From Sinorhizobium arboris LMG 14919 (GTDB lineage: Bacteria > Pseudomonadota > Alphaproteobacteria > Rhizobiales > Rhizobiaceae): DNA of 64,000 nucleotides. Position 1 is the stretch's first letter. Each line of letters opens with the position of its first letter. Positions 1-64,000 of the stretch are shown piece after piece. A program made the position numbers and the translations under genes. The notes under the pieces are model-generated. The model worked only from the letters and a program-made list of their open reading frames with translations, was not told the origin of the DNA and made no database searches. The stretch spans positions 4,162-68,161 of the forward strand of contig NZ_KE386497.1 in the NCBI RefSeq assembly GCF_000427465.1, written 5' to 3'.

Positions 1-7856
<7,856 letters not shown>

Positions 7857-8786
7857 TTTTGGTCCTCTTCAGCGATCTCGTGCTCACGCGTTATCAATAG
7901 TCCATCCAGCCGTTGCCAGCGGGCGCTATGAGAACATCGTCACCATCGCTGCCGAGGAGGCTGTTGTAACTTGGGCCACCATGGATTAGCACGGCAGCTA
8001 ATCATGGTTTAACGCCTCAACATCATCTCCTTTACCGTTACCCCACATCGGCCCGTTGGCCTAATCGATTGATTTGATGGGAGCTATTCAAATATCGGCT
8101 TCATCGGCGCGCTTTACTTCACAGCTTCCAATGTATGGACCGACGCACCCCGTTCTGACTGTCCATCCGATTGGCGTTGGTGCGCGAGCTCTGCCGTCCA
8201 CCAAAGACGGTCCCGGTTCTCGCCCAGTCTCTCGCTGTGGAACGGCTAGTTTCATCGGCGCCCGCGGTCTTCTGGCGACCACCGCATCCCAGGCGAGCCG
8301 CGTTGAGCGTGTCTACGGGAGGGGCAAATTTTGCAGAACAATGGGATGGCGCTCACGGGACCATTACGGTGTCCGACATTGGCGGCGAAGTTCTAACAAC
8401 GCGCGTAACCCGTAGAGCCCGCCGCCGTTTACGCACTCTGCGCCTGCATATCCGCGATCGTGATGATGCGCACGCATCGGTTCGACGTGCGCCTTTCAAG
8501 AGCGCACTTCGAACTGTAGATTTGGAGGGTCGAACTCGGGAAAAGTAACGATTTACGAGCGCGCCCCTCGGCGCTGACCTTCCCTGCGTATGCTGGACTT
8601 AAGACCTGGCCGGAACGCGGGTGGATTTCCGCAGCAGGGGTGCTCCGCGGCTGCGGCCTTGCTTTAATTGGCAGATGCGGCTTCGTGGCGCCGACTGATC
8701 GGCATCTACGCGCCTGACGACGTGACGGGCGCGTAGCGAAGTTTGCCTGGTCCGGGCGCATCCAGATAGTTCCGCCGCACCGTGAG
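7857..8786. other. Intergenic region upstream of NRPS1
   Basis: No convincing gene. It must hold the NRPS1 promoter, but I found neither a TGT-N10-ACA motif nor a -24/-12 element here. The nearest match, TGT-N10-ACC at 7965-7980, fails the consensus. Confidence 0.5.
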
Positions 8787-8887
8787 CTACAGCGCCCTGC
8801 GCCCAATCAGACGCGCAAAGGACGCTGCAGCACTTTGAATTGCTGCATGTATTTATCCTTAAATCGGGTACGTAAGGAAACATGCAG
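8787..8887. repeat. RIME-like palindromic intergenic element, copy A
   Basis: About 101 bp nearly identical to 13401-13504. It starts CTACAGCGCC, contains ACGCGCAAAGG and CACTTTGAATTGCTGCATGT, then TCCTTAAAT followed by a partial inverted TAAGGA, and ends AAACATGCAG. Size, mosaic palindromes and intergenic position fit the Rhizobium-specific intergenic mosaic elements (RIME). The family name is from memory. Confidence 0.65.
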
Positions 8888-8948
8888 GAGTACGCTGCCG
8901 AATTTCGAGTCATTTTGATCTCAGCGTGCCCGCCAACGGCGGCAGACG

Positions 8949-9227
8949 CTATTTGTTCAAGGCGTCCTTGAGAGCTTTTGCCGGCGTGAAGGTCAGCTTC
9001 TTCGCAGCAGCAACCTTGATGGTGGCACCGGTTGCCGGATTACGCGCTTCCCGCTCCGGCGTGTCCTTTACCTTGAACTTGCCAAAGCCGGGGATCGACG
9101 TTTCGGAGCCAGCAGTTGCCGCGGCAGTGATCGCGCCGAAGACTGCTTCGACGATCGCCTTCCCTTGGGCCTTGGTGAGTTGATGGTCAGCGGCGATCTT
9201 GTCGGCAATTTCATTGGTGGTAGTCAT
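8949..9227 (-). CDS. HU-family histone-like DNA-binding protein
   Basis: A 92-residue basic protein beginning MTTTNEIADKIA. It has the HU fold elements: an N-terminal helix pair, the GFGKF beta-arm base, a PEREARNPATG arm with the conserved RNP-type tip, and an AAKKLTFTPAKALKDALN tail. It would bend and compact DNA. The start at 9227 is chosen over the upstream in-frame ATG because it matches the family N-terminus and has a GGAAGGGGAA-type ribosome site before it. It stands alone between NRPS1 and the S46 peptidase, transcribed away from the latter. Rhizobia normally carry a chromosomal HU gene, so this is probably an accessory paralogue; that is inference. Confidence 0.93.
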   Translation of the reverse strand: MTTTNEIADKIAADHQLTKAQGKAIVEAVFGAITAAATAGSETSIPGFGKFKVKDTPEREARNPATGATIKVAAAKKLTFTPAKALKDALNK

Positions 9228-9346
9228 GCATTCCCCTTCCTCAAAGAAGAAGAGCATTCACCGCAGAGCCAGCCCTGTCACGCGATTGTTTGCCATGTTG
9301 CCACGTGACTGGTGCATTTCCACAACTTCCGCACTCCCTATGCCCG

Positions 9347-9367
9347 TCTCTCTCTCTCTCTCTCTCT
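9347..9367. repeat. TC dinucleotide microsatellite
   Basis: An uninterrupted run of about ten TC units in the HU/S46 intergenic region. It is not inside a recognisable coding sequence, so no phase-variation role is assigned. Confidence 0.9.
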
Positions 9368-9450
9368 GACGCAGGCGGTTAAGGCGGCGGCTGACCGGCG
9401 GTCCAGTTGGCGATGCGAGGGCCGCGTCAATATGTCGGTTCCGCTACGGA

Positions 9451-9466
9451 TGTCGGAGACGGGACA
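9451..9466 (+). promoter_or_regulatory. Putative NifA upstream activator sequence (S46 peptidase promoter)
   Basis: TGT-CGGAGACGGG-ACA is an exact TGT-N10-ACA. It lies about 79 bp upstream of the start site expected from the -24/-12 element at 9512-9527. Confidence 0.6.
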
Positions 9467-9511
9467 TACATGGAGCGGTCTCCCCACGTTGTATTTGAAA
9501 CTGTTTTCCTT

Positions 9512-9527
9512 TGGCACGATTACTGCA
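9512..9527 (+). promoter_or_regulatory. Sigma54 (RpoN) -24/-12 promoter
   Basis: TGGCACGATTACTGCA has GG and GC separated by exactly ten bases and the strong TGGCACG -24 block. It points toward the S46 peptidase and the short ORF at 9584. The paired UAS upstream supports NifA control. Confidence 0.72.
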
Positions 9528-9583
9528 TCGGACGGTTGGCAACCGTCGCGGTATGCAATCCCATATAAGGAGAGGTGAGCGCA

Positions 9584-9883
9584 ATGCAGATGCGCGCGTT
9601 AACAGTCCACTGTGCCGTCACGGAGTGGCAGCCGCGAAGACGATCGAGCAGGGCCACCCCAGGTCCGACGGCGATGTTCAAGGAATACAGATCTGGCAGG
9701 CAGAACCCGAGCATATTGCATCGCTCTCCCGCGATCAGCTCGACGGGTGAACAGCGTCTCGCGCTGGTCATCGATACAGCCCACGAAATAAATCAGCCAC
9801 CAGGACGGGAGCTACATCAACATGAACTCAAATATGAAATGTTTGGCCCAAGCAAGTACCATCGCCTTGCTCTGGACCGCTAG
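9584..9883 (+). CDS. Possible short ORF directly behind the sigma54 promoter
   Basis: Ninety-nine codons, beginning MQMRALTVHCAV, preceded by a strong AAGGAGAGGTGAG site and sitting about 45 bp after the predicted start point of the sigma54 promoter. It overlaps the start of the S46 peptidase in another frame. The protein is basic with no recognised motif, and its codon pattern does not clearly look coding. It may be a real leader peptide or chance. Confidence 0.25.
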   Translation: MQMRALTVHCAVTEWQPRRRSSRATPGPTAMFKEYRSGRQNPSILHRSPAISSTGEQRLALVIDTAHEINQPPGRELHQHELKYEMFGPSKYHRLALDR

Positions 9884-11990
9884 CGCTGCGTCGGCGCATG
9901 AAGGTATGTGGATGCCCGACCAGACTGCAGAAATCGGCGCGGCCATGCGCGCGGATGGGCTCAAGATTGATCCCGCCCAATTGAGCCGTCTCGACGCTGC
10001 CCCGCTCAACGCGATCGTCTCACTCGGCGGATGCTCCGCCTCATTCGTCAGTCCCGAAGGGCTGGTCGCGACCAATCACCACTGCGTAGTGGGATCCCTC
10101 CAGAACATCAGCAAGGAGGGCGAGGACCATCTCACAGACGGCTTTCTGGCGAGAAGCCTGAGTGAAGAATTGCCTGCGGCTCGCGGCAGCCGCATCTATG
10201 TTATCGAAGATCAACGGGAAGTGACCGCCGACATGCTCAAGGGGATCTCGGCCGACCTGACCGGTTTTGCCCGCCATGAGCAGCTCGACGCTAACCGCAA
10301 GGCCCTGATCGCCGCGTGTGAAGAACAGCCCAACCGCCGCTGCGACGTGCGGGCCTATTATGGCGGCGCCTCCTACTACCTTCATGAGAAGCTCGAAATT
10401 CAGGACGTGCGCCTCGTCTATGCGCCCGCACGTGGCATCGGCGAATTCGGCGGCGAAAAGGACAATTGGATGTGGCCACGCCACACAGGCGACTTCGGCT
10501 TTTATCGCGCCTATGTCGCTCCTGATGGGTCCTCCCGGCCTTATGCGCCTGACAATGTGCCGTACCGGCCGAAGAACTGGCTGCGCATCGCCCGCGAAGG
10601 CCTCAAAGAGGGCGATTTTGTGATGGTCGCTGGCTTTCCCGGTACTACCGATCGGTTTCGCACCGCTGGGGAAGTCCGGTTCAACTTTGCGAAGTACGAA
10701 CCGCTATGGCAGCGTTGGCTCTCGAATTTTGCCGCCCAGATAAAGCAGGCCACGCTAGGCAACCGCACTGCGCAGATCCGCTACGCCTCCATCCTGCAAG
10801 GCGTGGAAAACTACGCGAAGAAGCTGGCGGGCGATCTCGCCGGCGCTGACGCGGTTGGGCTCAACGCTCGCAAGGTCACCGAGGAGACAGCTTATCGCAA
10901 CTGGGTCGCTAGCGATCCCGCGCGGCAGGCGCGCTATGGCGCGGCGATCCTCGAGCTGGATGCCATAGTGGAGGAGAGCAGCCGGGCCTCGCTCCAGGGG
11001 CTGGGGGCGGCGCTGCTCGGCCAATCGCGGATCCTCTCATCCGCGCGCACGCTCTATCGTTGGGCGAAGGAGCACGAGAAACCAGATGCCATCCGCGAAA
11101 GCGGCTTTCAGGATCGCGACCGCAGCGAGACCATCGATCGACTGACGCAGGTCGAACGCGAGTATCTGCCCAACATCGATCGCAAGCTGTTCGAGGCCGC
11201 ACTCGAGGAATATCACCGGCTGGACGCGAAGGACCGCGACACTGCGTTCGAGACCGCTCTGGGCCAAATCGGCCTTGATCGACTCTATGCAGAAACCAAA
11301 CTCGCCGACACGGCTACGCGGCTCGGCTGGCTCGATAAACCGGCTGCTGCTTTCGAGGCATCGGACGATCCTTTCATCAAGCTGGCGGTTGCACTTTATC
11401 CCGGCGAGATAGCCGCGGAGCGCACGAACAAGGATCTCGCCGGCCGCACGCAGGCGGCGCGCGCGACTTATATGCAGGCTCTGCTTGCCTATAGGAAGGC
11501 GATCGGCCGGCCCGTGTATCCCGACGCAAATGGATCGCTGCGCCTCACCTGGGGCAAGGTGGCGAGGCGAACGCAAGACGGGCAGATCTGGACGCCCTTC
11601 ACCACGGCCGAGGGACTGCTGGCCAAGCATACCGGAAAGGGTGAGTTCGACGCGCCCGAAGCCGCCATTGCCGCGATTCGCGCTAAGGACTATGGCCCCT
11701 ATGTCGCGCCAGCGCTGGGCACGTTACCGGTCGACTTCCTGTCCACGGTCGACATTACCAGTGGCAATAGCGGCTCGGCGACGTTGAATGGGCGCGGCGA
11801 GCTCGTTGGTCTCGCCTTCGACGGCACGCTAGAGGGCGTGATTGGGGACTGGGCCTTTCCCGGAGATCGCAATCGCAGCATCCACGTCGACAGTCGTTTC
11901 ATGCTCTGGACCATGGACAAGATCGACGCCGCGGACCGGTTGCTCAAGGAAATGGGAGTGCCGCCAGCGTCGGCTAGAAAACGGTTGTAA
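9822..11990 (+). CDS. Secreted S46-family dipeptidyl-peptidase (DPP7/DPP11-like)
   Basis: 722 residues. An N-terminal signal peptide (hydrophobic segment ending SAASAHE) predicts export to the periplasm. The chymotrypsin-fold S46 signatures are present: GGCSAS, catalytic His in TNHHC (residues 86-87) and the nucleophile in SGNSGS (Ser650). Eighteen residues after the Ser stands Gly668, matching the Gly of DPP7-type enzymes rather than the Arg of Asp/Glu-specific DPP11, so removal of dipeptides with a hydrophobic second residue is predicted. The family is typical of Bacteroidetes and xanthomonads and unexpected on symbiotic DNA. A NifA UAS and sigma54 promoter precede the gene, pointing to expression in nitrogen-fixing cells. 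A role in trimming peptides, including any product of the neighbouring NRPSs, is inference. Confidence 0.93.
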   Translation: MNSNMKCLAQASTIALLWTASAASAHEGMWMPDQTAEIGAAMRADGLKIDPAQLSRLDAAPLNAIVSLGGCSASFVSPEGLVATNHHCVVGSLQNISKEGEDHLTDGFLARSLSEELPAARGSRIYVIEDQREVTADMLKGISADLTGFARHEQLDANRKALIAACEEQPNRRCDVRAYYGGASYYLHEKLEIQDVRLVYAPARGIGEFGGEKDNWMWPRHTGDFGFYRAYVAPDGSSRPYAPDNVPYRPKNWLRIAREGLKEGDFVMVAGFPGTTDRFRTAGEVRFNFAKYEPLWQRWLSNFAAQIKQATLGNRTAQIRYASILQGVENYAKKLAGDLAGADAVGLNARKVTEETAYRNWVASDPARQARYGAAILELDAIVEESSRASLQGLGAALLGQSRILSSARTLYRWAKEHEKPDAIRESGFQDRDRSETIDRLTQVEREYLPNIDRKLFEAALEEYHRLDAKDRDTAFETALGQIGLDRLYAETKLADTATRLGWLDKPAAAFEASDDPFIKLAVALYPGEIAAERTNKDLAGRTQAARATYMQALLAYRKAIGRPVYPDANGSLRLTWGKVARRTQDGQIWTPFTTAEGLLAKHTGKGEFDAPEAAIAAIRAKDYGPYVAPALGTLPVDFLSTVDITSGNSGSATLNGRGELVGLAFDGTLEGVIGDWAFPGDRNRSIHVDSRFMLWTMDKIDAADRLLKEMGVPPASARKRL

Positions 11991-12661
11991 TGATGATACT
12001 GCGCTCGATCGGCTCGTCAGAAACAGCACTAAGGCTTGCCCGCAGGTTGGTGGACCGTCACCTCCAACCAGCTGGCCGCGGTCTCCTTCTGCTGCTCCAA
12101 GGTGAATGAGGAAAAGCCCGCGGGGGCCTGGACACGCGCCTTGCAGTTACATTCAGATTATGTGCGCAGGACCTGCCGCGCCGCTATCCCGCGTGCTGCT
12201 CCTCAGCGGAGTCAGGTGCACAACCTGTTGTGAGTGCCCGTTCCGCACCCTAAAGCTGGCACTCATGCTCTTGCGACTATCGATCTTTCACCCCCCTCTC
12301 CTGCCTCGCCAACCGAAGGGAGACCAGCCGTGGACTACATTGAGAAATCAAGCGAGCGACAATACACAATAGTGGGGTGGAGCATCCCGGGGTTGCTCGT
12401 GAGGGGATCGGGTGACGTTCAACACCACCAGCCTGCCATGGCGCCGCCCCTCTCGGAGAATTAGCAGAATATTCAAGATACTATGGGTTCTTCTTTGCAA
12501 AGTGCTTTCGCAGTTGGAGCGCCGGGGCGCTGGCCCACGGATATTGGTTCGCACCACTCACTCAGTCGATCCATCACCTTGTCACGGCTCACCATTGAGC
12601 GCTCCATCAGGCGCCGATCGCGCGTAACTGGAGAACGCGAGGCTTTGAGCCGGGGCTAACG
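11991..12661. other. Intergenic region between convergent S46 peptidase and PPTase genes
   Basis: About 670 bp with only small overlapping open frames and no recognised domain. A 44-codon GTG frame near 12330 has a purine-rich stretch before it but nothing else in its favour. I see no clear terminator hairpin with a T-run. Confidence 0.5.
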
Positions 12662-13300
12662 CTACCCCGCGATGAATACTGCAGTTAGTACTAGTCCATT
12701 TGCAATGCTGAAGCGGCCGCGGAGTTCCCAAGCACAATTGCGGGTCGGCATGAGCGTGTTCGGAAGCCGAGCAACAAACGTCCCGTCCGGAATGAAAGTG
12801 ATCACCGCGTCCTCGAATCCCAACCATTCACGTGTGAGCGGAAACCACGCTTTGAAGATGCTCTCCTTGGCACTGAAGAGCAATCGGCCCCAATTGAGGC
12901 GCCTTGGTGCGTTGGCCAGCCACTCTCGCTCCTCGTTAACCGAGATGAGCTCCAACACGCCCGACGGCAGCTCCTCATCGACTTCTGCATCGATTCCGAG
13001 CGCAACGTAGTCCTCCTGCAGGGCCACAGCGGCGGCACAGAATCCAGCACAATGTGTTATGCTGCCGACTATGCCGGCTGGCCAAACTGGTGCCCGGTCA
13101 GGTCCACTTGGGATGGCGCACGGAGGAAAGCCAAGCTTGGCTAATGCCGATCTGGCACAGGCTCGTCCGACGGAGAATTCACGCCTCCTGCTTTCGATCG
13201 CCCCAGCCACGGCACTCGCTTCTTCGGGCATCACTTCTGGGCCTCTACTTGCCCGAGAGGTTTGCACGGCTATATTGGATGGAAGCAGCGTCTCTATCAC
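12662..13300 (-). CDS. 4'-phosphopantetheinyl transferase (EntD/Sfp type)
   Basis: About 212 residues. Signatures: GSITHC near the middle, the metal-binding GIDAE, and the LLFSAKESIFKAW helix corresponding to the (W)-x-x-KE-x-x-x-K motif of Sfp-type transferases. It would move phosphopantetheine from CoA to the carrier serines of the two NRPSs (Ser1167 and Ser2267 in NRPS1, Ser585 and Ser1635 in NRPS2) and possibly NodF. The GTG at 13300 is preferred over an upstream TTG because AAAGGAAA lies six bases before it. The gene is on the same strand as both NRPS genes, downstream of the MATE exporter gene, but a repeat element separates them. Confidence 0.9.
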   Translation of the reverse strand: MIETLLPSNIAVQTSRASRGPEVMPEEASAVAGAIESRRREFSVGRACARSALAKLGFPPCAIPSGPDRAPVWPAGIVGSITHCAGFCAAAVALQEDYVALGIDAEVDEELPSGVLELISVNEEREWLANAPRRLNWGRLLFSAKESIFKAWFPLTREWLGFEDAVITFIPDGTFVARLPNTLMPTRNCAWELRGRFSIANGLVLTAVFIAG

Positions 13301-13400
13301 TTGAGATTTCCTTTCGCTCGAGCACAATTGAGTACCGCATGGAACGTTGCGCTTACGGCTGGCTACGGTCGCCGGACGGTTTTTTCGAGCGGCTTAAGCA

Positions 13401-13504
13401 CTACAGCGCCGCGCGTCTTATCAGACGCGCAAAGGTCGCTGTAGCACTTTGAATTGCTGCATGTTTTTGTCCTTAAAGTGGATACGATTTAAGGAAACAT
13501 GCAG
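13401..13504. repeat. RIME-like palindromic intergenic element, copy B
   Basis: About 104 bp, same orientation as copy A at 8787-8887. It begins CTACAGCGCCGCGCGTCT, has a GCGCGTCTTATCAGACGCGC palindrome and a second hairpin (TCCTTAAAG to TTTAAGGA), and ends ACATGCAG. It lies just past the MATE stop codon and upstream of the PPTase, so its hairpins may also act in transcript processing or termination. Confidence 0.68.
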
Positions 13505-13531
13505 TAGCAGCCAAGGGTGCATGACCTCGGA

Positions 13532-14926
13532 TTAGCGGTGCAGGAGCATTCCTTTGAGGTTGTTGAACTGCTTGACCGCTACAAAGATGGCAAGCAGTCC
13601 TGCCAGTAGCTCAGCAGCTGCCTGGCTGATCAATAATCCCGTGAATCCCCAAATACGAGGAAATAGTAGTATGGCTGGTACGAAGAGATATCCTTGCCTT
13701 GCGAAGGAAACGACGGCACTCAGGCGTGCTCTCCCGAACGACTGAAGCATGGTTATTACCACGTATTGGACGCCAAACAGCCCGAAAAAGAGATGGAACA
13801 TAATACAGGTGGAGACAGCGATTTCAGTCACATCCTCGCTGTCGCTGAAAAGGCTGACGATTGGCCGGGCGAAAATCACAACCACAGCAGAAAAGCTGAC
13901 TGAAAAGGCGCAGACTGTGGAAAGCATGAACGTCGCGGCCTTCTGCACCCGTGCAAAATCCTGTGCTCCCCAACTGAAACCAAGGACCGCCTGTGAGCCG
14001 ATGCAAAAGCCAACGATCGGGAATGTCCCGATCGTTAGCAATCGTGCGGCTATACCCACAGCGGCAATTGAATTGTCGCCGAATGTGGCAGCAGCCCTGT
14101 ACAAGAACATAAATGAAGCCGCTGTCAAAATACCGGTGATCGTCGCTGGGGCTCCAACGGCGGCTATCTGCTTTAATCGGTCGCCCCTCAAAGTGATGTA
14201 GGAAGCTCGGAAACGGACAATCCCGCGTTGCTTGGCGAAATATACGATGTACATGCTGGTGGCGACGATCTGGGACAACAGTGTTGCCAGCGCCGCGCCG
14301 CGAACTCCGAGATCCAGAGTGAAAATCAGAAGCGGATCGAGCAGGGCGTTCAACGTGAAAGCCGTAATCATCGTCCACATGCTGAACCGGGTGTTACCCT
14401 CAGCCCGTACGATGAACCCACTGACCATGTTCAACAGGATAAGAGTATAACCAACCAGGAGCGTCGAGGCATATTCGAGCGCGGCTGGCATTATCGTTGG
14501 ACTGGCGCCGAGCAAAGTGAGTGCGTCGCGCAAGCCGAAAAGGATGGTGACAGTAAGCGTCGTTCCGATCGGAACTACGAGACCGAGTGCCAAGCTCGCA
14601 CCACGACTCGCTTCCAATGAATTGCCAGCTCCAAGATTGCGGGACACGAATGATGCTGTACCGGCCCCGATCCCCTGCCCTACCGCAGACAGCAGCACCA
14701 CCAACGGCAAAGCAATGCTCACGGCCGCGATGGCCTGGGGGCCAAGCGTACCGACAAAGATTGCATTCACCGCTTGCTGAATTCCATTGATCGACAAACC
14801 GATAATCGACGGAATGGAAAGGCGCATGATGAGGTGGGAAACCTTGCCGTCCAACAAACTAATGTGGTCTGCCGGCGATGCCATGCGTTCGTCTTTGCCT
14901 TTGATATGTAGCTCCAACGGCCTCAT
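13532..14926 (-). CDS. MATE-family multidrug/natural-product exporter
   Basis: 464 residues with about twelve hydrophobic segments and the MATE layout: LSIPSIIGLSINGIQQ at the start, an FVGTLGPQAIAAVSIALPLV loop, and two symmetrical six-helix halves. It would exchange Na+ or H+ for an organic substrate across the inner membrane. Its ATG overlaps the NRPS2 stop as ATGA, so the two are translationally coupled and the likely cargo is the NRPS2 product. An internal ATG at 14884 (MASPADH) is an alternative start. Confidence 0.93.
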   Translation of the reverse strand: MRPLELHIKGKDERMASPADHISLLDGKVSHLIMRLSIPSIIGLSINGIQQAVNAIFVGTLGPQAIAAVSIALPLVVLLSAVGQGIGAGTASFVSRNLGAGNSLEASRGASLALGLVVPIGTTLTVTILFGLRDALTLLGASPTIMPAALEYASTLLVGYTLILLNMVSGFIVRAEGNTRFSMWTMITAFTLNALLDPLLIFTLDLGVRGAALATLLSQIVATSMYIVYFAKQRGIVRFRASYITLRGDRLKQIAAVGAPATITGILTAASFMFLYRAAATFGDNSIAAVGIAARLLTIGTFPIVGFCIGSQAVLGFSWGAQDFARVQKAATFMLSTVCAFSVSFSAVVVIFARPIVSLFSDSEDVTEIAVSTCIMFHLFFGLFGVQYVVITMLQSFGRARLSAVVSFARQGYLFVPAILLFPRIWGFTGLLISQAAAELLAGLLAIFVAVKQFNNLKGMLLHR

Positions 14927-17900
14927 CTGTTGGCCTCTGCAAACGCATCGACAGTCCGTTGCAGCTCTTCGCGCAAACTTGTGCAGAGGCTGCGGGTGGA
15001 TTCGTAGCCCACTTGTCTTGGATCGTATCTCACTTCAATTTGTAGTTTGCCCGACTGGTATCCGACACGAAACCAAAAGAGATAGTTCATAAGTGACTGA
15101 TTCATATCTTCGCCGATCCACAGCGGGTGTGGATCTGTGGATAGCAGGCGGCGCGGATAATGACGTTGGAGTCTCGCTCGATAGTTCACTCCGATCCGGG
15201 GTAACGGCAGACGATCGATCCGCTCCCGCACATCGGGATGCCGATTCAAGAACTTCAAAGCCCGGAAACCTATGCCCTTGCGCGGCAGCGCGCTGCGTTG
15301 CTGATATATAGAGCGAGCCCGGTCTTGACGAGACTCCGTTCCGGCAACGTATAACGGCAGGGGTACCAGTTCACCGATGTAGCCAATCGTTTGCGACGGA
15401 TCGATGTCGTCGAATAGACCTCCCCGGGTCGAAGTGAGACTGTCAATCCAGAGCGAGTAATTTCCGAAAGCGCGGCCAAATGCCCCCGAGATAGCCGCAA
15501 GCAATACATCAAAATCTTCGCAATGCGCAGACGTCGGCACAATCTTGAGAAGGCGCGTCGTCGTCTCCTCATCGAGCCTTAGACGGTATGTGGCCTGATC
15601 CTTCCATAGCGGCCTGCAGAATTTCTCATCGATTGGCCCATCGAAGCCTTCATAGTGGAGCCACCTCGCAGTTTCAGCCGAAAATCTTGCCGCACGTGAC
15701 CCGGCGTCACTTACACGGATATCAAACAACTCATACCGCAGACTCTCCCAATGTTGGAGCTCGGCTGGTGCTTCGCCATTCGCGTAATCATTCAATCGGG
15801 CGAGCCATTGAGAAAGGGGCGTGGTCCCTGGATCTGCAGCGATTCGGCCTGCAGCAAGCGAGCTATAAGCTTTATCGAGCGCATTCAGGAACAGCCTGTA
15901 TCCAACCCCGTCTGCTACAAAGTGATGCAGCAGAACAAGCAAATAGTAATCGCCGCTTTCTGATGTCCGGAAGGCTGAGACTTTGACAAGAGGCGTCCGG
16001 CCGTCAAATCGAAAACTGTGCTGACGCTCAGCACAGGCGCGCTCAATGACCGTGAGCTGTTCTGATGTGGCTACTCCGACAAGGTCTACTTCCTCTACAG
16101 GGCAATCTGCTATTGATCCGATTACCTGAGATAGACCCCTGTCCGTTTGGTTAATACGGAGCCTCAGTCCTTCCTCCCGCCCGATGACATGCACAAGGGC
16201 ACGTTCAAGAATGGAAATATTCAACAGGCCGGCGGGCATGAAGAAAAGATCGCCAATGTTGTAGTGCTCGCCCAGTCCAACAATACTATTCCAATGTGTG
16301 ACTGCAGGGGTTACCGGCAGCGATCCCTTGAGGGTCACACCTGTCGCCGCCGGCGCTTGGTGCGTTGCCAGTTGCCGGATCGTCGGTGTCCGGTGCAACT
16401 GACCGACCGTCAAGTTTACTCCCGCGTTACGCGCCAGTGTGACGCACCGCACACTCAGAAGCGAATTTCCGCCGACGTCAAAGAAGCTGTCATCAATGCC
16501 GATAGCTTTGGTGCCCAACAGCTCTTGCCAAATCGCGGCGAGGAGTTGCTCCCTTTCCGTGCGCGGTTCAGCCGATCTCGCTTTTCGGATCGGGCGGGAT
16601 GAAATGGAAGACAGACGAGCCCGATCTATTTTCCCGCTGGGTGTGAGCGGCATACGTTCCACCATCCGAAAATCCGACGGCAGCATGTAAGACGGAAGTG
16701 CCTGCCGCAGATGAGTTAGAATGTCTCCTGAAGTCAGATTTTCGTGAGTTGGGGCCAGAAGGGAAACGAGCCGCCGATCGTCATCCGCGCCTTCTACCAG
16801 AACCGCGGCTCGCGCAACGCCAGGATAAGATTCAAGCGCCGCTTCAATTTCCTCCAGCTCAATTCTGAAACCCCGAAGCTGAATTTGGTTGTCCGCTCGA
16901 CCGCAAATCTCCAGAAGGCCTTTGGGTGAAATGCGGGCGATATCGCCACTGCGATAAAGGACGCTGTACTGGCCTCCATCGTATGGGTTTGGCACGAAAG
17001 AGTGCTCAGTTCGCTCGGGGTCCTGCCAGTATCCTGCGCTCACACAGCGTCCTGCGAAGCAAAGTTCACCTGAGACTCCGACGGGAACCCGCTTCAACTC
17101 TGCATCAAGGACATAAACTTTCACATTATCGATCGGGCGCCCAACCGGAATAACTAACGAGCCATCGTCGGCATCCGATGTTCGGTACACCGCCGCATTA
17201 GATGCGCACTCCGTTGTGCCATAAAAATTCCATAGCGGCACATCTGGAAAGCACTCTCGCCAACGAATAGGAAGCGATGGCGGCATCGGTTCAGCACTGC
17301 TTGTAACCAGGCGCAAGCTGGTCGTTTTCGGCTGTCGCTTTTGAGAGGCGATTAACCCGGTCAAAATGGCCGGAGAGGCAAACAACCGCGTCACGTGATG
17401 CCTTGCTAATGCGCTCAACAAGAGGTCGGGGTCGAGCAACTGCTCATGCGTAAGGATCAGCGTCGGTACCCCCTTCAGGAGCCCTCCAAAATACTCCCAC
17501 ACCGCAGCAACAAGTACCGCTGACTTCTGAACAACCATCACGTCGGTACCATCGAAAGGAAAGCATCGCCACATCCAATTCAATCGATTGAGAATTGCAT
17601 ATTCCGGAATAAGAACGCCCTTCGCCTTACCGGTCGAGGATGAAGTATATATTAGGCTGGCTGCACCCTCCTCGAGTGGCTCGACAGCGCGCCGCGAGAC
17701 CCGGCCAGGGTCGTATCGAGCCTGCAGCGTAGACAGATTAACGCACGGCACACCGAAAGTGGCCTCTTCATCCGCGACGGCGTGAACAAGGAGGTTTGCC
17801 CCACTGTCCCTTATAATGTGGCCGATCCGTTCCTTCGGGAAACTTGGCGATATAGGCACGACGATCGCCTGCAAGTTCCGGATCGCCAAAGTAGTGGCCG

Positions 17901-20900
17901 CTACATCTGGAGACTGGTCGACCAGTATGGCGACGCTGTCACCCGCGCCCACCCCGCAAGCTTGCAGAACGGACTGGATCGTAGCCACGCGTTTGCGCAA
18001 CTGACCAAACGTGATTGTGCCGAACTCGCCGAAAAAAGCCACTTGATCGACAGTTGAAGCGCTCACTTGATTAAATGCTTCCACAAGCGAAGGCTCACCC
18101 TCACCTAACGGCTCATCGCCCTGTAGCGCGTCTAAAAAAGCGACTTCCGACGGACTGAGGCCGCTCAGCGCCACAATCGGCTCGTGTGGCCTCTCGACAC
18201 AGGCAGCAATGAGATAGCGAAGATTGTCGGCCATGCGAGCGATCACATCGCTCGAAAAACTGTCTTTGGCATAGGCCAGTTGCAACGCAATTGCGTCGCC
18301 TTCGTCTTGCGCGTAAAGGGTGAGATCGAATTTCACATAGCCTGTGTCATATTCGCGAAATGTCAGCTCCAAATCACGTTTTGCTGGGGGCTCCGGAGGC
18401 TCGGAGTACATGTTAAACATGACTTGGAAAATAGGCGATTGACCAGGTTCGCGGTGGAATCGAGTATCCTGAACCATCCAGCTAAATGGATACGCCGAGT
18501 TCGCGATAGCATCGCTTATGAGGCTCTGCACGTTGGTCGCGTGCGTCACAAAGGATTTATTAACATCGATCGTAGTTCGGATTGGCAGCATGTTGAGGAA
18601 GAATCCCACGATCTTCTCGGTGCCTGGTTGACCACGCACCACATGCGGTATGCCAACGACGACATCGTCTTGCCCGCTATACATTCGCAACAACAGCTTG
18701 AAACAAGCCAAGAGGATCGTAGAAGTCGTGCATCTGTGCCGGCGTGCAAAGTCTCGCACGTGATCGGACAGTTCGCGCTCAAGGAAAAACGCATGCGAGC
18801 TCCCACGCCACGAGTTCTCTTCCGGCCGCGGTCGCCTGCTCCCCAGCGAAAGTACCGGAGGATTGTCGCCTATCTGCCGACGCCAATACCGCCGCTGATC
18901 ATCGAGCGAGTTCGGTGTAATGTGTACACTTTCCCAATGAGCATAGGTCGAGAGGGATGTGCGTTCCGCTGGAGAGAACGCAGCGGCATTGGAGTATCTT
19001 GTCTGCAAGTCTCTGAGGAAGACAGAGATCGACCACGCATCGATGATGATTTCGTGCGCGCTTATCAATATGAGATGGTCATCCTCGCCGAGGCGGATCA
19101 TCCGCGCACGAAACAAACGTCCTTGACTGAGGTCAAAGGTGTTGTTGAGCTCCGTGCGCCGCAGCTCCGCCACTAGTTCATCGGCCTCCGTTTGAGTCAG
19201 GTGAGTGGCGTCCACCAACTCTAGGTCGGAGCGCTGCGGATCATCAAAAATCTGAACCGGCCCGTCTTCGTCGCTGAAACGTGCTGAGAGCGCGTCATGC
19301 GCCTGAACAACATCGAACCAGGCTTCATTGAATGCGGCGAGATCGATGGCGCCTCGTATACGCAGCCCGCCCTGAATAATATAGTTCTTCGCAGCCGGAT
19401 TGAGCTGCCAGAGAAACCAGAGGTGTTCTTGCACTTGCGTCAGGGGTGACCGTTTTAGCTTCCCGCTCGCAGGAAGCAAGTTCTGGGTTGTCTTGGATTG
19501 GCTTGATATCGCCGCCCCTAGAGATCTGATGGTCCCATTCAGAACAAGCCTGAAATCCACCTTTGCCGCGAGCTGCCTCTGTATCTGAGCCAATATAAGC
19601 ATCGCCCGGAGCGAGTCGCCGCCAAGATCCAAGAATTGGTCGTTGGCGCCGATAACTTCGATCCCAAGAACGTTGGACCAAATCTCTCGCAGTGTGCTTT
19701 CGAGCTCCGTCTTTGGCTCCTCGAACGGGCTCAGCAGTTCGGGGCGAACGGTCGTCGGGTCCGGCAATGACGCGAGATCCACCTTGCCGTTTGAGGTGAT
19801 CGGGAATCGGTCGACACGAATGATTCGTTCTGGAATCATGTATCGGGGAAGCACTTCGGCGACAAAGCTTCGGAGTTCCCTCTCTGTTAGTTCGGCAGGA
19901 GCCGACACATAGGCCACTATTCGTCTTCGTCTGGATTCGCGATTGGTACAGGTTATGTCGCGTGCGGTTAGTTTCACGCTCTCGTGGACGGGTGCGGTAG
20001 CCACTGCGGCAGTTACCAGAGGATGAGCGCATAGGTGAGACTCGATCTCTCCAAGTTCGATCCGGTGCCCCCGCAGCTTGATCTGACGATCTCGTCTACC
20101 TAGACATTCCAGAAGGCCGTCTGCCCTGATGCGTCCGAGATCGCCGGTCCTGTAGAGGTGTCGATAGGATGGGTCGTCGGAGAAAGGGTTTGGCACAAAG
20201 GCATCTCTGGTACGGTCGCTATCGTTGATGTATCCATCAGCGACACCGACTCCGCTGACATGGATCTCGCCGACTTCCCCCGCCTTGCACAGGCGCAAAC
20301 CATTGGCGACATAAACCTCAAGATTGGAAATCGGCCTGCCGATGGGCACATAGGTGTCCGCTGCGCTGGGTGGGACCGATATCAAATGGTGCGTCACCCC
20401 GTCCGCACATTCTGTCGGGCCGTAGTGATTGAGAATGGGGACTTGAGGATAGAGCGTCAGCCAACTGCGCGCCAAGGCAGGTGTCAGCGGTTCGCCGACC
20501 GTAGATACCATGCGTAAGGCACCGAGGAGCCGCTCCGTGGCTGAGAGCGTCTGCAGGTGTTCAACGAATATGGCGAGCACCGATGGAACGAATTGGACGA
20601 CTGCGACCCGATGTGCCTGCAGTGCTTTAAGAAGCGCCAAGGGAGATCTCAGCGTCGCATCATCTATGATCGCGACGCAACTGCCGACACACAATCCTGC
20701 CAAAAGCTGCCATAGGGAGATGTCAAAGCCATGAGAGGCAGTCTGTGCGACACAGTCCTGCTCACTTATTTCGAGCGCATTTATCTTGGCCATCAAATGG
20801 TTGTTTAGGCCCGCGCGCTGAACCATCACGCCCTTGGGCCGTCCCGTCGAACCGGACGTAAACAGAATGTAAGCGAGACGGGGTTCAGCCGAAGATGGCA

Positions 20901-21366
20901 TTGCAGGAGAGAAACGGCTACCGAGTAGCGCCGTCTCCACCGTCATGAATTGTCTGGCGCCGTCGCAGTCTTTCTCAAAGAGACCAAGCGCCTCCGGTTT
21001 TTCTGGCCCGATAATCAGTGTGCATCCACTTTGCTTAATCATGAAGGAAATTCGGGAGGCTGGTAAGGATGGATCGAGCGGCAAATATGTTGAGCCGCTT
21101 TTCAGAATGGCGATTACTGTGGCTGCCCAATTAGAGTTCCGTTCGCCGCAATAGGCCACGACCGCGCCATCCGCGCAGCGCTCCCGTAGGGTGTTTGCGA
21201 TGGTACCTGACAGCACCCGCAGCTCACCATATGTGAGCTCCTCCGAGCCATGCTGGATTGCAATCCTGTCGGGGGATGATGCCGCAATCTTGTCGATAGC
21301 CGCGACTACATCGATGAACTGGCTTCCGACAAATTCGGGCTTCGCAGGTCGAACTTCGTTAAGCAT
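14923..21366 (-). CDS. Nonribosomal peptide synthetase (NRPS2), A-T-C-A-T-E-like
   Basis: 2147 residues. Order: A1 (about 20-540; TSGSTGRPKGVMV; NHYGPTECADG), carrier Ser585 (LGGDSL), C (about 640-1060), A2 (about 1100-1600), carrier Ser1635 (VGGNSL), and a terminal condensation-superfamily domain (about 1680-2147; HHFVADG at 1814). The terminal domain resembles epimerases (GYIGELVPL, KGIGF) but lacks their EGHGRE glutamate motif. There is no N-terminal C domain and no thioesterase. Oddities: the internal C motif reads HEIIIDA at 771-777, losing the catalytic second His, and A2 has Val near residue 1286 where alpha-amino acid adenylators have Asp235 (LVAAVWEYF) plus a TSSSTGKAKGV loop, so its substrate is probably not a plain alpha-amino acid. 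GAGAGGAG precedes the ATG. A NifA UAS and a near-consensus sigma54 element lie upstream. Confidence 0.95.
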   Translation of the reverse strand: MLNEVRPAKPEFVGSQFIDVVAAIDKIAASSPDRIAIQHGSEELTYGELRVLSGTIANTLRERCADGAVVAYCGERNSNWAATVIAILKSGSTYLPLDPSLPASRISFMIKQSGCTLIIGPEKPEALGLFEKDCDGARQFMTVETALLGSRFSPAMPSSAEPRLAYILFTSGSTGRPKGVMVQRAGLNNHLMAKINALEISEQDCVAQTASHGFDISLWQLLAGLCVGSCVAIIDDATLRSPLALLKALQAHRVAVVQFVPSVLAIFVEHLQTLSATERLLGALRMVSTVGEPLTPALARSWLTLYPQVPILNHYGPTECADGVTHHLISVPPSAADTYVPIGRPISNLEVYVANGLRLCKAGEVGEIHVSGVGVADGYINDSDRTRDAFVPNPFSDDPSYRHLYRTGDLGRIRADGLLECLGRRDRQIKLRGHRIELGEIESHLCAHPLVTAAVATAPVHESVKLTARDITCTNRESRRRRIVAYVSAPAELTERELRSFVAEVLPRYMIPERIIRVDRFPITSNGKVDLASLPDPTTVRPELLSPFEEPKTELESTLREIWSNVLGIEVIGANDQFLDLGGDSLRAMLILAQIQRQLAAKVDFRLVLNGTIRSLGAAISSQSKTTQNLLPASGKLKRSPLTQVQEHLWFLWQLNPAAKNYIIQGGLRIRGAIDLAAFNEAWFDVVQAHDALSARFSDEDGPVQIFDDPQRSDLELVDATHLTQTEADELVAELRRTELNNTFDLSQGRLFRARMIRLGEDDHLILISAHEIIIDAWSISVFLRDLQTRYSNAAAFSPAERTSLSTYAHWESVHITPNSLDDQRRYWRRQIGDNPPVLSLGSRRPRPEENSWRGSSHAFFLERELSDHVRDFARRHRCTTSTILLACFKLLLRMYSGQDDVVVGIPHVVRGQPGTEKIVGFFLNMLPIRTTIDVNKSFVTHATNVQSLISDAIANSAYPFSWMVQDTRFHREPGQSPIFQVMFNMYSEPPEPPAKRDLELTFREYDTGYVKFDLTLYAQDEGDAIALQLAYAKDSFSSDVIARMADNLRYLIAACVERPHEPIVALSGLSPSEVAFLDALQGDEPLGEGEPSLVEAFNQVSASTVDQVAFFGEFGTITFGQLRKRVATIQSVLQACGVGAGDSVAILVDQSPDVAATTLAIRNLQAIVVPISPSFPKERIGHIIRDSGANLLVHAVADEEATFGVPCVNLSTLQARYDPGRVSRRAVEPLEEGAASLIYTSSSTGKAKGVLIPEYAILNRLNWMWRCFPFDGTDVMVVQKSAVLVAAVWEYFGGLLKGVPTLILTHEQLLDPDLLLSALARHHVTRLFASPAILTGLIASQKRQPKTTSLRLVTSSAEPMPPSLPIRWRECFPDVPLWNFYGTTECASNAAVYRTSDADDGSLVIPVGRPIDNVKVYVLDAELKRVPVGVSGELCFAGRCVSAGYWQDPERTEHSFVPNPYDGGQYSVLYRSGDIARISPKGLLEICGRADNQIQLRGFRIELEEIEAALESYPGVARAAVLVEGADDDRRLVSLLAPTHENLTSGDILTHLRQALPSYMLPSDFRMVERMPLTPSGKIDRARLSSISSRPIRKARSAEPRTEREQLLAAIWQELLGTKAIGIDDSFFDVGGNSLLSVRCVTLARNAGVNLTVGQLHRTPTIRQLATHQAPAATGVTLKGSLPVTPAVTHWNSIVGLGEHYNIGDLFFMPAGLLNISILERALVHVIGREEGLRLRINQTDRGLSQVIGSIADCPVEEVDLVGVATSEQLTVIERACAERQHSFRFDGRTPLVKVSAFRTSESGDYYLLVLLHHFVADGVGYRLFLNALDKAYSSLAAGRIAADPGTTPLSQWLARLNDYANGEAPAELQHWESLRYELFDIRVSDAGSRAARFSAETARWLHYEGFDGPIDEKFCRPLWKDQATYRLRLDEETTTRLLKIVPTSAHCEDFDVLLAAISGAFGRAFGNYSLWIDSLTSTRGGLFDDIDPSQTIGYIGELVPLPLYVAGTESRQDRARSIYQQRSALPRKGIGFRALKFLNRHPDVRERIDRLPLPRIGVNYRARLQRHYPRRLLSTDPHPLWIGEDMNQSLMNYLFWFRVGYQSGKLQIEVRYDPRQVGYESTRSLCTSLREELQRTVDAFAEANR

Positions 21367-21432
21367 AAATCTCCTCTCAGGGCGCGATCACTAGGTCACG
21401 GTCGGGAGGCGTGACGCGTCGCGACGAGAGGT

Positions 21433-21449
21433 TTCAAAACTCGTGCCAA
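21433..21449 (-). promoter_or_regulatory. Candidate sigma54 -24/-12 element of the NRPS2-MATE operon
   Basis: On the minus strand TTGGCACGAGTTTTGAA has an excellent -24 block, but the -12 dinucleotide ten bases later is GA instead of GC. It lies about 70 bp upstream of the NRPS2 start, with a TGT-N10-ACA motif about 118 bp further upstream of the expected start site. Confidence 0.45.
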
Positions 21450-21532
21450 TTACGCGAAGAGGCGCTCAGGCAAGAATGAAGCGCAATATCAACCGTTTAA
21501 ATGAGGAGCAGGAAACCCGGTCGAACTATAGT

Positions 21533-21548
21533 TGTCACGGACGCTACA
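21533..21548 (-). promoter_or_regulatory. Putative NifA upstream activator sequence for NRPS2
   Basis: TGT-CACGGACGCT-ACA matches TGT-N10-ACA exactly. Its spacing from the -24 block at 21446 is typical for NifA-activated promoters. Confidence 0.5.
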
Positions 21549-21923
21549 AACAGACGGCGGTGCCGGTTACGCACGTTTCTGAGGAATAGCGGTCAGGAGA
21601 GTGTGAACCCGGCAACATTTGGAGCAATTTTCGCTGTCTCGGATCCTGACGCGCCCAAGACCCAGCGCGGGCAAACGAGGTTACCGGCCCTTTGCACCAT
21701 CGGTATCGATGCACTACCAGCACTCTGCCGCAGGACGCAAGGGAAGGAAGCAAGGGACGGAAGCAATGGCGGGATGGCAGGTCCGAGAGGCGAGCTTACA
21801 AGCAAGACTCACACGTGCGAGTCGGCTTGTTCTTGCTCGCCGCCATGCACTGGGTCGGTAGCTTCTATAGCGCGCCGCGTTACCTTTGCAGGGGTAATCT
21901 CCGAGCAAAAAGTGTTCAGTATA
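21549..21923. other. Intergenic region between NRPS2 and nodF
   Basis: Divergent promoter region. Apart from the NifA and nod box motifs at its two edges I see no gene or further recognisable signal. Confidence 0.5.
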
Positions 21924-21970
21924 TAGATAACATAAATGCGTTCTATCCAAACAATCTATTTTCCAAATCT
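21924..21970 (+). promoter_or_regulatory. nod box upstream of nodFE
   Basis: The 3' half, starting ATCCAAACAATC at 21945 and running to AAATCT, follows the nod box consensus (ATC-N-AAACAATC-R-ATTTTACCAATC) with few changes. Six bases before that ATC stands ATG, matching the GATG-N6-ATC arm. The outermost 5' part is weak. It is 208 bp upstream of nodF. Confidence 0.75.
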
Positions 21971-22177
21971 TAGTCGATGGTGCATATAAAATGTACTTAA
22001 CATACAAGTGATTTTCTATGAATTTTGCTCTCTATACCAGAATCCATGCATGTTCATTCCAGTTCAATCGTAATCCACTTAGCTCGCCATGCGAGATTCG
22101 AGAGGCGCAGCATTCGAAGTATGCCGACCAGTATTAACACGGCCTCGAGATCGAAACGTATAATGGAAGGAACCGGT

Positions 22178-22444
22178 GTGTCCGATCAACTCGTTGAAGA
22201 CGTTATAGCTACAATCAGGAAGCGCGCCGGGGCAGCTACATCGGCGGATTGCGAAGAAATAACAGTCGCTACGGAACTAACCTCGCTCGGCCTTGATTCA
22301 CTCGACCTGGCGGATCTTCTCTGGGACCTCGAGGAAGCCAATAACGTTGAGATCCACATGAACATAGCGGATGCCTGGTCAAATCTTCATACCGTCGGCG
22401 ATTTGGTGGAAGCCCTGCGTACCTTAATGGCAAAGGTGTCTTGA
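22178..22444 (+). CDS. nodF: NodF, specialised acyl carrier protein for Nod factor acyl chain
   Basis: 88 residues. The phosphopantetheine site is the Ser of GLDSLDLADLLWDLE, and IEMNxADAWSNL-type NodF residues follow (IHMNIADAWSNL). NodF carries the growing polyunsaturated acyl chain used by NodA. The GTG start is chosen because SDQL follows it as in NodF (ADQL) and GGAAGGA is six to seven bases upstream; the longer frame to 22025 runs into the promoter. nodE follows without a gap. Confidence 0.93.
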   Translation: MSDQLVEDVIATIRKRAGAATSADCEEITVATELTSLGLDSLDLADLLWDLEEANNVEIHMNIADAWSNLHTVGDLVEALRTLMAKVS

Positions 22445-23653
22445 ATGGATAAACGCGTCGTCATTACCGGGGTCGGCGGGCTATGCGCCCTCGGCAGCAA
22501 TGCGGCCTCCATTTGGCGAGGCATGTGTGCTGGCATTTCCGCCATCGGGCCGATCTCCAATGCCGAGCTTTATGAGCTAGACGGCATTATCGGTGCCGAG
22601 ATCAAAGTACTGCCGGAGCACGACATCTGCAAAAAGCAACTCGCCTCCATGGATCGTTTCAGCCTACTTGCTGTGCTTGCTGCCCGTGAGGCGGTAGAGC
22701 AGGCGGGGCTTTCCTGTGACGAATGGAATGCCGATCGCTATGGTGCAACTGTTGGCGTCGGCATTTGTGGCTCCGAGGCAGTTGAGGAAAATTACCGCGC
22801 CCTGCTTTTGGACGGCGCCAAGCGGACCGGGATCCTCACTGTTCCGAGAGTGATGCCTGGTGCCGCTGCGGGCCAAGTTAGCATCCATCTGGGCTTGCGC
22901 GGGCCAGTTTTCGGCGTCACTGCCGCGTGCGCCTCCGCCAACAATGCAATCGCCTCGGCGGTGGACCTGATCAGGCTCGGCCGAGCCGACGTCATGATTG
23001 CCGGCGGTAGCGATGCACCGCTCGTATGGGGTGTACTAAAATCATGGGAAGCGTTGCGCGTTCTTGCACCGGACACTTGCCGCCCCTTCTCTGCAGACAG
23101 AAAGGGCGTGGTACTCGGAGAGGGTGCTGGTATGGCTGTGCTGGAAAGCTATCAACATGCAAAAGCGCGCGGTGCAACGATCCTGGCTGAGATCGCCGGC
23201 ATTGGCCTTTCGGCGGACGCCTTCCATATTGTTGCACCGATTGCCGAAGGGCCAGAGGCTGCGATGCGTCAGTGCCTTCAAGACGCCGGGCTGAATGCCG
23301 ATGATGTCGACTATCTCAACGCACACGGCACCGGCACCAAAGCGAATGATGAGGTTGAGACGGCGGCGATCAAGCGGGTTTTTGGGGATCATACTCGCTC
23401 GATGTCGGTCTCGTCCACCAAATCTATGCATGGACATTGTCTCGGTGCAGCAAGCGCGCTCGAAATGATTGCCTGTGTGATGGCTATCCGCGATGGGATT
23501 GTCCCGCCCACGGCAAACTACAACGAGCATGATCCAAAATGCGATCTCGACGTCACGCCAAATGTGCCCCGCGAACGAGAGGTACGAGTAGCGTTGAGCA
23601 ACGCGTTCGCCATGGGAGGCACAAACGCGGTTCTGGCATTCAGACAGGTGTAG
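22445..23653 (+). CDS. nodE: NodE, beta-ketoacyl synthase for unsaturated Nod factor acyl chain
   Basis: 402 residues, full length for NodE. It is a FabF-like ketosynthase: active-site Cys162 in [14 protein letters not shown], and the His motifs [11 protein letters not shown] and [13 protein letters not shown]. With NodF it builds the alpha,beta-unsaturated C16-C20 acyl chains that set host range, especially toward galegoid legumes. It shares the nod box transcript with nodF. It sits more than 26 kb from nodABC, next to the NRPS genes and a virG ghost, so the pair was probably acquired or moved separately. Confidence 0.95.
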
Positions 23654-23746
23654 CAGCGGCGCGTCATGCCGTGTCCAGTTAACGGCTCCTGTTCTGCCTC
23701 GATCGTTAAAACGCGCTCCGGTCCGGTCCCATGACTCGACGCTTCA

Positions 23747-23807
23747 AAGCAACGCCGGCTGATCTCTGAACACAGCGGTGGGGTGAAGCTGACGCCCCGT
23801 GAGCTCT
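23747..23807 (+). pseudogene. Ghost fragment of a second virG
   Basis: About 60 bp closely resembling codons inside virG at 45687-45747 (shared AAGCAACGCCGG, TGATCTC-GAACACAGCGG and AAGCTGACG runs). The translated remnant reads QRRLISEHSGGVKLTPREL. No start or remaining receiver domain is present. Confidence 0.7.
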
Positions 23808-23876
23808 GGAGACCTGAATGTCTTTGCCGACCGTGCTACAAACGCAAAGAGGCTACCCATGGGCGACGGGACTCTC

Positions 23877-24050
23877 GCGACGCTGATCATGAGCGCCAAG
23901 CTTAACGACGTCGATCCGCAGGCATGGCTTGCCGACGTGCTCGCTCACACCGCCGACACCCCGATCACCAGGCTCGGGCAATTGCTCCCGTGGAATTGAC
24001 AGGCAACAAAGTTCCTACAGCATCAGGCTGCCTAACCTGCGGCCCTGGCG
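23877..24050 (+). pseudogene. IS66 transposase (TnpC) C-terminal fragment, copy 1
   Basis: Encodes ATLIMSAKLNDVDPQAWLADVL, the conserved C-terminal region of IS66 transposases, and ends with a PWN-like tail. It is nearly identical to 27090-27262 in the same orientation; copy 2 retains an extra upstream SDRG segment. Confidence 0.85.
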
Positions 24051-24247
24051 ACGTGGCTTGCGTGCATAGTATCCATGGAGGGGTGCGCGGGGGCGCGTTA
24101 TTGGCGCGCTGTTGGCGAACGGCGGGATTTGTCGGCGCATCTGGTGCAGATTTTTTGGTTCCACCCGTCGTGCGCGCCCCAAGTCTCCGCCCTCGCCGCC
24201 GGCTTCATCTTGCTCAAATCGGCCCGCACGGCCTAAGGCTTATGGAT
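24051..24247. other. Short spacer between IS66 fragment and prolyl oligopeptidase stop
   Basis: No gene seen. It contains GC-rich inverted segments near 24080-24120 (for example GGGGGCGCGTTATTGGCGCG) but no clear terminator T-run. Confidence 0.4.
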
Positions 24248-26431
24248 TCATGTGTTGTCCATGAGCTTTTGAGACAGGTAGGTGTATTCGAGCGCGTAGC
24301 GGCGGGCTTGTTCCTGCAGGTTGGCGGCGCCGGCGTGACCGCCCTCAATATTTTCATAATAGTAGAAGGGCAGCCCCATATCTTCAAACAAGGCGGCCAT
24401 CTTGCGCGCGTGCACCGGACCGACGCGGTCATCCTTTGTCGATGTCTCGAAGAACGGTTCGGGATAGGCCACGCCCGCCCTGACATTATGATAAGGCGAG
24501 ATCGAGCGCAGGAAGGCGCCTTCGACTGGGTCGTCTGGATTGCCATATTCGCCCTGCCAGGAGGCTCCTGCCGACATGTGGGTGAAATTGACCATGTCGA
24601 GAAGCGGCACCTGGATCACGACCGCGTTCCATAGATCGGGGCGCTCGGTCAATTGCACGCCCATGAGCAGGCCGCCGTTCGAGCCGCCCATGATCCCGAG
24701 ATGCGGTGTCGAGGTGACCTTCCTTGCGATCAGATCCTGCGCCACGGCCTGGAAGTCGTCAAAAGCGCGCCGACGATCGGTCTTCAAAGCAGCTTCGTGC
24801 CATTTCGGTCCGAATTCGCCGCCGCCGCGAATATTGGCCAGCGCGAAGGCACCGCCCTTTTCCAGCCATAGCTTGCCCAGCGCCGGCGAATAGTTGGGCA
24901 ACACTGGAATTCCGAAACCGCCATAGGCGTAGAGGATGGTCGGGTTCGTGCCGTCCAGCTTGACATCCCTGCGCGCCACGAGGAAATACGGAACCTTCGT
25001 GGCATCCTTCGAGGTCGCAAAGAACTGCTGGACTTGCAGGCCTTCGGCATCGAAGCGTTCCGGGGCCGACCTGATCTTCTCGACTGTGCCGCTTGCAGCA
25101 TCGGCGCGAAACAGGGTCGAAGGTTCGAGGAACCCTGTTGAGAAGACGAACAGCTGATCACTCTCATTGTCGCTGGACGTCACCGACAGGGTCGAATTTT
25201 CCGGCAGGGCCACCTTGAAGGACGACCAGCCGCCCTTACCGAAATCGAAGCTGCGCACCTCGCTGCTGACATTCGACAGGATCGACAGCACGAGACGGTT
25301 CTTGGTTTGAGTAATACTTTTGACAGACTGATGCTCGTTTGGCATGAACAGCACAAGCGGTTCGACGTGCGCTGGATCGGCGAGCGCCGCCTTGAGATCG
25401 AAAGCGATAATCGCGCCATTGTGGAAAACGGTGCCCTTGGCCGAGGTCCAGTCCGACTTCAACCGATAGATTGCCTGGCCCTTGTAGTAGCCGTCAAAAG
25501 TGGCCCTGGTCGGGAGGGGCAGGACCACCTTTTGGGTGTCGGTGTGGCCGTTCGGGTAGAACGCTCGCTCGGTATTGAAGAAGTCGAGGCCGCGATAGGA
25601 GGTGTCCATCACATAATTGCCGTCGAAGTCGCGCAGCACGCCGCGCCGAGCCGAGACGTCCTTCTTGTCGCCGCGGAAGATCTCGACCGCCTGATCCAGG
25701 CTCTGCCCTCGCTTCAGCACCTTGGTGACGTAGGCGTAGCCGGAAGCGGTCACTTCCCCCGGCGTCCATTCCCGGGTCACATAGATGGTGTTCTCGTCCA
25801 CCCAGGTCACCCACTGCTTGCATTCGGGCAGGACGAAGCCGTCCTTAATGAATTCACCCTTGGCAACGTCGAATTCGCGCACCACATCCGCATCCTTGCC
25901 GCCATCGGACAGGCGGATCAGGCAGAGATTGTTGGCGGGGGGCAGGCAGTCCCCGCCTTTGAACACCCAGGTCTTTCCCTCGGCCTTGGACAGCGCATCG
26001 ATATCGAGAATGGTGCGCCATTGCGGGTCGCCGGACCTGTAGGATTCCCAGGTCGTACGTCGCCACAGGCCCTGCACGTGCGTGCCGTCCCGCCAGAAGT
26101 TATCGATCATTCCGCCGTGCGCGAACCGGGGCGAAGCAATCCGATCGGTGGCCTGTAGGATGTTCAGAATGTCGGCCAGGTATTCGCTGTACCGAGGATC
26201 TTTCGACAGCTTGTCGACGGTTGACAGGTTACGCGTTTTGACCCAGGTCATCGCCCTGTCGCCGTCGATCTCGTTCAGATAGGCGCGAGGATCGGCGGCA
26301 TGCTCGGGAGCCTGATTGGGGTTGGAATCGATCGCCTTGGCGACCGTGGTCATCTGGCCAGAAGCCCCCATGGTGGTCACCGTAGCAGGGTCATTGCCAT
26401 CATCAAGCTGGTTCACAAATGTGGCTCGCAT
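24248..26431 (-). CDS. Prolyl oligopeptidase family protein (S9A)
   Basis: 727 residues, cytoplasmic (no signal peptide): N-terminal beta-propeller and C-terminal alpha/beta-hydrolase with Ser584 in GGSNGGLL, Asp in TKDDRVGP and His in EGGHAG near residue 699. It resembles the catalytically typical S9A group that cleaves small peptides, often after proline. The ATG at 26431 has GAAAGG seven bases upstream and is preferred to the GTG at 26455. A consensus sigma54 promoter and a NifA UAS lie upstream. The gene is bracketed by direct repeats of an IS66 fragment. In other pathways S9 enzymes remove leaders from, or cyclise or hydrolyse, small peptides; a link to the NRPS product is inference. Confidence 0.93.
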   Translation of the reverse strand: MRATFVNQLDDGNDPATVTTMGASGQMTTVAKAIDSNPNQAPEHAADPRAYLNEIDGDRAMTWVKTRNLSTVDKLSKDPRYSEYLADILNILQATDRIASPRFAHGGMIDNFWRDGTHVQGLWRRTTWESYRSGDPQWRTILDIDALSKAEGKTWVFKGGDCLPPANNLCLIRLSDGGKDADVVREFDVAKGEFIKDGFVLPECKQWVTWVDENTIYVTREWTPGEVTASGYAYVTKVLKRGQSLDQAVEIFRGDKKDVSARRGVLRDFDGNYVMDTSYRGLDFFNTERAFYPNGHTDTQKVVLPLPTRATFDGYYKGQAIYRLKSDWTSAKGTVFHNGAIIAFDLKAALADPAHVEPLVLFMPNEHQSVKSITQTKNRLVLSILSNVSSEVRSFDFGKGGWSSFKVALPENSTLSVTSSDNESDQLFVFSTGFLEPSTLFRADAASGTVEKIRSAPERFDAEGLQVQQFFATSKDATKVPYFLVARRDVKLDGTNPTILYAYGGFGIPVLPNYSPALGKLWLEKGGAFALANIRGGGEFGPKWHEAALKTDRRRAFDDFQAVAQDLIARKVTSTPHLGIMGGSNGGLLMGVQLTERPDLWNAVVIQVPLLDMVNFTHMSAGASWQGEYGNPDDPVEGAFLRSISPYHNVRAGVAYPEPFFETSTKDDRVGPVHARKMAALFEDMGLPFYYYENIEGGHAGAANLQEQARRYALEYTYLSQKLMDNT

Positions 26432-26493
26432 GTTTCGCCTTTCGAAAAGCCTCACGTGTCGAAGCGGTTAAAACCGGCTTCGCCCCTCTTCTC

Positions 26494-26509
26494 AGCAACA
26501 GGTGTGCCA
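26494..26509 (-). promoter_or_regulatory. Sigma54 -24/-12 promoter of the prolyl oligopeptidase gene
   Basis: On the minus strand TGGCACACCTGTTGCT is a perfect GG-N10-GC element, 63 bp upstream of the chosen ATG. Confidence 0.75.
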
Positions 26510-26600
26510 GTCACATACGTTTAAAGGGAACATTGAATTTCAACGGCTTGTACGAGCCAGTGGGAAGTCGTGTAGGACAAGCCCCCTTGATGTCAGACAA

Positions 26601-26616
26601 TGTCAGACATGCGACA
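26601..26616 (-). promoter_or_regulatory. Putative NifA upstream activator sequence for the prolyl oligopeptidase gene
   Basis: TGT-CAGACATGCG-ACA, centred about 125 bp upstream of the expected start site. The TGTCAGACA word is repeated directly at 26591 and 26601. Confidence 0.6.
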
Positions 26617-26795
26617 GAGCGGTATTGAAGCCAAACACGCTAGTTTCAACTGGCACGGTATTTGTCTCGTTCTCCTTAAAAGTGTCATTGAAGGCTTTGC
26701 CGCATGTTGATCGGCAACGTCAGTATTGTGCGCCATCGCTTTTGCGGAACTCGTAGTCGCACTTGCGAACTTGGCGCTGCGGCGATGGCAGCTCA

Positions 26796-26900
26796 CTAAG
26801 AGGAATATGATGGCCAGCCGCTCCTTCGCTCCTTCTCCTCACGAGACCAGAGCCGGCGACGCTCGACCGACGTAATCACCTCAACAAGCTGCTCTGTCAT
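26796..26900 (-). pseudogene. IS66 accessory protein (TnpA) N-terminal fragment
   Basis: Begins MTEQLVEVITSVERRRLWSR and continues EEKER, the typical start of the small IS66 TnpA protein, then breaks off. Strand is opposite to the TnpC fragment next to it, so the region is a scrambled IS66 graveyard. Confidence 0.65.
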
Positions 26901-27026
26901 GGGAATATCCCAGATGTATTCGGCTTGCGCTGCAGCTGTGGAGGCTGAAGAGGCGCTACCGCTTCGAGCTGATGATAGAACGGGGTCTGCGAGAACAGCC
27001 ACAAGCATCAGGAAAGGAAGCGCAGC

Positions 27027-27262
27027 ATGAGCAGAAAATCGTGGCTCCTTGCCGGCTCTGATCGTGGTGCCGATCGTGCCGTCTTCATGGCGACGCTGAT
27101 CATGAGCGCCAAGCTTAACGACGTCGATCCGCAGGCATGGCTTGCCGACGTGCTCGCTCGTATCGCCGACACCCAGATCACCAGGCTCGAGCAATTGCTC
27201 TGGAATTTGCAGCCAACGAAGTCCCTACAACATCAGGCTGCCTAACCTGCGGCCCTGGCCGG
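27027..27262 (+). pseudogene. IS66 transposase (TnpC) C-terminal fragment, copy 2
   Basis: Encodes GSDRGADRAVFMATLIMSAK and then LNDVDPQAWLADVLARIAD, followed by a degenerate end. Positions 27090-27262 repeat 23877-24050 with few changes, including the non-coding tail. It abuts the virD4 3' end. Confidence 0.85.
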
Positions 27263-27267
27263 ATGGT

Positions 27268-28998
27268 TTACGAGAGAACCTGGTTGACTGCTGTTGCAAC
27301 TGCGGTCATCTCGCATGGTCTGTGATCCTCTTCCGACATCGTCAAGCATGCTGGCTCCGGAAGGCCTCCAGTCTGGCTTTCAAAGATGCGCTTCAGGATT
27401 CGATCGGAATAGTATCGCACCTTTTGTAGTTTTAGTGGTGGCTTTCCCTTGATAAGGACTATCTGGCATTCGTCATCCAGCAGGCGCACCTGTTCGGGTC
27501 GCAATAGCGGTGCCCCTTGACCTGAAATCTGAATATTGCGATCGAGGCCTCGACCGTGGGAAATTGAGCGTGCTTGAAACGTATAGTCACCGATAGCTTC
27601 CGAAATATAAGCCGGCGTCTCGTCATCGGCCGTGGCCATGAAGACCTGCACACCAGTATTGCTGAGGAAGTTTTGCTTGCCGGCCTCGTCGTATGTGCCC
27701 GTCAGTGCCGAAAGGCTCTGGATGATGAACATAAAGCGGCCCTTGTAGCCCGCGATGGTCGTAATGGCTGTCTCAATCGTCTCCAGCTTGCCCAAGTGCT
27801 TGAATTCATCGAGCAGGAATAGCACCTCGTGCTTCTCATCCTTGCCAGGCAGCGAGCGCTGTAAAACAGATACGATCTGCTGAAACAGTAGGCGCATCAG
27901 TGGCGCGAGCACCTCGAGATCGTTTGGACTGACGCAAAGATAAATGCAAGTTCTTCGACGGCGCAGATCATAGATTGAGAAGTCTGATCGGCTTGTCGCC
28001 GCTTTAACCAGCGGATCTGCCCACAGGTTGAGCCCTCCGTCGCCTAGCACTGAAGTGTAAGAGGTCAGGATTTTCGTGTCGTTGCCCGCCATGTTATCGA
28101 AGATTTGCTGAGCCTCTTTGTTCTGGGTTTCCGCCGCGAGCCGCGCGAAAAGCTTATATTTCTCCCCCGGCTGAGCATAAAGGTCGTAAACGGCTCCGAT
28201 TGTTGGCGTGCCACGTTCAATGCAGGCCAGTACACCGGCGACAAAAAGATCTCGTGCGCCGTTGATGAAACCTTCCGCGCCCTCCCCCTTGGCCGTAATG
28301 AGGTTCGCCGCCAAGCGACGCGCCTCTATGAACTGCCGCTCTGGAGACAGGGTCATGATATCCAGGAGAGGATTGTAGCAGTTCGTCCGGCGCTCCGGGT
28401 CCAGCGGTGTGAATTTGAACACATGATCGCCACCGGCTTTACGTGCTCTGGAGGTGAGCTCAAATAGCTCCCCCTTAACATCCAGTGCGATCACCGATCC
28501 TCTGAACGTAAGTAGCGTTGGAATGACGACGCCCACGCCTTTGCCAGCGCGGGTCGGTGCAACAACGAGGCTGTGAGGCTGCTCCCCGTTGGTCAGGTAA
28601 TATCCAGGCCAAGAAGGGCGGCTTGTCTTCCCAAATACCGGGCCGCTGATGCGACTGTATCGTTGGAGATAGCCCGCGCGCCGCATTTCGTCCAATCCAG
28701 CCCAGCGCGCCGTGCCGTAATGTTCGCGATCGGCCGGGCATACGGTTCGCTGGATTAGCAGAACGAGGCCAGACGTAACGACGACAACAGCCAAGCCTCG
28801 ATAGAAGGCGGGGGTTGTGTAACCCAAATAGAAAGGCGTCTCGTACCAAAAGGCGAGAATGTCGAATGTCATCATCGCTTCACTGCTGAATCCGTGGCGA
28901 AATGTTGCGTACAGACTCGCCGTACAAAAACCTGCAGCCAGTGAACACATGATGCTTAGAATTATGCTTGAAGCCGCATTCTTGCCTGAAGTCATTGA
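27268..28998 (-). CDS. virD4: VirD4 type IV coupling protein
   Basis: 576 residues from the chosen ATG (MTSGKNAASS); an upstream ATG at 29043 is also in frame. Two N-terminal membrane segments anchor a hexameric ATPase: Walker A APTRAGKGVG, Walker B VLFLLDEF and the FIIQSLSALTGTYD region typical of Agrobacterium VirD4. It recruits substrates to the VirB channel. The C-terminus (last 30 or so residues) departs from Agrobacterium VirD4, and the protein is some 70-80 residues shorter; the gene ends six bases from an IS66 fragment, so its tail may have been replaced. No virD1, virD2 or other relaxase gene accompanies it. The virF-like gene is divergently oriented across a 736-bp AT-rich region. 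Confidence 0.96.
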   Translation of the reverse strand, partial: SMTSGKNAASSIILSIMCSLAAGFCTASLYATFRHGFSSEAMMTFDILAFWYETPFYLGYTTPAFYRGLAVVVVTSGLVLLIQRTVCPADREHYGTARWAGLDEMRRAGYLQRYSRISGPVFGKTSRPSWPGYYLTNGEQPHSLVVAPTRAGKGVGVVIPTLLTFRGSVIALDVKGELFELTSRARKAGGDHVFKFTPLDPERRTNCYNPLLDIMTLSPERQFIEARRLAANLITAKGEGAEGFINGARDLFVAGVLACIERGTPTIGAVYDLYAQPGEKYKLFARLAAETQNKEAQQIFDNMAGNDTKILTSYTSVLGDGGLNLWADPLVKAATSRSDFSIYDLRRRRTCIYLCVSPNDLEVLAPLMRLLFQQIVSVLQRSLPGKDEKHEVLFLLDEFKHLGKLETIETAITTIAGYKGRFMFIIQSLSALTGTYDEAGKQNFLSNTGVQVFMATADDETPAYISEAIGDYTFQARSISHGRGLDRNIQISGQGAPLLRPEQVRLLDDECQIVLIKGKPPLKLQKVRYYSDRILKRIFESQTGGLPEPACLTMSEEDHRPCEMTAVATAVNQVLS

Positions 28999-29734
28999 TC
29001 CACCGTATGGGTCGAGCGATTGCATGACGGGCCCCAATCCCAATCACGGCGCCTTTGTGAAGAGCAGAAGATTACGCTTAATGCAGGCTACCGCGTTTAA
29101 GGAAATATAATCAAGAACATATGTAAATAATTTTGTTACAAATGTAATTTTGTAGAGCAAGCTCGTAATTTAAAACTCATGTTTGCTCATCTGCTGTACT
29201 CGAGATAAACGCAAATAGAAAAGCGAGTTTGTTTTGTCTTAACTTCTGCGGAATGGAGGAAAATAAATTCATTGACCTGTTGTTCTATCCAGTGAGGAAC
29301 AGGCAAGACGACATGCCACGGCGACGGCCCGCCATGAAATGTGAGCCTCTCACCGCGAAAGAGAACGCCGATCCGACATGTCTCCGGCGCGAATGGACCA
29401 TCGACCTTCAGTATGGTTTGCAGTCGATCCCGGAGGCCGAAATCTGACTGCGCGTTCCCTACTCATGACCTCTTATCGCAGCACGTACTCAGTGATAGAA
29501 AATTTCGAAAGGACCCGAATTCTCTGGCCCGCGCATCGACGGAGAATCCAATAACCTGGAAGTTCCGGCTCGGGAGCCAACGCAATTTCAATTAAGGAAG
29601 TCGGTGCTTCGGCAGGCTCGTAGGTTTGGATTTGACGCCTCACGGAGAACTACAACTGTAACGCAATATCCGTTTAGCGGGTCACTCTTCGATGTTAGCC
29701 TTGGAGCTGTAGAAACAACGTCGGAGTGTGACCA
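28999..29734. promoter_or_regulatory. Divergent virD4/virF-like promoter region with vir box-like sites
   Basis: AT-rich compared with its neighbours. GTTACAAATGTA at 29135-29146 (minus strand TACATTTGTAAC) matches the VirG-binding vir box TNCAATTGAAAY at 10 of 12 positions, about 140 bp from virD4. ATTTCAATTAAG at 29585-29596 (minus strand CTTAATTGAAAT) also fits at 10 of 12, about 140 bp from the virF-like gene. No gene is seen in this gap. Confidence 0.45.
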
Positions 29735-30628
29735 ATGGAACGCGAAAGACAGCGGAGACGTGTCGAGGGCAATTCAGTCCGAGATGGCGGCGGTGCCGAA
29801 CGGAACACTCATTTTCCAAACGACCTGGTGGCCGAGGTAGCAAGCCGTCTACCTACCCACGATACAGCTGAAACGGCAAATAACCTAACGAACTTCGAGC
29901 TAACGAGCCGCTCAACAAGAGAGGCGGTTCAGGCAAGCCCAGTGGGACAGTTTCACGGGCGGATCAACCAGCTCGGCAGCGCAGCCAGGGCGTTGCACGA
30001 CAGGGCCGTGGCCGATGTCGCGCTGGACGAAGGCCCGGCAGACCGTGTGTTCGCACAGGCTGTAGCTCCCGTAATTGCGCCAACATTCAAATTTCAGACT
30101 CCTGAGAGAAAAACAGCCGCCGTCGATCGCATTCTGGACATTGATCCCCCGAGAGTTCAAGCAATGGCGCTCTCCAAGGTAGGAGACTACCTAGGTGACC
30201 TGGACAGTGGAAATAGAGATCGTCTTGTTAATCGGGCAGTTCAGTTGGTCACAGATCCGCCAGACCTACCCACCCAGCACAATGCTGCCCGTGCCCTTTT
30301 AAAAGGGTACCACCACCTGAACGCAGAGCAACAGGCGCAACTGCCAGTCGACCACTTGCAGAGCGTCAGTGCGCTTCCCGGTGTAGAGCCGCTTGCACCG
30401 TCTGCAGCTCGACACGCGGCAGAGCCGTCGCTTTCAAATTTGGACCGTAGGATCGAGGAGGCTCGCGCTCAAGCTCTTGGGCACGCAGGAGGTCAGGGAC
30501 CCATTTCTCGAGCGGAACTCAGCGAGATGCGTCCGACCGCAGAGCGCCTCAACAGGGCCGACAATGACGCACGTGCGGATCTAGCATCTTCGTCGAGAAG
30601 CAGAGAACGCTCAAACTGGGGGCGATGA
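29735..30628 (+). CDS. VirF-like F-box type IV effector
   Basis: 297 residues. An F-box-type segment lies at about residues 27-70 (FPNDLVAEVASRLPTHD and the following NFELTSRSTREAV), aligning with the F-box of Agrobacterium VirF. The C-terminus (AERLNRADNDARADLASSSR and then SRERSNWGR) matches the end of VirF and carries the arginine-rich tail used as the VirB/D4 export signal. The middle is about 100 residues longer than VirF. In plants VirF joins SCF ubiquitin ligases and drives degradation of VIP1/VirE2; Mesorhizobium loti Msi061 is a symbiotic relative. Here it is predicted to be injected into the legume host. The target is unknown. Confidence 0.88.
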   Translation: MERERQRRRVEGNSVRDGGGAERNTHFPNDLVAEVASRLPTHDTAETANNLTNFELTSRSTREAVQASPVGQFHGRINQLGSAARALHDRAVADVALDEGPADRVFAQAVAPVIAPTFKFQTPERKTAAVDRILDIDPPRVQAMALSKVGDYLGDLDSGNRDRLVNRAVQLVTDPPDLPTQHNAARALLKGYHHLNAEQQAQLPVDHLQSVSALPGVEPLAPSAARHAAEPSLSNLDRRIEEARAQALGHAGGQGPISRAELSEMRPTAERLNRADNDARADLASSSRSRERSNWGR

Positions 30629-30933
30629 GCTTTATAGCGGGTCACGTTCACCGTGTAGGCGCTATTTACGCGTAAAGCTCGTTCTTGCATGTCAAGCACC
30701 TCTGGCTGAAACAGAGCGAGAGGTGCCCAGATATTCAGCACCACAGAGGTGCAGATTCCCGTGGCGCCGAACGTCCGCTCGAATGTCCAAGGGAAATAGA
30801 GTGTCATTCGTCGCCAGATGCAATTCCTTCGAGCCCCAGTAAGGCGGGCAACTTTCCGTGGCCCCACCCGAACGTGCGGCGTTCGATGCCGCAAGGCTAT
30901 GGCGTATCGTCGCGGGCACGCGATGTCTGCTGA
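30629..30933. other. Intergenic region between virF-like gene and virA
   Basis: No gene seen; it must hold the virA promoter, since virA is expressed separately in Agrobacterium. No clear vir box found. Confidence 0.4.
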
Positions 30934-33546
30934 ATGGAGGCCACAGTGGCTTTCCTAACGCAGCAGTGGCCGTTCACCCACCAGATTGAAACTGAGCTGA
31001 TCTTCGAGGCCCGGTGTTCGGAGAGGGGGAAAAACGCGGATGGTTATTCGCCGTCCCCAAGGGAGAAAAGACTCAGTGCCATCCTTGTCCTAATGTTGGT
31101 GCTTGTGACTTTGTTGTTTGCGGTGCTGGGGATAACACGCTGGCAGGACGAACAGACCAGCCAGACTATCCTAAGTGAGCTCGAGAAAATTCAGGTCAAT
31201 TGTGCATTACTGCAACGTGACGTCCTCCGCGCCCGTGCCGGCACCCCGGGGGATTACCAACTTCTTCCCGCCACCATAGGGGCCCTGCGGAAGAGCGTGA
31301 CAAAGCTAGAACCATTATTTGAAAGGGCGGCTCTTGAGAACGCCGGTGACCTCTCTCACCTGCTTAGTCAGGTAAAGTCTTCAGTCGAAAGGACTGATGC
31401 GGCCGTGGAAGCTATGGGCGCGCAAGACGTGATCTTGCAAGCTTCTCTCAGTAGCTTCGTCCAGTCGCTGAGCTTGCTTGCGAAATTGCCGTCGGAAACC
31501 GACGTTTCTGGTACTACACTGCCTTTCGAACTGGGCAACCTGATCCTGGGGTTTTCGCTGAGGCCGAGCTCGAGCCTTGCGTCACGGATCGATCAATATC
31601 TCGACCGGCTTCAGGCGACGACAGGCGAGGACGAAGCCATTAAACATTCGCTTGCTCGCCATGGGCGAGTTATCCTTTCCTTGCTGCCGCAGGTGAAGGA
31701 CGCTGTAAACGCGATCGCGTCATCCGACACTATCGACAAAGCTGCAGAACTGGAGCGCGAATATCTGAAAGGCTACAGCTTGCTCAATGTGAGTGAGCAG
31801 CGGGCACATGTTTTCCTAGTGGCGATTTCTATAGGCCTTTGCTTCTGTATAATCGCGCTATTCTCCAGGCTGCGTCTGCAGACGGATCGATTGGCAAGGC
31901 GCTTGGAATTTCAAGCAGCAACCAGGGAGATTGGGGCTTGCTTCGAAGGTCGTGCGGCAACAGAGGCTTCGCTAACCGCCTCCACCCAAGGGGCACTGCA
32001 AGTTGTCCAGCGCTTTTTCAATGCTGATCAGTGCGCGCTCGCACTGGTGGACGTGAGTGCGGGGTGTGTTGCCGAGTGTTTTGCCGCCAATACTCCTGCG
32101 CCTACCTGGAATGATGCTTGGCTTCTTGAAGTCGCGCCTCTTGCCCAAGCGGAGGAGCGCAAGCCCGTGTTTCGCCTGTTTCCAGCGCAAAACGGTGGCT
32201 GCTTTGCTGAATGTACACCGGGGCTTTGTCAGTTGCTTGTCTTCAAGGTCTCAGATCCACTCATCGCGGTTTGTTGCCTTCTCTACGAGGGAGGCGGTTT
32301 CCAGCCCTCTTCTAGTGAGATCCAACTTCTTGAGTGCGCGACTGCCCGTGTCTGCAACTACCTGGATCTTCAACGTAGGCAGACCGAATGCAGCCTGCTG
32401 GAGAAGCGGTTGGAGCATGCGGAACGGCTGAAAGCCGTCGGCACACTTGCAGGTGGTATCGCGCATGAATTCAACAACATACTAGGGGCTATCCTCGGCT
32501 ACGCCGAGATGGCCCACAGTCTTCTGCGTCGCCCCTCAAGAACTCGAGGTTACATCGACCAAATCATCTCGGCAGGCGACAGAGCGAGGCTGATTATCGA
32601 CCAGATTTTGGCGCTGAGCCGAAACCGGGAACGTGTGATCAAGCCCTTCGACGTGTCCGAGGTAGTGATGGATCTAGCTCCGTTGCTGCGCGTAGCGCTT
32701 CGAGCGGATGTAAAGCTGAATTTCAAAATTGACGAGAAGCGAACAGTCATCGAAGGGAGCCCACTCGAGATACAGCAGATCCTGATGAATCTCTGCAAAA
32801 ACGGCTCGGAGGCGTTCACCGATGAAGGCTGCATTGAGGTCAGCGTTTCTCGCGCTGTTGTCCGTCAATCGAAGATACTTGCTTATGGCGATCTGCCATC
32901 TGGGGACTATGTCCTCCTGTCCGTCGCAGACACAGGCGAAGGCATTGCTGAAGCCGTACTGCCACATATTTTTGAGCCCTTTTTCACCACGCGCTCTCGC
33001 ATCGGCGGAACGGGACTCGGTCTCGCTGCGGTGCACGGTCATGTGAGCGCACTTGCGGGGTACATTGACGTTAGCTCAACTATTGGGCGCGGTACGCGCT
33101 TCGACATCTATCTACCAGCCTCCCCGAACGAGCCAGTCAGTCCTGCTAGTTTTTTTGGTGCTTCTAATACACCCCTTGGCAACGGAGAGATCATCGCCAT
33201 AGTAGAGCCCGATCCAGCGGCGCTGGAGTTGTATGAGGACAGGATTGCCGCCTTGGGCTTTGAGCCAGTCGGGTTCAAGACATTTGAGAGTCTTTGCGAC
33301 TGGATTTTGAGGGGGAAAATAGCCGATCTCATTGTGGCGGACCGTTCGTCTTTTCTTCTGCATCAATGCGTGGACGCCGTTCAAGCGGCTCTCAAGACAG
33401 TGCCCCTCATCCTGGTCGGAGGAGCTGACCTTAACATGCCACTCACGGGCGGCGATCAAGCCTGCGCTCTTGCGCTGCATAAGCCGGTGTCATCCAGGAC
33501 CTTGGCGTATGCAATTCGCACGAGGATTAGAACGTGTTGTGGTTAG
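30934..33546 (+). CDS. virA: VirA sensor histidine kinase
   Basis: 870 residues. Two membrane segments (about residues 48-68 and 290-310) flank a periplasmic domain; then the linker domain that senses phenolics, the kinase (H-box [21 protein letters not shown]-box [26 protein letters not shown]) and a C-terminal receiver-like domain ([15 protein letters not shown]). The order matches Agrobacterium VirA, which phosphorylates VirG in response to plant phenolics and sugar/acid signals. The first 35 or so residues are additional to Agrobacterium VirA, so a start further in is possible. It lies apart from virG, which is after virB11. Confidence 0.95.
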
Positions 33547-33919
33547 ATGTGCACACCGGCTGCGGAGTAAGGATGGTGACGCACCTGGCCAAGGTCATGC
33601 GGGGGAGATGTGGGCTGGACCCAGCAGCGCCAGCTAGTGTCACTGGCCGCACCAGCGCTGGCGCGTGGAGCGGCAGCAAGTTCCCGAACGAAACGTGCGC
33701 GTCGCCGACGCTTGCTCAGAGTGCCGAACGGCGCAGGTGTCGACCAACCGGCCGTGCGACGGCGCGCCGGGATCGGTGGCTTCGCCCGGTGCTCTTCATG
33801 TGGCGGCACGTGCATCACGGATCGCCTCAGGTAGGACTTTGGCGATGATCGGCAACGCCGGCCGAGCCCACCCGCATCCATCGTCCTTGGCCTGCCGACC
33901 ATAGTCCGGAGATCCTTCC
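33547..33919. other. Intergenic region, virA to DUF192 gene
   Basis: GC-rich with several short overlapping open frames and no recognised domain. No gene called. Confidence 0.4.
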
Positions 33920-34408
33920 ATGCCCTTACTGAATATCGCCGCGCTGGCGGCCTTCACCATCAACGCTCAAACGGTCTTTGCCGGAGACCCGCTGCTGCTA
34001 CCGCCCGACCCGGCGGCTCTATCGGTCGAGACCAAATCGGGCAAGCAACGCTTCTCGATAGAAGTGGCGGACGAGCCTGCAGAATGGCGGCGCGGATTGA
34101 TGTTCCGCACGACGATGGCCGACGATCATGGCATGCTGTTCGTTTTTGAGGACAGCCAGCCACGCTGTTTCACGATGCAGAACACGGCCATTCCGCTCGA
34201 TCTCATGTTTGTCGGCGAAGATGGAAAGATACGTGCGATCGAAAAGGGTCGACCCTTCTCTACGATGCCCATCTGCCCGCGGGTTGGCGCGCATTTTGTA
34301 CTGGAGCTGAAAGCCGGAACCGCGCAGATCGCCGGGATCCAGATCGGCGAGCGGCTCCGCCACCCGCTCATTGACAGAGTCGCCAACCACAGCCGCCGAG
34401 GTTTTTAG
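33920..34408 (+). CDS. DUF192 family exported protein
   Basis: 162 residues with an N-terminal hydrophobic signal ending near VFAGD. The DUF192 core follows: FSIEVADEPAEWRRGLMFR, MLFVFEDSQPRCFTMQNTAI, PLDLMFVGEDGKI and GAHFVLELKAGTA. The family is small, periplasmic or secreted, and of unknown function. It lies between virA and the virB operon, where Agrobacterium has no such gene. It may simply be a passenger of the symbiotic DNA. Confidence 0.85.
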   Translation: MPLLNIAALAAFTINAQTVFAGDPLLLPPDPAALSVETKSGKQRFSIEVADEPAEWRRGLMFRTTMADDHGMLFVFEDSQPRCFTMQNTAIPLDLMFVGEDGKIRAIEKGRPFSTMPICPRVGAHFVLELKAGTAQIAGIQIGERLRHPLIDRVANHSRRGF

Positions 34409-35592
34409 CGGTTGGGACCACCGGCGCTTGCGATTGAAACCGCGGCAGTGAGCGGTGTCCGCTACGGGCATCTACGGGGTGAAGCCGCTGGGTTGCCGAG
34501 AGGAGCTACGTGAGGTCTGTCGAGCCAACCGGTGAAACGCGGGCACGTTGGAAAACCAGGGCGTCTGGCGCGAAACTGTCCGCAAGAATACGGGCGCGAT
34601 CTTCAAAGTCCGTTCGCCGACGCCGCTCCGGTCCGGTCAGCAAAACTGCATCTTCCATTAACGCTGCTCTCGCGCTCTTATGTTCGATCTTGCGAGCGTG
34701 GATTCTCGGCAGCCTCACCTGAGCGGTTGAGGACTGGAGGGTATTCGCGCTGAGTGAGTGATCAAGTTCATCTCGTAAGCGAGCGCTCAACCAAAAAATT
34801 AAGCGCCAACCCATAAACGTTTGTTTTCGCAAGGTGTCTGGCGACCGGGCGACCGAGGCGGTTCACGGGCGCTCACATGGCGCGCGTCCCGGGTTTCGAG
34901 CGGCGAGGCAAGAGAAGCCAGCGCAAGTAGTGATGCGGCCTTTGAGGGAGCGGCGGGTGTCGGGCTGATCCGAGGAGCGCGAAGGCGGTCGTATGCGACC
35001 ACGCGGACAAGACATAGCCTTGAAGAGCCCGCGCCAGGTGAAGGGAGCCAAGACAGCGGCGCGATTCAGGCAGGAGATCCCCCGCCTCGGATCGCGGCGC
35101 TGTTGGTCGTGAGCTTATGAGCTTACGATAAACACCCAGAGCGATCGCCTATCGCCCGCGCGCCAAAGCTGCCGATGACGTGTGCATCTATCGAACCGGT
35201 GCCGACGTTAGCCTGACGAGACAAATGGTCAAGGGCGACAAAAGCTTCATCAAATTGCTCAAAATCGAGACGATGGCATGGAAGGTCGCAGTCCCTGCAA
35301 TGACGACAACGTGTGTTGGCCTACATTAATCACGCCACTTGAGTTGATTACAGCCGAATAACTTTGAAGCAAGCTGCCTGGCTTGGTCCGACTTGAGTTC
35401 CAGGACAGCCGCAGCAGGTCACTTTGGTGATGCTCCTGGATCGGGTACTCGCCTGACGCCCTGAACGGCATTTGCTTCAGATGAAACAGAAAGGAGCGAC
35501 TCGAAAATCCAAGAGTAACAGACCCTTCCCATAATCGCGAACAACAGATGCCAATCACGGCCGACGGGTTGCGATAGAGGGGACAGGGGGAA
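34409..35592. other. Long region without a recognised gene upstream of virB1
   Basis: Nearly 1.2 kb. Short frames on both strands lack homology I recognise and overlap one another. The right end contains the virB promoter. A 12-bp vir box-like site lies at 35476. Confidence 0.5.
35476..35487 (+). promoter_or_regulatory. vir box-like VirG site upstream of virB
   Basis: TTCAGATGAAAC matches TNCAATTGAAAY at 10 of 12 positions, about 105 bp before the virB1 ATG. Confidence 0.4.
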
Positions 35593-36291
35593 ATGTTGAA
35601 TGTAGTTTGGCCAGTCTCGCTGGTCCTTTTGACGTCCATGTATCTCTCAAGCGAAGCAGCACCACTGTCCTTACGTGAGTTCGGCCAGCTCGCCCGCGAA
35701 TGCTCGCCGTGGGTTTCTCCATCAACGCTTGCAGCGATTGCCAAAGTTGAAAGTGATTTTGAACCGCTTTCGGCACATGACAATACCACCGGTGAAACCC
35801 TTCACTGGAAAGATCCGATGGAAGCAACGCAGAGCGTCAAGGAGCGCCTCAAAGCGGGACATTCGATCGACGTCGGACTTATGCAGATCAATTCAACGAA
35901 CTTTTCTGCGCTTGGTCTCACGCCCGAAAATGCATTTCAGCCCTGCATCTCACTCTCGGCTGCAGGGACCTTGCTTGAGAGCCGCTACGCGGGCGGCAAG
36001 ACTGCCGCGGCAGAACAACGCGCGCTTCGTCGGGCAATCTCCGCCTACAATACTGGGGATCTGACGCGCGGGTTTGCGAACGGTTATGTGCGGAAGGTTG
36101 AGTTAGCCGCGCGAAAGATCGTGCCTCCGCTACTCCTCCCGCCGGAGAAAGGCAGCGAAAAGGCGAAGCCTGAAGAAACGTGGGATGTCTGGGGTCCCCA
36201 TGGGCACCGTTCCGGCGGCGATTCATCAAATCCTCCAGAGATGCCGAATGACGGCAAATCAATGGAAGACAATCAACTCATATTCGATTGA
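35593..36291 (+). CDS. virB1: VirB1 lytic transglycosylase
   Basis: 232 residues, signal peptide (ending SSEAAP). SLT-type core: IAKVESDFEP with the catalytic Glu, DVGLMQINSTNF, AISAYNTGD. It opens the peptidoglycan for VirB channel assembly; the C-terminal proline- and charge-rich part corresponds to the secreted VirB1* region. First gene of the virB operon, 19 bp before virB2. Confidence 0.95.
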   Translation: MLNVVWPVSLVLLTSMYLSSEAAPLSLREFGQLARECSPWVSPSTLAAIAKVESDFEPLSAHDNTTGETLHWKDPMEATQSVKERLKAGHSIDVGLMQINSTNFSALGLTPENAFQPCISLSAAGTLLESRYAGGKTAAAEQRALRRAISAYNTGDLTRGFANGYVRKVELAARKIVPPLLLPPEKGSEKAKPEETWDVWGPHGHRSGGDSSNPPEMPNDGKSMEDNQLIFD

Positions 36292-36310
36292 ACCACACAA
36301 AGGTGAAGTA

Positions 36311-36676
36311 ATGACATTCCTCAAAAGGTGCCACGAGCATTTGAAGCGTTTTAGCCTTCTGGACACGGCGTTGCGCATGGCCGTTACCTATGCGCCCGCC
36401 GCTGGTGGGGCGGCCGGGTGGAGCTTTGTCTCCTCCGGGCCCGCTGCGGCCCAGGTGGGCTCAAGCGCCGACCCTGCCACAATGCTAAACAACATATGCA
36501 CGTTTATCCTTGGTCCGTTCGGACAGTCACTGGCAGTTCTCGGCATCGTCGCCATCGGTCTATCCTGGATGTTCGGTCGTGCTTCACTCGGTCTAGTTGC
36601 CGGCGTTGTTGGGGGGATCGTCATCATGTTCGGAGCCAGCTTTCTCGGTAAAACGCTTATTGGGGCCGGCGGATGA
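36311..36676 (+). CDS. virB2: VirB2 T-pilus major pilin precursor
   Basis: 121 residues, the same length as in Agrobacterium. A long signal sequence ends AAAQ; cleavage before Gln would leave about 74 residues with two hydrophobic segments and C-terminal GAGG, the form that is joined head to tail into a cyclic pilin. AAAGGTGAAGTA precedes the ATG. The stop overlaps the virB3 start (ATGA). Confidence 0.93.
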   Translation: MTFLKRCHEHLKRFSLLDTALRMAVTYAPAAGGAAGWSFVSSGPAAAQVGSSADPATMLNNICTFILGPFGQSLAVLGIVAIGLSWMFGRASLGLVAGVVGGIVIMFGASFLGKTLIGAGG

Positions 36677-36999
36677 ATGCGCGTCTGGAAGAAAGCACCC
36701 TTTATGTGGCGGCCACCCGACCGGCATTGTTTCTGGGAGTGCCGCTGACCTTGGCCGGGTTGTTCATGATGTCAGCCGGGTTTCTGATCGTCATCTTCCA
36801 GAACCCCCTTTACGAACTTGTTCTCGTGCCACTCTGGTTCGGAGCGCGCGTTATCGTCGAGCGTGACTATAACGCCGTGAGCGTAGTGCTGCTTTTTCTG
36901 CAGAGTGCCGGCAGAAGCATTGACGGTCAGGTTTGGGGTGGGGCAAGTGTCAGCCCCAATCCAATAAAGGTGCCGCAGCGCGGAAGAGGAATGGTGTGA
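36673..36999 (+). CDS. virB3: VirB3 inner-membrane channel component
   Basis: 108 residues with two adjacent hydrophobic segments (about residues 14-50) beginning TLYVAATRPALFLGVPLTLAG, the VirB3 pattern. It works with VirB4 in pilus biogenesis. It overlaps virB2 by four bases and virB4 by one. Confidence 0.93.
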   Translation: MNARLEESTLYVAATRPALFLGVPLTLAGLFMMSAGFLIVIFQNPLYELVLVPLWFGARVIVERDYNAVSVVLLFLQSAGRSIDGQVWGGASVSPNPIKVPQRGRGMV

Positions 37000-39368
37000 T
37001 GCTCGGCACAAGCGGCACGACCGAGAGGTCTGGGGAAATTTATCTTCCCTATATCGGGCACCTTAGCGATCACGTGGTCCTTTTGGAAGACGGTTCGATC
37101 ATGACTATGGCACATGTCAGAGGTTTGCCCTTTGAACTGGAAGATATTGAAATCCGCAATGCACGCTGCCGCGCGTTCAATACGCTCTTGCGCAACATCG
37201 CCGATGATAATGTGTCAATAAACGCTCATCTCGTGCGCCATAACCATGTGCCGTCGCCGCCAGCTCGGCAGTTCCGCAGCGTTTTTGCAAGTCGTCTGAG
37301 CGACGCTTTTGAGCAGCGTGTGCTCTCCGGCAAACTTTTTCGCAACGATCACTTCCTGACCTTGATTGTGTTTCCCCGCGCGCCCCTTGCGAAAATAAGC
37401 GGCCGGTTCACTAAGTTCCACAAAAGGAAAGAGAACGATCTTGCAAGCCAGATGCGCAATCTGGAAGATCTCTGGCACGTGCTTGCTGGCGGACTCGACG
37501 CGTATGGCCTGCGCCGGCTCGGTGTTCGCGAGAAAGATGACGTGCTTTTCTCGGAGATCGGCGAAGCCCTCCGCCTTATCATGACTTGCCGTTGGTCACC
37601 GGTTCCAGTCGTCAGCGGCTCACTTGGCGCTTCGATCTATACCGACCGAGTCATCTGCGGCAAGCGGGCGCTAGAGATTCGAACGCCGCAAGACAGTTAC
37701 GTAGGCTCCATCTTTTCGTTCCGTGAATATCCGGCAAAGACGCGGCCGGGCATGCTCAACACGCTGTTGTCCACAGACTTCCCGCTTGTTTTAAGCCAAA
37801 GTTTCTCGTTCCTCACTCGTGCACAGGCTCATGCCAAGCTCAGCCTCAAGTCCAGTCAAATGATGAGTTCCGGTGACAAGGCCATCACCCAGATCGATGA
37901 ACTCGCCCAGGCAGAGGACGCATTGGCAAGCAACGAATTCGTTATGGGTTCGCATCATTTAAGTCTTTGCGTCTATGCCGATAATCTTAACCACCTCGCC
38001 GATCGCGCTGCGCACGCCCGCACTCGGTTGACGGATGCAGGCGCAGTCATCGTCCAAGAAACTATCGGTATGGAGGCCGCTTACTGGTCGCAGCTTCCGG
38101 GGAACTTCAAGTGGCGCACGCGCCCCGGGGCGGTCACGTCGCGAAATTTTGCCGGCCTGGTTTCATTTGAGAATTTTCCTGGCGGCAATGTTGGAGGGCA
38201 CTGGGGCAACGCAGTTGCGCGCTTTCGCACCAATGGTGGGACCCCTTTCGATTATGTCCCCCATGAGAACGACGTGGGCATGACCGCAATATTCGGCCCT
38301 ATCGGTACGGGCAAAACGACGCTCATGACCTTTATCCTGGCCATGCTCGAGCAGAGCATGGCTCACCGCAATGGCGCGATCGTCTTTTTCGACAAGGACC
38401 GTGGTGGTGAGCTGTTGGTACGTGCAACGGGAGGAACATACCTGGCTTTACGCAGAGGAGTGCCGAGCGGCTTGGCGCCTCTGCGGGGCCTGCCCAATAC
38501 ATCGGCTTCGCGGGACTTTCTGCGCGAATGGATCGTGGCGCTGATCGAGAGCGACGGACGCGGCGGCATCACTCCAGAGGAGAATCGTCGCCTGGAGCGA
38601 GGTATTGTTCGGCAGCTTTCGTTTGAGCCGGGTATGCGCTCACTCGCAGGCCTTCGCGAATTCTTGTTGCACGGTCCATCCGAGGGCGCGGGTGCGCGAC
38701 TACAGCGGTGGTGCAGAGGAAACGCGCTCGGTTGGGCTTTCGACGGCGAGGTCGATGAAGTAAGGCTGGATGCCTCGGTCACGGGCTTCGATATGACGCA
38801 ACTCCTGGAGTATGAGGAGGTGTGTGCACCGGCCGCTGCATATCTTTTGCATCGAGTGGGCTCTGTCGTGGATGGCCGCCGATTTGTCATGAGCTGCGAC
38901 GAGTTTCGTTTCTATCTGTTGAACCCGCAATTCTCCGCCGTTGTGGACAAATTCCTGCTCACCGTGCGCAAGAACAACGGCATGCTTATACTTGCAACAC
39001 AGCAACCTGAGCACGTCTTGGAGTCGCGTCTAGGAGCCAGCCTCGTCGCGCAATGCATGACAAAAATCCTTTACCCATCACCTACGGCGGACCGATCTGC
39101 CTATATCGGCGGACTGAAATGTACCGAACGAGAATTTCAGGCGATCCGTGAGGATATGACAGTCGGGAGCCGCAAGTTTTTGCTTAAGCGCGAGAGCGGA
39201 AGCGTTGTCTGCGAATTCGATCTTCGGCAGATGCGCGAATATGTCGCCGTACTCTCGGGACGGGCGAATACCGTGCGCTTTGCCGATCAGCTGCGTCAGA
39301 CATATGGCGAGGACCCTTCTGAGTGGCTCGACGAGTTCATAGCGCGTTACGACGAAGTACAAGACTGA
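36999..39368 (+). CDS. virB4: VirB4 secretion ATPase
   Basis: 789 residues, equal in length to Agrobacterium VirB4. Walker A GPIGTGKTTLMTF, Walker B region RRFVMSCDEFRFYL, and LILATQQPEHVLESRLGASL. Energises pilin extraction and channel assembly at the inner membrane. The ATG at 36999 overlaps the virB3 stop (TGATG) and gives the MLGTSGTTERSGEIYLPYIG start known for VirB4. Confidence 0.97.
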   Translation: MLGTSGTTERSGEIYLPYIGHLSDHVVLLEDGSIMTMAHVRGLPFELEDIEIRNARCRAFNTLLRNIADDNVSINAHLVRHNHVPSPPARQFRSVFASRLSDAFEQRVLSGKLFRNDHFLTLIVFPRAPLAKISGRFTKFHKRKENDLASQMRNLEDLWHVLAGGLDAYGLRRLGVREKDDVLFSEIGEALRLIMTCRWSPVPVVSGSLGASIYTDRVICGKRALEIRTPQDSYVGSIFSFREYPAKTRPGMLNTLLSTDFPLVLSQSFSFLTRAQAHAKLSLKSSQMMSSGDKAITQIDELAQAEDALASNEFVMGSHHLSLCVYADNLNHLADRAAHARTRLTDAGAVIVQETIGMEAAYWSQLPGNFKWRTRPGAVTSRNFAGLVSFENFPGGNVGGHWGNAVARFRTNGGTPFDYVPHENDVGMTAIFGPIGTGKTTLMTFILAMLEQSMAHRNGAIVFFDKDRGGELLVRATGGTYLALRRGVPSGLAPLRGLPNTSASRDFLREWIVALIESDGRGGITPEENRRLERGIVRQLSFEPGMRSLAGLREFLLHGPSEGAGARLQRWCRGNALGWAFDGEVDEVRLDASVTGFDMTQLLEYEEVCAPAAAYLLHRVGSVVDGRRFVMSCDEFRFYLLNPQFSAVVDKFLLTVRKNNGMLILATQQPEHVLESRLGASLVAQCMTKILYPSPTADRSAYIGGLKCTEREFQAIREDMTVGSRKFLLKRESGSVVCEFDLRQMREYVAVLSGRANTVRFADQLRQTYGEDPSEWLDEFIARYDEVQD

Positions 39369-39382
39369 CGGAGGCAATGTTC

Positions 39383-40069
39383 ATGAAAATAGCACAACTC
39401 ACGGCAACGGCGCTTGCGGTTTGCGTCCTTCTGCAGGGCCCCGCCCGAGCGCAGTTTGTCGTCAGCGATCCTGCAACGGAATTCCAGTCGGGTCTAACTG
39501 CGGCAAACACTGCGCAAAACCTTGTTCACACAATCGCATTGCTCGAACAGACAGTACAAATGGTGCAGATGTTCACGACGTCCTTTGCGGTCACCGGGGT
39601 TTTAAGCTCACTCAACCAGCCGAACCGCTATCCGTCTACGGATCACCTTGAAAAGCAGATGTTTGCTGCTCGGGCGCCGGCATCGGCGACAGCGCGCGCG
39701 ATCGCATCGGATGCCGAAAATGATGTGAAGTGGGGTAACGACGCGGAAGGGTCTCTCTTACGCGAGCAGATTGTAGGTTCTTCCAATGCAGCCGGGGCCG
39801 CAGCCAACAATCTGGATGCCATGGATCATCGCTTGAAGGAAAACGCCAGCACGCTGAATCAGCTTTCGCGTTCGCGGAACATTATGCAGGCGACCGTCAC
39901 GAACGGTCTAATTCTCAAACAGATCCACGACGCGATTATTCAGAACACTCAGGCTACCAGCCTATTGACGATGACCACTGCACAGGCACGCCTTCAAGCA
40001 GCAGAGGAGGCAACGACACAGCGGCGTGAGCGCCAGGAAACTGCGACAATGTTCGGCCCGGCGCCGTAA
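39383..40069 (+). CDS. virB5: VirB5 minor pilin
   Basis: 228 residues; signal peptide ending ARAQ, then the VirB5 start FVVSDPATEFQSGLTAANTA and QLSRSRNIMQATVTNGLILK. Located at the T-pilus tip for host contact. The ATG at 39383 is chosen because GGAGG lies eight bases upstream and MKIAQLTATAL matches VirB5; another ATG lies six bases earlier. Confidence 0.94.
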   Translation: MKIAQLTATALAVCVLLQGPARAQFVVSDPATEFQSGLTAANTAQNLVHTIALLEQTVQMVQMFTTSFAVTGVLSSLNQPNRYPSTDHLEKQMFAARAPASATARAIASDAENDVKWGNDAEGSLLREQIVGSSNAAGAAANNLDAMDHRLKENASTLNQLSRSRNIMQATVTNGLILKQIHDAIIQNTQATSLLTMTTAQARLQAAEEATTQRRERQETATMFGPAP

Positions 40070-40149
40070 TTTTGTAGTTGGCTTTATCGCTCGGGTGGAC
40101 GGGCATCCCGTCCCCCCGAAGGTGGAGAGAAGCATGTCAGGTTGGAGCG

Positions 40150-41037
40150 ATGACTTTCAGAATTGCCGCGCCGTTTACGGCTATTCACATGATCTTCGAT
40201 ACGGCCTTTAACATCAAGCTGAACATGATACTGGAGAAGATCCAGAGCGCGGTCAGCGCGCCGCTGGTGGCGTGCGTCACACTTTGGATAATAGTTCAAG
40301 GCATTTTGGTCATGCGCGGTGAAATCGACACGCGTCGTGGCATTACGAAGGTCATCACGGTGTCCCTTGTTGTCGCCCTCGTGGTGGGGCAGGCGAACTA
40401 CCATGATTACGTCGTGTCAGTCTTTGAGGACACGATTCCAAACTTCGTGGACCGGGTCAGTGGCAGTCACATTCCATTCGTTGAGATCCCAGTAAAGCTC
40501 GACATCATATTCGCTCAAAGCCAATTCCACTTTCAAAGGATAGCATCCGAAATCGGCCCAATGAACGGCCAAGATATTCTCGCCTTTGAAGGCGCGCAGT
40601 GGGTTTTTTACGGCGCGCTTTGGACTGCATTCGCAATCTACGATTCCGCTGGAATTCTCACGAAGGTGCTGGTGGCAATTGGACCGCTGATCCTTGTAGG
40701 CTACCTCTTTGATCGCACTCGAGACATGGCTGCGAAATGGGTAGGTCAACTCCTCTCCTACGGGATACTTTTGCTCCTGCTGAACATCGTGGCAACCATC
40801 GTTATCGCGATCGAAGCGGCCTCGCTTGCGATAATGCTGCGCGTGATCTCTTTATCGGGCACGACCGCAGCTAAGATCATCGGCCTTTACGAACTCGACA
40901 TGTTCTTTCTCGCCGGCGACGCTCTGATCGTCGCGCTCCCGGTGATCGCCGGCAACATTGGAGGCGGGTTTTTGGGCGGAACACACCAGATTGGCAGCAG
41001 CCTTAATCGCCACCTCGCTCAATTGACGCGGGCCTAG
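40150..41037 (+). CDS. virB6: VirB6 polytopic inner-membrane channel protein
   Basis: 295 residues with several membrane segments (ACVTLWIIVQGILVM, ILTKVLVAIGPLILVGYLFD, YGILLLLLNIVATIVI). Start MTFRIAAPFTAIHMIFD with GGAG before it. Contacts the substrate during transfer through the inner membrane. Confidence 0.95.
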   Translation: MTFRIAAPFTAIHMIFDTAFNIKLNMILEKIQSAVSAPLVACVTLWIIVQGILVMRGEIDTRRGITKVITVSLVVALVVGQANYHDYVVSVFEDTIPNFVDRVSGSHIPFVEIPVKLDIIFAQSQFHFQRIASEIGPMNGQDILAFEGAQWVFYGALWTAFAIYDSAGILTKVLVAIGPLILVGYLFDRTRDMAAKWVGQLLSYGILLLLLNIVATIVIAIEAASLAIMLRVISLSGTTAAKIIGLYELDMFFLAGDALIVALPVIAGNIGGGFLGGTHQIGSSLNRHLAQLTRA

Positions 41038-41066
41038 CATTCAACTCACTCAACTTGGAAGATGGA

Positions 41067-41228
41067 ATGAAGTATTGCCTGTTGCTTCTTACCCTTACTC
41101 TAGCCGCGTGCCAGACGACCGACAAGCTTGCGACCTGCAAGGGTCCAGTTTTCCCGCTGAACGTTGGACGGTGGCAACCGACTCCATCGGACCTTCAGGT
41201 CGCGGGAGAGCTTAATGAAGGGCCCTGA
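41067..41228 (+). CDS. virB7: VirB7 outer-membrane lipoprotein
   Basis: 53 residues. The lipobox LAAC places the lipidated Cys at position 15; a second Cys at 24 is the one that bonds VirB9 in Agrobacterium. The sequence CKGPVFPLNVGRWQPTPSDL is diagnostic. The 3' end overlaps virB8 by 14 bases. Confidence 0.93.
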   Translation: MKYCLLLLTLTLAACQTTDKLATCKGPVFPLNVGRWQPTPSDLQVAGELNEGP

Positions 41229-41928
41229 ACACGCTCTGCTGGTGGAGAGAGAAGCATTGGCTGCCCACTATAAGGAAGTGGAAGCCTTTCAAACTGCACG
41301 TGCGAAGTCGGCACGGCGTCTCTCGAAGGCGCTGGTCGTCACCGCGGCGGTCGCTGTTCTTGGAAATGTCGCACAGGCTTTTACTATCGCCACCCTGGTT
41401 CCGCTAAATAAGCTTGTGCCTGTTTATCTTTGGGTACGCCCCGATGGTACAGTTGACAGTGAAGTGTCCGTCTCACGCCTGCCGGCGACGCAAGAGGAGG
41501 CAGTTGTGAATGCCTCACTCTGGCAATATGTGCGCCTGCGCGAGAGCTATACAGCGGACACGGCTCAGTATGCCTATGACCTCGTATCAAGTTTCAGCGC
41601 TCCGGCCGTGCGACAGGAATATCAAGAGTTCTTCAACTACCCCAATCCAGAATCGCCGCAAGTCGTAATTGGCAAGCGCGGCAGGCTGGAGGTCGAGCAC
41701 ATCGCCTCGAATGATATCACGCCGGGCGTGCAACAAATTCGCTACAAGCGTACGCTCGTCCTGGAGGGGCAGATGCCGGTGGTGAGTACTTGGACGGCAA
41801 CAGTTCGCTACGAAAAAGTGACAAGCCTGCCCGGCCGATCGAGGCTGACCAATCCGGGGGGCTTACTTGTTACCTCCTATGAAACCTCGGAGGATTCCGT
41901 TTCGAACCTGGGGGGCAATCAACCATGA
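41215..41928 (+). CDS. virB8: VirB8 inner-membrane assembly factor
   Basis: 237 residues; one membrane segment (about residues 35-57), then the periplasmic VirB8 domain (VNASLWQYVRLRESYTADTA, VRQEYQEFFNY). Nucleates the channel. The start MKGPEHALLVERE has GGGAGAG upstream and lies inside virB7. Overlaps virB9 by four bases. Confidence 0.95.
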   Translation: MKGPEHALLVEREALAAHYKEVEAFQTARAKSARRLSKALVVTAAVAVLGNVAQAFTIATLVPLNKLVPVYLWVRPDGTVDSEVSVSRLPATQEEAVVNASLWQYVRLRESYTADTAQYAYDLVSSFSAPAVRQEYQEFFNYPNPESPQVVIGKRGRLEVEHIASNDITPGVQQIRYKRTLVLEGQMPVVSTWTATVRYEKVTSLPGRSRLTNPGGLLVTSYETSEDSVSNLGGNQP

Positions 41929-42803
41929 GGAAAGAAGCGTTTTTCACGCTGGCTTGTTTGCTTTTCATCACGGTGGGCGCGCGTGCGGAAGACACTCCTA
42001 CGGCAGGCAAACTGGATCCCCGCATGCGCTATCTAGCCTACAACCCGGACGAGGTGGTGCGCCTGTCAACCGCTGTCGGGGCAACTATGGTTGTCACATT
42101 TGGGGCGAACGAGACCGTCACAGCCGTCGCCGTTTCCAACAGCAACGACCTCGCAGCCCTTCCGCGCGGCAACTATCTCTTCTTCAAGGCAAGTCGTGTC
42201 CTCCCCTCGCAGCCGGTCATCGTGCTGACAGCGAGCGACGCGGGTATGCGGCGCTATGTTTTCAGCATCTCTGCCAAGACCATGTCCGGGCTCGACAAAG
42301 AGCAGCCTGAACTCTACTACAGCGTACAATTCGCCTACCCTGTCGATGAAGCTGCGGCTCGGCGGAAGCAAGCGGAGCAGACGTCTGCCGCCTATCGCCT
42401 CCGAGCGGAAGCACTGTATCAACGCAGGGCTCAGGACTTATTAGATAAGCCGGCGAGCGACAGTCCGAGCGCCAACAATTGGCGTTATGTCGCCCAGGGG
42501 GATCGCTCGCTGATGCCCCTGGAAGTTTTTGACAACGGCATCACCACTGTATTCCGCTTTCCTGGCAATGTGCGCATACCGTCGATTTACACGATCAATC
42601 CAGACGGCAAGGAAGCCACAGCCAACTATTCGGTCAAAGGCGATTATGTCGAGATTCCCTCGGTCGCTCGTGGTTGGCGACTGAGAGATGGAGACACAGT
42701 GTTATGCATCTGGAATAGCGCGTACGATCCCATTGGCCGAGACCCGGGCACCGGCACGGTCAGGCCCGATGTTTGGCGCGTTCTAAAGGAGCCAAGGCGA
42801 TGA
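41925..42803 (+). CDS. virB9: VirB9 outer-membrane core complex protein
   Basis: 292 residues, signal peptide ending GARAED, then the VirB9 N-domain ([18 protein letters not shown]) and C-domain ([20 protein letters not shown]). Builds the outer-membrane core with VirB7 and VirB10. Overlaps neighbours on both sides by four bases. Confidence 0.95.
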
Positions 42804-43942
42804 ACGACGCCAATCCGCAATCTGTGCACGATGTGGATGCGTCCGGATCCGTGGTTTATGACTCACCTCGCCGGCGACTTTCGGGATTGCAGAAGCTGAT
42901 GGTCGCAGGTTTGATTCTGGCGTTATCCTTATGTCTCATCTGGCTGGGTGGACGCTCAAAGGCAGAAAACGACACTTCCCTGCCTCAAACAACGGTTCTC
43001 ACCCACACCGAGCCCTTTCGACCGTCGCCGATCGATATTGCTCCCGATCCCCCAGCAACCCAGCAGCCTGCGCAGCCGCCAGCTCCTGCGGCAGAGATGA
43101 GCCAGCCTGAACGCGATGCCGAACAGCCTGAGAAAACGCCGATTTTTGCCTATAGCAGCGGTGATCAAGGCAACAGCAAGCCGGCCCAACGAGTGGACAT
43201 TGGCCACGAACACGAAGACAAGGAGCAAGACTCCTCCTCACTTACGGGCGAAGCTCCTGTCGAGAATGATCTTTCAACGCGGATGAAGCCGACTGTGCTG
43301 CAGCCTAGCCGGGCAACACTCTTACCGCACCCTGACTTCATGATTACGCAAGGAACGACTATTCCCTGCATTCTGCAAACAGCGATCGATACCAACTTGG
43401 CCGGTTACGTGAAATGCGTACTACCCCAGGACGTCCGCGGAGCAACTGGCAACGTTGTCCTCCTGGATCGCGGCACAACCGTCGTTGGCGAAATCCAGCG
43501 TGGCCTACAGCAAGGGGATTCACGCGTGTTCGTGATCTGGAATCGCGCCGTTACACCCAATCATGCCGTAGTGTCGCTCGCGTCACCAGGCGCTGACGAA
43601 CTCGGTCGCTCGGGCCTGCCTGGCACGGTCGACAATCACTTCTGGCAACGCGTTGGCGGGGCAATGCTCTTGAGCGCCGTCCAGGGTGCTTTCCAGGCGG
43701 CCAGTAGTTACGCTGGCAGCTCAGGTGCCGGCACCAGCATTAACGGTTTGCAGGGGAATGGAGAACAGACCGCCAACACGATGCTAAGAGCGTCGATCAA
43801 CATTCCACCCACTCTGAAAAAAAATCAGGGGGATGCGGTATCCATTTTTGTCGCGCGGGACATCGACTTCTCGGATGTATACGAGCTTCGGACAGCCACT
43901 GGGGCGTCGAGAGCGCGAAATCGGCAACCCTCGTCCAGATAG
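42800..43942 (+). CDS. virB10: VirB10 core complex energy transducer
   Basis: 380 residues: single N-terminal membrane segment ([19 protein letters not shown]), a proline-rich periplasmic stretch, and the beta-barrel domain ([52 protein letters not shown]). Spans inner and outer membranes. The start at 42800 overlaps the virB9 stop. Confidence 0.95.
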
Positions 43943-43958
43943 TAAATCGGAGGCCTGA

Positions 43959-44999
43959 ATGCAGACGGAGGCAGCTCCACAATTGCGTTTTCTCCTTGAA
44001 CCAGTTTTGGGATGGCTTGAGGAGCCAAGGACCGAAGAAGTCGCGATTAATAGACCTGGAGAGGCTTTCGTTCGTCAGGCCGGCGGCTTCGCAAAATATC
44101 CGTTACCGCTCACCTACGATGATCTTGAAGACATCGCGATCTTGGCAGGAGCGTTAAGAAAGCAGGATGTCGGACCGCGAAGTCCTCTGTGCGCCACCGA
44201 ACTGCCAAATGGAGAGCGGCTTCAAATCTGTTTACCGCCCGCTGTGCCATCGGGCACCGTCAGCCTGACAATTCGGCGCCCCGGGTCCCGTGTTCCGGAG
44301 CTCAAGGAAGTCGCGTCCCGGTATGATGCTTCGCGATGGAATCAATGGCGCTCGCGCAAGCAGCGCCAAGCTGAACAGGACGAACGGATTCTTGAGCACT
44401 ACGACCGAGGTGATCTGGAGGGATTCCTGCATGCATGCGTGACTGCTCGGCTGACGATGCTGCTCTGCGGGCACACGGGTAGCGGCAAGACGACCATGAG
44501 CAAGACTTTGATCGGCGCCATCCCGCCGCAGGAGAGACTCATCACAATCGAAGACACGCTCGAGCTCGTAATTCCGCATGAGAACCATGTAAGGCTACTC
44601 TATTCGAAGGATGGAACAGGTTTAGGCGCGGTCACGGCAGAACAGCTGCTGCAGGCCAGCCTGCGCATGCGACCGGATCGAATTCTGCTCGGCGAGCTGC
44701 GCGACGATGCCGCTTGGGCTTATCTCAGCGAAGTCGTTTCTGGCCATCCAGGATCAATCTCCACCATACATGGGGCCGATCCTGTTCAGGCGTTCAAAAA
44801 GCTCTTTTCGCTCGTCAAGAGCAGCTCGCAGGGGGCTGCTCTTGAAGACCGCACGCTGATTGATATGCTTTCCGCCGCCATCGATGTCATTGTTCCGTTC
44901 CGTACCTACGGTGAGATCTATGAGGTCGGCGAGATTTGGCTTGCGGCCGACGCCCGCCGACGCGGAGAGACCGTGGCTGACCTTCTCAACCAGCATTAG
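43959..44999 (+). CDS. virB11: VirB11 hexameric secretion ATPase
   Basis: 346 residues; Walker A CGHTGSGKTT, Asp box ITIEDTLEL, LRMRPDRILLGELRD and the His box SGHPGSISTIHG. Last gene of the virB operon; couples ATP hydrolysis to substrate transfer. Confidence 0.96.
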   Translation: MQTEAAPQLRFLLEPVLGWLEEPRTEEVAINRPGEAFVRQAGGFAKYPLPLTYDDLEDIAILAGALRKQDVGPRSPLCATELPNGERLQICLPPAVPSGTVSLTIRRPGSRVPELKEVASRYDASRWNQWRSRKQRQAEQDERILEHYDRGDLEGFLHACVTARLTMLLCGHTGSGKTTMSKTLIGAIPPQERLITIEDTLELVIPHENHVRLLYSKDGTGLGAVTAEQLLQASLRMRPDRILLGELRDDAAWAYLSEVVSGHPGSISTIHGADPVQAFKKLFSLVKSSSQGAALEDRTLIDMLSAAIDVIVPFRTYGEIYEVGEIWLAADARRRGETVADLLNQH

Positions 45000-45263
45000 G
45001 TTCATCATTGTTGGAGCTGCCGCTCAGCGGCTACGCGACCAGCCCCTCAAGTCCTCCAGTCGGTATTTGTACGAACCATATTCTCGTCGTAGGGGACCCA
45101 AACTGTTGGACCTGTCGCCACGCGGCAGCGCCGTCATCTCGTGCCCGCATGCTGACATTCGCCTAGCGGATTGGCAGTGGGGTAACTGTTGCGTGTACAG
45201 GTCCTGATAAAGCTGCGTGACAGTGGGTCTCGGCAGCCTGATCCGAGATTGAGAGGTGAGACG

Positions 45264-46085
45264 TTGAAACATGTTCTTGTCATCGATGACGATGTCGCCA
45301 TGCGGCACCTCATTACCGAGTATCTCACAATGCACGCCTATAAGGTAACCGCAGTGACGGATAGTTGGCAGTTCAATCGCGTGCTCACATGCGATGCGGT
45401 CGATCTTGCTGTTGTTGATCTTAATCTAGGTCGTGAGGATGGGCTCGACATCGTCCGCAATTTGGCAACTAAATCCGATGTTCCCATAATTACCATCAGC
45501 GGCGATCGTGTCGAGGAGGCTGAGAAAGTTGTTGCACTGGAGCTTGGAGCAACTGATTTCGTAGCTAAGCCTTTTGGAATGCGAGAATTCTTAGCGCGCA
45601 TCCGAGTAGCGTTGCGCGAGCGCCCGATCAGTCGCAGGACAAAGGATCGACGCTCGTTTCATTTCGCCGGTTGGACGCTCAATCTCAAGCAACGCCGGAT
45701 GATCTCCGAACACAGCGGCGAGGTCAAGCTGACGTCTGGTGAGTTCAATCTCCTAATCGCCTTCCTGGAAAAACCACGCGACGTTTTATCCAGAGAACAG
45801 CTTCTGTTTGCGAGCCGGGTGCGTGGAGAAGAGGTATATGACCGAAGCGTTGATGTCTTTATCTTGCGGTTGCGCCGAAAACTGGAGGCTGATCCGGCTA
45901 ACCCTCTTCTGATTAAAACATGCCGGGGTGCGGGTTATTTCTTCGACGCTGACGTGGAAATCAGCTACGGGGGCAACTGGACCCCCTGCTCCCTGGCCGC
46001 TGACGTTGCAAGCTCCGCGGCCATGACCCGGCAACCGGAGAAGCGAACCGGCCGGAGCATCCACTCGTTCCCAGACAGGTCGTAA
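45264..46085 (+). CDS. virG: VirG response regulator
   Basis: 273 residues. OmpR-type receiver (HVLVIDDDVAMRHLI; phospho-Asp in VVDLNLGREDG; Lys in FVAKPFG) and winged-helix output domain (KLTSGEFNLLIAFLEKP, SVDVFILRLRRKLEADP, TCRGAGYFFDAD). Activates vir box promoters when phosphorylated by VirA. The TTG start is preferred because GAGAGGTGAG stands just before it and LKHVL is the Agrobacterium start; the frame is open further up to 45189. The C-terminus runs about 40 residues past the usual VirG end. Confidence 0.95.
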   Translation: MKHVLVIDDDVAMRHLITEYLTMHAYKVTAVTDSWQFNRVLTCDAVDLAVVDLNLGREDGLDIVRNLATKSDVPIITISGDRVEEAEKVVALELGATDFVAKPFGMREFLARIRVALRERPISRRTKDRRSFHFAGWTLNLKQRRMISEHSGEVKLTSGEFNLLIAFLEKPRDVLSREQLLFASRVRGEEVYDRSVDVFILRLRRKLEADPANPLLIKTCRGAGYFFDADVEISYGGNWTPCSLAADVASSAAMTRQPEKRTGRSIHSFPDRS

Positions 46086-46581
46086 GCCAGCCTTAAGTTC
46101 GCAATGCTCGCTTCACCATCCACCGCGACCGCCAGAGTGCAAGGCGCTCCTGGCGACGGCGCCGGAGATTCGCATCTAATGAGTGCGTGGCGCCGCGCAG
46201 CATTATGAGCTCTGCTCATCGGTCCATGAGAAAATACCATTTTCGATTCACCGGCCTCCATGTTAGTGGCGCCGCGATTTAAATATCGGACCGGTAGACC
46301 GGCCGGCGGTGAACTCAGCGAGCCATTTGCCGCTCAAACCAAGTCTAGGCGCGTGCCTGCTTCTGAACGACGGAGCGCTGAAAAGAGATAATTATGGACG
46401 CACAGGTTGAATTATCAGCAGCGCTTGGCCCCCGCGCCTGTCGCACTGGACGGGGATCGATTTCCTGTTGTCGAAGCTAGAGCAAACCCCGGCAGTCCGG
46501 ATGATGAGACGGGCGCGCCCCGACGCGTATGAGTTCGGCCAGGGCCCATTACTCCCAATTGCGCCATCTATGGACTAGAAA
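46086..46581. other. Intergenic region between virG and nodD
   Basis: About 500 bp without a convincing gene or nod box. A 28-codon frame starting at an ATG near 46394 has a modest purine-rich site but no recognised product. Confidence 0.4.
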
Positions 46582-47508
46582 ATGCGTTTTAAGGGCCTGG
46601 ATCTCAATCTCCTCGTAGCGCTCGACGCTCTGATGACCGAACGCAAGCTCACGGCCGCGGCGCGCCGGATCAACCTCAGTCAGCCGGCTATGAGCGCGGC
46701 CATCGGCCGCCTACGTACCTATTTCGGCGACGAGCTGTTTATAATGCAGGGCCGCGAGCTTATCCCAACACCACGTGCCGAAGCCCTTGCTCCGGCAATC
46801 CGCGACACCCTGCTGCACATCCAGGTTTCCATCATTTCCTGGGACGTGTTCAACCCGGCGACGTCGCAGCGCCGCTTCAGGATCATCCTGTCCGATTTCA
46901 TGCTGCTTGTGTTCTTTGAGAAGGTTGTCGAGCGTGTGGCGCGGGACGCTCCCGGCGTCGGCTTCGAGCTGCTGGCTCTCGATGATGATCCCAATGACCT
47001 GCTGCGACGCGGTGAACTCGATTTTCTGATCATGCCGGAACTGTATATGTCGAACGAGCATCCCAAAGCGGATCTGTTCGAGGAGAGATTCGTATGCGTC
47101 GGCTGCCCTACGAACCAGCATCTAACCCGGCCGCTTTCCTTCGAAAAGTATATGTCGATGGGGCATGTTTCAGGCACGTTCGGGTGGACGCTGAAGCCCT
47201 CTCTCGAGGAATGGCTATTGCTTGAGCATCGTCTCAAGAGACGCGTCGAGGTCTCCGCGCCCGGCTTTAGCTTGCTACCGTCGTTGCTGACAGGCACGGA
47301 GCGTATAGCGACGATACCCTTGCGGCTCGCCCGTCATTTTGCAAAGACAATGCCGCTAATGATCGTCGAGCTTCCGCTACCACTTCCAGCATTCACTGAG
47401 GCGGTCCAGTGGCCCGGCCTCCACAACAGGGATCAGGCAAGCATGTGGATGCGGGAGATCATGCTACAGGAGGCTGCCCGGATCGAATCTCCATCCGAGA
47501 CTTGCTAG
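46582..47508 (+). CDS. nodD: NodD, LysR-type flavonoid-dependent activator of nod genes
   Basis: 308 residues. The N-terminal [20 protein letters not shown] and helix-turn-helix ([20 protein letters not shown]) are those of NodD; ligand-domain signatures [13 protein letters not shown] and [20 protein letters not shown] follow. It binds nod boxes and activates on plant flavonoids. Both nod boxes in this window (21924 and 50008) are expected targets. It is co-directional with nodA, with syrB genes between. Confidence 0.97.
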
Positions 47509-47905
47509 CGCAGAAAATAGATCACCCGCCGCTTCTGGCGAACACTTCGATCTGCGGCACTGGTCGCCTCCTCAACGCAGGATTGGATTTGGCTCCCCTG
47601 CCGAGCGGACACTTCGGCCGAGCAGTTGCCGTGAGTGGTCGCTAAACGCCGCACGCAAGTTGCGGCGGTGCGCCTTGAGGTCCAGGGTGCCGCTTGGGTC
47701 GACCGGCGACTTGAATCGGACTCCGGCGCGGTGCGTGAGGATGGTGGATTTGAAGCGGCGTTTGGGCCTTGTCGCGCCATCCCTCCCTCGACGAGCTCAT
47801 ATTGGCAGCAAAAGATCAACCATACGTGAAGTCGGAGTTTCACACTCGCGTTGACTCTTTAGCTCTTTCAGTCCAAATCATAGGTGGTTAAGGGAGGAAT
47901 CTACA
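47509..47905. other. Intergenic region between nodD and syrB
   Basis: No gene seen. It holds the presumed syrB promoter; no nod box recognised. Confidence 0.4.
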
Positions 47906-48358
47906 GTGGCTGACGAGAGTAACACAGGACTAGTTGCCGCGTCTGAAGCGGCCGCCGAAACGAAAGCACCGACTGCTAAAAAACAGAGGTCGCCACGGCG
48001 TCAAAAAGCTACCGAACAGGTTAAGGATTCAAAGGCAACGGCTACGGCTGCTAAGGCTAAGAAGTACAGCGAGCAAGAAAGGTCCGATAAGCTCAAGCTC
48101 ATCGAGACGGAAGTCGCCCAACGCGATAGCACGCTGAAGGACGCAATCAAGCGCGCCGGGATATCCGAGCAAACCTACTATCAGTGGAAACGAGCTGCAA
48201 AGCCTGTTGAGCAAAAGGCCGCGACGCCGGTGCCGGCTGGCGATGAGTTGGCAGACCTCGTTCAACTCGAAAAGGAAAACCAGAGGCTTCGCAACCTTCT
48301 GGCGGAGAAACTGCGTACGGAAAACGCCGAACTGCGCAAGAGACTTGGGCTGGATTAA
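47906..48358 (+). CDS. syrB: SyrB-type symbiotic regulator
   Basis: 150 residues, GTG start with GGAGG upstream. N-terminal MADESNTG, a Lys/Ala-rich stretch, KRAGISEQTYYQWKRAAKP (a transposase-like helix-turn-helix) and the charged leucine-repeat tail ELADLVQLEKENQRLRNLLA. It closely matches Sinorhizobium SyrB, a negative regulator of syrM and so of nodulation and exopolysaccharide genes. No syrM is visible here. Confidence 0.9.
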   Translation: MADESNTGLVAASEAAAETKAPTAKKQRSPRRQKATEQVKDSKATATAAKAKKYSEQERSDKLKLIETEVAQRDSTLKDAIKRAGISEQTYYQWKRAAKPVEQKAATPVPAGDELADLVQLEKENQRLRNLLAEKLRTENAELRKRLGLD

Positions 48359-48537
48359 TCAAGATCGGAACTCCGCACAGGGCGTAATAGGCGCTCTGCC
48401 GGCTTGTGGAAAGTCACGCCACTGTCGGATTGCTGCTGTGAGCATCACCTTGCGTGGCGATCACTTGAAAAGAGCAGGAAGGGGCTGTATTTGTCCGCCC
48501 GACAGGAATCCGCCATCGGCACTGTGCGGTTGAGACT

Positions 48538-49128
48538 ATGAAAGCACCACCACGCAAATTCATCGTAGAGTTCAAGTCGCCGCGGCGGCAGCAAAAGGGG
48601 CGCACGAACTCAATGTGGGGGGAAACCGACTTCAAGGCCTTGACCCGGGAAGTGGAAGAGATTGCGCCGCATCTGTTTAATTCAACAGAAGCAACCGCAA
48701 CGCCTAAAGCAGATCACCACCCGCCAGTCGAGCCGAATGGAGGTATTGCCGTCGAAAACCTGGGAAGCGCAGAGGTTGGACGAGCGGCGACAAATTCGGC
48801 CGAAACTGTGGAGGTCGAAGTGTCGGAGCTGCAAGAGCGCCGTCGTCTGGCAGCCGACGCTGTTGTGCGATCGGAAGACGCCCCGCCAGTATCGCAGCCT
48901 CGAAGAAGCTCCAAAGGCGGCGTTTCACGAAAGCGCCCTGAACGTATTTCAGTGGACGTGCGTGAGGATGAGACAGGCCAAGCCAAGGCCGCAGAAGGCC
49001 CAATTTCCTTCGACGAACTGGCTGCCCTTGACTTAGAAAATCAGCGGCTCAAGGGGCTGCTCGCTCGACGGATTCATGCAGAGAACTTGCAGCTCAAGAA
49101 GATGCTTGAGCGGTTTAAAGTCACCTGA
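48538..49128 (+). CDS. SyrB-related protein
   Basis: 196 residues. The C-terminal FDELAALDLENQRLKGLLAR and LHAENLQLKKML-type coiled coil match the SyrB tail, but the QTYYQWK helix-turn-helix is missing and the N-terminal half is a different, charged, low-complexity region starting MKAPPRKFIVEFKSPRRQQK. It may form mixed coiled coils with SyrB; that is inference. It follows syrB after a 179-bp gap. Confidence 0.75.
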   Translation: MKAPPRKFIVEFKSPRRQQKGRTNSMWGETDFKALTREVEEIAPHLFNSTEATATPKADHHPPVEPNGGIAVENLGSAEVGRAATNSAETVEVEVSELQERRRLAADAVVRSEDAPPVSQPRRSSKGGVSRKRPERISVDVREDETGQAKAAEGPISFDELAALDLENQRLKGLLARRIHAENLQLKKMLERFKVT

Positions 49129-49164
49129 GGCGCGTCTGAAATGCCGCCAGCAGCGTTACGGGAG

Positions 49165-49273
49165 TTCAATTGCGCTCGCGCTGATCGCGGTCCAACATGG
49201 CCTCAATCCGGAGGTCTATCTGACAGACGTCCCAACCCGGATCCAACATCATTCCCACGAATCGCCTTGAATA
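49165..49273 (+). pseudogene. IS66-like transposase C-terminal remnant, third site
   Basis: IALALIAVQHGLNPEVYLTD and then VPTRIQHHSHES resemble the conserved C-terminal region (SLIETAKLNGLNPEAYLRD-type) of IS66 transposases, degenerate and without the upstream part. It is a different lineage from the fragments near 24 and 27 kb. Confidence 0.6.
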
Positions 49274-49324
49274 ACTGCTGCCGTGGCAGTGGACGCCGGC
49301 AAAAGACCTGCACGAGGCTGTCTG

Positions 49325-49630
49325 ATGGCCCGCTCGAAGATTATCTACACGCTTAGACAGGTCGCTGACATGATCGGCGAGAACCTCGAACTGATCGAGG
49401 AAGTCACCAGCAACTCGGACAATATCGCCGAGGGCGAAATGGTCCACGTCCGTGACGGAAGCGAATACGGTACAAGAGGCTTGACTGGCGATGGCGTAGA
49501 GGGCCTCCAGGAGCTTCTCGCGGACATACGGACGTGGGACGGCGGGATCCGCCAGTTTCTCATTGACGAGCAATGCGATCCCGAAATGATCGAGCGCATT
49601 ATGGCCGACGAGGTAAAGCGCAACCGCTAG
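49325..49630 (+). CDS. Small conserved-looking protein upstream of the nod operon
   Basis: 101 residues, acidic, starting MARSKIIYTLRQVADMIGEN, with GDGVEGLQELLADIRTWDGG. I do not recognise a domain. It looks coding (balanced codons, no low complexity) and resembles short proteins often annotated near syrB and nod genes in rhizobia. Its frame opens upstream at 49283, but this ATG gives the natural-looking N-terminus. Confidence 0.7.
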   Translation: MARSKIIYTLRQVADMIGENLELIEEVTSNSDNIAEGEMVHVRDGSEYGTRGLTGDGVEGLQELLADIRTWDGGIRQFLIDEQCDPEMIERIMADEVKRNR

Positions 49631-50007
49631 CTAAACACCTACGCCTTGATCAAAAAATGCGCTCGCCGGACGCCCACACTGAAACGCGCGCCTTCATCCT
49701 AAAGAACTAAAGAACACGATGGCGGGTGCTCTAAGCTGCCGGTCTCTTCTTCGTCCACTGAAGGAAATCATCTCTATTCTGAGTGTCGTGCTTGCTCCTT
49801 CGCGTAGGCAGGGCGCTAATGTGCTGCAGGCCGAAGCGAGGATGCGGAAAAGCAATCCTAAGGTCCGGATCATCGGTCACATTAAACTTCCAGCATGATC
49901 TGAATCGAGGGCTCCGTTGTCGGCGTCTCGAAGACGGCCATGATTGATGCCAGCAACTTTCAGGCGTGCTCGCCCTCGACCGCGGCCAACTATCGGCTGC
50001 GTACTTC
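49631..50007. other. Intergenic region upstream of the nod box
   Basis: No gene seen apart from short overlapping frames. The nod box begins at its right end. Confidence 0.4.
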
Positions 50008-50055
50008 CAGAGCGTGGATGGGTTCCATCCACAAAAACGATTTTACGAATTTGTG
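50008..50055 (+). promoter_or_regulatory. nod box of the nodABCSUIJH operon
   Basis: GGATG-GGTTCC-ATC with ACAAAAACGATTTTACGAAT following matches the nod box (GATG-N6-ATC-N-AAACAATCRATTTTACCAAT) with about four changes in the 3' half. It lies about 110 bp before nodA. Confidence 0.85.
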
Positions 50056-50162
50056 GAGGCGCTGCATTAGTAAAGTGTGACTATTGACCAACGTCAAGTG
50101 GACCGACGGTGACCGCATTGAGGCACGCGTCGCAAGAAACAGAAAGAAATAGGAGGTCTTGC

Positions 50163-50753
50163 GTGCGCTCTCAGGTGCAATGGACGCTGCGCTGGGAAAG
50201 TGAATTGCAACTCGACGACCATGTCGAACTCGCAAGCTTCTTTCGCAACACTTATGGTCCGACTGGTGCTTTTAACGCAAAGCCATTCGAAGGCAGTAGG
50301 AGTTGGGCCGGAGCCAGACCTGAGCTTAGAGCAATCGGCCACGACTCAAACGGTATAGCGGCGCACATGGGCTTGCTTCGTCGGTTCATTAAGGTTGGTG
50401 AGGTCGATCTTCTGGTGGCTGAGTTGGGTCTATATGGAGTACGACCGGACCTTGAGGGCCTTGGAATCAGCCACTCACTTCGCGTCATGTATCCAGTATT
50501 GCAGCAACTTGGTGTCCCATTCGGTTTCGGTGCGGTTCGGCACGCGTTGCAAAGACACGTGGAAAGATTCGGCCGACACTTCCCGGCGGCCGTTCTGTCG
50601 GGGATTCGCGTGCGGTCTACGCTCCCAGACGCGCGTCTCGACCTGCCCCCCACGCGCATGGAAGACGTACTCGTGGTTGTTTTGCCGGTCGGATCGGCCA
50701 TGTCTGATTGGCCGACCGCCACGCTTATTGATCGGAACGGGCCAGAGCTGTGA
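50163..50753 (+). CDS. nodA: NodA N-acyltransferase
   Basis: 196 residues, exactly the usual NodA length when the GTG at 50163 is used; AGGAGG lies six bases upstream. The sequence [20 protein letters not shown] and [20 protein letters not shown] is diagnostic. It transfers the fatty acyl chain to the chitooligosaccharide amine. Overlaps nodB by four bases. Confidence 0.98.
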
Positions 50754-51409
50754 CGCACTTTGACTATTTATCAAGAGTGCGCAGCACGTGCAGCGGCAGC
50801 ACGGGTGGTCGCAACGTCTATCTGACCTTTGACGATGGTCCTAATCCACTTTTCACACCGGAAATCCTGGACGTGCTGGAAAAACACGGTGTGCCGGCGA
50901 CCTTTTTCGTTATCGGCGCCTACGCGGCAGAACAGCCGCAACTGATCCGGCGAATGATTGCAGAAGGGCACGAAGTCGCTAACCACACGATGACTCATCC
51001 GGATCTGTCCAGATGCGGACCGAGCGATGTGCACCATGAAATACTTGAGGCGAATAAGGCCATCAGGACGGCCTGCCCCCAGGCATCCGTCCGGCACGTG
51101 CGCGCGCCCTATGGCATCTGGACCGAAGAGGTGCTTGCTACCTCAGCGGGCGCTGGACTGGCGCCCCTCCACTGGTCGGTAGATCCGCGGGACTGGTCTC
51201 GGCCCGGTGCCGACGCGATTGTCGATGCAGTGCTTGCCTCTGTCCAGCCGGGCGCAGTCGTGCTTTTGCACGATGGATGCCCCCCCGACGAGATCAGGCC
51301 GGGTGCTGAAGAGGGTCTGCGCGATCAAACCGTCATTGCGCTGGCCCGCCTTATTCCAGCGTTACGCGAGCGCGGATTTGGAATCTGCGCGCTTCCTCAA
51401 CATCCCTGA
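50750..51409 (+). CDS. nodB: NodB chitooligosaccharide deacetylase
   Basis: 219 residues, GTG start inside the nodA stop (GTGA). Carbohydrate esterase 4 motifs: [11 protein letters not shown] with the catalytic and metal Asp, and [13 protein letters not shown] with the metal-binding His pair, [10 protein letters not shown]. It removes the acetyl group from the non-reducing end. Confidence 0.98.
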
Positions 51410-51424
51410 ACAAAGTGACATCCC

Positions 51425-52780
51425 ATGGACCTGCTTAATACAATTGGCATTGGCGCTGTCTCCTGTTATGCGCTGCTCTCGACCGCTTATAAAAGCATGC
51501 AGACATTGTATGCTCGGCCGACAGACCTCTCATCGGCCTCGGAGGACTTCGTGTTCCACGCCCCTCTGCCGAGCGTGGATGTCATTGTCCCCTGCTACAA
51601 CGAGGACCCGGGCACGTTCTCCGAGTGTCTGGCTTCCATTGCAAATCAGGATTACGCCGGAAAACTGCGTGTCTACGTGGTTGATGATGGTTCTGCTAAT
51701 CGCGAGAAATTGGCACCTGTACACGACGCCTATGCGCGGGATCCGAGATTCAACTTCATTCTGCTTCGCGAGAATGTCGGAAAACGCAAGGCGCAGATCG
51801 CTGCGATACGCCGGTCATCTGGAGATTTGGTGCTCAACGTCGACTCGGATTCGACACTAGCGTCCGACGTCGTCACGAAGCTCGCGCTCAAGATGCAAAA
51901 TCCAGAGATCGGCGCGGCCATGGGTCAATTGACCGCCAGCAATCGAAACGACACTTGGTTGACCCGGTTGATTGATATGGAGTACTGGCTCGCTTGCAAT
52001 GAGGAGCGTGCGGCACAGGCTCGCTTCGGTGCCGTCATGTGCTGCTGCGGTCCATGTGCCATGTACCGCCGGTCTGCTCTCCTTTTGCTACTTGACCAGT
52101 ACGAGTCGCAGTTTTTTTGGGGCAAGCCAAGCGACTTCGGTGAGGATCGCCACCTCACCATTCTGATGCTGAAAGCAGGTTTTCGAACCGAGTACGTTCC
52201 GGATGCGATAGCGGCAACCGTTGTCCCGGACAGGATGGGCCCGTATCTGCGCCAACAACTTCGCTGGGCACGGAGCACTTTCCGCGACACCTTCCTGGCG
52301 CTGCGATTACTGCCGGGGCTTGATCGCTACATCACGCTGGACGTGGTCGGACAAAATCTCGGACCGTTACTTCTCGCGTTCGCGGTCTTGGCAGGGGTCG
52401 CGCAAGTCGCGCTGACAGCTACAGTGCCTTTGTGGACAATCATGATGATTGCCGCCATGACCATGATCCGCTGCAGCGTGGCTGCCTTCCGTGCTCGCCA
52501 GCTTCGTTTTCTGGCGTTTTCTTTGCACACCCCCATCAACCTGTTTTTCTTACTCCCATTGAAGGCCTACGCTCTGTGCACTTTGACCAATAGCGATTGG
52601 CTGTCGCGCAGCGCCCCTCAAAACGTGACAGGCGCAGGTGGAGAAGGGGTTTTCGTTCCATGCCCGACGTGCGGATCCAGCGCTACAGGGGCGTCGGGAA
52701 ATGCAACGACGCTTCGAAGGCTCAGTCTTGCGAGGGACTCTGCAACCGTGGCACCCGCCGGTGTCTGCAGCGACGACTGA
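51425..52780 (+). CDS. nodC: NodC chitin oligosaccharide synthase
   Basis: 451 residues. GT2 motifs: VIVPCYNEDPGTFSECLASI, VVDDGS, VLNVDSDS, and QQLRWARSTFRDTF (QxxRW), plus C-terminal membrane segments. It makes the N-acetylglucosamine backbone. The product has a typical NodC C-terminal hydrophilic tail. Confidence 0.98.
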   Translation: MDLLNTIGIGAVSCYALLSTAYKSMQTLYARPTDLSSASEDFVFHAPLPSVDVIVPCYNEDPGTFSECLASIANQDYAGKLRVYVVDDGSANREKLAPVHDAYARDPRFNFILLRENVGKRKAQIAAIRRSSGDLVLNVDSDSTLASDVVTKLALKMQNPEIGAAMGQLTASNRNDTWLTRLIDMEYWLACNEERAAQARFGAVMCCCGPCAMYRRSALLLLLDQYESQFFWGKPSDFGEDRHLTILMLKAGFRTEYVPDAIAATVVPDRMGPYLRQQLRWARSTFRDTFLALRLLPGLDRYITLDVVGQNLGPLLLAFAVLAGVAQVALTATVPLWTIMMIAAMTMIRCSVAAFRARQLRFLAFSLHTPINLFFLLPLKAYALCTLTNSDWLSRSAPQNVTGAGGEGVFVPCPTCGSSATGASGNATTLRRLSLARDSATVAPAGVCSDD

Positions 52781-52808
52781 TCGTGCACGTTGTCTCGGAG
52801 GGCGAATT

Positions 52809-53411
52809 TTGACGCAGGTCGACAACTATCAGTTATTGCACCATGAGCTGGCGGCGGAGGATCCCTGGCGGCTCGACGGCAACAAGTTCGAGCAGGAGCG
52901 GCATGCGCACATGCTTCGGCTGTTGCTTTCCCAAGGTCCCATCACGAACGCACTCGAAGTCGGGTGCGCGGCCGGCGCATTCACGGAGAAACTTGCGCCT
53001 CATTGCAAGCAGCTCACAGTGATTGATGTTGTGCCGCAAGCCCTTGCTCGAACGCGGCAACGGCTGAAGGAGCCGTCGCACATCAGTTGGATAGTCGCTG
53101 ACGTTCAACAGTTCTCGACTAGGAAGCTCTTCGATCTGATCGTCGTGGCCGAGGTTCTCTACTACCTTGAGGATATAGCCGCGATGCGCGGTGCCGTTTG
53201 TAACCTGGTGAACATGCTTGCGCCGGGTGGGCAGCTGGTTTTTGGATCGGCGCGCGACGCAAATTGCCGACGTTGGGGCCATGTTGCTGGTGCTGAGACC
53301 GTCATGGCGATCCTGAGCGAAACGCTGATTGAGGCGGAGCGGCTTGATTGCCGGGGTGAGTCGGCCAACGAAGACTGCTTGCTCGCCCGTTTTCAGAAAC
53401 CCGGTTTCTAA
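52809..53411 (+). CDS. nodS: NodS N-methyltransferase
   Basis: 200 residues from a TTG start with GGAGGG ahead. SAM-binding motif ALEVGCAAGAFTEKLAPHC and FDLIVVAEVLYYLEDI are those of NodS. It N-methylates the deacetylated glucosamine. Its frame is open into the end of nodC. Confidence 0.95.
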   Translation: MTQVDNYQLLHHELAAEDPWRLDGNKFEQERHAHMLRLLLSQGPITNALEVGCAAGAFTEKLAPHCKQLTVIDVVPQALARTRQRLKEPSHISWIVADVQQFSTRKLFDLIVVAEVLYYLEDIAAMRGAVCNLVNMLAPGGQLVFGSARDANCRRWGHVAGAETVMAILSETLIEAERLDCRGESANEDCLLARFQKPGF

Positions 53412-53436
53412 TAGATCCAACTTACATGGAGACACT

Positions 53437-55146
53437 ATGCGCGTCTGTGGCATCAAGCTGACCCATGACGGGGCTATCGCTCTTGTTGAGAATGGAAAGC
53501 TCGTCTTCTGCATTGAGCAGGAGAAGCGGGATAACAATACGCGATATCAAACAATCGATAATCTCGATGCAGTTGTCGCCGTTTTGGCGGACCACGGTCT
53601 GAATGTGCGGGATATTGATCAGTTTGTCATCGATGGCTGGGACGGTGAGGTCGAGTCCCAGTTCCAGGTCCTCAGTGGGGTGACGCCTCTTACCCTCAGA
53701 GGGGCGCCTTACGTTGAACGCCATGCCGAGGGACTTCTCGACTGGCTCGACGGCTCCGACCTGACACTTGATGGGCGGGTTTTTAGCTATAGAAGCTATC
53801 CGCATGTGACGGGCCATGTGGCCTCTGCATACTGCACCAGCCCCTTTGCAAAGTCCGGACAACCTGCGTTTTGCTTAGTGTGGGACGGCTGTATATTTCC
53901 GCGCCTCTATTATGTGGAAGGCAAGACAGTCCGCTTCTTCAAAGCTCTGTTCCCGATGATAGGCCAGACCTACGCTGCCGCGGGCCATTACTTCGGGCCC
54001 TATAAGCAGGCGAGCCGAGGGGGGTGGGACCTGGGCGTGGCTGGCAAGCTGATGGCCTATATCGCGCTCGGCTCGGTTGATGAACGCATCGTCGCGGTGT
54101 TTCAGAAGCTCTACGAGGAGCACTTTGCCGGCGATACGGACCTTGCCCGTACCTATCGCGCCAACATCAACAACGCTGATGCCTCGCTTCAGGCCGTGCA
54201 TGAATTTTTCGCAGCCAGCGCGCTCCTGTTGACGGCCGCGTCACCGGAAGATGTGCTCGCATCCTTTCATCTTTTCATCGAGCGCCTCGTTGTTAATGAG
54301 ATGGCGATTGCCTTGCAGCACCATTCGTTTCCAGGGCCGCGCAACTTGTGCATAGCCGGCGGCTGCGGGCTCAATATCAAATGGAACAGTGCACTGCGTG
54401 AGGCGGGCCTGTTCGATGCAGTCTGGGTGCCGCCCTTTCCGAATGACAGCGGCTCTGCAATTGGTGCAGCTTGCGCCGAAATAGTGGCACAGCAAGGTTT
54501 CGTCCCGCTGGAATGGTCAGTCTACAGTGGCCCGAGCCTGCAAGCGGGCAATGTGCCGGCCGGATGGGACGCTACGCCGTGCAGCATCCCGGAACTTGCG
54601 GCCATCCTCGCCAGCAACAAACCCGTGGTTTTCCTGTCCGGGCGCGCCGAACTTGGACCGCGGGCATTGGGGGGAAGAAGCATTCTGGCAGCCGCCACCT
54701 CGCCGGAAATGAAAGACTATCTCAACGACATCAAATTTCGCGAACACTTCCGGCCAGTGGCGCCGATATGCCTCGAAGACCGAGCGCCGGATATATTCAG
54801 CCCCGGAACGCCGGATCCATACATGTTATTCGATCACCAGACGAGGCCGGAGTGGCGGGAGAAAGTTCCTGCTGTTGTGCACCTTGACGGATCTGCGCGG
54901 CTGCAAACGATTTCCAGGAGTTCTCACCACAAGGTTGCCGAGGTACTCGTCGAATACGAAAAGCTCACGGGCATCCCGCTGCTTTGCAACACGAGTGCTA
55001 ATTACCACGGGCGTGGCTTCTTCCCAAGTGCAGCTGCAGCCTGCGAGTGGGGACGCGTTGAACACATATGGTGCGACGGCATGCTGTTCAGGCAAACGCA
55101 TTCAACCGAGCAATCGCTGGTCGACACGACCTTCACGGCAAGCTGA
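53437..55146 (+). CDS. nodU: NodU carbamoyltransferase
   Basis: 569 residues, full length. N-terminal [49 protein letters not shown], and [19 protein letters not shown] of the carbamoyltransferase family. It adds carbamoyl groups to the non-reducing sugar. GGAG precedes the ATG. Confidence 0.97.
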
Positions 55147-55150
55147 ACGT

Positions 55151-56065
55151 ATGTCCAATATAGCAATCGATCTTACCGGCGTAAGCAAGAGTTATGACGA
55201 CAAGGTCGTTGTTGACGGGCTGTCGTTCACTGTTGCGGCGGGGGAGTGTTTCGGCCTGCTGGGACCGAACGGTGCAGGCAAAAGCACGATTACGCGTATG
55301 CTTCTCGGCATGGCACCACCTGACGCCGGTAAGATCACCGTACTCGGCATGCCCGTACCAGCACGCGCTCGGTTAGCGCGCGGGCGCATCGGGGTGGTCC
55401 CGCAGTTCGACAATTTGGAGCACACATTCACGGTGCGCGAGAACCTGTTGGTGTTCGGGCGCTACTTCGGCATGAGCCGAAGCGAGATCGAAGTTGCTAT
55501 CCCGCCGCTGCTTGAGTTCGCCCGACTTGAGAGCAAGGCGGATGCGCGCGTCAATACACTGTCGGGCGGGATGAAGCGGCGCCTGACGCTTGCGCGTGCG
55601 CTGATCAACGACCCGCAGCTGCTTGTATTGGACGAGCCGACCACCGGCCTCGATCCGCATGCGCGCCATCTGATCTGGGAGCGATTGCGCCTACTGCTCG
55701 CGCGCGGCAAGACAATAATTTTGACGACCCACTTTATGGAAGAGGCTGAACGGCTATGTGACCGCCTGTGCGTGCTCGATGGAGGGCGCATCATTGCCGA
55801 GGGCCGCCCACACGCGCTGATCGAGGAGCAGATCGGATGCCCCGTGCTTGAGATCTACGGCGGCAATCCGCGAGAGCTGCGCGCGCTCATTAATCCTTAC
55901 GCGGAGCGTATCGAAGTGAGCGGCGAGACTGTCTTTTGCTATGCGAGCGATCCCGAACAGGTGCGCGTGCAACTGCGCGGGCGCGCGGATCTGCGCGTTT
56001 TGCAGCGTCCTCCGAATCTGGAGGATGTGTTCTTGCGGCTGACCGGGCGCGACATGGAGAATTGA
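55151..56065 (+). CDS. nodI: NodI ABC transporter ATPase for Nod factor export
   Basis: 304 residues: Walker [19 protein letters not shown], signature [15 protein letters not shown], Walker [14 protein letters not shown] and H-loop [13 protein letters not shown]. Pairs with NodJ; starts four bases after the nodU stop. Confidence 0.97.
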
Positions 56066-56068
56066 GCA

Positions 56069-56857
56069 ATGGTTGAAGGCTGGGCGGCGGCCATGCCCGC
56101 CAACGCGTGGAATTGGATCGCCGTATGGCGACGCAACTATCTCGCATGGAAAAAAATTGCGATTGCGGCAATACTCGGAAATCTCGCCGATCCTTTGATC
56201 TATCTGTTCGCCCTCGGCTTTGGCCTTGGAATAATGGTAGGTCCAGTCGACGGCGCTTCCTATATCGCTTTTCTAGCGGCCGGCATGGTTGCCGCAAGCG
56301 CGATGACCTCGGCGACTTTCGAAACCATTTATGCGGCATTCGGTCGAATGCATTCTCAACGGAGCTGGGAAGCAATTCTGTGCACGCAACTCACGCTCGG
56401 CGACATCATTCTCGGGGAACTGGCGTGGGCCGCCACGAAGGCTTTTCTAGCAGGCACGGCTATCATGATTGTTGCCAGCATCTTGGGCTATACAGCATGG
56501 CCATCCGCTCTCTATGCGCTGCCAGTCGTCGTTCTCACTGGCTTCGCCTTCGCGAGCCTGGCGATGGTCGTTATGGCCCTTGCGCCCAGTTACGACTATT
56601 TCATCTTTTACCAGACACTCGTCCTCACACCCATGTTGTTCCTGGGCGGCGCGGTCTTTCCAGTCTCGCACCTGCCTAGCGCTTTTCAACAGGTGGGGCG
56701 CTTCCTGCCGCTTGCGCATGCAGTGGATCTTCTTCGCCCGGCATTGCTTGGCCGACCGGGCGAGAGTGTCGGCCTGCATATCGGTGCACTGTGCATCTAT
56801 ACAGTATTGCCGTTCTTCCTGTCGGCGGCACTGTTACGTCGACGCCTCATGCCTTGA
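56069..56857 (+). CDS. nodJ: NodJ ABC-2 type permease for Nod factor export
   Basis: 262 residues with six hydrophobic segments; [20 protein letters not shown] and [20 protein letters not shown] are typical of NodJ. Forms the exporter with NodI. Confidence 0.97.
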
Positions 56858-56929
56858 GGCCACTTACCACCATTTGAGGAGATACGTGATGCAGTATCTG
56901 TTCGATCCAGTAGAGAGCAGGCCCTTCTT

Positions 56930-57688
56930 ATGACCTATCCCGCAGCGCCACCGGAGCCATTTGTAATACTTGGGATGCCAAGGACCGGCACGCATTACCT
57001 GGAAGCATTGTTAAACAAGCATCCGAGCGTCTTGAGCAACGGTGAGTTGCTCAATCAATACGATCCGAATTGGCCCGACAAGGATCGCCTTTTGCGCAGC
57101 GATCGCGAACTGCTCGAGCTTGCCTATCTGCGCCGTCCTGCACGCGAGGAGAAGGTGACGCACGTTGGCTGCAAAATCAACGAACCTCAATTCGAGGAGC
57201 GTCCAGGCTTTTTGCCCGAGCTTGCCCGTTGGCCGGGTCTCAAGGTCATCCTCTTGACTCGCAAAAACACATTGGAATCGCTGCGCTCGTTGATACAGGC
57301 GAGACGGTCTGGGCACTGGCTGAAGTTCAGCTCCGACAAAGATGTGGCTCCGCCACCACGCGTGAAACTGTCGATCGGTGAATGCGAGACTTACTTTAAG
57401 ACTACCGAAGATTTCCACGCTCGGGTCAAGCGCTCCTTTGCGTCGAGCAACACGCTCACGATCGAGTACGAGGGTCTTCTTGGCGATCCGGCCGGATGCC
57501 TGGCAAGGATTTGTGATTTCCTAGGCGTTGCTCCGCTTCGACTTTCAGGTGACGTCGTACTCGAGCGACAGGAACAACGGCCACTGAATGAAACAGTCGA
57601 GAATTTCCATGAGTTGCGGGCTCATTTTGCCGGGGGGCCCTACGCGAGATTCTTTGAGGTCGCCGAGGTTCTCGAACAACAGCGGTAA
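56930..57688 (+). CDS. nodH: NodH Nod factor sulfotransferase
   Basis: 252 residues. The PAPS 5'-phosphosulfate loop reads [36 protein letters not shown] and [18 protein letters not shown] match Sinorhizobium NodH. It sulfates the reducing-end sugar. It needs PAPS; the APS kinase follows, but nodP and the sulfurylase half of NodQ are absent from the window. Confidence 0.94.
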
Positions 57689-57882
57689 CTGATTATCTCA
57701 TTGATCTTCGACGGCGGAATGCAGGATTCGTGCAACAGCACGAACGTCCTGCACGCCCGCTATGGTCTGTTTCACTGGAAAAGATCCCATTCGCTCGTCG
57801 CCTTGCAAGGCGTTTCGTTCTTTTCCTCCGACGGCAGCACAACGGTGTGGAGATGGAGCAAGATAGCGACGAACTCGTCCTG
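57689..57882. other. nodH-cysC spacer
   Basis: The cysC frame stays open through most of this spacer (from 57730), encoding a basic stretch without NodQ/CysN similarity that I can see. A longer APS kinase cannot be excluded. Confidence 0.4.
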
Positions 57883-58524
57883 ATGGACCCGACAGTCGGC
57901 GCCGACATGAACGCTTCCCAGCGACGCCGTCCCAAAAACGTCCGTTGGCATGGTTTTGACGTGAATAAAGCGGCCCGTAGTGCGATCAAGCATCAACGCC
58001 CCGCCATTCTTTGGTTCACCGGTTTATCCGGATCAGGCAAGTCAACGATCGCCAATGCGCTCGAGAGATCGCTGCATGCACGTGGCAAGCACACTTATGT
58101 GCTAGACGGCGACAATGTGCGTCACGGCCTCAATCGCGATCTTGGTTTTTCCGATGCAGATCGGGTTGAGAATATCCGCCGCGTCGCCGAGATGGCAAAG
58201 CTGATGGCCGATGCAGGATTGATCGTAATCGTATCCTTCATTTCGCCCTTCCGGGAAGAGAGGCGTATGGCGCGCGAGATGATGGACCAGGGTGAGTTCA
58301 TTGAAATATTCGTGGACACGCCACTGGAGGAATGCGCGCGGCGCGATCCAAAGGGCCTTTATGAGAAGGCGCTCGCCGGAAAGATCGCCAATTTCACCGG
58401 CATCACATCTCCGTACGAGATGCCCCAAAGTCCTGAACTGCATCTCAAAACGGTTGGCTACCAGCCGGCCCAGCTGGCGCTGATAGTGGAGGAGTTTCTC
58501 GAGAGGCGAATAGCGGAGAAATGA
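57883..58524 (+). CDS. cysC: APS kinase (CysC; equals the C-terminal domain of NodQ)
   Basis: About 213 residues from the ATG at 57883; an ATG at 57907 (MNASQRRR) and one at 57853 are alternatives, none with a strong ribosome site. P-loop [56 protein letters not shown] and the [11 protein letters not shown] lid are those of APS kinases. Phosphorylates APS to PAPS, the donor for NodH. In nodPQ species this domain is fused behind a CysN-like GTPase; here it is free-standing, so sulfurylase must come from elsewhere. Confidence 0.92.
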
Positions 58525-58657
58525 TGACGATTGCAGGAGACGAAATTCAGGGTAGAGCCGAAGACATGCCTACCCTCCCATACGTCGGTCAGCATTGATG
58601 CAGGTCGACCGAGCTCTTAAACTCCAACAGCGCCCACAGCCAGAGTCAACCGCCACG

Positions 58658-59332
58658 TCAGAATCGTTCGAGCGCGTGCCGATCGTGGATCTCGATCAAT
58701 CGACCTCTTACCGTCACTCCCGACTGGCGTAGCGTCGAAAAGGCGCGCGAGAGGGCTTCCGGAGCGAGGCCGAGCTTGCCCGCGAGGATATTCTTCTGAA
58801 ACGGCAGGCGGAAACTAGTCGAGTCCTTGGGACAATGACTGAGAATGAAGTTCGCGACGCGTTGCGTCGCGGTGAGCAAGCGATCTTCTGCGAGTAAATC
58901 CTCCGTCATCTTTCCGCGGTAGCAAAGGTGCTCGATCAATGCTTGCGCAACCTCGTGATCCGTCGCGGCGAGGTGTTGAAGCTTGCCGCCGTTCAGGCGC
59001 GCGATGACCGATCTTTTGGCAGCAACCGCGCTCGCCGTCGCCCGTTGCCTTAGAAGCATTGCAGTCTCTGCGAGCATCTCACCTTCCGAGAATAACGCTA
59101 CATCCGCTTCGCGTCCGTCCTTTCCCATGCGACAAAGCCGAACCAGCCCGGAAAGCACGAAGAAGACATCGTCGATATCCTCGTCCTGCCGGAACAGGAC
59201 GTCACGCTCTTCGCATGCAGATGCCGACGCACTGTTGAGAACGTCCTCGAAAGTAGACTGTGGCAGCCGCGCGAAGAAGCGGGAACGCATGAGGGTGGCC
59301 CTATCCGTCGACGTCAATTGCAGCGTGTTCAT
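58658..59332 (-). CDS. Crp/Fnr-family transcriptional regulator (FixK/NnrR/DNR-like)
   Basis: 224 residues from the ATG at 59332; a TTG at 59350 is in frame. Cyclic-nucleotide-binding-like fold (LFRQDEDIDDVFFVLSGLVR), a dimer helix and a winged helix-turn-helix (FQKNILAGKLGLAPEALSRA). It has no N-terminal Cys cluster as in FNR/FnrN, so it is not an iron-sulfur oxygen sensor and is closer to FixK or DNR/NnrR types. It is the same strand as fixGHIS and 85 bp beyond the fixS stop, with a Crp/Fnr-type palindrome between. Confidence 0.88.
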   Translation of the reverse strand: MNTLQLTSTDRATLMRSRFFARLPQSTFEDVLNSASASACEERDVLFRQDEDIDDVFFVLSGLVRLCRMGKDGREADVALFSEGEMLAETAMLLRQRATASAVAAKRSVIARLNGGKLQHLAATDHEVAQALIEHLCYRGKMTEDLLAEDRLLTATQRVANFILSHCPKDSTSFRLPFQKNILAGKLGLAPEALSRAFSTLRQSGVTVRGRLIEIHDRHALERF

Positions 59333-59388
59333 GTGCACAAGCCTCGACAAAAGTCACATCAGTCTAGCCGTTCGGAGGACAACGCTTG

Positions 59389-59402
59389 TTGACGCCGGTC
59401 AA
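59389..59402. promoter_or_regulatory. Crp/Fnr-type operator upstream of the regulator gene
   Basis: TTGAC-GCCG-GTCAA is a perfect inverted repeat of the FNR/FixK/DNR half-site spacing (TTGAT-N4-ATCAA consensus), 57 bp upstream of the regulator ATG. It suggests autoregulation or control by another family member. Confidence 0.65.
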
Positions 59403-59417
59403 ACAAGTGAAGAGCCG

Positions 59418-59573
59418 TTAGGCGTGCGGCCTGCCATCACCGTCGTCGAGGACGCGCCAGGAAGCACCGTCCAGATCTTCATATTGCCCGCTCTTCAGTG
59501 CCCAGAGGAACGCGGCGAGCCCGAGGCCGCCGAGAACTAATGCGATCGGAATGAGATAGACAAGCGTGTTCAT
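59418..59573 (-). CDS. fixS: FixS, cbb3 oxidase maturation protein
   Basis: 51 residues, one membrane segment (YLIPIALVLGGLGLAAFLWA) followed by LKSGQYEDLDGASWRVL, the CcoS/FixS signature. The ATG overlaps the fixI stop (ATGA). Needed to insert haem/copper in the cbb3 oxidase. Confidence 0.95.
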   Translation of the reverse strand: MNTLVYLIPIALVLGGLGLAAFLWALKSGQYEDLDGASWRVLDDGDGRPHA

Positions 59574-61852
59574 CGTCCGATCCCCAAGGGCCGCGGGCAG
59601 GCAACGGGCTCCATTCGATCAAATGCATTCGTCGATGCAGTGCTCGCCAGACGCAACGCGTTGGTGACAACGATCAGCGAGGAGGTGGACATCGCGACCG
59701 CTGCTACGAGCGGGGTGGCGTAGCCGAGGATGGCAATCGGCACGGCGATCAGGTTGTAGCCGATGGCCAGCGCGAAATTCTGGCGGATCAATCGACCCGC
59801 CCGGCGCGACGTCTCGATGGCGAAGGGAACCGCCGTCAATGGTTGATGCATGAAGACGAAATCCGCCGCCTGTCGTCCGACATCGGCAGCCGTAGCCGGC
59901 GCCATCGAGACATGCGCGGCGCGGAGAGCCGGCGCGTCGTTGATGCCGTCGCCGACCATCAGAGCCCTGTGGCTGCCGGCGGCGGCGGTGCAGGCCTCGA
60001 CCTTGCCCCGCGGCGATAGCTCGGCCCGCCATGTTCCGATGCCGAGCCGGCGACCGATCTCCGCCACCACCGGGTGGCGATCACCGGAGAGGATGGCGGT
60101 CTCGAGCCCTCGGCTGTGCAGGGCCTTGATGCTCTCGCGGGCGGCAGGGCGGAGGCGGTCCTCGAAGCGCAGGCACGCAAGCTCCCGGCCGTCGAGCGAC
60201 AGGATCGCCTCCGACTGGCCGTTCGTCGCCCCGTCGGCACCGCAGGCGAAGACTCGGCTGCCGAGCCGGTAGACACCATCCTTCGTTCGCGCCTCGATGC
60301 CGGCGCCCGGTATTTCGCGAATGTCGCCGGCGAGCGGCGGCGCGGCGGCGCTCGCCTTTTGCAGCGCCAACGCGATCGGATGGCGCGAATGGGCGGCAAG
60401 GGCGGCGGCGATCGCCAATGCCCTGGGCGCGATCTCGTGCGCATTGACGAGCCTTGGCTCGCCAACCGTCAGTGTGCCGGTCTTGTCGAAGAGCACCATG
60501 TCGATCTCCGCCAGGCGCTCCATCGCCGAGCCGTCCTTCACCATGACGCCGCCCTGGAAGAGCCGTCCGGCGGCAACGACCTGCACGACCGGCACGGCGA
60601 GGCCGAGCGCGCAGGGGCAGGTGATGATGAGGACGGCGACCGCGATCAGCATGGCATGGCGAACGTCGCCCTCCACAAGCATCCAGCCGATGAAAGTCAG
60701 AAGCGCGAGCAGATGGACGGCGGGCGAGTAATAGCTGGCGGCGCGGTCGGCGATGCGGCGGTAGCGCGCCCTGCCCCCTTCAGCCGCTTCCATCAATCCC
60801 ATGATCTCCGCCAGGAAAGAATGGCGCGCGCTCGCCGTCGCCTCCAGGAGAAGCGGGCCGGTGAGATTCAAGGTGCCGGCCTGCACGCCGTCACCCGCCG
60901 CAACCGGCGCCGGCGCGCTCTCGCCATTGACGACGGAACGGTCGAGATCGCTGGCGCCCGAGAGCACGCGCCCGTCGACGGGGATGCGTTCGCCGGCGGC
61001 GATCATCAGCTGCTCACCGGCCTTGATCTCCTCGATCGCGCGGTACTCGCGCGAGCCGTCGGGATGGACGACGGTCGCGCCGCGTGGCGACAGACGCGCA
61101 AGACCGCTGATCGCCGAACGTGCGCGTCCCCGCATCATATGATCGAGTGTCCGGCCGGTAAGCAGGAAGAATAGCAAGGTCACCGACGCGTCGAACCAGG
61201 CATGCTCGCCATGGCCGATCGTCTCGTAGAGCGACATGCCGTAGGAGAGCGTGACCGCAAGCGCGATCGGCACATCCATGTTTGTTCGACCGTGACGAAG
61301 CGCGTTCCAGGCGGATTGGTAGAAGAAGCGGCCTGCATAGATCAGCGCCGGGCCCGCGATCAGGGCTGAAATCCAGTGGAAGAGATCGCGCGTCGCCGCA
61401 TCCGCCCCCGACCAGACGGAGGCGGAGAGCAGCATGATATTCGCGGCGGCAAAGCCGGAAACGGCACAGGCGCGGATCAATTGCTTGAGCACCGCATCGC
61501 CCTCTTCCTCGCCGGGCGTGAAGAGATGCGTCTCGTAGCCCCGCTCGCCGATCGCGCGCACGAATGCGCCGGGATCGCTGCGCCTGCCGTCAACCTCTTC
61601 TTTCCAGACGATCGAAACGCGGCGCGAGGAGAGATTGACGCGCGCCCGCTCGATCTCCGGCCGCACGCGCAGCGCGCTTTCGATGGTGGTTATGCAGGCA
61701 CCGCAGTGAACGCCCGGCACGCTGAGATCCGTCTGGCGCAACCCGTTCCCAAGCACTCGGCTTGCGAGCCACAGCTCTTCGGACGCAGTCTGCCGCTGCC
61801 CTGCACCGTCTTCTACCGAGGCGATTCCGATTGTTGCAGCACAGCAGCTCAT
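59570..61852 (-). CDS. fixI: FixI copper-exporting P-type ATPase for cbb3 oxidase assembly
   Basis: 760 residues. N-terminal heavy-metal-binding GVHCGACITTIESAL, the membrane CPC motif in TCPCALGLAVP, phosphorylation DKTGTLTVGEP, and GDGINDAPALRAA. Start: MSCCAAT at 61852 overlaps the fixH stop (ATGA) with GAGGA before it; the longer upstream frame lies inside fixH. Supplies copper to the cbb3 oxidase. Confidence 0.97.
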   Translation of the reverse strand: MSCCAATIGIASVEDGAGQRQTASEELWLASRVLGNGLRQTDLSVPGVHCGACITTIESALRVRPEIERARVNLSSRRVSIVWKEEVDGRRSDPGAFVRAIGERGYETHLFTPGEEEGDAVLKQLIRACAVSGFAAANIMLLSASVWSGADAATRDLFHWISALIAGPALIYAGRFFYQSAWNALRHGRTNMDVPIALAVTLSYGMSLYETIGHGEHAWFDASVTLLFFLLTGRTLDHMMRGRARSAISGLARLSPRGATVVHPDGSREYRAIEEIKAGEQLMIAAGERIPVDGRVLSGASDLDRSVVNGESAPAPVAAGDGVQAGTLNLTGPLLLEATASARHSFLAEIMGLMEAAEGGRARYRRIADRAASYYSPAVHLLALLTFIGWMLVEGDVRHAMLIAVAVLIITCPCALGLAVPVVQVVAAGRLFQGGVMVKDGSAMERLAEIDMVLFDKTGTLTVGEPRLVNAHEIAPRALAIAAALAAHSRHPIALALQKASAAAPPLAGDIREIPGAGIEARTKDGVYRLGSRVFACGADGATNGQSEAILSLDGRELACLRFEDRLRPAARESIKALHSRGLETAILSGDRHPVVAEIGRRLGIGTWRAELSPRGKVEACTAAAGSHRALMVGDGINDAPALRAAHVSMAPATAADVGRQAADFVFMHQPLTAVPFAIETSRRAGRLIRQNFALAIGYNLIAVPIAILGYATPLVAAVAMSTSSLIVVTNALRLASTASTNAFDRMEPVACPRPLGIGR

Positions 61853-62343
61853 TGGTCCTCTCCCTGCACGATGAAACGAATGGCCTGTCGGTAGACGAGC
61901 GCTCCGCCCGCCTTGGACGTCACGTCGGCGATCCACTGCCCCGGTTTGAGCCTCTGCGTCGAAACGAACACACCCTCACCGTCACGAACGAGCTCGATGC
62001 GAACGTCCTCATGAGCCTCGACGGGCCGTTTGAGCACGGCGATGACCTGATCGACCGCCCGCTCAGGCTCGCCTTTGCGGGTCAGCACGTAGCGGATGGT
62101 AGCCAGCTCGGACGTGAGTTCTCCCTTAATGCCGCTTGCCGCAAAGGCGCGGGTCGTAGCGAGCTTGACATTGAACTTTTGGCTGGCGACGAAGGCGTTC
62201 TCGACGACAAGGCCGCTCCAGCTCCGGCTGGCATTCCAGGCCATGAGGAGATTGACGGAGATGATGGTCCCGAAGAACAGCCCCATCACCGCCAGCATGT
62301 GCCATCCGGTAAATCGGGGCGGTTTACTGCCTTGCCTGATCAT
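61849..62343 (-). CDS. fixH: FixH, cbb3 oxidase assembly protein
   Basis: 164 residues. FTGWHMLAVMGLFFGTIISV membrane anchor followed by the FixH domain (SRSWSGLVVENAFVASQKFN, LKPGQWIAD). The ATG at 62343 lies seven bases after the fixG stop; an earlier ATG at 62394 inside fixG is less likely. Confidence 0.95.
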   Translation of the reverse strand: MIRQGSKPPRFTGWHMLAVMGLFFGTIISVNLLMAWNASRSWSGLVVENAFVASQKFNVKLATTRAFAASGIKGELTSELATIRYVLTRKGEPERAVDQVIAVLKRPVEAHEDVRIELVRDGEGVFVSTQRLKPGQWIADVTSKAGGALVYRQAIRFIVQGEDQ

Positions 62344-62350
62344 AAGCCGC

Positions 62351-63925
62351 TCACTTTGCTGTTCCGGGTTGAATAAAGTTGGTGCGGTAGACATCGCGTT
62401 CGTGGCTGGAAGGGTCTTCGGCTCTGAACGAGAAGCCTGATTGGGCCTCCACGAGGCTCTCTTTTGGCAGGGTCACGAAGATTTTGAAGGACGTGACTTT
62501 GTCCGGATCGACGGCAACTGAGAAGCTTTGACCGTCGCCCGGAGCCTGGCCGGCGATCCGCACCCGGGCGGATGGCATGCCATCCAGGCTTAGAGTGATC
62601 CGCCGCGGCTCCGGGATCATGTTCAGGAGTTTGATCACGTAGCCGTTGCGCACTGAGCCGTCGGACTCGACGACATATTGCGGGTTGCGATCGTGCAGCA
62701 CGTTGAGTTCGAGCCTATCGCGGGAAACAAGCGCATAAAGCATGCCGAGACCGACGAGTGCCCAGATCCCGAAATAGAGAATCACGCGCCGCCGGAAGAT
62801 TATCCGCCAATCGAAAACCCTGATACCTTGAACGAAGACGCCATTCCCGTCGCGTACTCGCCTCGGGTTGATCGGGATTGCGCCATTGTTGGTGGCGAGC
62901 GCCATGTTGGCGGAATAGTCTCTGAGCGTCGCATAGGAGATCAAACCGCGCTCGCGACCGAGCTTGTCCATGACGCCATCGCAGGCATCGATGCAGAGCG
63001 CGCAGGTGATGCATTCAAGCTGCTGACCGTCGCGGATGTCGATCCCCATGGGGCAGACCGCGACGCAGGCATTGCAGTCGACGCAATCGCCGACCACCTC
63101 GCCGAGAGCTGCCGCCCTCTTCGCGTGGCGTGCGCGTTGCTCGCCCCGCCAGTCGTTATAAGTAACGACCAAGGAATTCTCATCCAACATCGCGGCCTGG
63201 ATGCGCGGCCAGGGACACATATAAGTGCAGACCTGCTCTCGCATGTGGCCACCGAAAATGTAGGTCGTGGCGGTGAGCGTCGCGACCGTCATGTAGGCGA
63301 CCGGTTCAGCTTCGAGTGCGACGAAGCTCTTCATCAGCGTGGGAGCGTCGGCGAAGTAAAAGATCCAGGCGCCGCCGGTCGCAACACCGATCACCAACCA
63401 GATCGCATGCTTGGCAACGCGCTTGCAGACCTTGTCGAACGTCCATGAGCCGGCATCGAGGCGCATTCGGGCAAGGCGGTCGCCCTCAATAAAGCGCTCG
63501 ACCACAAGGAAGAGATCGACCCAGACGGTTTGCGGACAGGCATAGCCGCACCAGGCGCGGCCGACCGCCGAGGTCACCAGGAAGAGCCCAAAGCCAGCCA
63601 TAACGAGGAGCCCCGCCACGAAGAAGAATTCCTGCGGCCAGATCTCGATGAAGAAGAAATAAAACCGCCGTGCCGCCAAATCGACGAGGACGGCCTGGTC
63701 CGGCGCATGCGTGCTGCGATCCCAGCGAATCCAGGGGGTCAAGTAGTAAATGCTCAAGGTAACAAGCATCACCAGCCACTTGAACCGCCGGAAGCGGCCT
63801 TCCGCCCGTTTGGGAAAAATCTTCCGCCGCTTCTCGTAAAGCGGTCGGCCTACACGCGCGGCACTGATGGGCCTGGCTTCGAGCCTTTCCATGGAGCCAG
63901 CTTTTTGGGCGGGCTGATAATGCAT
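62351..63925 (-). CDS. fixG: FixG (RdxA/CcoG) membrane ferredoxin-like protein
   Basis: 524 residues. Several membrane segments (LVMLVTLSIYYLTPWIRWD, FFFVAGLLVMAGFGLFLVTS) and two 4Fe-4S motifs (CVDCNACVAVCPMGIDIR and LECITCALCIDACDGV). CcoG/FixG reduces copper for cbb3 oxidase assembly. The ATG at 63925 has GGGGA upstream; a GTG at 63940 is also in frame. fixNOQP usually precedes it and would lie beyond the right edge. Confidence 0.96.
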   Translation of the reverse strand: MHYQPAQKAGSMERLEARPISAARVGRPLYEKRRKIFPKRAEGRFRRFKWLVMLVTLSIYYLTPWIRWDRSTHAPDQAVLVDLAARRFYFFFIEIWPQEFFFVAGLLVMAGFGLFLVTSAVGRAWCGYACPQTVWVDLFLVVERFIEGDRLARMRLDAGSWTFDKVCKRVAKHAIWLVIGVATGGAWIFYFADAPTLMKSFVALEAEPVAYMTVATLTATTYIFGGHMREQVCTYMCPWPRIQAAMLDENSLVVTYNDWRGEQRARHAKRAAALGEVVGDCVDCNACVAVCPMGIDIRDGQQLECITCALCIDACDGVMDKLGRERGLISYATLRDYSANMALATNNGAIPINPRRVRDGNGVFVQGIRVFDWRIIFRRRVILYFGIWALVGLGMLYALVSRDRLELNVLHDRNPQYVVESDGSVRNGYVIKLLNMIPEPRRITLSLDGMPSARVRIAGQAPGDGQSFSVAVDPDKVTSFKIFVTLPKESLVEAQSGFSFRAEDPSSHERDVYRTNFIQPGTAK

Positions 63926-64000
63926 ATGGGCAGTCCCCACTAGAACTCTATGTAAGATGAGCCTTTGCGGCGCCAGAACGGCATCATGCTTCTTACTCGC

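Follow-up and report, generated by a model that had tools for sequence, protein, structure and literature searches.

The stretch of DNA analysed here (the window, 64,000 nt from Sinorhizobium arboris LMG 14919) contains nodC, nodU, nodJ and ccoG/fixG, and its contig (C5, 799,691 bp) also holds nifA and nifH, in line with the original prediction that it is symbiotic DNA. Within it lie a gene for an S46 family dipeptidyl peptidase, an operon coding for a nonribosomal peptide synthetase (NRPS2), a MATE family exporter and a 4'-phosphopantetheinyl transferase (PPTase), and a gene for a prolyl oligopeptidase family serine peptidase (POP), each preceded by a NifA-type UAS and a -24/-12 element (Table 1). 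A PPTase had been expected among these genes and was confirmed by matches to PF17837 and PF01648, and both it and the exporter are coupled with NRPS2 as parts of the same operon. A formyl-initiating NRPS had also been placed among them; this gene is real (PF00551), but it starts at 7856 and runs to the left, outside of 9451..26616, and no minus-strand promoter pair could be found between its start and the NRPS2 promoter.

Table 1. Coordinates of the genes and candidate promoter elements in the window
Feature	Position	Strand	Basis or conservation
S46 UAS, TGT-N10-ACA	9451..9466	+	exact in 4/5 aligned relatives (window counted), the fifth having one mismatch
S46 -24/-12, 10/11 letters	9512..9526	+	at least 9/11 in 5/5 relatives including the window
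S46 family dipeptidyl peptidase, 722 aa	9822..11990	+	PF10459, 1.7e-220
4'-phosphopantetheinyl transferase, third operon gene	12662..13327	-	PF17837, PF01648
MATE family exporter	13532..14926	-	PF01554, TIGR00797; start overlaps NRPS2 end by 4 bases
NRPS2, 2147 aa, A-T-C-A-T-E-like	14923..21366	-	Pfam domains, motif survey
NRPS2 operon -24/-12, 10/11 letters, A at -12	21434..21448	-	motif scan
NRPS2 NifA-type UAS	21533..21548	-	motif scan
Second NRPS2 UAS-type site, 169 bp from -24/-12	21602..21617	-	found in L044 and L104 too
Prolyl oligopeptidase family serine peptidase, 735 aa	24248..26455	-	PF02897, PF00326
POP -24/-12, 10/11 letters	26495..26509	-	at least 10/11 in 11/11 aligned relatives including the window
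POP NifA-type UAS	26601..26616	-	exact in 2/11 (window, L121); one-mismatch sites in the other 9

With respect to the promoters, the predicted TGT-N10-ACA and -24/-12 elements were located in the correct orientation before all three units, the latter having the GG and G core and 10 of 11 consensus letters in each case, and the spacing from UAS to -24/-12 is within helical reach (61 bp for S46, 100 bp for NRPS2 and 107 bp for POP, start to start). The predicted distance of 80-125 bp holds from the UAS to the expected transcription start but not to the start codon, the ATG of S46 being located about 310 bp past its -24/-12. Single motifs were dropped as evidence, since in the window neither the UAS (11 found, 7.92 expected; at least 11 in 18 of 100 shuffles) nor the -24/-12 with up to two mismatches (36 found, 29.45 expected; 36 reached in 13 of 100 shuffles) exceeds chance by itself. 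When a pair is defined as a -24/-12 with at least 9 of 11 letters and an exact UAS 40-170 bp upstream, 34 pairs, including that of nifH, are found in 794,574 bases of the symbiotic contig C5, compared with one in 400,000 bases of the chromosomal contig C4; seven of the 34 fall within open reading frames of more than 900 bp and are probably due to chance or misread starts. An A at -12, as seen before NRPS2, is tolerated in the nifH promoters of M. loti and R. etli, and the same rule of UAS and -24/-12 applies to the NifA-RpoN regulon of M. loti R7A with its 16 candidate promoters on the symbiosis island (PMC3538637); the words peptidase, prolyl, nonribosomal and non-ribosomal are absent from the main text of that paper.

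Comparison with related strains, in which a lack of conservation would have told against the original prediction by its own terms, reveals that the -24/-12 element is kept throughout for S46 (5/5) and POP (11/11), whereas the exact UAS is kept in 4/5 and 2/11, respectively. Upstream of NRPS2 the pair is present at 14 of 19 loci outside Bradyrhizobium but at only 9 of 41 inside this genus, as against 6 of 1678 control windows. The other 32 Bradyrhizobium loci lack a pair over 800 bp, and those of them that were aligned do not preserve the sigma54 core; three of four Rhizobium loci retain the -24/-12 without an exact UAS. The predicted NifA/sigma54-type control would thus be favoured by the elements conserved before all three genes, while most Bradyrhizobium NRPS2 loci and the rarely exact UAS of POP speak against it. 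As to other switches, no exact FixK-type match precedes the pairless Bradyrhizobium NRPS2 genes, and the one weak tts-like match before a Bradyrhizobium NRPS2 gene is in a locus that has the pair (L103). The nod box was discarded as uninformative, its core being found with one to three mismatches at nearly every locus.

NRPS2 combines A, T and C domains in one chain, with two stretches each for PF00501, PF00550 and PF00668, and in 57 of 63 copies the frame is open over more than 2000 aa with invariant active-site residues. The pocket of the first A domain (A1) is identical in all 57 of these sequences, and at the column that we take to be Asp235 of the A-domain pocket, confirmed against LgrA, A1 has Asp throughout, while the second A domain (A2) has Val in 52 and Ile in 5. 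With the usual Asp retained, A1 should load an alpha-amino acid, and A2, lacking it, would be expected to take an acid that bears no alpha-amino group. The first C domain reads HExxxDA instead of the catalytic HHxxxDG in 57/57; as PvdL, too, has DA at the end of this motif, the change from His to Glu is the only unusual one. Comparison with solved structures places the last domain closest to the epimerisation domains of PvdL (9lcp), tyrocidine synthase 1 (2xhg) and bacitracin synthase 3 (9rde), with which it shares HHxxxDG; their EGHGRE, however, is LTSTRG in the window, and its first position is Leu in 55, Ile in one, Met in one and Glu in none of the 57 sequences. With the second catalytic His gone from the C domain and the racemase glutamate missing from the epimerisation-type domain, the product is probably joined or released in a non-standard way.

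The NRPS2-MATE unit is common to four rhizobial genera, the MATE gene adjoining NRPS2 at 61 of 62 loci and a PPTase gene lying inside the 5-kb flank at 19 of them. Among the 120 matching clusters listed (from 5.8 billion proteins), at least 61 have 63% identity or more, and every organism-named cluster among these is rhizobial. By plain counts that ignore phylogeny, nodC is present in 63 of 64 Bradyrhizobium genomes with NRPS2, compared with 72 of 201 others. In addition, more distant type II homologs with 37-38% identity are found in S. psoraleae, S. numidicum, S. garamanticum, Rhizobium sp. 007 and Paraburkholderia atlantica, as well as in T136, T1470 and T1473. They form a clade of their own apart from NRPS2, yet have the same domain order, the same listed A1 pocket in the two tested and an adjacent MATE gene at the four loci examined. 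An exact UAS is present at 4/4 type II loci scanned, paired with a -24/-12 of at least 9/11 letters in L101 and L102 and of 8/11 in T136, and with none in S. numidicum. Since a Sorangium protein is likewise 38% identical to P0067, a B. japonicum cluster in which NRPS2 is cut to 1320 aa, this level of identity is not confined to rhizobia.

In six of the 63 copies NRPS2 is cut short or collapsed, so that some strains can dispense with the gene. Together with the shortened P0067 and the lack of the promoter pair at most Bradyrhizobium loci, this might suggest an operon of little function that decays while it is carried along on symbiotic DNA, a reading which we nevertheless regard as quite improbable in view of the 57 open frames with their invariant active-site residues and of promoter elements that are retained over genera.

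Turning to the peptidases, the S46 protein has an apparent signal peptide, as judged by eye, and PF10459 spans its residues 25-712, while its match to the DPP7 model is below the cut-off of that model. Its nearest solved structure is dipeptidyl aminopeptidase BII (4y06, 4.2e-173), with which TNHHC, DNWMWPRH and SGNSGS, presumably the His, Asp and Ser catalytic motifs of S46, can be aligned. POP consists of a propeller and a catalytic domain with GGSNGG and aligns to its nearest solved structure, the post-proline cleaving enzyme 4hvt (1e-114).

The original prediction joined all these genes in one nodule-stage pathway with its own exporter and peptidases, of which the MATE/PPTase operon and the NifA-type elements hold up, but the peptidases are often found without NRPS2. 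That S46 and POP mature, turn over or protect from the NRPS2 product, all under NifA, would agree with the promoter elements carried by all three genes and with their adjacency in the window and, within 5-kb flanks, at three of 62 NRPS2 loci (L044, L097 and L104); most NRPS2 loci, however, lack both peptidases in these flanks. Moreover, of 19 plasmid records with POP orthologs (80-90% identity), three have an NRPS2 ortholog, three a type II homolog and 13 neither, and of seven records with S46 orthologs none has an NRPS2 ortholog, three have a distant type II homolog and four neither. Two of these four, to judge from their accessions, are sisters of plasmids that carry NRPS2, so that a separation of S46 from NRPS2 at the strain level is not proven. 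On balance, a role of the peptidases in the NRPS2 pathway appears rather unlikely.

The M16 peptidase HrrP digests NCR peptides, and S46 and POP might similarly belong to a battery of NifA-driven peptidases for the digestion of host nodule peptides. Candidate NifA promoters also precede genes for an M16 peptidase (C5:84415-85953) and an omptin (C5:330196-331362) on contig C5, and the omptin bll1872 of B. diazoefficiens is likewise listed as a target of NifA+RpoN, with a 115.4-fold rise in bacteroids (PMC6515984). We consider such a battery conceivable, if somewhat doubtful.

Taken together, the likely and in our view best explanation is a nodule-stage small-molecule NRPS2 operon accompanied by separate, co-regulated peptidases. 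The genes, their domains, the conserved motifs, the promoter elements and the distribution are observed, while regulation, chemistry, export and role are inferred. As the promoter elements suggest, NifA and sigma54 would switch on NRPS2, MATE and PPTase together with nitrogen fixation; the PPTase would prime both carrier domains of NRPS2, and the MATE protein would export the small product. S46, POP, the M16 peptidase and the omptin would be separate members of this regulon, with peptides of the nodule or envelope as more probable substrates than the NRPS2 product. Many two-module NRPSs make metal binders, and NifA control would suit the metal need of nitrogenase, so that the product might be a metal carrier supplying nitrogenase metals rather than a signal or competition factor. 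Yet the exporter is a MATE protein, and no receptor, monooxygenase or catechol genes were found beside the operon in four annotated relatives; we consider a metal carrier unlikely.

The gene set, shared by root-nodule bacteria of several genera, probably makes a small molecule, and in many of these bacteria it bears the type of switch known from nitrogen fixation genes, so that the nodule may have a chemical product which has been overlooked. More tentatively, it might be one conserved, undescribed molecule, controlled by NifA, assembled with re-tooled condensation and terminal domains and released by the bacteroids of many alpha-rhizobia, acting on host, kin or competitors. If true, fixing nodules would send out a natural product whose silence in free-living culture has kept it from notice, and there would be a defined case of NifA governing secondary metabolism and peptidases beside nitrogenase. 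Because the A1 residues are conserved, the product could be common to four genera, in which case a single knockout with one comparison of metabolites could give access to a whole class.

No rhizobial pathway of such a make-up was found in the literature searched, as the original prediction had it, but a NifA-dependent NRPS has been listed, blr2108 of B. diazoefficiens: annotated as an NRPS and a NifA+RpoN target, it is 39-fold up in soybean bacteroids (PMC6515984, Table 2) and has a log2 of -4.6 in nifA nodules (PMC4926349, Table 3). What it has in common with NRPS2 is the annotation as an NRPS and a NifA dependence that for NRPS2 is predicted; no product, operon or exporter is described for it in the consulted parts of these two papers. 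No cluster named B. diazoefficiens is among the NRPS2 matches listed, and the printed USDA110 neighbours of blr2108 are not among the few flanking genes scanned at one truncated NRPS2 locus. The P. phymatum matE gene Bphy_7634 has a log2 of -8.21 in nifA nodules (PMC8305402). It was set aside as direct support, as a search with the P. atlantica MATE protein returned 47 plasmid records with none from Paraburkholderia, pBPHY02 being perhaps outside the collection. Finally, the rhizopine (mos) genes specify a NifA-driven compound made by bacteroids; their enzymes differ from the NRPS2 set, and what the two systems would share is the idea of a bacteroid compound driven by NifA.

The window corresponds to C5:4162-68161, C5 being a contig of 799,691 bp in a genome of 6,850,303 bases in 7 contigs. 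That it represents symbiotic DNA, as had been proposed, is borne out by nodC, nodU, nodJ and ccoG/fixG within the window and by nifH (C5:108244) and nifA (C5:132303) on the same contig; going by its nearest relatives, the symbiotic DNA of C5 is assignable to the Sinorhizobium/Ensifer group. Adjoining the nod genes, at window 27268-45000, there is a type IV secretion set comprising VirD4, VirB4, VirB9 and VirB11 together with a VirA-like sensor kinase.

With respect to regulation, a NifA-type UAS (TGT-N10-ACA) paired with a sigma54 -24/-12 element is, in agreement with the original prediction, present before the genes for the nonribosomal peptide synthetase NRPS2 and its MATE exporter, for the S46 dipeptidyl peptidase and for the prolyl oligopeptidase (POP). 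Counted singly, UAS or -24/-12 elements occur at chance level within the window, whereas the pairs exceed chance, numbering 34 on C5 as compared to one in 400 kb (two chromosome runs). Of these 34, 20 have at least 10 of the 11 consensus letters; a rough check puts seven of the 34 within ORFs exceeding 900 bp. Since the genes behind such pairs include nifH as well as nifB, nifS and fixA (the last three with proteins named by eye), and in view of the excess of pairs on C5, S46, NRPS2 and POP are members of a candidate NifA regulon of broad membership on C5 and not a private set. Other candidate NifA promoters are found at C5:198111 before the gene for an MFS-like protein (named by eye) and at C5:215378, 335881 and 351303 before those for a LuxR-type regulator, a cytochrome P450 and an aquaporin-family protein, respectively. 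The UAS of POP is shared by a second, oppositely directed -24/-12-like site, behind which no ORF of at least 100 aa starts within 500 bp.

Coordinates of additional features
Feature	Location	Strand	Remark
Carrier protein + ketoacyl synthase pair	window 22025-23653	+	between NRPS2 and POP
Formyl-initiated NRPS parts	window 1-7856; C5:1-12017, C5:785001-799691, C6, C7	- (window part)	
Second -24/-12-like site	window 26651-26665	+	opposite to POP, sharing its UAS

Conservation of these elements in relatives, originally named as the refuting test, gave a divided answer. The -24/-12 element stood for both peptidases, matching at least 9 of 11 letters in all five aligned S46 upstream regions (window, L142, L014, L147 and L148) and at least 10 in all 11 POP regions, several of which come from near-identical S. 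fredii plasmids. The S46 UAS is exact in four of five regions, with one mismatch in L014, but that of POP only in the window and L121, the remaining nine having one-mismatch sites. For NRPS2, 60 close-ortholog loci, usually one per species, were searched within 800 bp; the pair occurs in 10/12 Sinorhizobium/Ensifer, 3/3 Mesorhizobium and 1/4 Rhizobium loci, but in only 9/41 of Bradyrhizobium (six at 10 or 11 letters, three at 9), as compared to 6 of 1678 control 800-bp windows from the same loci. Three of four separately fetched plasmid copies also have it. The strong-pair Bradyrhizobium copies form one subclade (support 0.911, in a tree of sufficiently long copies), and the sigma54 core is not kept in the other aligned Bradyrhizobium loci. 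The genus-wise counts and the missing core indicate that the predicted NifA control of NRPS2 is well conserved in Mesorhizobium and the Rhizobiaceae, whereas in most Bradyrhizobium it is missing or altered.

MATE lies beside NRPS2 in 61 of 62 loci (it was not found at L075), and a phosphopantetheinyl transferase (PPTase) within the 5-kb flank in 19, two of them Bradyrhizobium; NRPS2-MATE is likely a unit, and its NifA/sigma54 regulation is likewise likely. In three loci (L044, L097, L104) S46 and POP adjoin NRPS2-MATE and the carrier protein/ketoacyl synthase pair, before which no promoter pair was found on the + strand in the window, is also kept; L066 has an S46 piece, 65% identical. E. aridi (L097) and S. 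kostiense (L104) retain S46, POP, MATE and PPTase, but their NRPS2 is a collapsed gene of some 1100 aa in a single frame.

Among the best 120 of 7550 scored protein clusters, 61 share at least 63% identity with NRPS2, the remaining listed ones reaching 34% at most; the named clusters among the 61 all belong to Ensifer/Sinorhizobium, Rhizobium, Mesorhizobium or Bradyrhizobium. In 265 Bradyrhizobium genomes, NRPS2 (1320-aa query, E up to 1e-250) was called in 64, nodC in 135 and both in 63 (Fisher P 1.3e-21, the genomes' shared descent left in). Bradyrhizobium nanningense carries two copies (L068, L090) on a single contig. Rhizobial plasmids and Paraburkholderia atlantica carry a more distant group, type II (37-38% identical); its representative in Rhizobium sp. 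T136 follows, with MATE and PPTase, directly after nifD-K-E-N-X and fdxB, an IS630 copy lying in between. The 1320-aa Bradyrhizobium japonicum cluster (P0067) is about equally similar to a Sorangium protein and to the type II homologs.

The S46 protein resembles dipeptidyl aminopeptidase BII, and POP post-proline cleaving enzymes. That they mature the NRPS product, as originally suggested, is unlikely, since 13 of 19 plasmid records with POP orthologs (80-90%) and four of seven with S46 orthologs have neither NRPS2 nor type II; NRPS2 accompanies three and none, respectively, and type II three of each. Among 247 genomes drawn from the family, POP (at least 86%) occurs in four and S46 in two, and in NGR234 POP lies near nodU and nodS. 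In Mesorhizobium sp. L-2-11 (L147:4989-11383) a few genes separate S46 from those for a radical SAM epimerase and a Nif11-type RiPP precursor. On C5, genes for an M16 peptidase and an omptin are likewise preceded by candidate NifA promoters, and the B. diazoefficiens omptin bll1872 is tabulated as a NifA+RpoN target, up 115.4-fold in bacteroids (PMC6515984, Table 2). It seems more likely that the peptidases form a NifA-driven set than that two of them act in the service of the NRPS.

NRPS2 has the domain order A-T-C-A-T-E-like, and its frame is open over more than 2000 aa in 57 of 63 sequences. In all 57, the nine listed A1 pocket positions read D I W Q S V H D G, the middle C domain has HExxxDA, and the serines of both carrier domains are conserved. 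At the Asp235 position, a column borne out by alignment with LgrA, A2 has V or I; its other positions read A W F T S F S N with few exceptions, the pocket positions being numbered as in GrsA. The closest matches of the last domain are epimerisation domains, whose HHxxxDG it keeps, but where EGHGRE would be expected it has LTSTRG, the first Glu being present in none of the 57. Besides NRPS2, the assembly breaks up a very large formyl-initiated NRPS system, whose condensation domains lie at both C5 ends and on C6 and C7; C6:5897-6805 holds a second formyl domain (55%).

No paper describing an operon of the NRPS2 type was found in the literature searched. The NRPS2 -24/-12 element has A at -12, as is likewise printed for the nifH promoters of M. 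loti and R. etli in PMC3538637. The B. diazoefficiens NRPS blr2108, a possible counterpart of NRPS2, is given in PMC6515984 as a NifA+RpoN target, with protein at log2 6.5 in microoxia and 39.0-fold in bacteroids, the same table having its transcript unaltered by microoxia alone. It is further reported at log2 -4.6 in nifA nodules (PMC4926349) and listed as a nodule-regulated gene in strain 113-2.
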